Under the pieces are notes generated by a model. That model saw only the letters and a program-made list of their open reading frames with translations. It was not told the DNA's origin and searched no databases. Position numbers and translations under genes: made by a program. From positions 1 to 64,000 of the forward strand of contig JASANC010000859.1 of the NCBI GenBank assembly GCA_030248135.1: DNA of 64,000 bases, in the 5' to 3' direction. The stretch is from Theristus sp. LFF4_11. Taxonomy: Eukaryota > Nematoda > Chromadorea > Monhysterida > Xyalidae. Below, one piece after another: positions 1 to 64,000 of the stretch (positions are counted from its first letter, which is position 1; every line of letters starts with the position of its first letter).

Positions 1-2419
1 AGCATGATGAAGTGAACCAATCAAGACACATGTGACTGTGCTGCTGGGACAAACCGTGCACCCGCCACACGGCCATGGCCATGCCACTGCTAACGGCATG
101 TACATGAAACCCAGATCTTGCTTTTTGTCATCTAAGTTGTGAAAAAACTGTTTCATCAACCTTTCTATTTGTTAGTCAAATCAAACGGTGTTTTACAAAT
201 GTTATTTTGTTGTGTCTCCTTATACCGATGTATTCCAACCGAAGCTCATATGGGATCAAGCAGTGCTGCCGCGGTTGGCATTGCAACTGTAATCATTGGG
301 CATGTGCACACGCACCTGATACATGCTTACATATGGTGCAGTGCAGTACAAGCGGAGCAGCCCGTTCTAAAATTTGTTTCACTTGTCATAAACCACGGTT
401 TGAAGTGCGTTGTGGTGGCAAACATTTGAAACGTTGTTGAAATACATACCATGCTTGTCCCTTGGCATGCAAGTGTCGGTAGGCGAGCAGAAATCGCAAA
501 AAGCCGTAATTCCAACTGGAAGCGAGCGTCCAGTTGTAAAAACATTAGAGAGCCTCTAAAATTCATCACGGAACATTTTGCACGAGAAAGGTGTACTTTG
601 CAGCAAAAGCTGACTCGCATCAAGGGTGTGTGCCGCCCAGTTAGCGTTTTCCAGGCAACAAAGGCAGCGCTGGAGAGAAAATGACGAATGAAAACACAAG
701 CAAAGTAGGAAGACATCGTTGAATTTATTGAGCATGAGGCAGACAATAGAAGCACTCAGTTGAACGACCAGTGCGCGCATTAATTTTTAGTGATACACAA
801 CAGGACACATGCATGTATCAGTGATTATGATGCTTTTATGCCAGCCTGACATTCATTGTGTTTGACAAGCGACATAAAACCAACTACGCCATTATTTGTT
901 GTTAATCTTGACAAACTTCATTGTGCTTACACTTATCGTGTAAGTGGCATTATTGTCGGCAGCAATAAATGTTTTTTCATTCCATGTTATACAAGCACGG
1001 CAGCTGATTTGATTCAACTGTCAGGTGAGCCAGCACGAATACATGCACATTGTAACCAGCATGTGCAGATATGCACGCTCAAATGCTAATGAAATTCAAA
1101 ACTAATAACAAATGGATACCGTCGGTGTACATATGAGTAAAAAGTTGTTGGTGATGCAAAAAAATCGCGCTGTGTTTGTAGTGTGCCGTGTGCTCATGTT
1201 GCAAGGTGCATCAGCAGTAACATTGTGCGCGAGTGACGCTGAGTACACGAGAGTTATTAGGCGTTTTGCGTGTCTACCAACACTAATAAAATGTTGGCAG
1301 TAGCGTCGTGACGTGGCCCGTGGTGGAGCTGTCGTTGAGGCCATGAGCACTCAAAACACAAGCATGTTCGGTGGAGCGAAGAAAATTCACGAACACACGC
1401 CCAGCGCACTGAAATTATGGACGGAGCGCGCGCCGGCGATTGGTGGCGGCATGTAAAACAAGAAATCAATATCTGTCATTGCGGCTTAACTTTGAACGTG
1501 TCACTTGCGACAATCGAGTCCCGCTTTTTTTACATCCGCTCCTGGTCCCACCATCGGTTGCAATCGGCGATAAAATTTTGATATAAATTTTAATGGCAGA
1601 CAAACAACGTACTGCCATGAACAAATGTATGTTGCAAATCGTGAAACACCACCCACCACTTTTTAAGCGACCAAGTGGTCGAACGCGTTTCTTCAATGTG
1701 TTGGCTTTCAATCGCCCTTTTTTGAAGATCACCTTCACAGAAGAATGTCTTCCAAGCACTCTGTAGATGACGTGCGTGTTTGCCAACCGCTTGTGCGCAT
1801 TACTGGCTGCAGTAAGACAAGACAGCGGCGCTGAGTGGCCTGTGTGGTGGCTGAAGCAGTGCCGCAGTTGTGAGCACACTGATGCAGTGTCCCAGTGTGT
1901 TCGTGGCTGTATGGAAGAGTGGCCAAAATGCCAGTGGCACGCTTGAACTCCATTTTGATTGTCGAAGCGTGACAAATGTATAAACAATCGAGCACGCCTA
2001 ACAAAGCAACTGTGTGCGTGAAGTCGATTACATCCGTCATTAATCATAAACAGTGTCACTGAACGGGGCGGAATCAGTTCAAATACATAAATATGAAAAC
2101 GGCAAATTTTATTGCCGCGCATTAAAAAATACTTTCCTCGCCATTGCCAATTTTTAATCCCGATTGAATTCAGCTGCTAAAAACTGTGTAGTGCCGACAG
2201 TGACACGTCGTTTGAAAAAATTACGCGTGCACGCACACTTGCGTCAGCGGAAAGTGCGTGGCAAAGCAGCGCGCACAGCGATGGCACACACGCAGTGATC
2301 GACGTGTCCATCTGCTTGCACACTGAGACGTGCGATTTATCAAAAAACCAAGCGGCGGACAGCCGTGGCTGCACAGCAAATGTGTGCCGATTTGAAACAA
2401 CAACGTAGAATGCACAAGA
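1..2419. other. 5' flank of the adhesion GPCR gene, no supported gene
   Basis: I found no exon with recognisable protein similarity and credible splice sites here. The longest open frame (minus strand, 1466-2122) has no recognisable domain and no splice or start context that favours it. The stretch presumably contains the promoter and 5' UTR of the receptor gene that starts at 2420, but I could not assign a TATA box or initiator. Confidence 0.5.
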
Positions 2420-2507
2420 ATGGCAGTTTGTCAAAAGATTAGTGTTCGGTTGCGATCATACAGAGGCGGTGTAGCTTTGGTGGTGTGTGTCGCATGCGTG
2501 ATCCATG
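2420..2507 (+). CDS. Candidate first coding exon of the receptor: signal peptide
   Basis: An ATG at 2420 opens a basic stretch followed by a hydrophobic core (GGVALVVCVACVIH), the layout of a signal peptide. The exon ends at a GTATGC donor in phase 1, which is what the next exon (4325) needs; the joined codon reads Asp and continues into FECSAPSG. No other in-phase start was found nearer. The intron would be 1.8 kb, long for this gene, so a missed small exon or a different start remains possible. Confidence 0.45.
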
Positions 2508-5500
2508 GTATGCTTTACGTCTTGCAAGCATACTCACAACACAACACACATACTACACACAACATACAACACACAATATGTCGGGGCTGTATTGTCGGTT
2601 CTTTCTCTTCGGTGTCATCTTTTCAGTCGCCACAACTGAAAATTATGAAACTTTTCGCATCACACTTTTCCGTTTATTTCAGTCGCTGGTAGGTACCCTG
2701 GTGGTACATCTTTCAGAAGAAAAAATTCGAAGTCGAAGAAAACATGGAACAAATAAATAATATTTGTGAGCTCTTAGAATCAACCCCCACTTGTTACTGC
2801 TGAAAATTGGTATTTTTATTAAAATTATTATCGCGATTTTCTGCAAAAACAAAATGTCCCCCTAGCTGTGATGCCTTGTGTTGTCGTTACATCATGCTAC
2901 GGTTAATTGTTAAATGGCAAACTGGCAAGCTGGACAACCGTGATACAAAACTTTCCACTGGACTACTGTACTTCGTAACAGGTTGTTGTTCAGCGGGCCC
3001 GTTGTCCATCTGGCTAATTGTCCAGTTTGTCAATGGCCCATCAGATAGCCAGTTGCAGTTAACCGGACCACTGGTTAACTGGCCAGCTGGACAGGCTCAC
3101 AATTTTGTAACTGGCTGTCCAGCAGGTCAGCTGGCACGTTTTCTAGCCAACGGAACTGCTTAGCTGGTGAGTTACCCAAACTGGACAACGGGCCATCGTG
3201 TCAACAGAGAACGGGACATCGGGTATGTTGGAGAACTTCGTAACGTTTCAACATTGGAACTTTGTGGCTGTCCAGTTAGCCAACGCATCGCTAAATATTT
3301 TGTTTATAACATAGTTTGTTTGGAAATAATTATGAGTACGGTCAATAAGCTACAAATGCAGGCAGATCACTTTGTGCAAAGGCCCAATATTATGAACGAT
3401 ACACACCAACGCACACGGTGTCGGCTTGTATTCGGTTGGCGGTGATGAACCCGAAATGTTCATGCCTCTATGAGTGAAGCTGTGATAACGTGCCGATAGA
3501 TATTGGAATTTTATTGGCACAATGTATGATGTGATGAGTATCAACATACAACGCGTTTGAAATGATAAATTGCTGAGCAACTTGCAATAAACAGCCAAAC
3601 ACCCGTCTACGGTTGGTTTGCTGTAGTACTGTGCATTTATAATGCTTCCTCACCAAGCAACATCAACAACAGAAATAGAAGAAGCTTTCGCGACCACCAC
3701 ACACTTCAAATGAAATGTGACAGTATTATTACTAATTTTCCGGTTTGCAAAATTAAAAAAGAACGTAAAATACACGCACGCAGTGAGGTACGCAACCGGA
3801 GCTTTGTTGTTTAACGCCGTGATTTGGCATGACACAGACTGTAGAAACCTTTGGTAAAGAAAGAATTTGGAAAGCAAGCAACAACGAGAAGACGTTCAAG
3901 GATTTGTGAAGGTGTGAGCGTTACCTGGAGGCTCAAATTCACCAGGTTTCAGTTTTCTCATTCTCATTTCTTACCAGGTTTTTTCGACAACATTTAGTCT
4001 GTTTTCAGAATGAATACTCGATGAAGGAAGGGCACAACCTCAACGTATCGATATCAGAAAATATATGTATCAGCCAGCCCACAGCAGAAAAAGACCGACT
4101 GACGTTAAAAAAACATAAAAACAGCTTCAACTTTTGGAGTGGCTTGGGCTTGGAAGTGGAATGCGATGCTTAGCACCACACATTATATACTCAGTTCTTT
4201 TGCCGTTTTTTGTTTGTGATTGGTGAAATTACACATCAAGCACCTTTCCAGCACTTGACTGTTCGTATTATTTTCTACTGTTCGTTGGTAAAAGTGCGTG
4301 AAGTGTAAATTTTTTGTTTTGCAGATTTTGAATGTTCTGCTCCAAGTGGTCAATCGTTAGCCGCTGGAGCTACTGCGTACGGACAAGCGATGAACGCGAA
4401 CGGCAAAACTGATGCGGGCGGCTGGGCGGTCGTTCGCTGCGCGGCCAACCACACGTTCTCGGACAAAGCGGCCGCCGAAACGAGAAACGTCAGCTGCGTC
4501 GGCCCAGATTTGTGGTCACAGCCAGTCGACTGCATTCCAAGTGTGCTCTTTGCTTCACGAAAGATGTCACGCAACTCATATCTATCAGCAAGTACGCACT
4601 AATTTAGCTTGCGAGCCGCCGACATCAGATGAGCCGACTTCAAAAAATGTGTCTTGCGGTGAGTGTTCCGAATAAAGCAACTTTCTGCAGTTGCACTGAA
4701 TGAATGTTATTTCACAGTTGACTCATTGGAGTACGATTGTGCCAATTTGACATCGGTGCCTAGCACGTATCACAATGGCAAATGCTACATATTCGATTCA
4801 TCCTCGACCACAACTTTTGCGGCAGCACACACGGCCTGTTTCAACGGTTATAACGGTGCCCTGGTGCATGGCCATTTGGCATACATCTTGGATACTGCCC
4901 TGCAAACACATCTTCAGTCGACATTTTCGGTACCGTGTTTTGGTGTTGGCGGTATACGGCATTTTATTGAATCTTCAAATGCGTAAAGCCATTTACGGCA
5001 TTGGATTTGCTTAACGTCTGTCTACACCTTGTACAGTTGACCTAATCAATCAGACTACTCCCATCCACAACTTTACGCAATTGAGAATCATGCGCACCAG
5101 CAGCCCCGTGTGAACCGATGGGGTACCTCTGTGGCGGACCCTTGAGTCGGTGCCCGGCACGCAATATGAGTCGCGGGCTGCACACCAAGTTGCAGCCTAA
5201 AAAGATTCCATCAGACCCAGTTTTACTGGTTTGAAAACGTTAGCCGAGCACGGCCCCACTAACAGAAATGTTGTCTTGCGGGCCCAAAAAATGTTGCACT
5301 GAATGCCACATGCTTACGGGCTGCGATACCGATTCGCTCTTGCGGGTTCGGCACCAGCTTGACGGCACGCAACCGAGGTAGCCGACAGGTTCGCACGGGA
5401 GTGACGGGCACAAAGGTGTGAGTGCATGATGCGTTGCCGCAGGCCGCAATCAGCAGCAGCGCCCCGTGGGTGGGCGCTTACCAAATCGATACATCAGCCG

Positions 5501-8500
5501 AACCGACAAGCGGCTGGGTCTGGCAATCTTCAAATAATCTTGCGTCGGTTGGGTCTGTAAACACAACAATTTGGAAGACAGGCGAGCCAGATAATGCGAA
5601 TGGCGATGACAGATGCGCTGTGCTTGACGTGGGAGGCATCGATGACCGACAGTGCACTGCCACAATGGCTCGAATATGCGAATATGGTGAAGAATTATTT
5701 GTCATGGATAGCGCTAGCTTTCCTTTCAAGAATCTTTCAAACGCACAACTTGTGTAGATTCGCTGAGTCCCGTTGCGTATAACGGTCGATGTACCACAGC
5801 AGCGTTGGCCAAATTCACGTGCATAGCTCCGTATACAGCGGACAGCGGAACAGACACGATAAACCGGTGCACCGGCGTCGACACGTGGGACAGCACTGTG
5901 CAACCAACATGCGCAAAAAGTCAGTAACCAAACCAGTATCAATCAAACCAACTTGTTCGCTGAAGACATTACAGAACGTGTATCGTGGAGAACACGCAGT
6001 TTTCTGTTGCTGCAGCTTGCACCGCGATCAGCAACAATGGAATGAGCGGGAGGAGCATCGCGTACACTTCAGTGCGTCTGGACGGTCGCCATCTGGTTGG
6101 CACGGTCGCCAACGTCACGTGTGACTCCGGATTTACGCTGAACGTGACAGTTGGCGAGAACGTCGAAATCGCTTGTGTCGATCAGAACACGTGGAACGAC
6201 ACTTTGGCTGCGTGTGTCAGAAGTGCGTAGAAAAAAAACGGCATGCGTTCTGTTGTTGCACCATTAGCCCAACGGCTCAAGTTTCATTTTGAAAACACCA
6301 TCAGTTCTTCGTCCCCGTCGCTAATCTGCGCACGCATCATCCGCTAATTACTAAATTTCATTATCAAACAATAATGCGTTTATACGTGCTTCGTCAAATA
6401 CTGCACCGCTACAAAAACGCTGTCGGTCATTATTCATTAGATACACCGTGCTTTAACGGCTGCCATGGAGACTCAGTAGAGATAGAATAAGCGAATCAAT
6501 GAGGTAATTGACAACCAATTGCGCATTGTAATGCGGTGCAGTTTCATTGGCAGTGGTGCATATCAGCGACATGTTTTTGTCAATTGTGACTCTTTCTTGT
6601 GCAGTAGGGTCGCCGCAAATTCTCTGTCCATATAAATTAATTATTTATTAACAACAAAAATTGACCGGAAATCAAGACCCTTTAGGCTTAGGTATTTTGT
6701 ACTTTGAGACAAAAAAGGCCATTGCTGTCAAAAAGAATGCACAGAAGAATGGCGCCACAAGCGTCACTTTTTCCGATTTGCATGGTGCTTATGTTTCATT
6801 CATCTTACGAAGGTAACTATTGTTTTGCGTCTGTTGTCAGCAATTTTAACTCCATCAAAAAAAACAAGTAAACAAGAAAAGCAGTGAAAAGCGGTCGCAG
6901 AAAAATCATTTTTTAGCATGCACCGATCCAAGCGGCGATCAGTTGAACACGGCAGCTACCTATTTTCATCAAGCGAAAGTTTCTGGCGCGACGCCTCAAG
7001 GTGGATTAGCGACGGTCGTCTGCAACGACAAGCACAGTTTTTCAGATGAAACAACAGCAGCGAACAAAACTGTGACCTGCGTTGGCACGAACCTGTGGTC
7101 ACACTCAACTGACTGCGTTCCCAGTAAGAGGCAAACGCTTCTGTTCTTGTTTTTCACATAAATTCGACTTTCAAATATATTCATTATGTTAAGCTTGTCA
7201 ACCGCTGTCGCCAGACGACTTTGACGCAAAAAATGTCACATGTGGTTGGTGCAATTTGTGAAGCGTTGCTGTCTATACGTGGGTAGCTTTGAAAAGCGTT
7301 GAGAACTTTTGAAAATCTCAGTTGATTCACTGGAAAGTGACTGCAATGCTGTGTCGCACGCGCACACGTTTTACAACGGCAAATGTTATGTGTTTGACGC
7401 GTCAACAAGCACGGACTTTACGGCGGCGCACGCAGCCTGTTTCACCGGGTATTTCGGCGCGTTGGTACACGGTCACTTGGCATACATTGTTGACTCGGCA
7501 CTGTACACGCACATCAATGGCACACTTGGAGTAAGACAACTGCACTTGTTTGCTGCTGACTGCAACAAGAGACGCAAACGATAGTGTCACTGCACCATTC
7601 AGTCCACCATGGCTGCCAGTGATCCATGGATTGGCGCCTTCCAAGCAGACACGTCAAGTGAGCCAGCTGGCGGTTGGGTGTGGCAATCGACAGCCAGCGT
7701 AGCCGACGCAGGACCGGTGAACGCAAGCATGTGGGGCTCATCGCAGCCGAACAATGCCAACGGCAACGACAATTGTGCGCTGTTCGACGCGACATACGAC
7801 GGCTTCAATGACAGAGCGTGCGCCAACACACACGCTCGCCTTTGTGAATACGGTCGGTGAAGCGTACGGATATCCACCTGTTCTGAATCACAAAAAATGA
7901 AGTTACCGATTTCAAATCTGGCAACTAGTCAACAAAATGCTGCAGGTGCCACAGCTGCTGTATCACACGACAACCGATGCTTGTCGACGTCCTTGGCGCA
8001 GTTTGTGTGCATCGCACCGTACACAGCCGACAATGACACAGACATGGCATTGCGCTGTACGGGCGTCGATACGTGGGATAACGCGACACAGCCTGTTTGC
8101 TCAAAAAGTATAGGGCTAGGGCGTGCTTGAAAAAGTTTGAATCAGTTGTGTTTGGACTGTTGAAACTGTACTGGAAATTGCAGCATGCGCGTCGCTGGTC
8201 AATGATCAACCAGGCAACAAGACAATAACATACAGCCAAACGCCACGAACAGACACGCGCGTAGTGGTTGGGACGGTTGCAACAGTTGCTTGCACTGCGC
8301 CGCTGGTGTTTGTCACGAATGAACCAGCATTGAACTGCACTGATCAAGACACTTGGGATAAAAATGTCACACAGTGCACTGAAAGTGTGTCCGCCCTCTA
8401 CTTTGACATGATTGCGAAATTAATGCCAAACTTTGACAGAAATTGTAACTGCCACCTTTAATGCGACAATGCAACATGATCACCTGACGTATAAAGCTAA

Positions 8501-11500
8501 AAAACCCAATTGTATCCATTTTAGCGTGCACTCCACCAAGTGGAACAAATCTTGATTTGAGCGCCACCATCAAGCACTCTGTGGTCACCAACGGCGACGT
8601 GCCAGTTGGGGGACGAGCGACTGTGTTCTGCATGGCCAACTACACCTTCGACAAGGCCTATCTGGCTGAGAACAAAACTGTGACATGTTTGGGGGGGAGT
8701 ACTTGGTCGGAAACTGTCAACTGCATACCAAGTACATTCACTTTTTCATTTATGAATTATACTTTTTTTGAGTTATTACCCAGCAACATATTGTGGCGTC
8801 TTAAAAAATGGTTTTCTTTTTAGCCTGTTTGCCAATATCAAACAACGAGACCGAAAAGAACGTGACTTGTGGTGAGTTGCTTTAAGGAGCAGGATCCATG
8901 TATCGTAGATTACTGAATGCACCGCATGCCGTTGTAATGGCGCAGCAATCCATGTTCACAGGAGGACAGCTGGCAATCGATTGTGCTGCACTGAGCGAGC
9001 CGCATTTCTACGCCGATGATTCGTGCTACGTCGCTGTATCCGGAGCCGCAGTAGATTCGGCAACAGCAGAGACAAAGTGTGCCGCTGGCTTTGGCGGCAC
9101 TTTATTTGATGGATACCTAGCTGTTCTTGACAGCAGCACACTGAAGTTTTTAGTAACAAACATGGTTGGTTTTTTGTTTACAACCGGAAAAACATTTTGC
9201 TTAAATGAAAGTCACTGATGATTTCGCTAAAGAACGTCGCTTGATGTTGTTTCAGTCTGGTTTCACGGGCATGGCTCATGTTGGCGCCTATCAACAAGCA
9301 AACGCAACGGAACCGGCGGGTGGATGGGAATGGAAAAAAGGCAGTGCAGGAATTGTGGTTGCAAGTGTAGCGGCAACGGAGTGGAATGGTACTGAGCCTG
9401 ATGACTCTGGGGGGTCTGAGGACTGTGCCGCGTATCTACCGTCAGCTCACTTGTTGCATGACGTGCATTGTGCCAATTGGACGACAACAAACTTTGTCTG
9501 CCAATACGGTACGCTGCAGATACATTTTCGAAATGCTGTGCAACTATGAATTTTTTTGCGGCACAAAAATTGTCAGAAGCAACATTACAGATAATCAACC
9601 AGTTTCGCATGACGGCCGATGCGTTTCCGGGTGGGAGTTCTATTTCCGTTGTCGTGAGCCGTACACAGCGGATGCTGGTACGGACCTGACACGACAGTGC
9701 ACCGGCTTGGACGTTTGGGACGACTCAACACAACCTGTCTGTTCCAAAAGTACGTGCTCTGTACATAAATCGAAGCAGTTATATTTAAAAAAGCTCCATT
9801 AGCCTATAGCTCATTTTAAAAAATCACGGCGTACTGTGTTGCAGCATGTGCCCCGCTTGTGCATGATGCATCGACAGCAATCACCTACTCATCAGTGCGC
9901 CTTGATGGCCGCCACTTGTTGAACACAACAGCTGTCGTTAATTGCACTGGTAATTCGGTGTTGTTGCACAGCGAGACAGACAACACCACGGTGTTGCATT
10001 GTGTCGACCAAGACGCATGGGACGCAGCAGTGCCAACTTGCGTTGAAAGTCAGTTCCACAATCAGTGTCACGCTTAAGGCCAATTCATGCACGACGTGTG
10101 TATATCCGACACGTCACGTCACGGCACGTCAAGTATGGATGCGTCTACAAACGAGCACGTGTTCTAAAGATAACGTGACGTGCCGGATTGCTATTTTTTG
10201 CTACATGAATGAGACGTGACGTGACGTGACGTGCCAGATAAATTTTGTGTGCATGAATTGGCCTTTACCAACTTTTATGACCGAGTGTTCTCGGGCGCAT
10301 GAACGTTTGCTTGTGTAACCTGCTAACTTCAATGCGATGTCGAACTTTCAGCGTGTTCGTTGCCCACGGGTAATTGGAGTAACCTAAACACAACCGCAAC
10401 CATAGCGCCAACGCTTGCTACAAACGGCAAAGTGCCAGCAAACTATAGTGCAACATTTTTCTGTCAACCCAAGCACGCATTTAATGATACGCCAATCGAA
10501 GAAAACCGAACAATCACCTGCAACGCACACGAAACTTGGGCTGTTGATCTTTACTGCGAAGAAAGTGAGTGCTCATCGTCTCCTTCATGTACACCATGTA
10601 TAACAAAAAATTGACAGATCAAACAGGTTCTTGTCAACGACTTTCCAAAGAGACAAGTCAAAGCGTTTTCCAGCGTGTCCATTGCTCGAGAATGATCAGC
10701 CGACCATGAAGAATTTCACATATCCACAACAATTGATGTCACCGGAAAATCGAGCGATGGTAGGCAGCGTTATGAATGTGACTTGCGTAGCACCTACAAG
10801 TGCAGACTACATATGGGACATGAATCACAAATGTATCTCAATGGATACGTGGGACAACGTCACGTTTGGACAATGTGAAACTAGTAAGTTTTAACATGCA
10901 TACTGTAACAAACGACCATAACTGTAACAAAAAAGACCAGTGGATTTGTTACAGCTTGCTTACCAATAAACAACGACCAACCATATGCCAAGAGCATCAC
11001 GTACAATATGCCGATACGACTGGACGGTAACTACAGTGTATCAACAAATGCAACCGTTGACTGCACGACCACGTACGTGCTGTGGAACGCCTCTGCGGAC
11101 ACCAGAATCCAGTGCACCAACTACAATGACTGGCAACCGTGGCCGTTGCCGTTATGCGTCGAAAGTGAACTATCTTTTTAATTAGCGCCAATAAAGTAAG
11201 TACACAAATAAAGTGCACTAACAATGTTACAGCGTGTCCATTGAAAGGCACAGCTAACAATATCGACCCCGCAGCAACCGTTGCTCCATGGTTGAACACC
11301 GCAAACGGCGAAGTTCCCGTCAACGATTCTGTGGTCTACCGTTGCCTAGCAAACTACGTGTTCTACAGTGATTGGATGGCTCCAACGCGCACGCTCACAT
11401 GCGTCGCAAAAAATACATGGAGCGACGCCATACACTGCATTCCGAGTAAGACCAATGGGTCACCAGGCACAAAATCAACATCTATATTAGCAAAAGAAAT

Positions 11501-14500
11501 TATGGATTGGGAAAGAAATAGTATCTCAAAAGTCTCACGTTCTTTTTATAATGGATAAGGCGAATGTGACGTCATTTGTGGTGCAAATACTCACCAGCAA
11601 GAGAAGACATTTACATTAGCAAAATGTAACTGTTCCTGTGGAAAGGTCTACAAACGACGTCGTTCTGAGGATGCGTTAATTTCTGTTTCTGTTGTTTGCA
11701 CGTCCACGAAATGTGTCTAGCGAATGATTCGTTTTAAGCGTGTGCACCAATTGCACTTGTCACTGGTGATCAACCGGCGGGCGCAAAGACCATCAATTAC
11801 ACGACGTCTCCCGCGCACAACGGACGCTACACGTACAACACTCTGGCGCAACAGAACTGCACTCCGCCTTGGGTGCTGCTGGACGGCGACGCGATCACTG
11901 AGCTCAAATGTCTACACACAACGTTGAACTGGTCACCAACAACACCGCCAAAATGTGTTCAAAGTAAACCGCTTCAACTGATCCGTGATTTTGGATTTGT
12001 GAACAACCACTGTTGCTTTTATAGCTTGCTATCCACTGATTGGCAACCATTTGAATGAGAACAGCACCGTGCTGCATGTAACAGCGAGCAATGGCCAGGT
12101 TCCGGTTGGTCAAAACGCAACGTACCGCTGCAAAGATAACTACACGTTTGCGGACACGCCGGAAAAAGAAACACGAACGCTCACTTGCGAGTCGCTACAA
12201 ACCTGGTCGGCAAATTTGACGTGTGTCGAAAGTAATTCGCCAAAACAATTGTTTATTGAATTATTTTTGAATTAACAAACATGTATCATGTTGTTTAATT
12301 TTTCGCAATTTTTAGCATGTCCCGCAATTGAAAACGACATCCCATCGACTAAGTATTTGACGTATGAAGCGGACATGTTGACGTTTGACGGACGCTACAA
12401 AGTCAACACAACCTTGAATATTACGTGCTACGAGCCACATCACCCAGACCTGTTCGAAGTCATGTTTAGACGTTGTCTTGGCATGAACAACTGGGACAAC
12501 TCAACGTTGCCCCACTGTAGACAAAGTAAGTTGTGGAACTGCTGCTATGAATACATCGAAATAAACCCGAAGCGTTTTGTTTTCCTACTTTTCAGTTGCT
12601 TAGTTTGAGGAAGTTTGAGTGTGCAAACAGGATTTCCACATCTGAAGAACTCTGATAACAGCTTATTTCAACAAATTTTGATTCAAACTAAAGTAGATTC
12701 AAACTACCGACATATTTTTAGGTCAAACAACATCAGTAACAGCGTATTTTTAATTTGTCCACACGGGTGACTCAGCTAGCAAGAATAAATTGACAAATTA
12801 TGCTGAATTTCACAACTATAAATTACCGTAAGGAATGTTGCAGCGTGCAAACCCATAGTTGACCCATTCAACTTCACGAGATCCATTGATTATAACACGA
12901 GCATTGGCATGGATGGTGGGTTCGAACAGTGGACAGAAGCAACGGTGACGTGTTTACCTACATACGTCTTCATGTCAAACACTGCCGTAGACAAGATACA
13001 GTGCATACGCAATGACACCTGGTCGCCGAACGTCTTACCATCATGTGTACAAAGTAAGTGCAACATTTTCATAAATTTTTACTCTAATTGCTGGGCCGGA
13101 AATGGGTGGGCCGTTAATCTTGGGACGCTAACGGATGGGCCGCTAATAACGGGACGCAAATGAACACACGCCCTTGCGAGTCATATTGTTTTCAACAATT
13201 TCAGCGTGTACGGCGCAAACGGGCTCAAATTTGGACTCGAATAGAACACAACCGCTTAGTCTGGTTGCTTCAAACGAGGAAGTTCCAGTGAACGGCACTT
13301 CCCGATACCGATGCTTGACGAACTATGCGTTTATGAGTGCTCCAATGGACGGTTCAATGGATTTAAATTGTACAGCCAGTCAGACATGGAGTTTCTATCC
13401 GTACTGTAATTTTAGTGAGTATTTTTACCTTTGTAAATTGTGAAACAACAGTGCTTTTCAGCTTATAAAATTGCGTGGAATAAAAACCTCATTTTTGCCA
13501 GCTTGTCAACGAATTGTGGTCGCCGATCCGGCTTCAACAAACATCACGCAAGACGTTGCGAAACATACGTACAGCTGGCGATATTTGGCAGGTTCCATAG
13601 CTCGGTTCGAGTGTCGAGTGCCGTATAGTGCTGCACCAGGCACCGACATGACTCGTGAGTGCGTCAGCATGAACACCTGGGACGACAGCTCGCAGCCGCA
13701 CTGCATGAAAAGTACGATGCGTTCGGACAGCTTTTGTTTCTTAATGCTTTCAAAGATTTCAGAACATTTTTGAAAGCCTTCGACATTTTTTGCAGCTTGC
13801 TCACCGATTATCAATGACCAGCCATTGCAAAAGAACATCACATACGATCGAATAATCCGATCGGACAATTTGTTTGAGTACGCCACAAACGCCACAGTCC
13901 ATTGTTCACCATACCATGAACTCGTGGACCCGAACGCCACTACAATACAGTTTTGCAAAGGCGAAGACACCTGGGATGCCAACTACACTGCACAGTGTGT
14001 GCCAGGTAATCAAAACAGCAAATAACTGAACTAGCACAGCAGTACACAATTCATCCAGATCCATTTCAGTATGCTTTCAAGACGGTTCATGGCCTCGAGT
14101 TCGATCAAATGAAACTCGAAAGTTTGAATGCGACCAGGGCTACATTTCCAGAACGTGCCATCAAGGTGAAAAAAACTTATATTTGTGATGTGACAGTCGG
14201 CTTTAAATGAGCAATACAATGGTTTACAGATGCCATGGAACGTGGCTACTGGGGAGAGAAAGACATCAGTACCTGCTATCAATTTGCAACACATGCGTGT
14301 CCGCTGAATCAAACTTGTTTGGACAACAGCGAATGCCGACCAGACAGCGGAGGAAATATGATGTGCCTGTGTAAGGAAGGCTACGTGCCGCTGTTTGTGG
14401 AAGAACTCTCACATGACATTTGTATCTTGGAAGAAAGCTACGAGGGTGACCCATGCGACCACGGCGAAATTTGCCTCGGAGACTCGGTGTGCAATGGCAC

Positions 14501-17500
14501 CACGTGTGTTTGTGTGGCACCGAAAATTCGTCAAATCGATTTCAGCACCGAAAATGCTGTTTGCGGACCAAGTGCGGATTGTAGAGCTTTTTTGCCAATT
14601 TCAATAATTTAGTGTATCTGAACGTACACGATGTCATGTTCCCAATATGAATTCAGAACCTGTGTGCGACAACAATGAAACCCTGATTATTGACCAAACT
14701 GGCATTGCCGTGTGTCTCAGCGCATCACATGGCCCAATGAGTTGGCAGCAAGGCAAAGATTATTGCGCCCCGACGCAGAATTCCATGCTTTCACTCAAAT
14801 CGCAGTTAAAATGGGACTTCTTTCAAACACAACGGTTAGTACACGTCGTCAATTTTCGTTTCATGTGCACTACTGGACTTGGTAGGTTGTATTAGCTTCC
14901 ATTGATAATGTTCAGTTTGCTAAAATTAATGAACGACACGTTACTGGAACACGTTTGGATTGGGTTTCGTTACGATGTTGCGACGATGCGTTATCAGTGG
15001 TCAGATGACACGATCTACAGCAAAATCGAGACCGAATGGTTGCCATCCGACTTTAAGGTACACAACACACTAAAACGATCATTTCGCAACTAATTTGCCG
15101 TAGTTAAAATATTTCTACGTATTGCTGATCATGTGCACGTAGCAATTTCATGAAACGCTTTCGTCTCAGGGAGTGATGCGAGCGACCAGATGGCCACTAC
15201 CGCCAGCCGCCGAGACGTACCACTGCGTCTCGAGCACAATCGGCAACAACTGGCGATGGAAGTTTGACGACTGCATAAATTCAAAGCACACTGTTGTCTG
15301 TATGGGCTTACCAAGTGCGTTTGTGCAATGTCTAAAGGCCTGTTTTGTACCTGACGTATGCAGACGTACGTCGACGTACGTCAGGTATGAACGGTAGTAT
15401 GCAGTAACATGAGACCTAAAGTGACGTGTCGTGCCGTACATGCATACGTCTGTATGAACGGCAGTATGCAATAACAGTGACGTGCCGTGCCGTGCCGTAC
15501 GCGCATACGTCTGTATGAACGGCAGCATGCAATAACAGTGACGTGCCGTGCCGTGCCGTACGCGCATACGTCTGTATGAACGGCAGCATGCAATAACAGT
15601 GACGTGCCGTGCCGTGCCGTACATGCATACGTCTGTATGAACGGCAGCATGCAATAACAGTGACGTGCCGTGCCGTGCCGTACATGCATACGTCTGTATG
15701 AACGGCAGCATGCAATAACAGTGACGTGCCGTGCCGTACGCGCATACGTCTGTATGAACGGCAGCATGCAATAACAGTGACGTGCCGTGCCGTGCCGTAC
15801 ATGCATACGTCTGTATGAACGGCAGCATGCAATAACAGTGACGTGCCGTGCCGTACGCGCATACGTCTGTATGAACGGCAGTATGCAATAACAGTGACGT
15901 GCCGTGCCATGCCGTACATGCATTCGTCTGTATGAACGGCAGTATGCAATAACAGTGACGTGCCGTGCCGTACGCGCATACGTCTGTATGAACGGCAGCA
16001 TGCAATAACAGTGACGTGCCGTGCCGTGCCGTACATGCATACGTCTGTATGAACGGCAGCATGCAATAACAGTGACGTGCCGTGCCGTACGCGCATACGT
16101 CTGTATGAACGGCAGCATGCAATAACAGTGACGTGCCGTGCCGTACGCGCATACGTCTGTATGAACGGCAGCATGCAATAACAGTGACGTGCCGTGCCGT
16201 ACGCGCATACGTCTGTATGAACGGCAGTATGCAATAACAGTGACGTGCCGTGCTGTGCCGTACGCGCATACGTCTGTATGAACGGCAGCATGCAATAACA
16301 GTGACGTGCCGTGCCGTGCCGTACGCGCATACGTCAGGTATGCAAACGGGCCTTAACGACAAGTGCCGTGCACTTTCAGGGTTCTGCGCGTCCGTCGGTG
16401 GTACGAGCGCAAGCCAGAACGTCATCTGGCCGCACACTCGCGAAAATCAATACGCTCAGTTCTCGTGCGAAGGCGGCACACGAACGCGTTTCTGCAACCC
16501 GACCGGCGTCTGGGGAACGCCGACTTCCACTTGTTTCGCCTTCTTGGGTGAAACGTGTAATCACGGAGAGCGCTGCCAACTTGGCTCCAAGTGCATCACG
16601 GAAGAAGAGGACAAAGTGTGTCGTTGTCCGCTCGGAACGCGACCCATAATCGACCGTAATCGTACCGACGAATCCTACGCTTGGGTAAGAAGAATTTTGA
16701 AGGTTTCAGAAAAAAACCAAATACACACAGAAAGTCGAACTAAAAAAGTATAAATACACGTAGCGCTATTTGATGGTTTTTGACGCTCACACATAGCGTT
16801 GTGGTGCGACCCAAAGTTTTCAAAATGTCTTTCCAACGCTGTGTTTTACTGTACTGTTTCAACAATAAAACAGGCAAATCGCACCGGGTGCGTGCCCATT
16901 GAATCGTACGTTGGTGAAAACTGCTTGTATAACGAGCTGTGCGTTGGCCGGTCCGTTTGCGATGTTCACACTTGCAAATGTCCAAAAAGTCTCGACGAGT
17001 TTTACGATACGATGCTAAACAAAACACGTTGTGTTAATCGACTCTCTTATGCTGGAGAGCCATGCTCAAACGACGAGTTGTGTCGCGGAGGCTCCGAATG
17101 CTGTGCCGATTTGGTGTGCAAATGTCCCTACGGTTACGCGCCAACGCCAACACCAACAATGAATAACACTGAAAATGCAACTGCAATAACGTCAACAATG
17201 AATGACACCGAAAACGGAGCTCCCCCCGGAAAATTCGTCTGCGTGATGCTGCCGAAGTGTCCAGATATAGTCAACCAGGTTGGTCTCAATTGCGCGCAAA
17301 AAATGAAGTCACATGCAGATGCACATGTTCGTGCACTTGCTGATGCAGAAGCATAAGCCCGTGCTCTTATCGATTCAGATTTTTAACTTCAGTTTTCAGG
17401 AGCAAAAAAAACGGCTGTATCTGCATTGTTTTCAAAAGAAAAATACGGCTCCTCTTGTTCAACAATTTTTTTTAAATGCACGGGTTAGTGCATGTTAATC

Positions 17501-20500
17501 GATAAGTGCACAAACACGTGCATCTGCATGAATATGTGCACGAACATGTGCGTCCACATGTGCATCATCTTTGGTGTGTACTCGAATTAAGACTCTCACT
17601 AACAATTTGTTATCTGTTTTACACAGACGGCGCCTGGAAGAAATAATTGGACGTCCATTTCTGCGTACGACAACGCTACAATGCCGTGTGACATTGGTGG
17701 CTATCAAAGAAGACACTGCACAGCAGACGGCAAGTGGTCGCTGATTGATGCGTCTGCTTGCTTTGCCTACCCCAACACGTCGTGCGCACTTGGCGAGAAC
17801 TGTCTGTCAGGTAAAGTGGAGAACACAAAATTCTGTACAATAATTTCCAACCGAGCGCATATTTCTGCAGGCTCGTCTTGCTTACCGAACGAGAACGGAA
17901 CGATGATCTGTCAGTGTCCAGCCAATACAACGTTATGGGAAGACAAAGTTGGCCGGCACTTCACTTGTACGGCAGTTCTTTCATACGAAAGTGATCCGTG
18001 CGACGGTGGGCAGATTTGTGCTGGCGACACAATCTGCAATGCGTATGGGCGTTGTCAGTGTCACAGTGGATATGTCGCAACAATACATGACGGCATAGGA
18101 CGGGTGTGCGTTCCACGTTAGTTCCGCATGCATTGCAACTTTCGCAACGATAAACGCACTGAAGCATTATTGTACTGAATTGTTACAGCGCCAAGCTGCA
18201 ATGATATGTTCATAAATATGATCGACACTTGCTATGAATACACCAAACGAGATGCATGGTCAGAACTGCTGACCCAATGTAATCACACATTGGTAATTGA
18301 CAATCCAGCAGATTGGAAAATCTTCAAAAAAGCACAGTACGTTTATGCTCAGCAAGCACAAAAGATACGTTTTATTTTTCAAAGGTTTCGAAAGAAATTT
18401 TGGTTTGATTTCAGACAAGCAGCACTGACCGCCTTGATTGTATACAACAACGTTTGGCTTGGATTGAAGTATGACAACGACACGAGGAAACTGGTTTGGT
18501 ACAATGGAACGACATATACTCGGGGCGAAACAACTCAAATATTAACGAACAATACCAATGGACCGCTATCTTGGGCGCCGTGGGATGCAAACGCGAAACA
18601 GGACGCAGACAACGCACGCACAGCGTTATGCGTGTACGTGGCAACCGACGAAGAATCGAAATGGAAATTCGATGACTGCAGTATAAAGAATGAACACGCA
18701 GTTGTGTGTAGACGGCCTGCTGAATTTTGCGGTGGTGACGACATTTGGCCAGCCACGGCACCCGATATGCTGCAGTTTGTTAACTGCTTCGGTCAGTTAC
18801 TTAGATACTTACTTACATGTGTACTTTGAAAATACAAAGGTAATACAGGGTAGTTCAAAAGTATGTACCGCCGCCGCTTGTGTAAAACTCAACGAAATGA
18901 AACACAGATACTAGATGTTGGGATTTTGTGTGTTAAAATTTTTTTAAGATCTTGAGAAAAATTATTCAACTGCTAATCACTGACAGCGTGAAGACTGAAA
19001 CAAAAATGGCAGACTGAAAAAAAACAAAACTTGCAAAGTGACTGCTGCTGCATGTAATTGCATGTACCTAATTAGTGTGAATAACAGTTTCGCATGTGCA
19101 GGCGGCAAACGCAAACGCAAATGCATCCGCACTCCGTACGGGTCGCGTTGGGGCGCGGTCGACTCGGCGCAGTGCAAGTCGTACGTCAACGGCTCGTGCA
19201 CGTTCGGCGAACTCTGCTCCGGCGACTCCGTGTGCATGCCGTGGCGACACGGCACCGTCGAGAAAACCTGCCAGTGCTCGGAGGGCTGGCCGCAAGGCCA
19301 AGCGTCGGGCAACACGATTTGCCAAAAGAACGACGCTTACGTCAACCAGTCGTGCGCGCTGGGACAGTCGTGTCGCGGCGATGCAGTCTGTCAGCATGAT
19401 CACATCTGTCGTTGCGAGCCCGGCATGCACCCGGAATACGACCCGCTGCAAAAGGAGAACGTCTGTAAGCCGGATGAGGCTTATGTCGGCGAGAGCTGCG
19501 CTGAGAAGCAACTATGCAAAGGTGACTCGATGTGCGGCCCATGCGCCGACAAAGCGACCTGCGTCTGCCCCGTCGGCAGCAGGCCCGTCATTGATGTGAA
19601 CTTTGCACACATCAACCGAACTGTCTGCGACGCTGCCTTTTCCTACTATAACGAGCCGTGTTCTGAGGGACAAATCTGCGTCGGCGACACCGTGTGTGAG
19701 GGCGCTGCATGGTGCAAATGTCCGCCCGGAAAAGTACGTCGTCATGCACAGACATATTGTGGTGTACTTAGTCAGAGGTTCTGTGTTTGGTCTTTTATTG
19801 TGGTCGCGCAACTCAATGCGCTCAATAGACAGATAAACAGTTTCATGGATGACGCGGGAATTCAAAATTGGTAAAGTGATCCGAGTCCCCTGCGCGACTT
19901 TGAATTGCCACATAAAGATTGAAACTCTTTCCACGTCTGAACACGCATTCAGACGCAAAACTCTAAAAATTGATATTTGATATATGCTTTTTTGACAACA
20001 AAAAAAACAATCTCGCCTCCCGTACATTACTATTGTGGATTTATTCAAACGTGTCCGGACTAAAATGACGTCATTTGCTTTAAAAACGCCCGTTTGTCAA
20101 AATACAGGCACTAAAATTTCAGTTTGGCGTGACTGATTCGACATTCACCATTTGTTTACGGGAAGAAATCAGCTAAACGGAAAGTATGGTTTGCTGTGAA
20201 CGGCAAGCGCATGTTTGGCGGCAAATGACGTCATTTCATTGGGACACGTTTAAAAAATAGGTCACACCTTCACTGTATTTGGGATAACGAAAGTTTATGA
20301 CCATACAATATTTTAGCTTGTGGTTAACGACACGATGATTGGTAAGCAGAAATGTGAGACAGCTACCGTCAATCCACAAGCGTCCTGTGCGCATGGAGAA
20401 ATTTGCGGAGGCAACTCATACTGCGGCGATGCCTCGACGAACAGAACATGCGTTTGCCCAACTCATCTGCCGAACATATTGGACAACGTACAGTAATAGT

Positions 20501-23500
20501 TTTCTTTTGTACAGTCAGACTGAAAATTTTGGACAATAGCTGATTGGTTGGATTTTGCGTCATGGTTGGACATAGGGTTAGGGGCTTTGAAAATTTTTAT
20601 TTTTATTTTTTGTTTAAAAAATTGGATTTTTTTTAAATAAAAAAAATTGAAATTTTTTTCTCCTATTTTGCTCTGAAAATTCGATTTATGGCATAATTTT
20701 TTAAAGTTCAAACCAAATTTTCTTCCCAACTTCTTTTTGTGCTCAGGTACATTCATTATTTGGTCATTTTGACCGACGTACTCCATGTTTTTTGATTTGG
20801 ATGACTTCTAGGGTCAATTTTTAGCGTTGAAATGACTTAACTGAATTGAAATATCGTTTCAGAAATCGTTTTGTTGCAACTTAGAACATGTTTTTCAGTT
20901 GGTAAGCCATGAGACGAACATGATATCTTGTTGATTGGCGTATGTTATAGGTCTACAATGGAGTTGTGCGATATATTGTCAAACAATTGGAGAGGAGGTG
21001 TTGGTCAATACCACATCACACGACCGTTTTTCAGATACCCGATAACATGGCCACATGTTAAAACTTGCGTGCTAAGCTAAACTAACGTGTTAAACTTGCG
21101 TCTGTCCGTTGCCCGCAACGTCATCGCGAAATCATGGTACGTGTTTTCGATACGATGATTTGAAGAGCGGGCTCTCGCCATGTGGCAGATAGCATAGCTG
21201 GTTGAACCTGAAAGTAAGTGTCTTGGGGGGGGGCGACCGGGTCGACAGGGGTTGCCGACTACAGCAAACAGGAATTTTTGAACACAGTCAAATTTTGGTA
21301 ATTTTCTAAAGAGGAACAACTAAGAACGGTTCAATATTCAAGTACACGTCAAAAATTGTCCTGTTTTACTCTTGAAAATGCAACTTTCCCTCTATGAAAT
21401 GGACATAATTTCAATAAAAAAACGATTTTCGCTCTTATAGTTTTCCGAATCGTTCTGAAAATGGTCTACCTCGTAGCTGAACTCAGCTCGACGAGACGCT
21501 TCGAACAAACCTAACTTGTAAAAAAATTTTAATTTTTTTAATTTAAAAAAATCCGGATTTTTTTCCCTTAATCCTAGTTGGACATCATGCGCGGGCCATT
21601 TTTTTTATTTTTCCGTTGTTTGAGTGTTTGAGTGGATGAATGTTTGGATTGAAAAAAACTTGTGTGTGATTTATGAAATGCAGAAAAGTCAAAAAAAGCA
21701 AATTTTAAGGCAACTTTTATTTTTTTCAGATTTTTTTAAATTCAAATTTTTCTGCATTTCTTAAATGATTAACAAGTTTTGTCCATTAAAAATCCAAACA
21801 TTCATCCACATAAACACTCAAAAATTTAAAAAAAAACTACTTTTGTAGTGAGAATCTATATAATCATGCGGATGCGCGAGCGAGCGTCAGCGAGCGGACA
21901 GCGCATCACGCATAATATGAGCCGTTTTCCCCTCGCGCGCGTTTTTCAAACTTTCTCGCTGCCCTGCAGCGAGCATAGTATAAGCCACAAACTTGGTTCT
22001 GTGCACACGAAACGAACACCCAAAGTTGTGCTTGGAGCCGCGAAAAAATTTTCATCGGACGATTTTTCATACGCTCTAGACACGAAAAACCTATTCTGAA
22101 AATCGTGTTACTTATTTCCCTTTGTCCTTTTTTTTTTCTGGTATGTAATCAACATGTGTGCGCCCTTTCAGTTTTTACCTGCGACACTTTCACAGTCAAA
22201 CAAAAATGTTTCCTGGGGTAATTCCATCCGGAGATTTTGAAAATTGGGTTAATTTTTTACCCAGACCCTGTTTTTGGGTAAAAATTGGGCATTTTTAAAA
22301 GTTCGCAGGGTTTTCACCTGGTTTTAAGTGTGCGCCCTTTCAATTTTTACCTGCGACACTTTCACAGTCGAACAAAAATGTTTCCTGGGGTAATTCCATC
22401 CGGAGATTTTGAAAATCGGATTAATTTTTTACCCAGACCTTGTTTTGGGTAAAAAATTGGGCATTTTTAAAAGTTCGCAGGGTTTTCACCTGGTTTTAAG
22501 TGTGCGCCCTTTCAATTTTTACCTGCGACACTTTCACAGTCGAACAAAAATGTTTCCTGGGGTAATTTCATTCGTAGATTTTAAAAAAAATTTTGCCCGG
22601 GCATTTTTTTCGTCAAAATTGTGCATTTTTTACAGTTCGTAGCATTTCGACTGGGTATCAGCTTTTCACTCTTACAAATTTTGTCTGAGCTACGAAAAAT
22701 AATAGGAAAAAGGTCTAGTCCGTAGGAATTCAATGCGCTGATCACGGATTTTGGGTTAGTTTTCTTACGTGAGCAACTTTAGATGCTGAATCGTGACGAT
22801 TTCGAGCGAATCGGCCGTGGAAATTGGCGAAATCGGTCTAGAAACGAAAAACAAGAAAAGGGTGTTTTCCAGGGTAATTCAATGCGCTGATCACGGATTT
22901 TGGGTTAGTTTTCTTACGTGAGCAACTTTAGATGCTGAATCGTGACGATTTCGGGCGAATAGATGCTGAATCGTGACGATTTCGGGCGAATCGGCCGTGG
23001 AAATTGGCGAAATCGGTCTAGAAACGAAAAACAAGAAAATGGTGTTTTCCAGGGTAATTCAATGCGCTGATCACGGATTTTGGGTTAGTTTTCTTACGTG
23101 AGCAACTGTAGATGCTGAATCGTGACGATTTCGGGCGAATCGGCCGTGGAAATTGGCGAAATCGGTCCAGAAACGAAAAACAAGAAAAATGTGTTTTCCA
23201 GGGTAATTCAATGCGCTGATCACGGATTTTGGGTTAGTTTTCTTACGTGAGCAACTTTAGATGCTGAATCGTGACGATTTCGAGCGAATCGGCCGTGTAA
23301 ATTGGCGAAATCGGTCTAGAAACGAAAAACAAGAAAATGGTGTTTTCCAGGGTAATTCAATGCGCTGATCACGGATTTTGGGTTAGTTTTCTTACGTGAG
23401 CAACTTTAGATGCTGAATCGTGACGATTTCGGGCGAATCGGCCGTGGAAATTGGCGAAATCGGTCTAGAAACGAAAAACAAGAAAATAGTGTTTTCCAGG

Positions 23501-26500
23501 GTAATTCAATGCGCTGATCACGGATTTTGGGTTAGTTTTCTTACGTGAGCAACTTTAGATGCTGAATCGTGACGATTTCGGGCGAATCGGCCGTGTAAAT
23601 TGGCGAAATCGGTCTAGAAACGAAAAACAAGAAAATGGTGTTTTCCAGGGTAATTCAATGCGCTGATCACGGATTTTGGGTTAGTTTTCTTACGTGAGCA
23701 ATTTTAGATGCTGAATCGTGACGATTTCAAGCGAATCGGTCGTTGAAATTGGCGAAATCGGTCTAGAAACGAAAAACAAGAAAATGGTGTTTTTCAGGGT
23801 AATTCAATGCGCTGATCACGGATTTTGGGTTAGTTTTTTAAGTGAGCAACTCTAGATACTGAATCGTGACGATTTCGGGCGAATCGGCCGTGGAAGTTGG
23901 CGAAATCGGTCCAGAAATGAAAAACCAAAACAACGGTGTTTTCCATGGTAATTCAATGCGCTGATCACGGATTCTGGGTTAGTTTTCTTATGTGAGCAAT
24001 TCTAGGTACTGAATCGTGACGATTTCGGACGAATCGGCCGTGGAAATTGGCGAAATCGGTCCAAAAATGAAAAACCAAAACAACGGTGTTTTCCATGGTA
24101 ATTCAATGCGCTGATAACAGATGTTGGGTTAGTTTTTTACGTGAGCAACTTTAGGTGCTGAATTGTGACGATTTCGGGCGAATCGGCAGTGGAAATTGGC
24201 GAAAACGGCCCAGAAACGAAAAACAATAAAAGGGTGTTTTCAGGGTAATTCAATGCGCTGATCACGGATTTTGGGTTAGTTTTTTATGTGAGCAACTCTA
24301 GATACTGAATCGTGACGATTTCGGGCGAATCGGCCGTGGAAATTGGCGAAATCGGTCCAGAAATGAAAAACAAAAAACGGTGTTTTCCATGGTAATTCAA
24401 TGCGCTGATCACGGATTTTGGGCTAGTTTTCTTACGTGAGCAACTCTAGATACTGAATCGTGACGATTTCGGGCGAATCGGCCGTGGAAATTGGCGAAAT
24501 CGGTCCAGAAACGAAAAATAAGAAAAGGATGTTTTCCAGGGTAATTCAATGCGCTGATCACGGATTTTGTGTTAGTTTTTTTATGTGAGCAACTCTAGAT
24601 ACTGAATCGTGACGATTTCGGGCGAATCGGCCGTGGAAATTGGCGAAATTGGTCCAGAAATGAAAAAAAACGGTGTTTTCCATGGTAATTAAATACACTG
24701 ATCACGGATTTTGTGATAGTTTTTTCATGTGAGAACTCTAGAACGAAGTGACGATGTCGGGCGAATCGGCCGTGGAATTTAGTAAAACCGGTCCAGAAAT
24801 GAAAAACAAGAAGTCGGTGTTTTCTATGGTAATTCATTGCGCCGATCACGGCTTTTGGGTCAGTTTTCTTATGTGAGCAATTTCTAGGTACTGAATCGTG
24901 ACGATTTTGGGCGAATCGGCCGTAGAAATAGCATAGACGAAATTGGCCTAAAAACGAAAAATGAAAAACCTGAGTTGTGTGCCCAACGTATTGTGATTTT
25001 GGTCCGACCTTCGGGGCTTATGTAAAAGTCAGAATATTATCTAAAAATGCGGGAGACGCATATAAAAGGAGGAATATGGCCTTGTGTAAGCAGTGAAAGA
25101 CTTGGCTCGACAACCTTTTCAAGTCTCTGATGTGGTACACACGGATACAAGTACATAAGAGTCATATTTTTGCGCCGTTTATTTTTTATTTAGGTTGCAA
25201 GTGGCAACCCTCGTACATTGTAGACAAATGAAACTTTCACATTTGCCTTTTTCTAGCATTTAGCGACCTCTAAAACCACTAAAATAACGATCAGACTTTA
25301 GATCGCTGACACTGGTTTGCACAAAGTGTATCGCAGAGGCATTGGGAACGCAAGGTCTCCTTCTGTGGCAATGACTCACCGGTTTATCCTGGCACAAGAG
25401 TTTGGTAAAAAGGGTGAAAATCAACGGAAGACAACACTTTTTGCACTGGTGCTGCTGTATGCACAGCGGTGCGTACGTTAGCAACAACGATAAAGCTACA
25501 TGCAGCAATGTTTTGCAATCTCTGATGTTTCTGTTTTTTGCACAGAATTTACAGTATAGCCGATTAAACATGGCAGCTTTTTTCAGGGTGCAAGGAGCGC
25601 GCGAATTTTGAATAAAAGAAAAAGAAGTTCAGAAAGCAAATTGTATGCCAAATTTGACGCGTTTTTTAAGCTAATGGATTATCCGTATTATTCTGTTCAT
25701 TCTTTCTCCCTTGCACACATGATTGGAAATTATGTTGGCATTTTTGAAAAAGACAACTCCTAGTCAGCGACTAATCCCGCCTTGACGGACTGCCTCATTT
25801 ATTCGGCCATGCTGTTCAGAATTTCGCACATGATGTGATTTTAGACTAAACTGAAGAGGACAATTGAAAAATATCTAGATAACTTCAAAATTTTTACGCT
25901 TTTCAACAAGCTTGTAAACAACAAACGCGGCGCAAAAATATGACTCTTATGTACTTGTATCCGTGTGTACCACATCAGAGACTTGAAAAGGTTGTCGAGC
26001 CAAGTCTTTCACTGCTTACACAAGGCCATATTCCTCCTTTTATATGCGTCTCCCGCATTTTTAGATATTATTAATTAGCTGCTGCAGCCTGCAGCTCGCA
26101 CAGTACAAAAAAATACAAAATGAAAATTGTCATTGTCAGGTGTGTGTGGGCAAATACGCAATGGTGCTCGAATATTGTGATGGAGCGAACCCATGTCACC
26201 CTCTAACACACGCGACGTGCGTAGACCAGCAGTGTGTCTGCCTTAAACCGCGCTATCACGATCTCGAATGGAAAACGTGTCGCATTAACAGCACACTTTA
26301 TTTCGATCCAATGCTCGGTTTGGCGAAATATTCGGAAGATTGCAATTTAGCGAGAGCTTGTGATCCGACGCAAGGCACGGTATGCCTGCATGGAACATGC
26401 GGATGTTCTGCGGGTAGATCATTCCGCGAGGACAAATGCCTGCTCCGTGGCGAATGCACGAGAGTGGGTGAATTGTTCTACGAAGAACAAGGCAGTTGTC

Positions 26501-29500
26501 GTTTGCCAAAAATAGACGAAGCTTGCCTGTCAATGTGTGAGCCGAACTACGTGATATGTACGGACGACAAAATCTGTAAACTTCCACGTCCAACCGAAGT
26601 GTGCATCACCATGTGCGCGAATCAAACGACCATGGCCTGTAAAGACGTACGTTATACGTTTTCATCAATGACGGCACCTTGTGCCTGTGTATGTATTGTG
26701 GATTTATTCAAACGTGTCCGGACTAAAATGACGTCATTTGCTTTAAAACGCCCGTTTGTCAAAGTACAGGCACTAAAATATCAGTTTGATGTGACTGATT
26801 CGACATTCACCATTTGTTTATGGGAAGAAATCGGCTAAACGGAAAGTCTGGTTTGCAGTGAATGGCAAGCGCATGTTTTGCGGCACATGACGTCACTTCA
26901 GTGGGACACGTTTAAAAAAATAGGTCATACACAACACTGCAAACGAAATATAGGAGAAGTGCAGTTGTCGCGAAGGATTCAAAATGACTGCGGATGCATG
27001 GGAATGCGAAGAGAAAGAAGCGTACGATGGAGAATTATGCAGACCGATGACGAGACTGTGCGATGGTAACTCATCATGTGAGCAGTCTTCGGGACGATGT
27101 CAATGCCCGCCAGGCAAAGTGGCCGTGGTCGAGGGCGACGCAAGACCGTGCAGAACGGCGAGAGTGCCAACTGGTACAGTGATACAAGACTAATCCAATG
27201 CATCACAGCATGTCTCAGTTTTCAGAGACGACTTGGCAGTTGATTGATATTTCATACAGTGACCGTTGATTGCAGGTTCCAGTTGCGCGCACGGTGAGGA
27301 TTGCATCGACGGATCAAAATGCATCGAAGGACGATGCACATGTCCGCCGGGCACGTTCCGTGTTGTCAATGGGACACTTTGCGTTCAACGTTCGTGCACA
27401 ATTCAGCGTTGCAAATTTGTGAGAAAAAAATGTTAAGCTCATAGTACATATATTCGTGGCTCAGGTTATTGCAATGGCACCGCTGACGGCTGGGAGAAAA
27501 CACAAGCTGCAAAAACCGCTTACGGATTGTGTAGTCGAGACGAAAGCGGTGCGTCTTTAGTTTTTCAAGTCATTACACAAAATCGGCCAAAATTCTATTT
27601 AAATTAAAGCTACCAGCTACAAAACACATTCAGGTCACCGATCCCGTGAATGCAACGCCACTGGCCATTGGGAGGAAGTGAAAAATTTATGTATTCCAAA
27701 CAATGTCAACAGCTTTATAGAATTTGTGGTGCGCACAGCTTTATAACATGTGTACAATATAAGATTGAGAAAAAACGTCAATTTTTAAAAGCGCGTCGAT
27801 CTTGCGACTGCATTAAAGTCTGAAGCCGAAACTTGCACCACATGCAGTCATTTGGTTCCAATTGATTGTGTGTGAAAATTTCAGCTTCAGACCTTAATGC
27901 AGTCGCGAGATTGAAACGTTTTAAAAAATTGACGTTTTTTATCACCGTCTATTCACGAATTGGTAAACTTTTTGAGTAATCCATGCAGGTTGGTGCTGGC
28001 GGAAGCAGTGTTGGCGAAGAGGCGGGCGGCGTCAGCAGCAATTTTGACAAATACAAAGATGATCCAAGCGCATGCGAAATGGTACTGGAGGCAGTGGAGC
28101 GCAAAGTTCCGTTCTACTCTCAATGGGAAGCGGAAGATCTCGTCAACCTGTTGTGGGCTGTCATTTCCAAATGTCCGATACCGCAGCTAAAAACGGCAGA
28201 CAAAACTTGGGATAAAAAATTGTCTTTGGTAAAACTTATTCAAGACCATTGCGATACGTGTTTATATCAGACCGCACTGCAGCAGACAGAGTATAATTTT
28301 TGAAATCTTCTATTGATTCCATTTTCAGAAATTTCTATCAATAATGGATCGAATGATCGACGATCATAATCGAATTTATGTCGAAAATAATCCGGCTGTT
28401 TCAACTAGATATTTATTTGTTATGGAACGAGTGGCCCACGTTATGAGCACCAATTTCTTGCGCTTTCAAACAGCCAAAGCGCTGTCCAGGACAATTAAGC
28501 TGAGCAATGGCTCTGAAATTGACATTCCGGAAGCAAATTTGACATATCGCGGCTATTACAAAAAACAAATAGGCAAGATTATTTGCTTTGCAACTTTTCA
28601 AGTATTTCCAGTTTCAAAATAATTTTTAAACCCAACCCATGATTAGTGCTTATGCAAACCGTTCTCCAACAGTGTTCCAAATTTCCGATTCAAAATATTT
28701 TTTAAACCAGAACTTGAGCAGCAATATAGTTTTCTACCCCCTGCTTCCCCAACGCCGTGTACCCTCAGACGTGAATACAATTTTACAGAAGTGCACAATT
28801 ATATAATCCGGCCAGGCCAAGGGTTTCCCGCAGTTGGTAAAGGCGCAAAAACGTTGTGCAGCATGACGACAGATCGTTTGCGCTCACCTGGTAAAGATCA
28901 ACATGATAAACCACTGATAATACATTGGATTATCTAGTATCATGTTATACATGCAGGTATACTGCAACACAAAGACCGATTCTCGATGGCTTGTTCGTTC
29001 CTTCGCATACAATTGCCTACAACGTCCAAGCAACGTCGCAGCTTGCCGGAAGGCTCTAAACTAAAAATGGCATCGCATGTGATCAGCGTCACCACTTCGT
29101 TAGACCTGAGCACAACACGCGATGTCCTCGTGACACTTACCTTCAACTTACCGAAGGTAACCAAAGCAACAATGTAATGGGCACTGTATATTGCATGTGC
29201 GAAATTACAATGCAGCTGACTAATTTGTCAACGTTTCAGCCCATTCCAAAAGAAAACCTGCAGTGTGGATGGCTGGACTTGGAACCCGAATCTGAAGAAT
29301 CGTGAGCTAAACGCCATTCAAAATTGTTTTTAATTTACATGCACATGCGACAAAACTATTAACTGTGCCATTTTAAGACGATTCCGGACAGACGGATGTG
29401 CCGTCGAAAAATCGGTCAACAAAAAGTGTACCTGTGTGTGCACGCACACAACGAACTATGCATTGCGAATGCGCATAGATCCTGAACCGGTGAACTGCAG

Positions 29501-30958
29501 TCGTTGTGTTGTCAGACACCACAAAAAAGTTGAACGACACATTTCCTTTGCACTAACTGAAAATCACATTTCAGGAACCCGATCCCCATTACAATATTAT
29601 TCGTTATCTAACTTATTTCTGCTTTGGAGGATCAATCATGTTTGTCTTGATCTCGCTGTTCATATTGCTCTATATTCGGTATGTGTAACGCGTGTCGCTC
29701 ATGACCGCTACGCTGTGGAAAATGTCGATGATACAAGTGTTTTCTCGTATTGCAGCAAAATGCTAACGAAGCGCATTGTGATTTTCCGGAATTTAGTACT
29801 TTCATTGCTGATGGCGCAAGCATTCTTCATTGGCAGCATGCACACAACGCAATCAGAGGTCACTTAATACTAATCAGAGGCAATTAACTTCGAGCAACTG
29901 ATGTAAAACAACGCCTTTTCAGATTGCATGTCGTATCATAGGCGCCGTGATCCACTTCTGGTATTTGGCATTCTGCATGTGGACCGTCTGCCTTGCGCTG
30001 AATCTGCTCGCGTTGTCGAGAGCTAATCCGCTGGTATGTGAAACCCGTAGTTCACCATGAAATCCAGCTGGTTACAACAAACAAATCTTGCAGGTTGTAA
30101 AAGTGATCGGAGTTGCTTCCTGGATGAATACACTGATTGCGTATGGTCTGCCGTTAGCCTTTGTAGTTCTTACCAGCATGGTATTATGGGACACTGGCTA
30201 CCACGGATATTACTTGTACGGTTAAGTTTCAGAGACACACATTTTATCTGAAATGGCTACCGAGATTATACAAAACATTTCAGTTGTTGGCTGGCACCAA
30301 ACAAAGAATTGGGCTTTGCATTCACCGCAATTATTTTGCCGTTGTTCACGGTCTGTCTTCAGCTTACATGTTGAAAAATGTAAAAACTATGCTTTAGACA
30401 GTCACATGGATACCGGATTTGAATATCACTATTTCAGGTCAATTTTATGATCACAATTTATGCCATAATGAATCCATCCAAAGTCGACTCATCAAAGGCA
30501 CATTTCGAAAGTGCACAATTCTATGTTCATGTCACTGAGTAAGTTCCAAACAAAAAACTTTATAAAAAATTGAAAGCAAACCTGCCAGAACCCCGAAAGT
30601 CGTAACTGCTAACCAATCGTTTCAGTGCCACAAGGCGATTCCTTGTGGTCATATCGCCTCTGCAGCTGCTTTGTTTTCTGTTCAGCGGGCTTTACTTTTT
30701 CCACATCGATCCCGACTTCAGCGTCATATGCATCTACGCGTTCTTGGTGATGAACACAGTGCTCGGTGTCGCAATATTTATTTCTCTCATGTTCAACAAT
30801 CATGAGGTACGCCAATCTCGTTTGATTCGATGATAGACAGAAAGTTGTACCATCATGATCGTGAATGAAAACAAAATTTTCAGGTCAGCGAGGGGTTGTT
30901 TCGCCAGGACTATCAAGTGGCTGCAGGAGAAAACACAAACCATTTCTATGTCTGGTGA
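2420..30958 (+). CDS. Giant adhesion-type GPCR with sushi, C-type lectin, EB, HormR, GAIN/GPS and 7TM domains (62 exons, about 3,990 aa)
   Basis: This reads as one cell-surface receptor of the adhesion/secretin (7tm_2) family. I placed 62 exons by GT-AG sites (one GC-AG). Splice phases match at all 61 junctions and the coding total, 11,973 nt, is divisible by three. Domains in order: signal peptide; three [sushi, 2-Cys linker, CTLD, sushi-like, sushi] modules; 11 sushi; HormR-like/EB/CTLD cassettes; EB array; HormR; GAIN; GPS; 7TM; about 25-residue tail. Family knowledge: GAIN proteins self-cleave at the GPS and signal through a tethered agonist; sushi and CTLD domains bind proteins or glycans, so a recognition receptor is plausible (inference). 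The first exon is less certain than the rest. An automated model might split the gene, most likely at the 20488-26139 intron. Confidence 0.8.
2890..3265. repeat. Degenerate CTGG/CCAG-rich repeat in candidate intron 1
   Basis: Short motifs such as AACTGGCCA, GCTGGACA and CTGTCCAG recur irregularly in both orientations, giving a self-complementary, low-complexity tract. It keeps one plus-strand frame open by repetition, but nothing suggests it is coding. Confidence 0.4.
4325..6222 (+). CDS. Receptor module 1: sushi - linker - C-type lectin domain - sushi-like - sushi (exons 2-7)
   Basis: Exons are 4325-4540 (sushi), 4608-4658 (17-residue linker with two Cys), 4718-4929 plus 5443-5686 (CTLD), 5758-5919 (four-Cys sushi-like, with PYTAD and DTWD) and 6016-6222 (sushi). 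The CTLD has the WVGAY core and a GEPDNANGDD stretch. The EPD at the EPN/QPD position and the acidic residues that follow are compatible with Ca2+-dependent sugar binding. Each sushi exon is phase 1-1, the classic exon-shuffling unit. Modules 2 and 3 repeat this order. Confidence 0.8.
6223..6916. other. Intron between receptor modules 1 and 2
   Basis: A 694-bp intron with a GTGCGT donor and a TTTTTTAG acceptor. I see no repeat, exon or RNA gene in it. Confidence 0.5.
6917..8384 (+). CDS. Receptor module 2: sushi - linker - C-type lectin domain - sushi-like - sushi (exons 8-13)
   Basis: Exons are 6917-7123, 7194-7244, 7322-7530, 7603-7852, 7946-8107 and 8184-8384, with the same phases and order as module 1. 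The CTLD shares the VDSLE start, the NGKCY and AAH.ACF strings and the ALVHGHLAYI block with module 1, so this is a recent tandem duplication. The motif at the Ca2+ site is QPNNANGND, against EPDNANGDD in module 1. The three lectin domains may therefore differ in ligand choice (inference). N-glycosylation sequons are frequent. Confidence 0.8.
8525..10048 (+). CDS. Receptor module 3: sushi - linker - C-type lectin domain - sushi-like - sushi (exons 14-19)
   Basis: Exons are 8525-8731, 8824-8871, 8962-9164, 9256-9508, 9591-9749 and 9845-10048. The layout is that of modules 1 and 2 but the lectin domain is more diverged: the conserved VHGHLAYI block has become FDGYLAVL, and the motif is TEPDDSGGSED. 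The ten-residue block PYTADAGTDL in the sushi-like exon ties it to the other two copies. Confidence 0.78.
10076..10265. mobile_element. Tourist-like (PIF/Harbinger-type) MITE in a receptor intron
   Basis: The terminal inverted repeats are AGGCCAATTCATGCAC and its exact reverse complement, flanked by a 3-bp TTA duplication (10073-10075 with an adjusted boundary, and 10265-10267). TTA/TAA duplications and AGGCC-type ends are typical of PIF/Harbinger elements. The interior carries GACGTGACGTG and GACGTGCC motifs, which are also the core of the minisatellite at 15336-16353. No coding capacity. Confidence 0.7.
10352..14005 (+). CDS. Receptor sushi array: eleven consecutive sushi (CCP) exons (exons 20-30)
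   Basis: Each exon is 207-225 nt, phase 1-1, and encodes one domain with four Cys and a DTW or NTW-type tryptophan near the end. Exon starts: 10352, 10674, 10955, 11233, 11739, 12025, 12316, 12844, 13205, 13502, 13796. Two alternating types are visible: a VPVN/VPVG type and an ND(Q/I)P type with ITY. Several are exactly 210 nt, which suggests tandem exon duplication in pairs. Sushi domains usually form extended rods that bind proteins; this block would hold the ligand-binding end well away from the membrane. Confidence 0.82.
11446..11738. other. Receptor intron, nothing recognised
   Basis: A 293-bp intron between two sushi exons, GTAAGA donor and TTTTAAG acceptor. Nothing else is evident. 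Confidence 0.5.
12526..12843. other. Receptor intron, nothing recognised
   Basis: A 318-bp AT-rich intron between sushi exons, GTAAGT donor and TTGCAG acceptor. No repeat or exon recognised. Confidence 0.5.
14070..15314 (+). CDS. Receptor block: HormR-like unit, two EB modules and the fourth C-type lectin domain (exons 31-35)
   Basis: Exons 14070-14165 and 14230-14571 encode a HormR-like stretch (a Trp, then Cys-x-x-Gly, Arg-Thr-Cys, Gly-Tyr-Trp and a final Cys), followed by two Cys-rich EB-type modules of the form CxxGExCxGxSxC with CVC. Exons 14657-14834, 14916-15057 and 15170-15314 form a CTLD with the VWIGF core and WKFDDC ending. It lacks an EPN/QPD motif, so classical Ca2+-dependent sugar binding is unlikely. 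Splice phases join without conflict to the sushi array and to the next block. Confidence 0.75.
15336..16353. mobile_element. PIF/Harbinger-type MITE containing an expanded minisatellite, in a receptor intron
   Basis: A TAA duplication (15333-15335 and 16354-16356) flanks terminal inverted repeats starting AGGCC and continuing into ACCTGACGTATGC on both sides. The interior is about 15 copies of a 56-61 bp unit containing GTGACGTGCC, CATACGTCTGTATGAACGG and CAATAACA. Unit length varies with the number of GTGCC repeats. All three minus-strand frames stay open across it because the unit lacks stop codons; this is an artefact of repetition, not a gene. Confidence 0.75.
16380..18791 (+). CDS. Receptor block: HormR-like/EB cassettes, Thr-rich linker and fifth C-type lectin domain (exons 36-41)
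   Basis: Exons are 16380-16684, 16874-17278, 17627-17810, 17871-18116, 18189-18336 and 18415-18791. The order is HormR-like (Trp-Pro-His, then CEGG, FC and GVW), three EB modules, a Thr/Pro/Asn linker with N-glycosylation sequons, a second HormR-like unit (NNWTS, CDIGG, DGKW), two EB modules, a CTLD (VWLGL, WKFDDC) and the first half of a third HormR-like unit (GDDIWPATAP). This repeats the HormR-EB-CTLD order of the preceding block, so the cassette was probably duplicated as a unit. Confidence 0.75.
17279..17626. other. Receptor intron with an imperfect inverted repeat
   Basis: A 348-bp intron. Sequence near 17306-17375 (CACATGTTCGTGCAC, then TTATCGATT) recurs in reverse complement near 17490-17565 (AATCGATAAGTGCAC, then GTGCACGAACATGTG). 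It is probably a decayed foldback or MITE. Confidence 0.45.
18792..19101. other. Receptor intron, nothing recognised
   Basis: A 310-bp intron inside the third HormR-like unit. It separates low-GC sequence from the unusually GC-rich exon at 19102. No repeat recognised. Confidence 0.5.
19102..20487 (+). CDS. Receptor EB array, first part: end of HormR-like unit plus five EB modules (exons 42-43)
   Basis: Exon 19102-19733 (632 nt) is the longest in the gene and GC-rich. It completes a HormR-like unit (KCIRT, SRWGAVDSAQC) and then encodes four EB modules in series of the form SCxxGxxCxGDxxC with a C-x-C close. Exon 20317-20487 adds a fifth (CAHGEICGGNSYC). Both exons end in phase 0. EB modules are small disulfide-rich extracellular units with no known enzymatic role. 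Confidence 0.75.
19793..19960. repeat. Dispersed repeat, partner of an inverted copy near 54826-54975
   Basis: TTATTGTGGTC followed by GATGACGCGGGAATTC and CAAAATTGG matches, in reverse complement, sequence in ZNRF intron 2 (CCAATTTTG, GAATTACCGCGTCAT, GACCACAATAA). The element family is not recognised. Confidence 0.4.
20031..20266. mobile_element. TA-flanked MITE with CRE palindromes in its ends, copy 1
   Basis: A 236-bp element starting TATTGTGGATTTATTC and ending AATAGGTCACA. The inverted termini both contain AAACGTGTCC and a TGACGTCA palindrome. Two more copies are in this window (26694-26929 and, inverted, 61161-61395). TA at both ends suggests a Tc1/mariner-type non-autonomous element. 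It sits in a receptor intron. Confidence 0.65.
21335..21600. repeat. Repeat whose inverted partner at about 33998-36125 is split by a LINE
   Basis: This stretch (GTACACGTCAAAAATTGTCC, then CTCTATGAAATGGACATAAT, then GAGACGCTTCGAAC and ATCCGGATTTTTTTCCCTTA) occurs in reverse complement at 33998-34060 and 35946-36125. The two parts there are separated by the retrotransposon at about 34100-35945, so this copy is the uninterrupted form. Confidence 0.6.
22157..22640. repeat. Tandem repeat, about 173-bp unit, roughly 2.8 copies
   Basis: GTGTGCGCCCTTTCA, CACTTTCACAGTC and AAATGTTTCCTGGGG recur at about 22157, 22330 and 22500. The inverted version lies at about 39300-39545. It is part of the 4.2-kb composite element. 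Confidence 0.7.
22720..24960. repeat. Satellite-like tandem array, about 149-bp unit, about 15 copies
   Basis: The unit contains AATTCAATGCGCTGATCACG, TTACGTGAGCAACT, GAATCGTGACGATTTCGG and GAATCGGCCGTGG. Starts recur near 22728, 22878, 23058, 23206, 23355, 23504 and onward to 24833. One unit near 22930-22990 has a 31-bp internal duplication. Units diverge toward the right end. Confidence 0.85.
25039..26066. mobile_element. 1.03-kb TIR module at the end of composite element copy 1
   Basis: Long inverted termini of roughly 140 bp begin ATCTAAAAATGCGGGAGACG and run to CATATTTTTGCGCCG. They are found forward at 25039-25190 and inverted at 25930-26066. The same module is at 36561-37591. The interior shows no transposase. 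Confidence 0.65.
26140..27389 (+). CDS. Receptor EB array, second part (exons 44-46)
   Basis: Exons are 26140-26646, 26960-27173 and 27276-27389. The first is 169 codons with two or three divergent Cys-rich modules (CDGANPC, CVCLKPRY, CGCSAGRSF, ending MACKD). The second continues with CSCREGF and a standard EB module (GELC, GNSSC, GRCQCPPGK). The third is one compact EB module (SSCAHGEDC, GRCTCPPG). Phase 0 at 26140 matches the exon at 20317-20487 across the transposon-bearing intron, which is why I join the two halves. Confidence 0.7.
26694..26929. mobile_element. TA-flanked MITE with CRE palindromes, copy 2
   Basis: Same length and termini as the copy at 20031-20266 and highly similar throughout, including GACTGATTCGACATTCACCA. 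It lies in the intron between receptor exons 44 and 45. Confidence 0.65.
27465..27728 (+). CDS. Receptor hormone-receptor (HormR) domain (exons 47-48)
   Basis: Exons 27465-27548 and 27634-27728 encode a Cys/Trp pattern typical of the HormR domain that precedes GAIN in many adhesion GPCRs: YCNGTADGWEKT, then GLC, then REC, GHW and LC. The earlier HormR-like units in the EB region follow the same spacing. Confidence 0.7.
27989..29489 (+). CDS. Receptor GAIN domain and GPS autoproteolysis motif (exons 49-54)
   Basis: Exons 27989-28228 and 28329-28572 give the helical GAIN-A part. Exons 28711-28890, 28957-29156, 29240-29301 and 29378-29489 give the beta-rich GAIN-B part, ending in the GPS. The typical strand pair is visible (SHVISVTTSLD, then VLVTLTFNLP). 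All four GPS cysteines are present (QCGWLD, TDGC, CTCVC). The cleavage site reads H-T-T-N-Y-A: His at -2 and Thr at +1 are kept, while the usual Leu at -1 is Thr. Cleavage would expose the tethered agonist TNYALRMRI. Confidence 0.8.
28573..28710 (+). other. GC-AG intron in the GAIN domain
   Basis: The exon ends ATAG followed by GCAAGA, the strong GC-AG donor consensus. No GT donor in the right phase exists nearby. The acceptor ATATTTTTTAAACCAG at 28710 restores phase 1 and opens a clean frame of 60 codons. Confidence 0.55.
29575..30958 (+). CDS. Receptor seven-transmembrane domain and short tail (exons 55-62)
   Basis: Exons are 29575-29678, 29756-29858, 29923-30033, 30094-30220, 30265-30350, 30438-30538, 30626-30806 and 30884-30958. 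They encode seven hydrophobic helices, for example YFCFGGSIMFVLISLFILL (TM1), HFWYLAFCMWTVCLALNLL (TM3) and FAFTAIILPLFT (TM5). The conserved disulfide pair of family B GPCRs is present: Cys at the start of TM3 (IACRII) and CWLAP in extracellular loop 2. Exon 30265 uses an acceptor (CTACCGAG) with a weak pyrimidine tract, chosen because it alone keeps phase. The cytoplasmic tail ends HFYVW at the stop 30956-30958. Confidence 0.85.
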
Positions 30959-32040
30959 ACAGAGAAACAAAAAGACGAGATTGATTTTTCATATCAATCA
31001 CCAGTTGTTCATTTATTCACCGCTGTGTAACTTCTTTATAACAGCGACTGAAACACGGTATGAAAAAAGAGGGCCCGGATTTTTGTCGTTAGAAAATTAA
31101 AGATTCATGTTCTTTCTGGATGTTAAAATTATTATGCTTTAACGTCAAATAAAATGTATGAAACAGAGAAGAGAGCTGTTATCCACCAAAAATTTGGCGC
31201 ATCATTTGAAGACAAATTTTTTTGGGCAAAAATATCTTTCTATCATTATCATAAAAAAAGACAAAACGACAAAACAAAAAGACCACAAAAAGTCTTGCTT
31301 GAAAACCTGACTCAAATTATAACACAGCAGCTCAATGCTGAAACAAACGATGGAACTGCAACCGTACACACAAACAAACGATTACACAGGATCTCGTTTA
31401 GTTTGTAATCAGAATTAGAATACAATTTTTTGATTTTTCATGGACACCGATACGGGCGACAATAACGACACCGATCCTGAATTTTTTCAGTGTTTGTGTT
31501 CTGCAGAACCACAGGAAAGTGTGATGTTTCATTTTTTGGCGTGGATGGATAGGGTGTTAGTATACTTTCACATAGCAGGAAGATTTTTTATTTCATCACT
31601 AATGATGAAAGTTATGGCCGATTGAACTTTTAAAGTTTTTGCAATGAGTTTTCTGAAATAACATTATGGTATCTTAGTTCGCTGCCGCGCCTCCCACGAT
31701 TAACGAAAGCAAAAAGCACAGGTGAAAAATAGCTCTGCTCGGCGACAGGAAAAGTTGTGCATGGAGGATTTCGATTTGTGGTTTTTAGCAAAAATAATTG
31801 TTAATTGATCAATAAACTAAAAGAAAACTGTTTCAAAAAATTGAAAAAAACTCGTGTGCACGCATAACAATAAAAATAAAATAACCAGTTGCTTCACTAA
31901 TTTGACTACAAAAACGTACCATTTGCACATACCAGTTAGATTTTTAGTTGTTAGAAATTTTTTTGCTTTTTTTACCATGTGCCAAAAAAATTTGAAAAGT
32001 TTTTACTCCCCCCTACGATTTTCCATCTCCTCTCGGATCC
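30959..32040. other. 3' UTR and AT-rich intergenic sequence
   Basis: After the receptor stop the sequence is AT-rich with short spurious frames. No gene or recognisable repeat is seen until the C/G-rich tracts begin near 32010. Confidence 0.5.
31148..31153 (+). promoter_or_regulatory. Candidate poly(A) signal AATAAA of the receptor gene
   Basis: AATAAA lies 190 nt after the receptor stop codon in AT-rich sequence, a plausible 3' UTR length. Confidence 0.4.
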
Positions 32041-32310
32041 CCCCGCCCTTCCGCCCCCCTACGATTTTGGGTCGACCCCCCCCCAGTACCGAAGACGTGG
32101 GGGGAGGGAGGGGGGGGAGTTACACCCCCCAGAGCACCCGAGACCTCCGCGTGGGGGGGGGGTGGGAAGGGGGTCACGCGACACCCACCCACGCCTGGGG
32201 GGTGTCACTGTACCATGACTCTTTTTTAGTGGGGGGGGGGGGTGTCAGTCATCATGTCATGACTCACACCCCCCACTAAAAAAATTTTCGGCACCGTGGG
32301 GGGTTGCCCT
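32041..32310. repeat. C/G-homopolymer-rich repeat fragment
   Basis: Runs of C and G alternate, with CAGTACCGAAGACG, TCACGCGACACCC and GGGTGTCAGTC between them. It is related to the element at 32763-33326 but rearranged, and no paired termini were found. G-runs are dense enough to form G-quadruplexes on either strand. Confidence 0.55.
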
Positions 32311-32349
32311 TCTTTTCTAAAAACCGACACGCTCGTTGTCGGACATTGC

Positions 32350-32445
32350 TAAAACAGACCTGATTCAAATCTTACTCCTAAAGCCTATAATCCTAAGTCA
32401 AACCTGATCCTAACCTAATCCTAACCTAAGCCAAGCCTTTTCAAG
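32350..32445. repeat. Telomere-like CCTAA tract
   Basis: Repeated CCTAA/CCTAAT/CCTAAG motifs, ending GCCAAGCCTTTT, equivalent to TTAGG-type repeats on the minus strand. The same tail (AAAAGGCTTGGCTTAGG) occurs at 56969 and 57824, so this belongs to a dispersed repeat rather than to a telomere. Confidence 0.5.
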
Positions 32446-32762
32446 AAGGAAGATGTCAGAACAATTGCGTTTTGAACAAGTTATTGTTGGGGTCGGAGCG
32501 TGTGCACGCGCGCTAGTGGATCATGAGCATGATCATGCCGATGCCCGTGCGCGTGCGTTTTAAAAAAGAAGCGCCAGGTTCCCGATGCGTCCCGAACTGA
32601 ACTCCCAAATGATGGATGACTCCCCCCCCGTCCCATATGGCGCGGAACCTTTCCAGATTTTGTTTCGTACAAATTAGCCCCTTTTCCAAACCGATGTCAT
32701 GTCATGCATCTTCTTGCGTGTTGACCTGACCCTCAAAACGCCACTGATTTTCCACTATCCAC

Positions 32763-33326
32763 CAGTACCGTGGGCGAGGGGAGGTGGGGGGGGGGTACAC
32801 CCCCCCAGAGCACCAGAGACCGTCGGGTGGGGGGTGGTGGGGGGCACCGTGCCACCCCCCCCCCTAAAACCGGGCACCCCCCCCCCCCCATCGGACCCCC
32901 CCTCGAAAATTTGGCCGACACCCCCCCCACACCCCCCATGACATTTTGTCTGGCGGAGACCCCCCCCAAAATTTTCCGTACACCGTAAATTTTTTTTCGA
33001 AAATCATGATTTTTTGTCTATAAAGTCCATAATATAAGCTGAATATATGATAACTTGACCATCTTCATTGTAATTTCAACGATTTTGCAGCAAAATTTTG
33101 CGTTTTTCCATCAAAATTTAAGCGAAAAATTATCATGGGGGGGTGGGGGGGGGGGTGGACCCCCCACAGAAAATTTTGAAAAAATGCACCCCCCCATGGG
33201 ACCCCCATGGGGGGGTCCCACGTTACCATAGGTTGGACCCCCCCTCACTTTTTGGTCGGCACCCCCCCCCCCCCACGGCACCATACCCCCCCCCCCTTCG
33301 AAAATTGTTTTGGGCCCACGGTACTG
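32763..33326. mobile_element. hAT-like non-autonomous element packed with C/G homopolymers, 8-bp TSD
   Basis: Perfect 13-bp inverted termini CAGTACCGTGGGC and GCCCACGGTACTG are flanked on both sides by CTATCCAC (32755-32762 and 33327-33334). An 8-bp duplication and CAG-starting termini fit the hAT superfamily. The 564-bp interior alternates long C or G runs with AT-rich sequence (TTATCATATATTC in reverse). Partial copies are at 56325-56415, 57261-57710 and 62290-62341. Confidence 0.75.
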
Positions 33327-33479
33327 CTATCCACCCAGCTCGACTCGAGTGAAAGAAAACATACCGACCGACTTGGAATTCAATCAATTCTGATGATGTC
33401 GCGACGACACGACACGAAACAGCAACCAGACAACGTAGCGCTTGCAAACGGAGCAGCTCGGACAGTAGCGAAAGTGCGG

Positions 33480-33995
33480 GCCCGGGGGGTGGGGGTGCAC
33501 GCACCTACATAGTTGTTCCAGAGCCGAGGGGTTGGGGCGGGCGATATAGATAGCTGGAGCAAATTTTCCAGATAGATAGATAGCTGGAAAATTTTGGGGG
33601 GGGGGCCGCGGGGGGGGCCATGTGACTTTGGGGGGGCCGGTCAAAATTTTGAAATTTGATAGATAGATAGCTAAAACGCTAAAAAGCTATAAAAACAGCA
33701 AAATAATGCTAAAAATACACTAAAAATCAAGTATAAACGCGTATTTTACCTAAAATTAGCAAAATTTTCAAGAATTACAAGCAAAAATAGTCAATTTTGG
33801 GCAAAAATTGACTCATTTTATGTCTTCGAAGACAAAAATTTTCAGATAGATAGCTGGCTGAAAATTTTTTTAGATAGATAATAGCTGAGCCGAAAAAACC
33901 TGTCTGATAGAGATAGATTCGAAAATTTTTTGGGGGGGGGGGGCGGGGGGGCCCCCCCCCCCCCCCCCCCCCCCCCCGCCTAGAACAACTATGCG
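33480..33995. repeat. C/G-rich and GATA-rich repeat; left arm of a region bounded by inverted ends
   Basis: CATAGTTGTTCCAGAGCCGA followed by GGGGTTGGGGCGGGCGATAT at 33509-33550 is matched in reverse complement at 36160-36208. Between 33550 and 33920 there are AGATAGATAGCTGG repeats, followed by a run of about 35 G/C bases. Confidence 0.55.
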
Positions 33996-34105
33996 CACCT
34001 AGGGTTAGGGGAAAAAAATCCGGATTTTTTTTTAATTAAAAAACTTTTTTAAATTTTTATCATATTTATCATATTTATCATATTTTATCATTTTTATCGT
34101 ATCAA

Positions 34106-35914
34106 CACTGCTAAATCAAAACCTGTTGAGGTTACCTCCGGAGTGCCCCAAGGTAGCGTACTGGGACCAGTTCTTTTTGCGCTGTTCATTAATGACCTCC
34201 CTCAAGTGATATCGCACTCTAAATGTGTTTTGTATGCTGATGACGTTAAAATTTACAGAGAAGTGTATCACTGGAAGGACAGAGCTGCAATCCAAAGCGA
34301 TCTTGATGCTTTAAACAACTGGATGAAGCTTAACTCCCTCGATTTATCTGTCTCAAAAACAAGGATTCTCCACGTGGGACCCAAGAAAAATCCTCATTTC
34401 CAATATACAATAGACAATAAAACTATTGAATCAACACCAGCAATTAGAGATCTAGGTGTACTTGTTGATGAATCCTTGAGTTTCAATGACCATATTCGGA
34501 CCGTTGTCAAAAAAGCAAATAGCATAGTTGGCACCATCAAGCACTGCTTCCGCATTAGAACAAAAAGTTTCAGGCTGCGTCTGTTCAAAACACTCGCCCT
34601 GCCCCACCTAAATTTTTGCCCAACTGTTTGGTCTTCATCTCTAATAGGTCTAAATAAGCTTGTTGAATCTCCACAAAGATCTTTTACAAAATATTTACTC
34701 GGCTATGAAATGAACACATCATACCAGGACAGGCTTCACCAAACTGGCTTACTCCCTATTATAATTCAAAGACACATTTCAGACCTTACCATGGTTTACA
34801 AATTTATCCATTCTGTTACTTTCGTTCCCTTTCTGAACGATTTCTTTATTTTTCAACAAACCGGAACAGGTACTCGAGGTCATTCACTCAAACTCGCAGT
34901 TCCCAGAAACAAGACCACTATCAGGAAAAATTTTTGGTGCGTTAGGACCATACATCTCTGGAATCTTTTGTCTGATGAAACTGTCACCTCACCAACTACA
35001 GCCAGTTTTCGGAGGCGTCTCAAAACACAGGAATATAAAAAAATTCATTCATTTGTCTTTGGTAAATTTTCTGCTGCATTGGAATAGACAGGAGAGTCCG
35101 CCCAGCCGCCAACACTCTTTGTTTTGTTTTGTTTTGTTTTGAAACATGTTCAACTGAATGTGATTGCGTTTTTGTTTTGAATCACATGTGCTCTTTTGTG
35201 CGACGTTTCGTGTTGTTTTCTTTTTTCTTGTATCTGGTGCAAGTGTGTGTCCATGTCACAGCTCTTTTTATCTCGCGTTTTTTCTGTGTGCTCTTGTGGC
35301 TTTTGTGTTCAGGGTATTCTTTTTGTTAACTAGCACTGTTACTTGCTTGCTGTTGCTCATCACTTGCTGTTAGCTGTATTTGGGATGGCACAGGAAAAAC
35401 AAAAGCCCATGAACAAAAAATAACAAAAAAAACAAAAAAAGAAAAAAAAGAAAAAAAAGAGAAAAAAAACAAGAGAGAAAAACTGCGATGAAGAAAAGAA
35501 AAGCAACTGTGCCGTGTTTATTTTGCTTTCTCTTGCTTAATTTAATCGTGCCTGAATGTCAATCGTGGCCGTTGTGCGCTGTCTGATGTTGTCGGTTCGT
35601 GATCGCGCTATTTTATTTATTTCTTCTCTCAAGCTTCAATTGTGTTTGCGCGTTTTTTTTAACATTCAATTGTTTCTGACTGTCGACGGTTGGTTTTATT
35701 TTGTGGATTTTGTTTCTTTGTGTGAATACCCGGGCAGTCATCTGCCCATTCGTTTGCATCGACTTTTTGCTTGCTTTCATTCATGCATTCACCAAGTTCA
35801 TCAATAATCTTGTGTTTCTTTAGGTTTTTTTTGTGACATCAATTGTGTTTGTTTTGCATGATGGAAGTTTTGTGAATGTGTTGATGTGAACTGGCCGTGA
35901 GGCATACAAATAAA

Positions 35915-35945
<31 letters not shown>

Positions 35946-35946
35946 T
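34106..35946 (+). mobile_element. 5'-truncated non-LTR retrotransposon (LINE): reverse transcriptase fragment plus 3' UTR
   Basis: The open frame to the stop at 35085-35087 starts inside the RT domain. It carries the motif SGVPQGSVLGPVLF and the catalytic box LYADDVKIY. The remaining finger/thumb region is like that of jockey/CR1-type elements (RDLGVLVDE, then LPHLNFCPTVW). There is no endonuclease domain. The 3' UTR of about 0.85 kb ends in eight GATT repeats at 35915-35944. It is inserted into a repeat whose uninterrupted copy lies inverted at 21335-21600, so the junctions are defined. It is non-autonomous as it stands, although the RT frame remains open. Confidence 0.8.
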
Positions 35947-36129
35947 TACAAGTTAAGTTCGTTTCGTTCGAAGCGTCTCGTCGAGCTGAGTTCAGCTAGA
36001 CTATTTTCAGAACGATCCGGAAAACTATAAGAGCGAAAATCGTGTTTTATTGAAATTATGTCCATTTCATAGAGGGAAAGTTGCATTTTCAACAGTAAAA
36101 CAGGACAATTTTTGACGTGTACTTCGTCA

Positions 36130-36480
36130 AGTCTATCTGGAAAATTTGCTCCACGCAGCTATCTATATCGGCCCTCCCCAACCCCTCGGCTCTGGAACAA
36201 CTATGGCCGAAAATCCTGCCCGTGCACGGGCAGATACCCGTGCAGTACCGTGGGCGGGGGGGGGGCCGTAGCGAAAGTGCGGTGGGGTGGGGGGTGGGGG
36301 GTGCACCCTCCCCCTCAGCCGAAAAACCCGTGTGCCCCACTCCCCCCCTTTACCTCGAAACGGGTACTAACTAGACTCGTCACTCCCCCCCACCCCACCC
36401 CCCTCCGCGAGAAAACGCGGGATCGCACCCCCCCGGGGGGGAATAAAATCCACGTTTTTTCCAAAAAAAACTATTTTTTT
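36130..36480. repeat. Inverted partner of 33509-33600 plus C/G-rich sequence
   Basis: CTATCTGGAAAATTTGCTCC and CCCCAACCCCTCGGCTCTGG are the reverse complement of sequence at 33510-33600. CAGTACCGTGGGC at 36242 is a lone terminus of the hAT-like C/G family, followed by G- and C-runs to about 36450. Confidence 0.5.
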
Positions 36481-36560
36481 TGTATTTTTGTGGGTGGTTG
36501 GGTTGGCCCCTCGTAAATTTTGTTGTCCTGCCCACAAACGCAGCTGGGAAAAAATAGATT

Positions 36561-39500
36561 ATCTAAAAATGCGGGAGACGCATATAAAAGGAGGAATATG
36601 GCCTTGTGTAAGCAGTGAAAGGCTTGGCTCGACAACGCTTTTCAAGTCTCTGATATGGTACACACGGATACAAGTACATAAGAGTCATATTTTTGCGCCG
36701 CGTTTGTTGCTTAAAAGCTTGCTGAAAAGCGTAAAACCTTTGAAGTTATCTAGATATTTTTCAATTGTTCTCTTCAGTTTAGTCTAAAATCACATCATGT
36801 GCGAAATTCTGTACAGCATGGCCGAATAAATGAGGCAGTCCATCAAGGCGGCATTAGTCGCTGACTAGGAGTTGTCTTTTTCAAAAATGCCAACATAATT
36901 TTCAATCATGTGTGCAAGGGAGAAAGAATGAACAGAATAATACGGATAATCCATTAGTTTAAAAAACGCGTCAAATTTGGCATACAATTTGGTTTCTGAA
37001 CTTCTTTTTCTTTCATTCAAAATTCGCGCGCTCCTTGCACCCTGAAAAAAACTGCCATGTTTAATCGGCTATGCTGTAAATTCTGTGCAAAAAACAGAAA
37101 CATCAGAGATTGCAAAACATTGCTGCATGTAGCTTTATCGTTGTTGCTGACGTACGCACCGCTGTGCATACAGCAGCACCAGTGCAAAAAGTGTTGTCTT
37201 CCGTTGATTTTCACCCTTTTTACCAAACTCTTGTGACAGGATAAACCGGTGAGTCATTGCCACAGAAGGAGACCTTGCGTTCCCAATGCCTCTGCGATAC
37301 ACTTTGTGCAAACCAGTGTCAGCGATCTAAAGTCTGATCGTTATTTTAGTGGTTTTAGAGGTCGCTAAATGCTAGAAAAAAAACAAATGTGAAAGTGTCA
37401 TTTGTCTATAATGTACGAGGGTTGCCACTTGCCACCGAAATAAAGAATAAACGGCGCAAAAATATGACTCTTATGTACTTGTATCCGTGTGTACCACATC
37501 AGAGACTTGAAAAGCGTTGTCGAGCCAAGCCTTTCACTGCTTACACAAGGCCATATTCCTCCTTTTATATGCGTCTCCCGCATTTTTAGATAATATTCTG
37601 ACTTTTACATAAGCCCCAAAGGTCGGACTAAAATCACCCCGGACAACTCAGGTTTTTTTATTTTTTCGTTTTTAGGCCAATTTCGTCTATGCTATTTTTA
37701 CGGCCGATTCGCCCAAAATCGTCACGATTCAGTACCTAGAATTGCTCACATAAGAAAACTGACTCAAAAGCCGTGATCGGCGCAATGAATTACCATGGAA
37801 AACACCGATTTCTTGTTTTTCATTTCTGGGCCGGTTTCACTAAATTCCACGGCCGATTCGCCCGAAATCGTCACGATTCGGTATCTAGAGTTGCTCACAT
37901 GAAAAAACTAACACAACATCCGTGATCAGTGTATTTAATTACCATGGAAAACACCGTTTTTTGTTTTTCATTTCTGGACCGATTTCGCCAATTTCGACGG
38001 CCGATTCGCCCGAAATAGTCACGATTCGGTATCTAGAGTTGCTCACATAAGAAAACTAACCCAAAATCCGTGATCAGTGCATTGAATTACCATGGAAAAC
38101 GCCGTTTTCTTTTTTTTCATTTCTGGACCGATTTCGCTGAAGTCCACGGCCGATTCGCCCGAAATCGTCACGATTCGGTAACTAGAGTTGCTCACTTGAA
38201 AAAACTAACACAAAATCCGTGATCAGCGCATTGAATTACCCTGGAAAACACCCTTTTCTTATTTTTCGTTTCTGGACCGATTTCGCCAATTTGCACGGCC
38301 GATTCGCCCGAAATCGTCACGGTTCAGCATATAGAGTAGCTCACGTAAGAAAACTAACCAAAATCCGTGATCACCGCATTGAATTACCCTGGAAAACATC
38401 TTTTTCTCGTTTTTCGTTTCCGGGCCGATTTCGCCAATTTCCACGACCGATTCGCCCGAAATCGTCACGATTCAGTATCTAGAGTTGCTCACATAAGAAA
38501 ACTAATCCAAAATCCGTAATCAGCGCATTGAATTACCATGGAAAACACCAATTTCTTGTTTTTCATTTCTGGACCGGTTTCACTAAATTCCACGGCCGAT
38601 TCGCCCGAAATCGTCACGATTCGGTATCTAGAGTTGCTCACATAAAAAAACTATCACAAAATCCGTGATCAGTGTATTTAATTACCATGGAAAACACCGT
38701 TTTTTTGTTTTTCATTTCTGGACCAATTTCGCCAATTTCCACGGCCGATTCGCCCGAAATCGTCACGATTCAGTATCTAGAGTTGCTCACGTAAGAAAAC
38801 TAACCCAAAATCCGTAATCAGCGCATTGAATTACCCTGGAAAACACCCTTTTCTTGTTTTTCGTTTCTGGACCGATTTCGCCAATTTCGACGGCCGATTC
38901 GCCCGAAATCGTCACGATTCGGTATCTAGAGTTGCTCACGTAAGAAAACTAACCCAAAATCCGTGATCAGCGCATTGAATTACCCTGGAAAACAATCTTT
39001 TCTTGTTTTTCGTTTCTGGACCGATTTCGCCAATTTCGACGGCCGATTCGCCCGAAATCGTCACGATTCAGCATCTAGAGTTGCTCACGTAAGAAAACTA
39101 ACCCAAAATCCGTGATCAGCGCATTGAATTACTACGGACTAGACCTTTTTCCTACTATTTTTCGCAGCTCAGACAAAATTTGTAAGAGTGAAAAACTGAT
39201 ACCCAGTCAAAATGCTACGAACTTTCAAAGAATGCACAATTTTGACTCAAAAAAGTGCCCGGGCAAAAAAATTAACTAAATTTTCAAAAAATACGGATGA
39301 AATTACCCTAGGAAACATTTTTGTTCAACTGTGAAAGTGTCCCAGCTAAAAATTGAAAGGGCGAACACTTAAAACCAGGTGAAAACCCTCCGAACAATTA
39401 AAAATGCCCAATTTTTACCTAAAAACAGGGTCGGGGTAAAAAATTAACCCAATTTTCAAAATCTCCGGGTGGAATTACCCCAGGGAACATTTTTGTTCAA

Positions 39501-39827
39501 CTGTGAAAGTGTCGCAGGCAAAAATTGAAAGGGCGAACACATGTTGATTACATAGCTGAAAAAAAAGGACAAAGGGAAAGAAGTAACACTGTTTTCAGAA
39601 TAGGTTTTTCGTGTCTACAGCGTATGAAAAGTAGTCGGATAAAAATTTTTTCGCGGCTCCAAGCACAACTTTGGGTGTTCGTTTCGTGTGCACGGAACCA
39701 AGTTTGTGGCTTATACTATGCTCGCAGGACGCAGCGAGCAAATTTGAAAAAAGCGCGCGAGGGGATAACGGCTCATATTATGCGTGATGCGCTCTCCGCT
39801 CGCTACGCTCGCTCGCGCATCCGCATG
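36561..39827. mobile_element. Composite non-autonomous element, copy 2 (inverted relative to 21863-26066)
   Basis: Read on the minus strand it has the same order as copy 1: the unique end (CGCTCGCGCATCCGCATGAT at the right edge), the 173-bp repeats, the roughly 149-bp array (about ten units, 37700-39130) and the 1.03-kb TIR module (36561-37591). It is shorter than copy 1, mainly because the array is shorter. No coding domain recognised. Confidence 0.6.
37700..39130. repeat. Satellite-like tandem array, about 149-bp unit, about 10 copies, inverted
   Basis: Units contain GGCCGATTCGCCCGAAATCG, CACGATTC and CGTGATCAGCGCATTGAATT, the reverse complement of the array at 22720-24960. Divergence between units is similar to that in the left array. 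Confidence 0.85.
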
Positions 39828-39829
39828 AT

Positions 39830-40280
39830 TTTACAAGAATTTCTGTGTTTTTCCAAGGCAAAAATTTGGTATTACCCGTGCGATCCCGTGCACCCCCCTC
39901 ACGAAATTTTTCTGCCAGTGCACCCCCCCCCCCTCAGAAAAATTTGCTGCCCGTGCACACACCCCCCCCCCCTCATCGAGAAGGCACCTGACCCCCCTCT
40001 AAAATTAGGCAAACACCCCCTCACCCGAGGTCCCGCTTTCGCTACTGGGGGGTGGGGGGGTACACACACACACCCAGAGCACCAGAGACCGTCGGGTGCC
40101 GGTGGGGGGGGGGGCAGCGTGTCCGTGCCACCCCCCCTAAAACCGGGCACCCCTCTATCGGACCCCCCCCCTTGAAAATTTGGCCGACACCCCCACCCCC
40201 CCATCGGCCCCGTGAAATTTTGTCTGGCGGAGACCCCCCAAAATTTTCTGCACACCCTAAATTTTTTTTCGAAAGTCATG
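39830..40280. repeat. Dispersed repeat with C-rich tracts, also at 63805-64000
   Basis: TTTTACAAGAATTTCTGTGT, AAATTTGG.ATTACCCGTG and CACGAAATTTTTCTGCC occur here and at the right edge of the window. It is followed by C-runs and by a segment related to the hAT-like element (AAACCGGGCACCCC, GTCTGGCGGAGACC). Confidence 0.55.
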
Positions 40281-40750
40281 ATTTTTTGTCTATAAAATCA
40301 ATAAAATCACTAATTTTTATGTATTTCTTGTTTTGAGTTCAAGAAGCCAAGTTCTGGAAAGTTTAGGAGCTGGGAAGTATTCGGTTTTTTATGATTTTAA
40401 AACGGTTTTAAAACGGAAAAAACCGTTTTTCTCCTGGCAATATAAAAAACCGGTTTTTTACCAACCCTATTTGGGACGCTCAAAAACTTCATCGCAGAAG
40501 TTGTTGAAGCCTAAAATCAGTCGGAAAGAAAACATACCGGCTTGGAATTTAAACAATTCTGATGATCTCGCGACGACACTCCACGAGACAGCAACCAAAC
40601 AAAGTAAGCACTTGCAGACGGTGCAGCTCGGACGCTCAGAATTCACGTTGTAAGGCGAAATGTCACCTTGGCTGCATCGGAAATGGTAAGTCAAGCTTTG
40701 CGACGCTCAAAAGCGTTATTCCAAAAGTTGTTCAAGCGCGTGAAGCTTAA

Positions 40751-43700
40751 CACCGGTTGCACCTAAGAGTGGGGGGGCCTAGTGCTACATGGGATCAAAA
40801 TCAAACTAAGGGTGCAGCGTTATTCTACTCAACAAGGAGCTTCAGTTTCACCCATAAACCATGCCTCGAAACTCCCTATAGCGGCCGCTATAGGGCGCGA
40901 AATTAAAAAAAACCTCGATTTTTTGCCGTTTTTTGCAAAGTGTACCATGTTGCAACGCATTTTTCTACCCAAGCGGATGTTTTTCAGAACCTGAAATGGT
41001 GTGCGTTTTGAATATCTTGCGGAGCTCTGCCAAGATATTAGCTTCGTCAAATCGGATCGTGTCCCTATTTTTTACTGTGAGCTACGCAAAATTACTTTTT
41101 TTGCATTTTCACACTTTTTTCTTACTTTTATTTTCATGCAATGACAAAACAGTTTCTGACCCTGATTTTTGTGTCATACAGGGGTTTTCGAGGTCGCTGA
41201 ATTCGAATATGATTTTAGATTTTTGCCCCGGGCAATTTTTTGCCCAAAAATTGAGCAAAAACGCGTTTTTTTCGTTTTTCAGTGTTTTTTGTTTTAATGT
41301 TTTAATTTTATGCGTGGATTTTATTAAAAAACTATTTCTGATATAGCTTTACAACCGTTGTACTTGAATCAGTTTTTATATTTTGCAACTGACCGCTTGC
41401 TCACCCAAAAAATGGGTAAAATGTTGATTTTTTTGCTTTTTTCATATGTTTTCGTTTCACAGTGAAAAAAATCAGTTCAGAACAAACTTTTAATTTTAAT
41501 TTTTAATTCTCCAGGAGGTTTTCAAAATCGCTGAATTCGAATCTAATTTTAGATTTTTGCCCCGGGCATTTTTTGCCCAAAAAATGGGCAAAAACGCTTT
41601 TTTCGCGCTTTCAAATGGTTTTTGTTTTAATTTCTAATTTTAAGTGTGGATTTTTATTTAAAAAACTGTTTTCTAATAGCTTTACAGCTTTACGATTTTT
41701 TGCGATTTTTCGCAAAGTGTACCTTTTTAGCCCTACCGTATCTCGTTGTTGCACAGTTTCTGGAACCTCACACAGTATTCACGTGAAAGATCTTGCGGAG
41801 TTCTTTAAGGCCCTGTATCAATGAGCCCTTGCAAGGGGGGTCCCTGAGGCGCTACGACGCTAGTTAAAATTACTTTTTTTGAAAAATTACGTCATTTTTT
41901 TTAAACATTTTTTGAGCTCATAAACACAAATTTTTGATTTTTATTTTTAATTCTACAGGGGGGTTTTCGGGGTCGCTGAATTTGAATCTGACCTTAGATT
42001 TTTGCCCCAGGCATTTTTTTGCCTAAAAATTGGGCAAAAACACATTTTTTGCGTTTTTCAGTGTTTTTTGTTTTAATGTTTTAATTTTATGCGTGGATTT
42101 TATTAAAAAACTATTTTCTAATAGCTTTACAACCGTTGTACTTGAATCAGTTTTTATATTTTGCAACTGACCGCTTGCTCACCCAAAAGATGGGTAAAAT
42201 GTTGATTTTTTTGCTTCTTTCATATGTTTTCGTTTCACAGTAAAAAAAATCAGTTCAGAAACAACTTTTAATTTTAATTTTTAATTCTCCAGAATGTTTT
42301 CAAAATCGTTCAATCTGAATCTGATTTTAGATTTTTGCCCCGGGCATTTTTTTGCCCAAAAATTGGGCAAAAACACTTTTTTTCGCGTTTTCCAGTGGTT
42401 TTTTTGTTTTAATTTGTAATTGTAAGTGTGGATTTTTATTTAAAAACCTGTTTTCTAATAGCTTTACAACTGCTGTACTTGAATACGTTATTATATTTTG
42501 TATATAATATATTATTATATATATTGTTATTGTTATATATTGTTATTATACCACTTTCTCACCCAAAAATGGGTAAAACATGGATTTTTTTTTGCCGTTT
42601 TCAGACGTTTTCGTTTCATAGTAATAAATAAGTTTGAAAACAATTTTTAAAACCCCTTCCTAGAAGTTCCCGAATGCGCCGAATCCATATCTGTAGGCAA
42701 ATTTTACAACTGACCCATTATTAAATTAACCCTTATAAATGGGTAAAAATCTACACTGTAGTCTTTCTGTAGACGTTTTTCTTTTTTGTGTTTGAACCAG
42801 ACTTGTAAACTGATGTTAATTTGTCCTCGAGAATTTTTTACGCCGCTGAAGTTGAATTTGTTTTTGGTTTTTTAAAAGTAGTGCTTTTTACCCCAATTTT
42901 ACTCAGTTGGGTAAAAACTGTCACTTTCAGCTTTTTGTTTGAAACGTACATTATGAATGGTTTTGCGTTTCTTTGATGGTTGAGATTGATGAATTCAAGT
43001 CTGCTGTCATGCACCGAGACTAGTGTTTTAACTCAAAAAGGAAAAAAGTGGGGCAAAACATGAGGGTAAATGTATGTTCGGTATGGGTACATGTCAGTCT
43101 GTCAGTCTTGGAGAAAAACTTGAGAGCTTTAGAAAATAAAAGACTAATGAAAATTAAATACACTAACTAACTAGATTACAGAACCTTTTAACCTTTACAA
43201 GCTTACATCGCAAAAAGCAAAAAGACCTGAAATTAGGCAAGTGCACAAGTATTTACCCTTTTGGGTTAAAACACTAATCTCGGTGCATGACAGCAGACTT
43301 GAATTCATTAATCTCAAGCATCAAAGAAACCCAAAACCATTCATAATGTAAGTTTCAAACAAAAAGCTGAAAGTGACAGTTTTTACCCAATTGGGTAAAA
43401 ATGAGGTAAAAAACACCAGTTTTACCAAACCAAAAACAATTTTAACTTCAGCGGCGCAAAAAATTCTCGAGCACAAATTAACATCAATTTACAAGTCTGG
43501 TTCAAACACAAAAAAGAAAAACGTCTACAGAAAGACTACAGTGTAGATTTTTACCCATTTATAAGGGTTAATAATGGGTCAGTTGTAAAATTTGCCTACA
43601 GATATGGATTCGGCGCATTCGGAAACTTCTAGGAAGGGTTTTAAAAATTGTTTTCAAACTTATTTATTACTATGAAACTAAAACGTCTGAAAACGGCAAA

Positions 43701-44729
43701 AAATCCATGTTTTACTATTTTTGGGTGAGAAAGTGGTCCGTTACAAAATATAATAACGTATTCAAGTACAGCAGTTGTAAAGCTATTAGAAAACAGTTTT
43801 TTAAATAAAAATCCACACTTACAATTACAAATTAAAACAAAAAAACCACTGGAAAACGCGAAAAAAAGTGTTTTGCGCAACTTTTGGGCAAAAAAATGCC
43901 CGGGGCAAAAATCTAAAATCAGATTCAGATTGAACGATTTTGAAAACATTCTGGAGAATTAAAAATTAAAATTAAAAGTTGTTTCTGAACTGATTTTTTC
44001 ACTGTGAAACGAAAACATATGAAAGAAGCAAAAAAATCAACATTTTACCCATTTTTTTGGGTGAGCAAGCGGTCAGTTGCAAAATATAAAAACTGATTCA
44101 AGTACAACGGTTGTAAAGCTATATCAGAAATAGTTTTTTTAATAAAATCCACGCATAAAATTAAAACATTAAAACAAAAAACACTGAAAAACGCAAAAAA
44201 TGCGTTTTTGCCCAATTTTGAGGCAAAAAATTGCCCGGGGCAAAAATCTAAGGTCAGATTCAAATTCAGCGACCTCGAAAACCCCTGTTTGACACAAAAG
44301 TCAGGGTCAGAAACTGTTTTGTCATTGCATGAAAATAAAAGTAAGGAAAAAGTGTGAAAAATGCAAACAAAGTAATTTTGCGTAGCTCACAGTGAAAAAT
44401 AGGGACACGATCCGATTTGACGGAGCTAATATCTTGGTAGAGCTCTGCAAGATCTTCAAAACGCACACTATTTCAGGTTCTGAAAAACATCCGCTTGGGT
44501 AGAAAAATGCGTTGCAACATGGTACACTTTGCAAAAAACGGCAAAAAATCGAGGTTTTTTTTTAATTTCGCGCCCTATAGCGGCCGCTATAGGGAGTTTC
44601 AAGGCATGGTTTATGGGTGAAACTGAAGCTCCTTGTTGAGTAGAATAACGCTGCACCATTAGTTTGATTTTGACCCCGTGTAGCAGCACTTCAGTACTAG
44701 GCCCCCCCCACTCTTAGGTGCAACCGGTG
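40751..44729. mobile_element. 4-kb foldback element flanked by TTAA
   Basis: The ends are CACCGGTTGCACCTAAGAGT and its reverse complement, each bordered by TTAA (40747-40750 and 44730-44733), the piggyBac-type target. The left arm (to about 43050) and right arm (from about 43255) are inverted copies of each other over their length, leaving a loop of about 200 bp. The arms differ because the left has extra units of an internal repeat (GATTTTAGATTTTTGCCCCG) at 41205, 41550, 41995 and 42325, whereas the right has two. A NotI-like palindrome with CTATAGCGGCCGCTATAG occurs in both arms. No transposase recognised. Confidence 0.7.
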
Positions 44730-44733
44730 TTAA

Positions 44734-44941
44734 AATCAATAGGTAAAACGGTCCAAAATCGACTGCTGACGCTGACGGTTAAACAAGGTAATATCAAAGA
44801 AAATTTTTGTTGAACTTTCGAAAAAATGTGCCAAAAATGAAGTTTTCAGAGCACATTAGAGGAAAATTTTTCGAATTTAAAAAATCGGCATTTTTGTTTT
44901 TATTATTCAATTAAAAATTTGGTTTTTGTTTAACAACCCTA
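44734..44941. repeat. Part of a TAGGGTTGTTAAA-type TIR element interrupted by the foldback element
   Basis: ACGGTCCAAAATCGACTGCT, GTAATATCAAAGAAAATTTT and the terminus TTTAACAACCCTA match, inverted, the element at 62588-63332. Its other part, ending GCGTGAAGC, lies directly left of the foldback element at about 40475-40746. Confidence 0.55.
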
Positions 44942-45090
44942 CCTGGGCCTCCAGAACATATGATGGCATGCCGTCACTGTTGACTATGTACTTAAGTTTG
45001 AGAATTCTTTTCCAGATCGAATTCTAAAGTATTTGCCTTGCGCAATAATCATAAAATTTTGCACCTGCAATCGACTTCAACTAAATCACC

Positions 45091-46365
<1,275 letters not shown>

Positions 46366-48645
46366 TGAGCATACTAATGAGCGCTACTGTTTACTATTTG
46401 TACTGCTTAGTATTTATTACCGTATTACCTCTATTAAACCCCCATGGGGGTTTATTTCTTCAGCGACTTCTGGGGGTGGGGGTTTATTTTTGGGGGGGGG
46501 ATTATTTTTGGGGGGGGGTTTATTTGGAAACCATTTTTAGGGGTGGGCAAAATGGCAAAAATACCTTCCATGGCAGGAAGGAAGTCGCAGAAACTTCTAC
46601 TTTTCACAGAGATTTCCTTTGGTAACAGCCTTTTGTAATGAAATTACCGCCAACTCATCCCTTTGGGGCCTTTGGTAGCACAATTTCACCAATGTCACTG
46701 CATTCAGCCACTGAATTCGCTAGGTATGTGTTTCAAACAGGTTTCTAATAAACCCCCATGGGGGTTTATTTTTGGGGGGGGGGATTATTTGGATATCGCA
46801 GAATGCAACTAACCGAACGGTAAATGCTTGCTTGCACGTCGATGTCAATTTGATCAACTGTTGCACCGGTTAGCTATTTGGTGTGTTTCGAAATGTGTAA
46901 TAGTCACTCAAATACGGTTCACAAAAGTTTTCTTTTACGGGAACGACTTTTTTCATGTGTAATATGATGAGTCACAAGCAGCTTATTTTTAGACAGCCCG
47001 TGTTTTGTCATTCTTGTCGAATTCTTAGTCTTAATTGTGGTCTTGGATTCTTGGGCAAATTTTGTTGAAGCTTGTATTGTTCAAGTATTATTGCTTTAGT
47101 GTGTCGCGCTAATACCACGCGCAACAATGACTACAGAATGATTGATTTCAAGAATATTATTCTGTCCTCTCATACTCGGAACTCTGTAATACTTTTTTGT
47201 TGAATCCATGCACCAATTTGTTTGTTTTTTATCTCATCACTATCAAACTACCATCCGGTGTTAGTTTTCCATCACAGTATGTCTTAGTGACCGTCACCCG
47301 AAGTAAAACTTGTTAGCGCGTTACGACCTACAGGTAAAAAAATACGCGCGTTTTTTCATCAACGACGTCTTCAAAGACATGCTTGCTCGCAAGTATCAGC
47401 ACAGCAAACTGACTGGAAATGAGCGACACAAACAAAACAGTTGCGAGCGATTTTTCTCTGCATGTGATCTTGTGCATTTTTTTGGTGGCACCCGTCGTTT
47501 ATTATAGAGAGACACGCACAGATGCAGATGCGGAGCACACAATCAAATCACACAGGCCGTGTAGAACGCATGGCCGACAAGGCTACAGCTGGCCACAGTT
47601 GCTGCGTTGTTGTTTGCCACTGTGTGTGTGTTGTGTGCATTCGCTTCATTCACGTGCGTCTGGGCAACACACGGGGACGGGCTGCACTTCTGTTTCTCTG
47701 GTGCTGCTGTTTCACTCCAGGCCGTGTCCGTGTGTGTTCAGCAGCCTTTTTTATCTCGTCTTCAGCGCTGCTTGCCTTTCGTTTTTGCGTCTCTAGTGCA
47801 CGAAGCTGCATCGCTCACAGACTCGACGCCTCAGCGCACTGCACACACTAGTGCGCGCCAGTTTGACTTTATTTATTACGTTGTAGCCGCATAAAACTCG
47901 GCTCTCTGCAGAACGCCGCGCTTCACAACAACCGTTTTTCAACGGCAGCGTAGAAACAACAGTTTTTCGGTGACAAGCCCGTTTGCGGGATCATATGCGA
48001 TCACACTGTTCACAACAGACAGTGGCGCGTTATGAGCAAAAGCGCTGGCCATTGACAAGCAGACAAACCAGGTGGAAGTACGCAAAAAGGAAACGAATGC
48101 GTTGCGACGATCTGTGTGACGGCGACGTTATGGTGTGCCTCAGAGGCGGTTGGTGCCAGTGATCGCATAAAGATGACCATTGTGCAATGCTGCTGTCTTG
48201 GGCGAGCAGCTGACGCACGCTGCTGACAGCGCTCAGACACGCACAGCAGCATCACACAGCAGACTGCGAGAACGGGGACCGTTCCAAGGTTTCATGCTGC
48301 GTCACAAAGTTTTCTGCTTCATAACATGGCCGAGACCGTCACATGCTCATGACAAACGTTGTCATTTGTAAACGTTTCGTGTGCATGCTATGCTGTCGCT
48401 TGCAACCAACGATCCTGGCAAACATTTTTTCTTTCAACACATCAACACACTGATGCAGCAAAACAACACTGCCCCGGTTGTATTGTGGAGCACGGTTCAC
48501 CGAGAAAGGAAATCACAAGCGCAAGTGTTTCTTGAAATGCGTTACAGTTCAGGCATCCGCACGGAGAATGTCACGTAGATCTGCAACAATAGAATTCATG
48601 GTGAACATTTTCAACACAACTTGCTAAAAACAGAACAAAAAATGA
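46366..48645. other. Intergenic between convergent REEP-like and eIF3k genes
   Basis: Two copies of AAACCCCCATGGGGGTTTAT followed by G-runs are at 46436-46545 and 46748-46795. Otherwise no gene is supported. A frame at 47334-47507 follows an ACAG acceptor and could join only if the REEP gene used a poorer donor (AAA followed by GTCGCT); I did not accept it. Confidence 0.45.
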
Positions 48646-50536
48646 CTAACGGGAAAACTCGAGTTTCTCGTCAATGTTCTTGCTTTTTACAGTCGCCTCG
48701 TGGTTGTGCACAAAGACCCAGTCATTTTGCACGCGCCACTTGTGCTGCTTTGCCAGCGACTCGAATTCAGAATCTGTAAGTTATGATTACACAAACAAGC
48801 GCCAAATCATTGGTGGAAACGCAACACGGATGCTGCAAATGCTTTTTTCATTGCGTTTTCATTCCTTTTCTTTCAGAACGACAAATATTTTTTTTGCCAG
48901 ACAAAAATTTCACTGACATATTCCAGTTTTATAAGTTAACTTAGATCTTTCGCACTCTCCGAAGTGGGAAACCCACAACTCAAGATGAAATTCCAACTCA
49001 TATAACCATTCAAAAATTCTGTGAAAAAACAAAACAAAAAGTACCGTTTTTACAAAAGAATCAGTTAAGGCAGCAACCAACCAGAGACATCGCCTAACAA
49101 CGGCGACAGCACAGTTCGGCTGACGCTTTGGAATGTGATGGTGATCGTGTGACAGATAACTGCAAACGAAAGCAATCAGCACTTTGTGAGCAACGTGGCA
49201 GCTTTGTTGGCCCAATTGAGCATGTGCTTACGGCAGCAAACAGAGATCTTTCTAGAAACAGAACACCTTATCACCACGAATCCAAAAAATTACCGCGTTA
49301 TCACCGCAAAGATTTTCTGAAAACTAGGGTTATTAATGTGCCATCACATAAAACACTTGGCTGAGGCGTCGGGCTTGTCTTCGGAGACCAACAACGACTT
49401 TATTTGGGCTTAGGGTTAGGCTTGGTCTCGGTCATCATGATTTTTGCTTTTTCATTTTCGCAGTGATTTTAGACGCCAGCCATTCTCACAGTGTCTGACA
49501 GCATCGACGAATCCGTGCACCGGTGCCAGCAAATGCTCGTTGGTCTCGATGAACCGCCAAACGCCCTCGAAGTCGCACGCTTCCAACATGTCGCCTAGAA
49601 GCAGCACGTCGTGGATCTTGCCCTCTTTGTGCTGCAAAGAAGCATGTGCAACCAGATTGCTGTGTCTGACTCTGACGAAAAACTACATGTCAAAAGTCAA
49701 CCAAAATTTCACGGCGTCCATGGGTCGATTACACATGGCTTTGTTTTGATAAGAGTACAAAAGAGTAAACGAGTAAAAACACAAAGTCAATTTGGCTTGC
49801 TCGTCAGATGACAGCCCTAATTTAGAAAAAAACATGACAAAACACACGAGTATAATGATGTCCTCCACATCCACATTCGGATCCTTTTTCGGCAGTTCCA
49901 GCAGTGCCTTTGCGAGAACGAAATCACTTTTCGGCAATGACATGAGCGCTTTCAGAAGAATGTGGACAACCGTCTGGAAAGGTTTAAAGTTGTCAATTTT
50001 TAACAACAATTTAACTTTTTTTAAGTTAAAAATCAAGGAAGCAGAAAACCGAACAATGATTATTTGGCCAAAGAATAGAAACGGAATTGTTGTGTACTTG
50101 AACATTGAAACGCTGCGGATTCAACTGGTACAACTTGAGCACGGTCAGGTTTGCCTCGGCATCGTAACGATTCTCGTCCACCTGCGCCTCAACGTACTCT
50201 TCCAGGACATCGAGGTTGTTCGGGTTGTACCTGGCAAACACACACAGTTGCACAGTAACAATCATATGCCGCACACACATGACAGTACTAGTGCATAAGT
50301 GATTGTGACAATGCCACATTACTATCACGTCTTTAAACCAAGCAGTTAAACATCGAACGACTGCCTGGCACGCATCATTGTTTGTCGTTCGAACAAGACA
50401 AGACCAAACGTTGTTCAGAGCAATTTTCTGCAAAAGCTCAAAAACAAATCAGAAACGTGACCGTCACCAACCTGTGCACGCCTTCTAACAAGCCATCGCT
50501 GGCCATGCGACTGGCAAGCTCTTCAAATTTGCTCAT
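48646..50536 (-). CDS. eif3k: Eukaryotic translation initiation factor 3 subunit K
   Basis: eIF3k is a small PCI/winged-helix subunit at the edge of the eIF3 complex, which binds the 40S ribosome during initiation. Six minus-strand exons: 50472-50536, 50098-50230, 49848-49973, 49490-49631, 49082-49159 and 48646-48773. Phases agree and total 672 nt (223 aa; human 218). Landmarks: [77 protein letters not shown] and [11 protein letters not shown]. Every part of the human protein has a counterpart, so the gene looks complete and functional. The start is the first [11 protein letters not shown]. Confidence 0.93.
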
Positions 50537-51519
50537 TTTCAAACAAGCAACGAGAAACGTGAAGTTCTGTTTTTCTGAAACAAAGATTGATTTTAAGGCG
50601 AGTAGCACAAAGTAACAGCACAGACCACACCACCAGTAACTAAGGACAACGACCATTCTTCGACGGTTCTTTTTGAATACCTTCACAACATGACCGCACC
50701 AACATCGACAGAGAAACATTTCATTGCTCAATTTCAGCACGGTGCCGACAAATAAATGTGAACTGTATGTACAATGAATGACGGCTCGAAAAACGAAATT
50801 AGTGTTCTTCAAACAAACAACAACGCAACGTAAATATACAAGCATTCACCGGTACAAGTAAATAAATGATCTGATTGGTTGAAAAGTTTTTCGACGCACT
50901 TGGTTTCAATAAACGTACATTTAAACCGAACTCATAGCGGGCCCACATTTTAAACACAGAAATCACATAATATTTATTTTTTCATTTGTTCTGTTACATA
51001 TACATTTACAAAAAAAACTAACATTATTTTCACACAGAAACATGAAACGAAAAACAGAAACGGCAAGTCACATGGTTTAAACAAGACTCCGAAACCCATT
51101 CCATCCCTCATGACCACTTCATGACTCTAAATAATAATTACAGTTATTAAAGTTTACAAGTAGCAATCAGTTGCACATTGTCCACTCGACGATCACAGCC
51201 GAGCTCAATGCCACTGCTCAATATTCAACAATACCCAAGTCTTCAAAACAAGCGAATCAAACAATATGAACAACATGAAAACACTACAACAAACCACAAG
51301 ACTATTTGGAGAAAAAAAATCAAAAAACCTTCTCCAGGCGGGAATTTCCAGCATCGCAATAATTAACTGGTTGGATAGAGAAAGATCAAATCTTCAATTT
51401 TTTTGATGCGTAAATGACTAAACATGAAAGGTTGTATGTGACGAAAAAACGAGAAAAAAGACGCAAAAGAAAACATAAAACTTCAATAGACACACTTTGT
51501 CGGTGAAAGAATTTGCTGT
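50537..51519. other. Intergenic, upstream of eIF3k
   Basis: No exon, repeat or RNA gene recognised. The sequence immediately 5' of eIF3k should contain its promoter, but I could not identify elements. Confidence 0.45.
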
Positions 51520-51831
51520 TCAAAGAATAACTTTCATACAAGAATAACGATGTTGCAAATCGACGTCGGCTTCCGACGCAACATTACGTGGATGATGAAT
51601 TTGATCGCAACCCGAAACTCCACACAAACGCATGGGTTTGTCGGGCTCGGGAACCATAAATTCTGCCTGCTCCATTTCCTCTGACGAATACCCTGATTGA
51701 ACGTTGACATACGGTGGGGGGCGGGGGGTTACTTCAATAAAAGACATGTGGCTCAGACCATAAGAACCACAAAGCACGTGGGCATTCATTTCGCTATGAC
51801 AGTGTGCGTGCATCCTGTCAATGCTCGTCAT
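51520..51831 (-). CDS. Hypothetical 103-aa reading frame
   Basis: I do not recognise a family. The frame is ATG-to-stop on the minus strand, with codon usage and composition that look coding in the second half: a PRPPPYVNV stretch (PPxY, a possible WW-domain ligand), an acidic GYSSEEMEQAEF segment and two Cys in LCGVSGCDQIHH. It lies downstream of ZNRF on the same strand, separated by a MITE that begins 10 bp from its ATG. It may be the last exon of a gene whose upstream part I could not find, or a chance frame. Confidence 0.35.
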   Translation of the reverse strand: MTSIDRMHAHCHSEMNAHVLCGSYGLSHMSFIEVTPRPPPYVNVQSGYSSEEMEQAEFMVPEPDKPMRLCGVSGCDQIHHPRNVASEADVDLQHRYSCMKVIL

Positions 51832-51841
51832 CGTTAACTGC

Positions 51842-52017
51842 TACAGTCGAACTCTAAATTATTGGGAATCAGCTGATTGGTTGGTGATCCCGTGATGCAT
51901 GCTTTCTGTGCGAACCAAACACTGTCCCCACAGCAATTTCTGCACAGAATGCATGCATCACGTGATCACTACGCCAACCAATCAACTGATTCCTTATAAG
52001 TTAAGAGTTCGACTGTA
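51842..52017. mobile_element. TA-flanked palindromic MITE, copy 1
   Basis: Inverted termini TACAGTCGAACTC and GAGTTCGACTGTA, ending in TA on both sides (Tc1/mariner-type duplication). Most of the 176 bp is self-complementary (GATGCATGCTTTCTGTGC against GCACAGAATGCATGCATC). A second copy is at 52770-52945. Confidence 0.7.
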
Positions 52018-52343
52018 CGTTGAATCATAATTCGGCCACAACAACAATCTTACTTTTTGACCATCAGTTTTGCCGAAAAATCCACAAACGGGAAATATCA
52101 AAATGACAGTGACACACTCCACTGCGCTAAGCGAAATGAACGAAAGCGAGAAGAAAATTTAGTGAGATACAGAACGAACTAGAGGACAGAGCAGTACGGG
52201 ACCGATGAAATAAAAGTGTGTTCAGTTCAGAAGTCAGCATGACAGTGTTGGTCATCAAATCACACACACACGAGAGATAAACGGTTTTGGAGAAAACGCT
52301 GACAGCGGCGGCAGCAAGCGACGACGCCGCCACAGTCGACCGG

Positions 52344-55330
52344 TCAGTCGTCACCGGGATGCTCGGGACAAGTGTTCTTCACTTTGAACCAAGAATCAAT
52401 ACAACTGAAATGTGAAAACAAACGGTGATGAGAGCAATGATGCAATGAAGAGAGCGCACACAGCGCAGGGACGTACGTTTTATGATAGACACACAGGCAC
52501 GGCAGTCGCGCAATCGTGTGTCCAGTGAGCATGTCGTCGAAGCATATCACACATTCGCCTTTGTCCTCTATGAGCACATCTTCTGAAAAAAAACACACAC
52601 GTTTCAATAAACCACGTGTTCAAGATACACTTGCTGTGCAAGATCGTCTATTGCAACCAGACTAAATCGAAAAAATCGAAGCTCGCGTTATAGCACAGAG
52701 CGGTCACTCAAATCGGAGCGAATCGTGCATACGATGTGGCACCGGTTTGTACGAAACCACTCTGCGCGTACAACTACGGTCGAACTCTAAATTGTAGGGA
52801 ATTAGCTGATTGGTTGGTGGTCACGTGATGCATGCTTTCTGTGCAGGCATTGCTGTTGGGGAAACGTTCGCCTGCACAGAAAGCATGCATGCACGTGTGA
52901 CCACCAATCAATCAGCTAATTCCCTATAAGTTGGAGTTCGACTGTAGCAGCACACGCTCGCACGCATCTGTTTGCAACAAGTGCATCGGCGAGTCTTGCT
53001 CTTGTGCGTGCACGCGCAGACCAACATGGAAACAGCAGAAACAAACAAACAAACTGACGCCACAACGCACCATTGTAAGTCAATCTGGGCCGAGTAAAGC
53101 ACATGACCAAGTGCATTTCTGCCTCGTCTGATGGCACCGTTTTATTACATACTGGACATTTTATATCTGTGCAAACGCAAGAATACCGCTCAGTTGAGAT
53201 GAATCTCCAAAGTTATCCAAAAAGCCAACAAGACATTTTTTTGTCGTCGACCACTCAATGTGACGACAAGATTGAAAAGGAAAAACGGAAAACATTGAGA
53301 ACAGCTGGCGACGTACCGAAGAATGGAAACAACGGCAGATTGCGCCGTGCGCCGGTGGAATGCGAGAGCAGGAAGGGCGCTCGGGTGGTTGCTCCGTTTG
53401 AGTGTGCAGCAGCAGCAGCTGCGGTGGATGATGACGACTGTCCGGAGGAGGAGGCAGGCAGACGCAGCCAGCGCTCGAACGTCAGTGCACCCAGCAGCCG
53501 GTTGATGTCCCGCTCGTCACCTGCAACACGACACACCCAGCATTGGCATCAGAGATGTGCACGGGGGGTACTTAGGGGGTACCGGTACCGGCAAACGTCG
53601 CGCGTCGCGCAGGGCGTGGGGGCTACGTCGCGCAGCGCCTCGGTCGGAGTTGAAAGAAGCAAAAGTTTTACAAAAACTTCAAAATTAAATTCGAAGATTT
53701 CAATTGACTGACTGTCGTGGTACTTTAGTAGGTTGCAATGTATTTGTATTTGAAATCGCGATGCGCATGTAGATGGTAAAAACAGTTTATTCCGCAAATG
53801 TCAGTTGCACAGACATCCAGGGTTTTTACACGAAATCGTGCGTCAATGACGCAAAATAATTTGGTATGGCGCAAAGAAATTGGTTGTTTCGGTCAGCTTT
53901 TTTGATTTTCTCAATTTTCGATGATTTCAAGGGATTGTTTTTCAGAAATTTTGCGCCCAGATTCAAAATTTTTTTGCGCCTCCGGCGCAGGCGTGGACAC
54001 TTTACGATTTGTTTGACAATGGCGATCACGACTTCATCGTTCGTTTTTTAGATTGTTCAGTGTTTTGCTGATAACGGTTCGATTCAATCTAAGAATATTT
54101 TTTGTTGTTTTGACCGTATCAACGATCACTTAATCCATCTGGCTCCTACGTAAGCTTTTTGTTCGCACGTTTTTAATCATCTGCGATTTTTAACACGTGA
54201 ATAATAGTCATAGACAGCAAACTACTTTGGATGACATCCAAAAATCGCAAGGTAAAATGCGTTTTCAGGGCTTAATTTTTGAAAATTTTCTTCGCTGCGC
54301 GAAGACGTTACAATTTACCGGTTTTTTTTTTAAATTGAGAGTCAAAGCCACACTTTCCGAACGAAACACAGAATAAACTTCAAAAATATAAATGTATTTA
54401 TATTTGAAATCGCGCTGCGCATCTAGAATGTGACACTAAATTTGCGAGAAAAATGTGGAGGTGGGGTCGACGTCGCGCAACCACCCGAGCCGGTACCAGC
54501 AAGAATTGTCCGGCGTGCACACCTCTGATTGGCATGCCGCCGCAACACTCCACTCCAGTGACCTCCGCCGCCAGTTCAGCGGCGATGCCGCCCCCGACGC
54601 CAAAAAACTTAGCAGTCAATAGTGTCTGGATCTTTTTTTCCAAAATAGATCTAAAACTCAGGAATTATTTGACGTGCACACCTCTGATGCACGCTGTCAA
54701 TCAGGTGACCGCCAGGTGGTGACCGATTGGCTCTGATTGCCCACGCAAACGTGAACGTGCATTCTTGCATAGCAATTTTTTTAGGTTCTGCAACTCAGTG
54801 CGTTTGCAGACGTAAAAGAAAACTAGTTTCAATCTCTATACAGCAATTCAAAGTCGCCTCAGTGACTCAGCCCTACTCAGGGTCTCAAATCATTTTGCCA
54901 ATTTTGAATTACCGCGTCATGCATGAACCTGCTTACCTATCTATGCGCGCATTGAGTTTTGGGACCACAATAACAGATGACACATACCAGAAGAGTCAGA
55001 GCTGTCGCCGGCTGCAGCGTCCGCAGCGAGCACAGCGCTGTCGCCGACACGCCGCGACGCTGACGGCATCGACAGACTACGCGACTGACGACCACCGGCC
55101 ACCACGGAGCGCCTGCAAAACGCACACAAACGCACACGTGAACGCGACAAAGGCATTGCGTCATCAATGAACGCTGATTACATCGGTGCAGCAGCGCCAT
55201 TGGAGGCACTCGCGTGGTTGGCAGTGCTGCTGCCAGCTGCGTTGAACATCGCAGTCGACTGTGTCCGTGAGCGTGACGCCGTTGCGGTGCCGACTGCCGC
55301 GTTCTCCTCCACACTTTGACGGGCGCCCAT
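52344..55330 (-). CDS. ZNRF1/2-type E3 ubiquitin ligase (N-myristoylated RING protein)
   Basis: ZNRF1/2 proteins are membrane-anchored RING ligases acting on endolysosomal and neuronal substrates. Six minus-strand exons: 55182-55330, 54988-55112, 53317-53520, 53071-53166, 52477-52582 and 52344-52404. They are in phase and total 741 nt (246 aa; human 227-242). The N-terminus MGARQS is a myristoylation signal. A low-complexity Ser/Ala/Arg region follows. Next comes the zinc finger KCPVCNKTV...EMHLVMC, then the RING ECVICFDDML...LPCLCVYHKTCIDSW...CPEHPGDD at the extreme C-terminus, as in the family. The gene looks intact. Intron 2 carries a hAT element and intron 4 a MITE. Confidence 0.92.
52770..52945. 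mobile_element. TA-flanked palindromic MITE, copy 2, in ZNRF intron 4
   Basis: Termini TACGGTCGAACTC and GAGTTCGACTGTA with TA at each end. It is highly similar to the copy at 51842-52017 but has a different loop (CAGGCATTGCTGTTGGGG). It lies between ZNRF exons 53071-53166 and 52477-52582, so it is spliced out. Confidence 0.7.
53550..54527. mobile_element. hAT-type non-autonomous element with 8-bp TSD in ZNRF intron 2
   Basis: Termini CAGAGATGTGCACGG and (reverse complement of the right end) CAGAGGTGTGCACGCCGG are flanked by the perfect 8-bp duplication ATTGGCAT at 53542-53549 and 54528-54535. This is diagnostic of hAT-type insertion. The 978-bp interior has GGTACCGGTACCGG near one end, GAGCCGGTACC near the other and no recognisable transposase. 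A solo right end (GTGCACACCTCTGATG) is near 54674. Confidence 0.8.
54826..54975. repeat. Dispersed repeat next to ZNRF exon 2, inverted partner of 19793-19960
   Basis: CCAATTTTGAATTACCGCGT and TTTTGGGACCACAATAA match 19793-19960 in reverse complement. It ends about 12 bp from the ZNRF exon 2 donor. Confidence 0.4.
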
Positions 55331-55870
55331 GGCGAGCAAGCTCAGTCACACACGCTGCCCGTCACGTGAGCACACACGCAGTTGACAGTAATGTTGAGAG
55401 CACGATCACAGTCAGCAGTTGTTGTTGTCACGAATGCATGCTAGCTCACATTATTATATGACGGTCGGCAAAATCATTTTAATCTACTCTTTTTAGTTTC
55501 TGTCGTTGGCTTTTTTAAATGTTCATTTTCGCGTCGCACAGGTCGAGCTTAAATATTTTTTGAACTTTTATTTGAACCGGTTCTTTTATTTGAACTTTCA
55601 TTTGTAATTAACTAAAAACAAATTTTTGCTATCAAAATTGTACTTTCATCTGAAAATGCGTTTAAGACAGTTTCCAGACAAACAGAAAGTGACTTTATGA
55701 TTTTTTGCCCAGGGTTTCGTCTTCATGTGGACTTTGTTTTTGGCAGAATTTTTTTGACAATTTCTTCTTTCAGAAAAAAGATCGACGAGCCAAGTCCAGA
55801 TGCTCACAGAAGCTTCTGCAATTGGTTTCATGAGCTCGTTAATGAACTAAAAGCACTAAGATTAAGATAC
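55331..55870. other. ZNRF upstream region, no gene seen
   Basis: This should contain the ZNRF promoter. Short overlapping frames exist on both strands near 55646-55888 but have no recognisable protein similarity. Confidence 0.4.
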
Positions 55871-56103
55871 CTGTGGCCAGGTTTATAAAAGTGAGAAGTT
55901 GAGGAGTTTTAACTCACTTTTTCTCTCTACTGAGAAGAAAATGAGTTTTATAAAAGTGAGGAGTTGAGGAGTGAGGAGTGTTTTGAGGAGTGTTTTGAGG
56001 AGAAAATTTTCTCTTCAATTTTTGTTCGGTTTTATGAAAGACTCCTCAACTCCTCAAAAAAACTTACAAGTCAAATTCGACATGTAAAAATCTGAATAGC
56101 TTT

Positions 56104-56303
56104 GTTGTTGTTGTTGGTTGTTGGGATTTTTATTTAGGCGATGTTTTTTAGCCAGGGCTAACCCAGAGAAGCATACAGAACGCCATTGAGTAGGGCGCCC
56201 ATCGAGCTTTCTCTGTTATTAAATGCATATACACCCCTCGGCGGGGCTCGATCCCCCGAGCGCACAGACTGTAGTCTAACGCACTACCACCAGGCCACGA
56301 GGG
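56104..56303 (-). mobile_element. tRNA-derived SINE
   Basis: The minus strand begins with a tRNA-like head (56236-56302): an A-box-like TGGCCTGGTGGTAGTGCG, a TTAGACTACAGTCTGTGC segment where the anticodon arm would be, and a B-box-like GGGGATCGAGCCCC. The acceptor-stem halves CCTCG and CGAGG pair, but the stem is imperfect, so this is not a working tRNA. About 95 bp of unrelated body follow, and the 3' end has a CAACAACAACAA tail. This layout is that of a Pol III SINE. Confidence 0.65.
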
Positions 56304-56324
56304 TGACAATAGTTACAATAGTTT

Positions 56325-56415
56325 AGACCCCCCTCACTTTTTGGTCGGCACCCCCCCCCCCCCCCACGGCACCATACCCACCCTTCGAAAATTTTTTTGG
56401 GCCCACGGTACTGTT
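56325..56415. mobile_element. Fragment of the hAT-like C/G-rich element
   Basis: CTCACTTTTTGGTCGGCACC, a C-run and GGGCCCACGGTACTG match the right end of 32763-33326. No left end is present. Confidence 0.6.
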
Positions 56416-56964
56416 CAGACTTGGTTTACAAGCAGAAACAGCGACAATGAGACGGAAAATTCACCGCTGAAAAAACTAGAATCGCGCTCTGAGTAGTTTC
56501 GGATTGAGGATGAGGAGTGTTTTGAGGAGTGAATTTTTAACACGTGTTCTACTCAATTCACTCCTCAACTCCTCACTTTTATAAAACCCACTCAACTACT
56601 CTCCTCAAAAATTTTCCCCTCACTCCTCACTTTTATAAAACTGGCCACTGGTTTTTACGCTTCAAAGGTGAAGAAAATGGCTTGTCAACTCTTGGCTGTT
56701 GCCAATTTGTCGTCTCGACTCGAAGAAGCGCGGCATTATCTTTTGTCCATCAACAACAACGTGAACCAGCTTTCTTTCTGAAATTGAAATATTCAAGAAA
56801 CTACTATGGAACACAGAAAAATCATTTGGAACAAGAACAAGAAACACCACCTGCGCAAAGCTTCATTAAAAATTATTATCATTATTAATTATAAATTATA
56901 AAAATAAAAATTCATTAAAAAAATAAACTCGTTCAAAACGCAGTTATTTTCGTTCTCGCTTTAT

Positions 56965-57062
56965 TAAAAAGGCTTGGCTTAGGTTAGGATTAGGTTAGGT
57001 TAGGAACAGGTTTTGCTTAAGATTAGGCTTAGGTTTGGTTTTTAGGTTTAGGTCCGTTTTAG
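56965..57062. repeat. Telomere-like TTAGG/TTAGGC tract
   Basis: AAAAGGCTTGGCTTAGG followed by degenerate TTAGGATTAGG/TTAGGTTAGG repeats. It shares its left edge with 57824-57870 and, inverted, with 32350-32445, so it is part of a dispersed repeat. Confidence 0.5.
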
Positions 57063-57114
57063 CAATGTCTGAGAACATCCAATTGTGGAGCGTGGTGAGC
57101 GACGAGCACGAGCG

Positions 57115-57258
57115 TAATATTTTTTTTTAATTTATTTATTTGTACGCGCGCCGGTTCCGGAAACCCGAAGGTACCAAACTCCGGCGGAGACGGGCAATAC
57201 TGCCCCGAGCCCAATTTTACCCTCGGCTCAGGAGGGAATAATGTCATAAAACGTGCCA
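57115..57258 (-). mobile_element. Possible retroelement 3' end
   Basis: On the minus strand GC-rich sequence (GAGCCGAGGGTAAAATTGGG, then GTTTGGTACCTTCGGG) ends in AATAAATAAATTAAAAAAAA, like the 3' tail of a non-LTR element. No coding region accompanies it. Confidence 0.3.
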
Positions 57259-57260
57259 AC

Positions 57261-57710
57261 CAGTACCGTGGGCCCAAAACAATTTTCGAAGGGGGGGTAT
57301 GGTGCCGTGGGGGGGGGGGGGGGGTGCCGACCAAAAAGTGAGGGGGGGTCCAACCTATGGTAACGTGGGAGTGGGACCCCCCATGGGTTCCCATGGGGGG
57401 GTGCATTTTTTCAAAATTTTCTGTGGGGGGGTCCACCCCCACCACCCCCCATGATAATTTTTCGCTTAAATTTTGAAGGAAAAACGCTAAATTTTGCTGC
57501 AAAATCGTTGAAATTACAATGAAGATGGTCAAGTTATCATATATTCAGCTTATATTATGGACTTTATAGACAAAGAATCATGATTTTCGAAAAAAAATTT
57601 AGGGTGTACGGAAAATTTTGGGGGGGGGTCTCCGCCAGACAAAATTTCATGGGGGTGTGGGGGGGGGGGGTGGGGTGTCGGCCAAATTTTCGAGGGGGGG
57701 TCCGAAGGTC
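57261..57710 (-). mobile_element. hAT-like C/G-rich element, inverted copy
   Basis: It starts with the terminus CAGTACCGTGGGC and follows the reverse complement of 32763-33326 through GACCATCTTCATTG to the GTCGGCCAAATTTTCGAGG block. It is then interrupted at about 57711-57938 by a foreign segment bordered by CCGAAGGTCC on both sides. It resumes at 57945-58025 (GTGCCCGGTTTTAGGGG) and lacks the other terminus. Confidence 0.6.
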
Positions 57711-57938
57711 CCGTAATGCATCATTATTAAAACAGGTGCATGTGCAGTGGCGGTTGCCCCTGCCCTTTAACACAGGAAAGAAAAAAATGCAAAAACTAAA
57801 TTGATCATTTTCACCTTATCAAAAAGGCTTGGCTTAGGATTAGGATTAGGTTTAGGATTAGGAACCTACAACGACTCATTGCAAGCAACCTCTGATCAGA
57901 AATCAAAAAATCACTTTTAAGTATGTATACAAACCCGA
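57711..57938. mobile_element. Small insertion within the hAT-like element
   Basis: CCGAAGGTCC occurs just before and just after this roughly 230-bp segment, which the homologous element at 32763-33326 lacks, as expected of a target duplication. The insert includes the telomere-like GGCTTGGCTTAGGATTAGG tract. Confidence 0.45.
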
Positions 57939-58029
57939 AGGTCCGATGGGGGGGGGGGTGCCCGGTTTTAGGGGGGTGGCACGGTGCCCCCCCCCCACCC
58001 CCCCCCACCCGACGGTCTCTGGTGGGTTG

Positions 58030-58837
58030 GTATTTTTATTTAAAAATAGCTCCAATTCTTTTTTCGATATTTCACGCTCTAGTTTTGTTTGTGGTTTGTA
58101 ATTGTCTGGCAGTGTAGCAGAAATCCGAATTCGGGTGTTTTCGTTGCAGCAACGCAACAGAAAGAAGAATGTCGAAAAATGTTCATGTTTACGTTAACCA
58201 AGCGAAAAAAATGTTCTAAAATTTCTGCTGCTATCTGGTTTTTGGAAAACACGACGGCGACTGGACGACATTGGTTTGTTTCGTTTGCAATCAAATGTCG
58301 AATGACTCGAATTTCGGTGGTGGTGGTGGTTTGTTTGTTCTCTGCTTCTGTTCGACGACGACTGTTGCATATGGGCGTCGCAATGAAGTGCATTGTTGTG
58401 TTTGTCGGTTGGTGGTGGTTGTTGTGATCTTTCACAGTGACACTGCTCGCCGCTAACGTTGACACTCTTAATTGAAAATTGACAAAACCAGTTATGTGGT
58501 CAACGTTAGTCATTTTTGCAGTGACGTCAGTTTCAAAAGTTTCAAAAGCAGTTGTCCATACACTTGGAAGCCAAATGAAGCTTAACTAAATTGAAATGCT
58601 ATGTTCGAACGCGAAAAGCATCGCTGAAATGATGACTGTGTTTTCGCTTCAGCGCACACCGGCCTGCTGAAAACAGTTGACTCGGGGGCCATCTCACCGT
58701 CAGCGTCGAGCACTGAACACAAGCCAGTTGTTGAGGTCGGTGGATGCGTGAACTGAACGGACAACAACGACACACAAACAGTGCACCCCGGTGCTGCGGA
58801 TCGACGCCCGTCTGGTTCTGGCAGCAACGGTCACAAG
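58030..58837. other. Unassigned region
   Basis: Overlapping frames run on both strands (for example 58079-58513 on the minus strand), rich in Thr/Asn or Val/Trp, with no recognisable domain. GT-AG-bounded short frames exist on the minus strand at 58680-58830, but I cannot link them into a gene. Confidence 0.35.
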
Positions 58838-59808
58838 TAGTGTTGTTAAATAAAAATCGATTTTTTTTCAAAAAGTGAAAAACAAAAAGTCAAAAATGCC
58901 GATTTAAAAAAATTCAAAATTTTTTATATGCTCTGAGAACCACAGTTTTGTCAAAATTTTTCGAAAGTTCAACAGTTTTTTTACATTACCTTGTAGCACC
59001 GTCAGCAGTCGATTTTAAACCGTTTTACCGACTGATTTTAGGTTTCAACAACTTCTGAAACGAAGTGTTTGAGCGTCGCAAAGCTTGGCTTACCATTGCA
59101 GATAAAATGACAATTCGCTTCACAGCGCTACGTTGTCTGGTTTCTGTTTCGTGTCGTGTCGTGGCGACGTCATCAGAATTGATCGAATTTCAAGCCGGTA
59201 AAGCGCCATTCATGGGGTTTGAAGCGCGCTGACGCGCTTCACTTTGCTACACATTCACGAAGCAAAAAACAGCGCGCTTAAGCGTGCGTCAGCGCGCTTC
59301 AGTTTTAGAGCACATGCACGTTCACGGACGCGCGCGCTGACGCGCGCTGACGAGCTTCATCATGAATTAAGAAATGAAGCTGCGTCAGCCGCTGCGGCTT
59401 TTTAGGTCTTTTGCCCATTCACGAACGCGCGCGCTGAAGTGCGCAATCATGAATGATGAAATGAAGCTGCGTCAGCCGCTGCGGCATTTGATGTCCGGAC
59501 ATCAAATTTGTGTGTGCAAAATCACTGAATGGGCCTTAAGCTTTCTTTCATTTGAACTGGGATAATTCGTGGCGTTTTGGGGGTCAAAACACAAGAAGAA
59601 GCATGGTAACGGTTTGAAAAAGGGTAAATGAGGTCACCAAAACAAAATCTGGAATGTTCCGCCATACGGGTGTTGTTCGGGAGGCGCTTGCACGTCAAAT
59701 TGTTGTTCTTCGAACTCCCTGATTGATTTAGCCCAACTTTGATTTTCAAATTGTTTTAAATTTTTCTAAAAAAAACAAAAATGACGATGTTTTTTTAAAC
59801 AACCCTAG
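58838..59808. mobile_element. TAGGGTTGTTAAA-type TIR element with a nested Harbinger MITE
   Basis: It starts TAGTGTTGTTAAATAAAAAT and ends TTTTTTTAAACAACCCTA. The body matches 62588-63332 (ACCGACTGATTT, ATCGAATTTCAAGCCGGTA, GGCGTTTTGGGGGTCAAAAC). It is longer by the insertion at 59202-59536. Confidence 0.65.
59202..59536. mobile_element. PIF/Harbinger-type MITE nested in a TIR element
   Basis: It is flanked by TAA (59199-59201 and 59537-59539). The ends are AGCGCCATTCATG and, on the right, CACTGAATGGGCCT. The interior is GC-rich with GCGCGCTGACGCGCTTC repeats and a duplicated block (GATGAAATGAAGCTGCGTC-type). The empty site exists at about 62995-63008 in the related element. Confidence 0.65.
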
Positions 59809-59809
59809 T

Positions 59810-60372
59810 CACAAGACACTACCAGAATACTGCAGCTAACTGATGGTCAAGCAGCAACAGACTGTCGCCAATCCAATCACTGGCTCACAGCAGGCCTGTT
59901 GTTGTTTTATGGCCTGAAATGAGTCGCCATCAGCAGGTTATTAGTAATTTGCCCGCATGTAACAACATTTTAAAGCTCTCCTGTCTTATTTCCGTCTTGT
60001 TTTAGGTAATAAGCATGATGAAGCTCGATCTCGACCAGTCAAATAAAGACACTTCGTTCACCACGCCCGAAGAAACATTCACACAACAGACGAGGATGAA
60101 CCCGCACAATTCACGGTTGCACCGGTCAGCTTAGTATTGTTTTGTGAATCTGGCGCTAAAACTCTTGCACGATCAACCGCAATTCTAGCGTATAACTCGA
60201 ACTGATCAAATTTGCATCGATCGGATTCGATTTATTTTGCGATGGATCCAGTCAGATTTCTTTTTCCAACGTACAAGTGTAGTTTTGTTTATTTTAGCAG
60301 AGCGAACAACTGCCCGAGCCGATCAAAGCGTCACTGCAATCGCAGAGCACCGGCGCACAAACACAAACGTAC
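59810..60372. other. Ambiguous possibly coding region
   Basis: A plus-strand chain with consistent phases can be drawn: an exon at about 60006-60120, a 25-nt microexon at about 60265-60289 and a final exon to TGA at 60478-60480. The minus strand is also open over the last part. I recognise no protein family in either, so I do not call a gene. Confidence 0.3.
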
Positions 60373-60498
60373 GAGCAAGCGTTCACCGTGAAAATCCACA
60401 ACGGCGCCAATCGAATCTGGCTGCACTCTGCCGTCTCCGGCCGGGACAGTGATTTCGTTGACCACCTCTGCGAGCAGTGATCGCTGATGCTCTGCCAT
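60373..60498 (-). CDS. Possible first exon of an unidentified minus-strand gene
   Basis: An ATG in good context (ATCATGGCAG) opens 42 codons (MAEHQRSLLAEVV, GDGRVQPDSIGAVV) that stop at a perfect GTACGT donor in phase 0. I do not recognise the family and found no convincing next exon; a frame near 60140 (PDSQNNTKLTG) is in the wrong phase. The plus-strand reading over the same bases is equally open. Confidence 0.3.
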
Positions 60499-60825
60499 GA
60501 TTCCGATGCTGACCCGACTTTGTGCTTTTTAACAATGTTCGATCTTTACAGCCATTTGGACTTGCCAAACACACAAGCCGTTAACATGCTATCTGTAAAC
60601 AAAAGCTGTATTGTGTAGAGAAACTAAATGTTGTTTTGCACTTTTATATTTCACATTTTTTTGTGGTGATTCACTTTTTCAGCGTTGTTATGTGCTTTTG
60701 TTTTCGTTTGGCGCCACCATAAACTTAATTATTGCCACCACACAGTCACAGTGTTGCTGTAATGTTGTTATTGTGCGTAAAAACGCATTTTTTAGTTTTG
60801 TTGTGCTGTATGTTTGGTATTCAAC

Positions 60826-61882
60826 TTTTTTACAATGTTTTAAGAGTTCTGCTGCAAGTTCAAAGGCCGCTCTGCTGGCAAATGCCTCCTGTCGACTGCC
60901 ACTCTTTGATGGTATCACACAAATCAGGACGGGGCGTTTCGAGAAGGCCAAATCAGTCGGTCATCTGAAACGAGCGTCAGTCATTTACTTGCATTGGTAG
61001 TCAAAATAGTGCAGCGCGCATTGCCGTGGACCCATGGTGCTGCCGAAGTTTTTGCTTGTGTGCTCGGGACTGACACCGCGAGTGCTGAACACCGTCTTGC
61101 AATTTCGACCGCGGCGACCATGGGCTTGTCAGTTGTACACTGGTGACACACTCGCTCATGTATGACCTATTTTTTCAAACGTGTCCCACTGAAATGACGT
61201 CATGTGCCGCCAAACATGCGTTTGCCGTTCACAGCAAACCAGACTTTCCGTTTAGCCGATTTCTTCCCGTAAACAAATGTTGATTGTCGAATCAGTCTCA
61301 CCAAACTGACATTAGTGCCTGTACTTTGATAAACGGGCGTTTCTAAAGCAAATGACGTCATTTTAGTTCGGACACGTTTGAATAAATCCACAATACATAA
61401 ACAAACACACAAAGTGATCGACTCAACGAACGTGGTGAGAGCGCATCAAACGCAGCAGCCAGCAGTCAGTGACTCCGATGCCATAGCAGCCCATTTGCAA
61501 AGGCTCCAATCGTCTTGCGTTCGCCGAATCCAACGCAGACGTCGTGACCGCCAGGTACGCTTGCGAGTAATTCGATTTGAGAAAGAACGTGCGTAACACT
61601 TAAAGCGAGCGCAGTTTACGCAGCATTGGTCGTGCACACGAAGGACAAAGTGGACAGTGGTGAATCCGATTTGAATCTGCACTGTTGTGTTCGCCTCGGC
61701 TCGCTTGGTGCCACTGCTCGTCGTTGATGCCGTTTGAATCACAGTGACGCTGGGCACACATCCAGATTCGATCTTGGCCCGCACGGTTTTCCACTTTGTG
61801 TGCCATGTCGCCTACCATCTGGCCTGACGTGGCATGCACCGGAGAAAAAATGACGTTTGAAAAAAAACAATAACAAGCGTCA
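60826..61882 (-). pseudogene. Decayed mitochondrial prolyl-tRNA synthetase (PARS2-like)
   Basis: An active enzyme would charge mitochondrial tRNA-Pro with proline. Minus-strand pieces align in order with PARS2: 61882 onward (DACYCFF, VHATSG, AGQDRIWMC, HHCPLC), then TFFLKSNYS, the class II motif 3 stretch LQMGCYGIGVT, LLAAAFDALSP, and at 60826-60964 IWPSRNAPS and LICVIPSKSGSRQ. Lesions: an in-frame TAA at 61611-61613 (just before VLRTFFL), a 1-nt frameshift after GIGVT, another inside the 60826-60964 exon, a MITE between the pieces (61161-61395), and no N-terminal (motif 1/2) or final anticodon-binding part. Base-calling errors could explain some lesions, but not the missing ends. Confidence 0.6.
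61161..61395 (-). mobile_element. TA-flanked MITE with CRE palindromes, copy 3, inside the PARS2-like pseudogene
   Basis: It starts TATGACCTATTTTTTC and ends AATAAATCCACAATA: the inverted form of the copies at 20031-20266 and 26694-26929, 235 bp long. Both inner termini keep AAACGTGTCC and TGACGTCA or a near match. Confidence 0.65.
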
Positions 61883-62289
61883 CTGAAAAATTCAGCGAAT
61901 GAAAAAATTCCAAAAAAAACAAGTGAACGTGGTTGATTCATCTTCGTTTGCATTCTATCCTGGCCAACATTTTTCGTTTTTACTTGGTGAGAGTATTGAT
62001 TTGATTGTTTGGTTCCATAAGTGAATACTCAAACCCAATCTGTCAGACCCGTCGCACGCAGATCCACAAAGCCAATAAAATCCGTGTTACGAATCCGTTT
62101 TAAACACAAAACCAATCAATGCTTTGTAACTTCTTGCTTTTTTCGTTGTTTCTGTCTTCGTTCCCGCCTTTCTTGTGTGTTACGCTCGCGTGCACGTGCA
62201 CTGTCACTTAGACTCCGCCCCTCCTGTGTTATAGTGGAGTGGACCACCACCACCGTACATGTACTTTTAAATATGAAGCCGTACGTCTC
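61883..62289. other. Unassigned sequence
   Basis: I looked here for the missing 5' exons of the PARS2-like pseudogene (the block with FGLLRGREF-type motif 2 residues) and saw none. No other gene or repeat recognised. Confidence 0.4.
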
Positions 62290-62341
62290 TGGTGCTCTGG
62301 GGGGGTGTACCCCCCACCCCCCCCCTCGCCCACGGTACTGG
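62290..62341. mobile_element. Fragment of the hAT-like C/G-rich element
   Basis: GTCTCTGGTGCTCTGGGGGG through CTCGCCCACGGTACTG is one terminus of the family at 32763-33326, without its partner. Confidence 0.55.
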
Positions 62342-62587
62342 TGTCAACCGGTTTGGATTAGTAAGATTCGAAAAAAAATTAAAAATCCTGATTTTTTAAA
62401 TTTTTTTAATTAATTAAAAAAATTCTAAAATGCCAGAGGGAAATAAATCTGATGGCCGACAAAAACAAATGCATTCAAACCGCGCTGACGTGGTGACTTC
62501 GAATGTTGCACTTTTAGAACTAAATAAGGCTGCTTTGGCCTTTAAAATCAGCAAAAACTTTCATGAAAATTATCCTCCGGGCTCCGA

Positions 62588-63332
62588 GTAGGGTTGTTAA
62601 ACAAAAATCAAAATTTTTTTTAAAGTGATTAAAAAAAACAAAAATGCCGATTTAAAAAAAAATTCGAAAAATTTTCCTCTAATATGCTCTGAAAACCTCA
62701 ATTTTGGCACAATTTTTCGAAAATTCAACAAAAATTTTCTTTGATATTACCTCGTAAAACCTTTAGCAGTCGATTTTGGACCGTTTTACCGACTGATTTC
62801 AGGCTTATACAACATCTGCGATGAAGTTTTTGAGCGTCCCAAAGGTTGGCTTACCATTTCCGATGCAGATAAGCTGACGATTCGCCTCGCAATCTAAATT
62901 TGAGCGTCCAAGCTGCTCCGTTTGCAATCGTTACGTTGTCTGGTTGCCGTTTCGTGTCCTGCCGTCGCGACACATCATCAGATTTGATCGAATTTCAAGC
63001 CGGTATGTGTATTTTCACTTGGGCTGGGGACAATAAGTGACGTTTTGGGGGTCAAAACACTAGAAGAGGCATGGTAACGGTTTGGAAAAGAGGTGATTGA
63101 GGTCACCAAAACAAAATCTCCAAAGTTCGGCCATACGGAAGTCATTCCGGAGGTGCTTGCATATCATATGTGGTTCTTCGAACTCCCTGATTGATTTAGC
63201 ACAACTTTGATTTTTGAAATTAAAAAAAAATTTTCTTTAAAAAAAACAAAAATGACGATTTTTGAAATTAAAAAAAAATTTTCTTTAAAAAAAACAAAAA
63301 TGACGATTTTTGTTTTTTTTAACAACCCTAGC
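62588..63332. mobile_element. TAGGGTTGTTAAA-type TIR element
   Basis: TAGGGTTGTTAAACAAAAAT at the left is inverted at the right (TTTTTTTTAACAACCCTA). The 745-bp body includes CGATTTTGGACCGTTTTACC, GATGAAGTTTTTGAGCGTCC and a short tandem duplication near 63205-63310 (TTTTTGAAATTAAAAAAAAA units). Related copies: 58838-59808 and the split copy around the foldback element at 40751. No transposase recognised. Confidence 0.65.
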
Positions 63333-63479
63333 TCCGAGTACGACTCCGATCCGAATCCGACTCCGACCCGTGTCACCCGACGTCAACTTGGACGGTGAAC
63401 TAGGGTTGTTAAAAATAACAAAACCCCTAAAGCTTCATTACTAAAGCGCACGCACACGGGCATCGGCATGCTCATGCTC

Positions 63480-64000
63480 AGCTCATCAGTAGCGAAAGTG
63501 CGGGAGGTGGGGGTCCACCCCCCCCCCCTCAGCCGAAAATCCTGCCCGTGCACGGGCAGAAGGCTATGTCAGTTTTGTCTTTGATCATCACACAGACAAA
63601 ACTATGCTATAGTGCTCCCTGTCACCGAAAAACAAAACGGTTTTGGTTTGACGATGGTCAATCTGACACGGTGGTCTAGCTCATCGTAATTTTTTCCAAA
63701 AATACCGTAATTTTTGCATTTTTTCTTGACGTTTGTGTCTGTCCCTGCATAGATTTTGTTGTTTCTGACCAAACAAGCAGCTTGTTTGCACAAAATATGC
63801 TGTATTTTACAAGAATTTCTGTGTATTTCTAAAGCAAAAATTTGGCATTACCCGTGCGATCCCTCACGAAATTTTTCTGCCAGTGCACCCCCCTCAGAAA
63901 AATTTGCTGCCCGTGCACCCCCCCCCCCTCACCGAGAAGGCACCTGACACCCCCCCTCTAAAATTTGGCAAACACCCCCCCCCCCCTCTCACCCAAGGTC
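63480..64000. repeat. C/G-rich repeat fragments and partner of 39830-40030 at the window edge
   Basis: GTAGCGAAAGTGCGGGAGG and CCCCCTCAGCCGAAAATCC (63488-63545) resemble 36262-36330. From about 63805 the sequence repeats 39830-40030 and runs off the window. Confidence 0.5.

Follow-up and report, generated by a model that had tools for sequence, protein, structure and literature searches.

A giant adhesion GPCR gene of the nematode Theristus with a sushi, C-type lectin and EB ectodomain, and lectins probably nested within sushi modules

Related receptors and the Theristus locus

Adhesion GPCRs are known for their shuffled ectodomains. Among the systems closest to the gene described here are the latrophilins (ADGRL) and the EGF-TM7 receptors (ADGRE), which have a GPS and a class B2 seven-transmembrane (7TM) domain, the GAIN region being preceded by a HormR-like unit. 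Polycystin-1 combines a C-type lectin and a GPS in one membrane protein with 11 transmembrane helices. Furthermore, complement regulators are arrays of CCP modules, while selectins are built in the order lectin-EGF-CCP.

The stretch of DNA analysed, referred to as the window, comprises 64,000 nucleotides of contig JASANC010000859.1 from Theristus sp. LFF4_11 (assembly GCA_030248135.1). Its adhesion GPCR gene shares the GPS and the class B2 7TM domain with ADGRL and ADGRE receptors, and may share the HormR-like unit preceding a putative GAIN region, but differs from them in having five HormR-like units, 20 sushi units, 5 C-type lectins and about 15 EB modules. In ten pieces jointly spanning the whole protein, no Pfam match at E ≤ 0.1 was found for the rhamnose-binding lectin or olfactomedin domains that are hallmarks of latrophilins, nor for REJ, PLAT or polycystin, the hallmarks of polycystin-1. 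Like the latter, the protein has a C-type lectin together with a GPS, but it carries 7tm_2 instead of 11 helices; judged by these domains, it would be neither a latrophilin nor a polycystin. With complement regulators and selectins it has the CCP fold in common. In selectins, however, the lectin lies beside the CCP module, whereas in the window gene, where the arm belongs to a GPCR, it probably lies inside.

In the part of the openly licensed literature that was covered, no report was found of an adhesion GPCR with sushi, C-type lectin and GAIN domains or with an EB module, nor of a C-type lectin inserted in a sushi domain. Papers that name both adhesion GPCRs and sushi do exist, PMC6208332 among them. 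For C. elegans, only three adhesion GPCRs are reported (PMC13197933, consulted portion). Amphioxus adhesion GPCRs do include receptors with C-type lectin (Lectin_C) in the N-terminus; the consulted portion of that survey names Lectin_C, SRCR, Kringle, Somatomedin B, CUB and other domains, mentions no EB module or nested lectin, and the word "sushi" is absent from its main text (PMC2246102). The combination in the window gene had been presented earlier as one not known from any described receptor. No homologue with this ectodomain was found in the searches below, but a C-type lectin as part of an adhesion GPCR is not in itself new, as amphioxus shows.

In database searches with the GAIN-7TM part, only two matches, both weak, were obtained from 7,998 scored candidates: ADGRE1/CD97-like fish proteins of 727 and 821 residues that are 24% identical. 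No homologue of the ectodomain was found among 4,272 candidates, and no large-protein homologue of the 7TM end among 3,432. As candidates had to share five-residue words with the query (in the set of 7,998, those sharing most words were taken), distant orthologues can be missed by these searches. In this receptor, lectins are apparently built into the modules of a complement-like array, and it is a test case for direct coupling of lectin and complement-type recognition to a G protein in an invertebrate.

Gene model, paralogue and the long intron

The gene has 62 exons between positions 2420 and 30958 of the plus strand (Table 1). This model results from an automatic splice model followed by hand curation, as the automatic models recovered 48-50 of the 62 exons and added spurious short ones. 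The coding sequence of 11,877 nt is divisible by three and encodes 3,958 amino acids without internal stops, and all splice phases agree. The earlier note had described 62 exons in one frame with agreeing phases, and the curation arrived at the same count. Of the 61 introns, 60 are GT-AG; the exception, following 28572 in the GAIN region (donor 28573), is GC-AG. The extracellular arm of about 3,640 residues consists of seven sushi cassettes followed by HormR-like, EB and C-type lectin blocks, and ends in the order HormR-like unit, putative GAIN region with GPS, and 7TM domain with a very short tail. All 96 N-X-S/T sequons lie N-terminal to the first transmembrane helix, as do 258 cysteines.

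The domain inventory in the earlier note stands. Pfam recognised Sushi, Lectin_C, EB, GPS and 7tm_2 in the translation, with HRM scoring weakly. Sushi exceeded its cut-off in five of the ten pieces (best 6.2e-14) and EB in four (best 1.3e-16). The approximately 20 sushi units correspond to 17 whole sushi exons plus three interrupted ones; the five C-type lectins have Lectin_C matches, two of them just below the cut-off; the 14 or more EB modules are matched by 15 cysteine patterns and 14 Pfam stretches (3+4+4+3); and the five HormR-like units by five cysteine patterns. The identification as an adhesion GPCR is supported by the exon model, the GPS and 7tm_2 matches and a paralogue with the same plan.

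Table 1. Features of the adhesion GPCR gene in the window.
Feature	Position	Strand	Evidence
Exon 1: start codon and signal-peptide-like segment	2420-2507	+	Hydrophobic peak, residues 17-35
Cassette 1: sushi A 4325-4540; split sushi C 4608-4658 + 5758-5919; sushi B 6016-6222	4325-6222	+	
Cassette 1: C-type lectin 1, probably nested	4718-4929 + 5443-5686	+	Lectin_C 3e-9, lectin scanned alone
Cassette 2: sushi A 6917-7123; split sushi C 7194-7244 + 7946-8107; sushi B 8184-8384	6917-8384	+	
Cassette 2: C-type lectin 2, probably nested	7322-7530 + 7603-7852	+	Lectin_C 2.4e-7
Cassette 3: sushi A 8525-8731; split sushi C 8824-8871 + 9591-9749; sushi B 9845-10048	8525-10048	+	
Cassette 3: C-type lectin 3, probably nested	8962-9164 + 9256-9508	+	Lectin_C 2.2e-4, 22.4 bits, just below cut-off
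Cassettes 4-7: 11 whole sushi exons	10352-14005	+	Sushi 6.2e-14 and 1.2e-12
Cassette 4, exon starts	A 10352, C 10674, B 10955	+	
Cassette 5, exon starts	A 11233, B 11739	+	
Cassette 6, exon starts	A 12025, C 12316, B 12844	+	
Cassette 7, exon starts	A 13205, C 13502, B 13796	+	
HormR-like unit 1 and two EB modules, exons 31-32	14070-14571	+	Pfam, cysteine patterns
C-type lectin 4, non-nested, exons 33-35	14657-15314	+	Lectin_C 1.3e-7
HormR-like units 2 and 3 and EB modules, exons 36-39	16380-18116	+	Pfam, cysteine patterns
C-type lectin 5 and start of HormR-like unit 4, exons 40-41	18189-18791	+	Lectin_C 2.6e-4, 22.2 bits, just below cut-off
HormR-like unit 4 (remainder) with the EB modules preceding intron 43, exons 42-43	19102-20487	+	EB 1.3e-16
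Intron 43, 5.65 kb, longest of the model	20488-26139	+	172-nt and 149-nt tandem arrays, dispersed element
Remaining EB modules, exons 44-46	26140-27389	+	EB 3.3e-14
HormR-like unit 5, adjoining the GAIN region, exons 47-48	27465-27728	+	Cysteine pattern, weak HRM
Putative GAIN region, exons 49-53	27989-29301	+	Alignment with paralogue
GPS motif ...CTCVCTHTTNYALRM, exons 53-54	29240-29489	+	GPS 8.9e-6; aligned with ADGRL3 and paralogue
Seven-transmembrane domain, exons 55-61	29575-30806	+	7tm_2 7.6e-14
Exon 62: final 24 residues and stop codon	30884-30958	+	Curated exon model

The paralogue was located by local tblastn on the minus strand of contig C2015, which was common to EB and GPS scans of the same genome. 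Its chain of 36 aligned pieces is collinear with query residues 304 to 3947, with some weak pieces (E up to 8.1) and the caveat that modules of one type can cross-match. Over 593 columns, the GAIN-7TM parts of both proteins are 38% identical (E 2e-139, with the exons of the paralogue joined by hand). Pfam recognises Lectin_C (9e-10 and 2.1e-9), Sushi, EB, GPS and 7tm_2 (9.6e-27) in pieces of the paralogue, while its automatic gene models retain false exons. That two paralogues share one plan points to a maintained design and not to an annotation accident. It also bears on the idea that the window gene is a pseudogene or a misassembly, which could be raised for a draft assembly of 3,744 contigs and a gene with repeat-rich introns, but which is hardly credible in view of 3,958 codons without stop or frameshift and of the paralogue with its matching domain order.

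The place where a division into two genes could be suspected is intron 43. If a secreted lectin/sushi/EB protein stopped near 20496 and a separate, short adhesion GPCR with EB modules began after 26000, this would account for the 5.65-kb gap being the longest intron of the model, and for the stop that is reached two codons after exon 43 when reading continues into the intron (GTA CAG TAA, 20488-20496). Against this division, the junction 20487|26140 is in phase 0 on both sides, and the gap is filled with tandem repeats and a dispersed element. Moreover, an EB module of the window gene is cut by the intron before its last cysteine and is completed beyond it. In the paralogue, one exon (32361-32069) spans the counterpart junction, containing the preceding EB module and six residues beyond, including the closing cysteine (EB 5.4e-14), so the module split in the window gene is continuous there. 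As this exon crosses the junction, the two-gene reading, very improbable in our assessment, was rejected: judged from the paralogous exon, the junction is an intron within one gene, as had been proposed earlier, without a division at 20488-26139.

Intron 43 consists mostly of repeats, largely the 172-nt and 149-nt tandem arrays. The dispersed element has 145-nt inverted arms (25033-25177 and 25928-26072), and its right part (24950 to about 26079) is 99-100% identical at all 39 other places scored over that length; 40 of 4,411 candidates were scored for this count. The intron would thus be long through recent insertions, and not as a boundary between two genes. One gene might additionally yield a secreted lectin/sushi/EB arm by read-through into intron 43, giving a soluble decoy or opsonin besides the receptor. 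The in-frame stop immediately past the donor would allow this, and premature ends are plausible in a very large repeat-filled intron, but the paralogue is without an intron at that exact position, and we regard such a second product as unlikely.

Besides the gene on C2015, the same genome contains further family candidates. On one strand of one contig each, sushi and lectin matches occur on C475 and C3170, lectin and 7tm_2 matches on C1714, and sushi and EB matches on C1781. Stretches of the EB-rich contigs C3175, C2161, C3197, C2192 and C688 were searched with the protein at E ≤ 0.01; only C3175 and C2161 gave matches, and the GAIN/7TM part had none in any of the five. On C3175, a single open frame of 1,225 codons (about 31560-34787) has 15 listed EB matches, the fetched stretch being without a GAIN/7TM match. 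C771 and C3669 have GPS and 7tm_2 matches with equal scores; another adhesion GPCR is probably represented there twice, by two haplotypes or through recent copying. The exon-by-exon family scans are insensitive, as the window contig itself is absent from those for 7tm_2, GPS, Sushi and Lectin_C and appears once in that for EB. The family therefore counts at least two paralogues, the window gene included.

Sushi cassettes and the lectins within them

The sushi array is composed of seven A-C-B cassettes, the fifth of which is without C. The 20 units fall into three types in this fixed order, and the best partner of each unit is of the same type (20/20). The type labels were assigned by eye before the partners were compared, hence the permutation test (0/5,000) is not independent of them.

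In the first three cassettes, the type-C unit is divided into halves of 51+162, 51+162 and 48+159 nt, compared to 210 nt for the whole type-C exons. A two-exon C-type lectin with flanking phase-1 introns lies between the halves. When rejoined, the halves align to the whole type-C units without gaps over all 70 columns (E 3.1e-23), and they match a profile of types A and B with E 2.7e-11. The long half contributes most to the rejoined type-C score: adding the short half raises it from 57.0 to 64.1, from 61.3 to 66.2 and from 63.1 to 63.3 bits. For nested units 1 and 2, none of the shuffled short halves reached the real score (0/694 and 0/674). The short half of unit 3, of 15 residues, is not significant in this comparison, with 136 of 632 decoys as good. 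As 16-mers, short halves 1 and 2 rank 4th and 1st among the 258 Cys-starting segments of the protein, training units excluded, using a profile of seven whole B/C units. All three nested blocks contain 12 cysteines, among them an extra one on either side of the lectin insertion. By position, six would match a long-form C-type lectin, four would match a CCP module, and two flank the insertion.

The assignment of type C to the CCP fold was approached indirectly. Given single type-C units, Pfam Sushi recognised none of three whole and none of three rejoined ones, while both type A/B exons given alongside were found, and for this reason profile and fold comparisons were used instead. The type-C profile matches that of types A and B (E 2.3e-12) and has 13 matches at E ≤ 0.01 among solved sequences, all complement proteins; a PDB profile search with the three rejoined units alone gave nothing at E ≤ 0.1. 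The units have four cysteines and a tryptophan in CCP order. The predicted structure of the type-C exon 12316-12525 has a mean pLDDT of 91.9, and the best 50 of its 149 fold matches are all CCP-bearing according to their titles, with TM-scores up to 0.70 and no E below 0.001 in these 50. Together, the model and the profiles argue for a CCP fold of the type-C units. One strand of the model stops at residue 16, the point where the lectin would be inserted.

Lectins 1-3 are thus probably nested inside type-C sushi modules and not placed beside them, an arrangement that, together with the A-C-B repetition, the earlier reading had overlooked. A nested lectin would be a whole domain that was inserted in a small disulphide-bonded module, and the exon lengths (51+162, compared to 210) would still record how this arose. 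We think it reasonably probable that at least two giant adhesion GPCRs form a family using CCP modules as lectin scaffolds. In the window gene, a complete C-type lectin would occupy the loop after the first CCP strand, with an added cysteine pair, and three copies of this cassette would form the tip of a self-cleaving GPCR, wiring a lectin/complement-like arm to G-protein signalling in an ecdysozoan, in keeping with the many EB modules.

In the paralogue on C2015, the type-C-like exons are uninterrupted. The same gene contains six consecutive 213-nt sushi exons (50818-48870); their translations look almost the same, pointing to a tandem duplication in the recent past.

The signalling end and a possible mode of action

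Of the remaining arm, the HormR-like units are the weakest domain assignment of the gene. Pfam HRM listed eight of nine units at E ≤ 1 (five from the window gene and four from the paralogue; best 2.6e-4), and the one unit with a printed score stays below the cut-off (15.3 against 26.2 bits). A HormR-like profile matches PTH1R among solved sequences (0.0016), but complement sushi chains rank above it (best 9.7e-7).

The signalling end is more clearly defined. GPS (PF01825) matches with E 8.9e-6 and 26.6 bits, against a cut-off of 22.5, directly N-terminal to the first transmembrane helix, and 7tm_2 (PF00002) with E 7.6e-14 and 52 bits over profile positions 5-249 of 250. The best matches among solved sequences are adhesion GPCRs, i.e., ADGRL3 (1.7e-15), ADGRD1 (2.6e-13) and ADGRE5 (4.1e-13), and the Cys-Trp of ECL2 is kept in the alignments. 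Cleavage-competent adhesion GPCRs carry His-x-Thr/Ser at the GPS. CTHTTNY of the window gene aligns with CNHLTNF of ADGRL3 and CTHMTNY of the paralogue, and the cleavage-site His and Thr are kept. Since these residues for self-cleavage are retained, the receptor is likely, by analogy with the family, to be cleaved and non-covalent, the cleavage presumably falling at His-Thr/Thr. The tethered agonist of these receptors has hydrophobic residues at positions 3, 6 and 7. In the window gene, the segment TNYALRM (29378-29489) has Tyr, Arg and Met there, while position 6 is Leu in the paralogue (TNYALLM) and in ADGRL3 (TNFAVLM); the Arg may weaken the agonist. As the last exon supplies 24 residues only, the tail leaves little space for scaffold binding.

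The Lectin_C cut-off is 22.6 bits; two pieces score above it (31.9 and 32.7) and two just below (22.4 and 22.2). Lectin 1 was not listed at E ≤ 0.1 in its long piece, and reached 38 bits (3e-9) when scanned alone. Sugar-binding C-type lectins carry EPN or QPD. Reading from the translation, lectins 1-3 have EPD, QPN and EPD, while lectins 4 and 5 have no EPN or QPD-like motif; at most lectins 1-3 thus look capable of calcium-dependent sugar binding. Compared to solved C-type lectins, lectin 2 matches best with codakine (8.4e-4) and langerin (1.4e-3); its QPNN...ND aligns with EPNN...ND of both, the following Asn-Asp being kept.

Taking these elements together, it is likely that the locus is one intact adhesion GPCR gene, with lectin-bearing sushi cassettes and a HormR-like/EB/lectin arm, encoding an arm-loaded, glycan-binding receptor. 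The lectins at the tip would bind glycans with calcium, on a cell, matrix, cuticle or microbe, and the sushi array would act as a long spacer. Load on the arm could then pull the N-terminal fragment off at the GAIN domain, exposing the segment after the cleavage point, and this tethered agonist would activate the G protein. The likeliest role seems to be calcium-dependent binding of glycans or particles, by which the GAIN domain is loaded and the tethered agonist uncovered. A glycan or pathogen sensor, as suggested earlier, would be a possible function. A developmental or tissue-adhesion receptor for an endogenous protein ligand, with lectin folds that bind protein and not sugar, is a tentative second reading, somewhat short of an even chance. 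It is in line with lectins 4 and 5 being without sugar motifs, but EPD, QPN and EPD in lectins 1-3 speak against it.

Some other features were seen in the window. The 149-nt tandem array of intron 43 is also present at 37700-39132, and a 61-nt tandem array of 15.5 copies occupies 15421-16335 in intron 35. A dispersed repeat of about 240 nt in intron 44 (about 26690-26945) has 40 other genomic places listed, with 92-97% identity, and was also recognised by eye in intron 42 (about 20030-20250). Downstream of the gene, a reverse-transcriptase-like open frame of 314 codons was noticed by eye at 34143-35087 on the plus strand, and open frames at 49683-50433 on the minus strand presumably resemble eIF3 subunit K.
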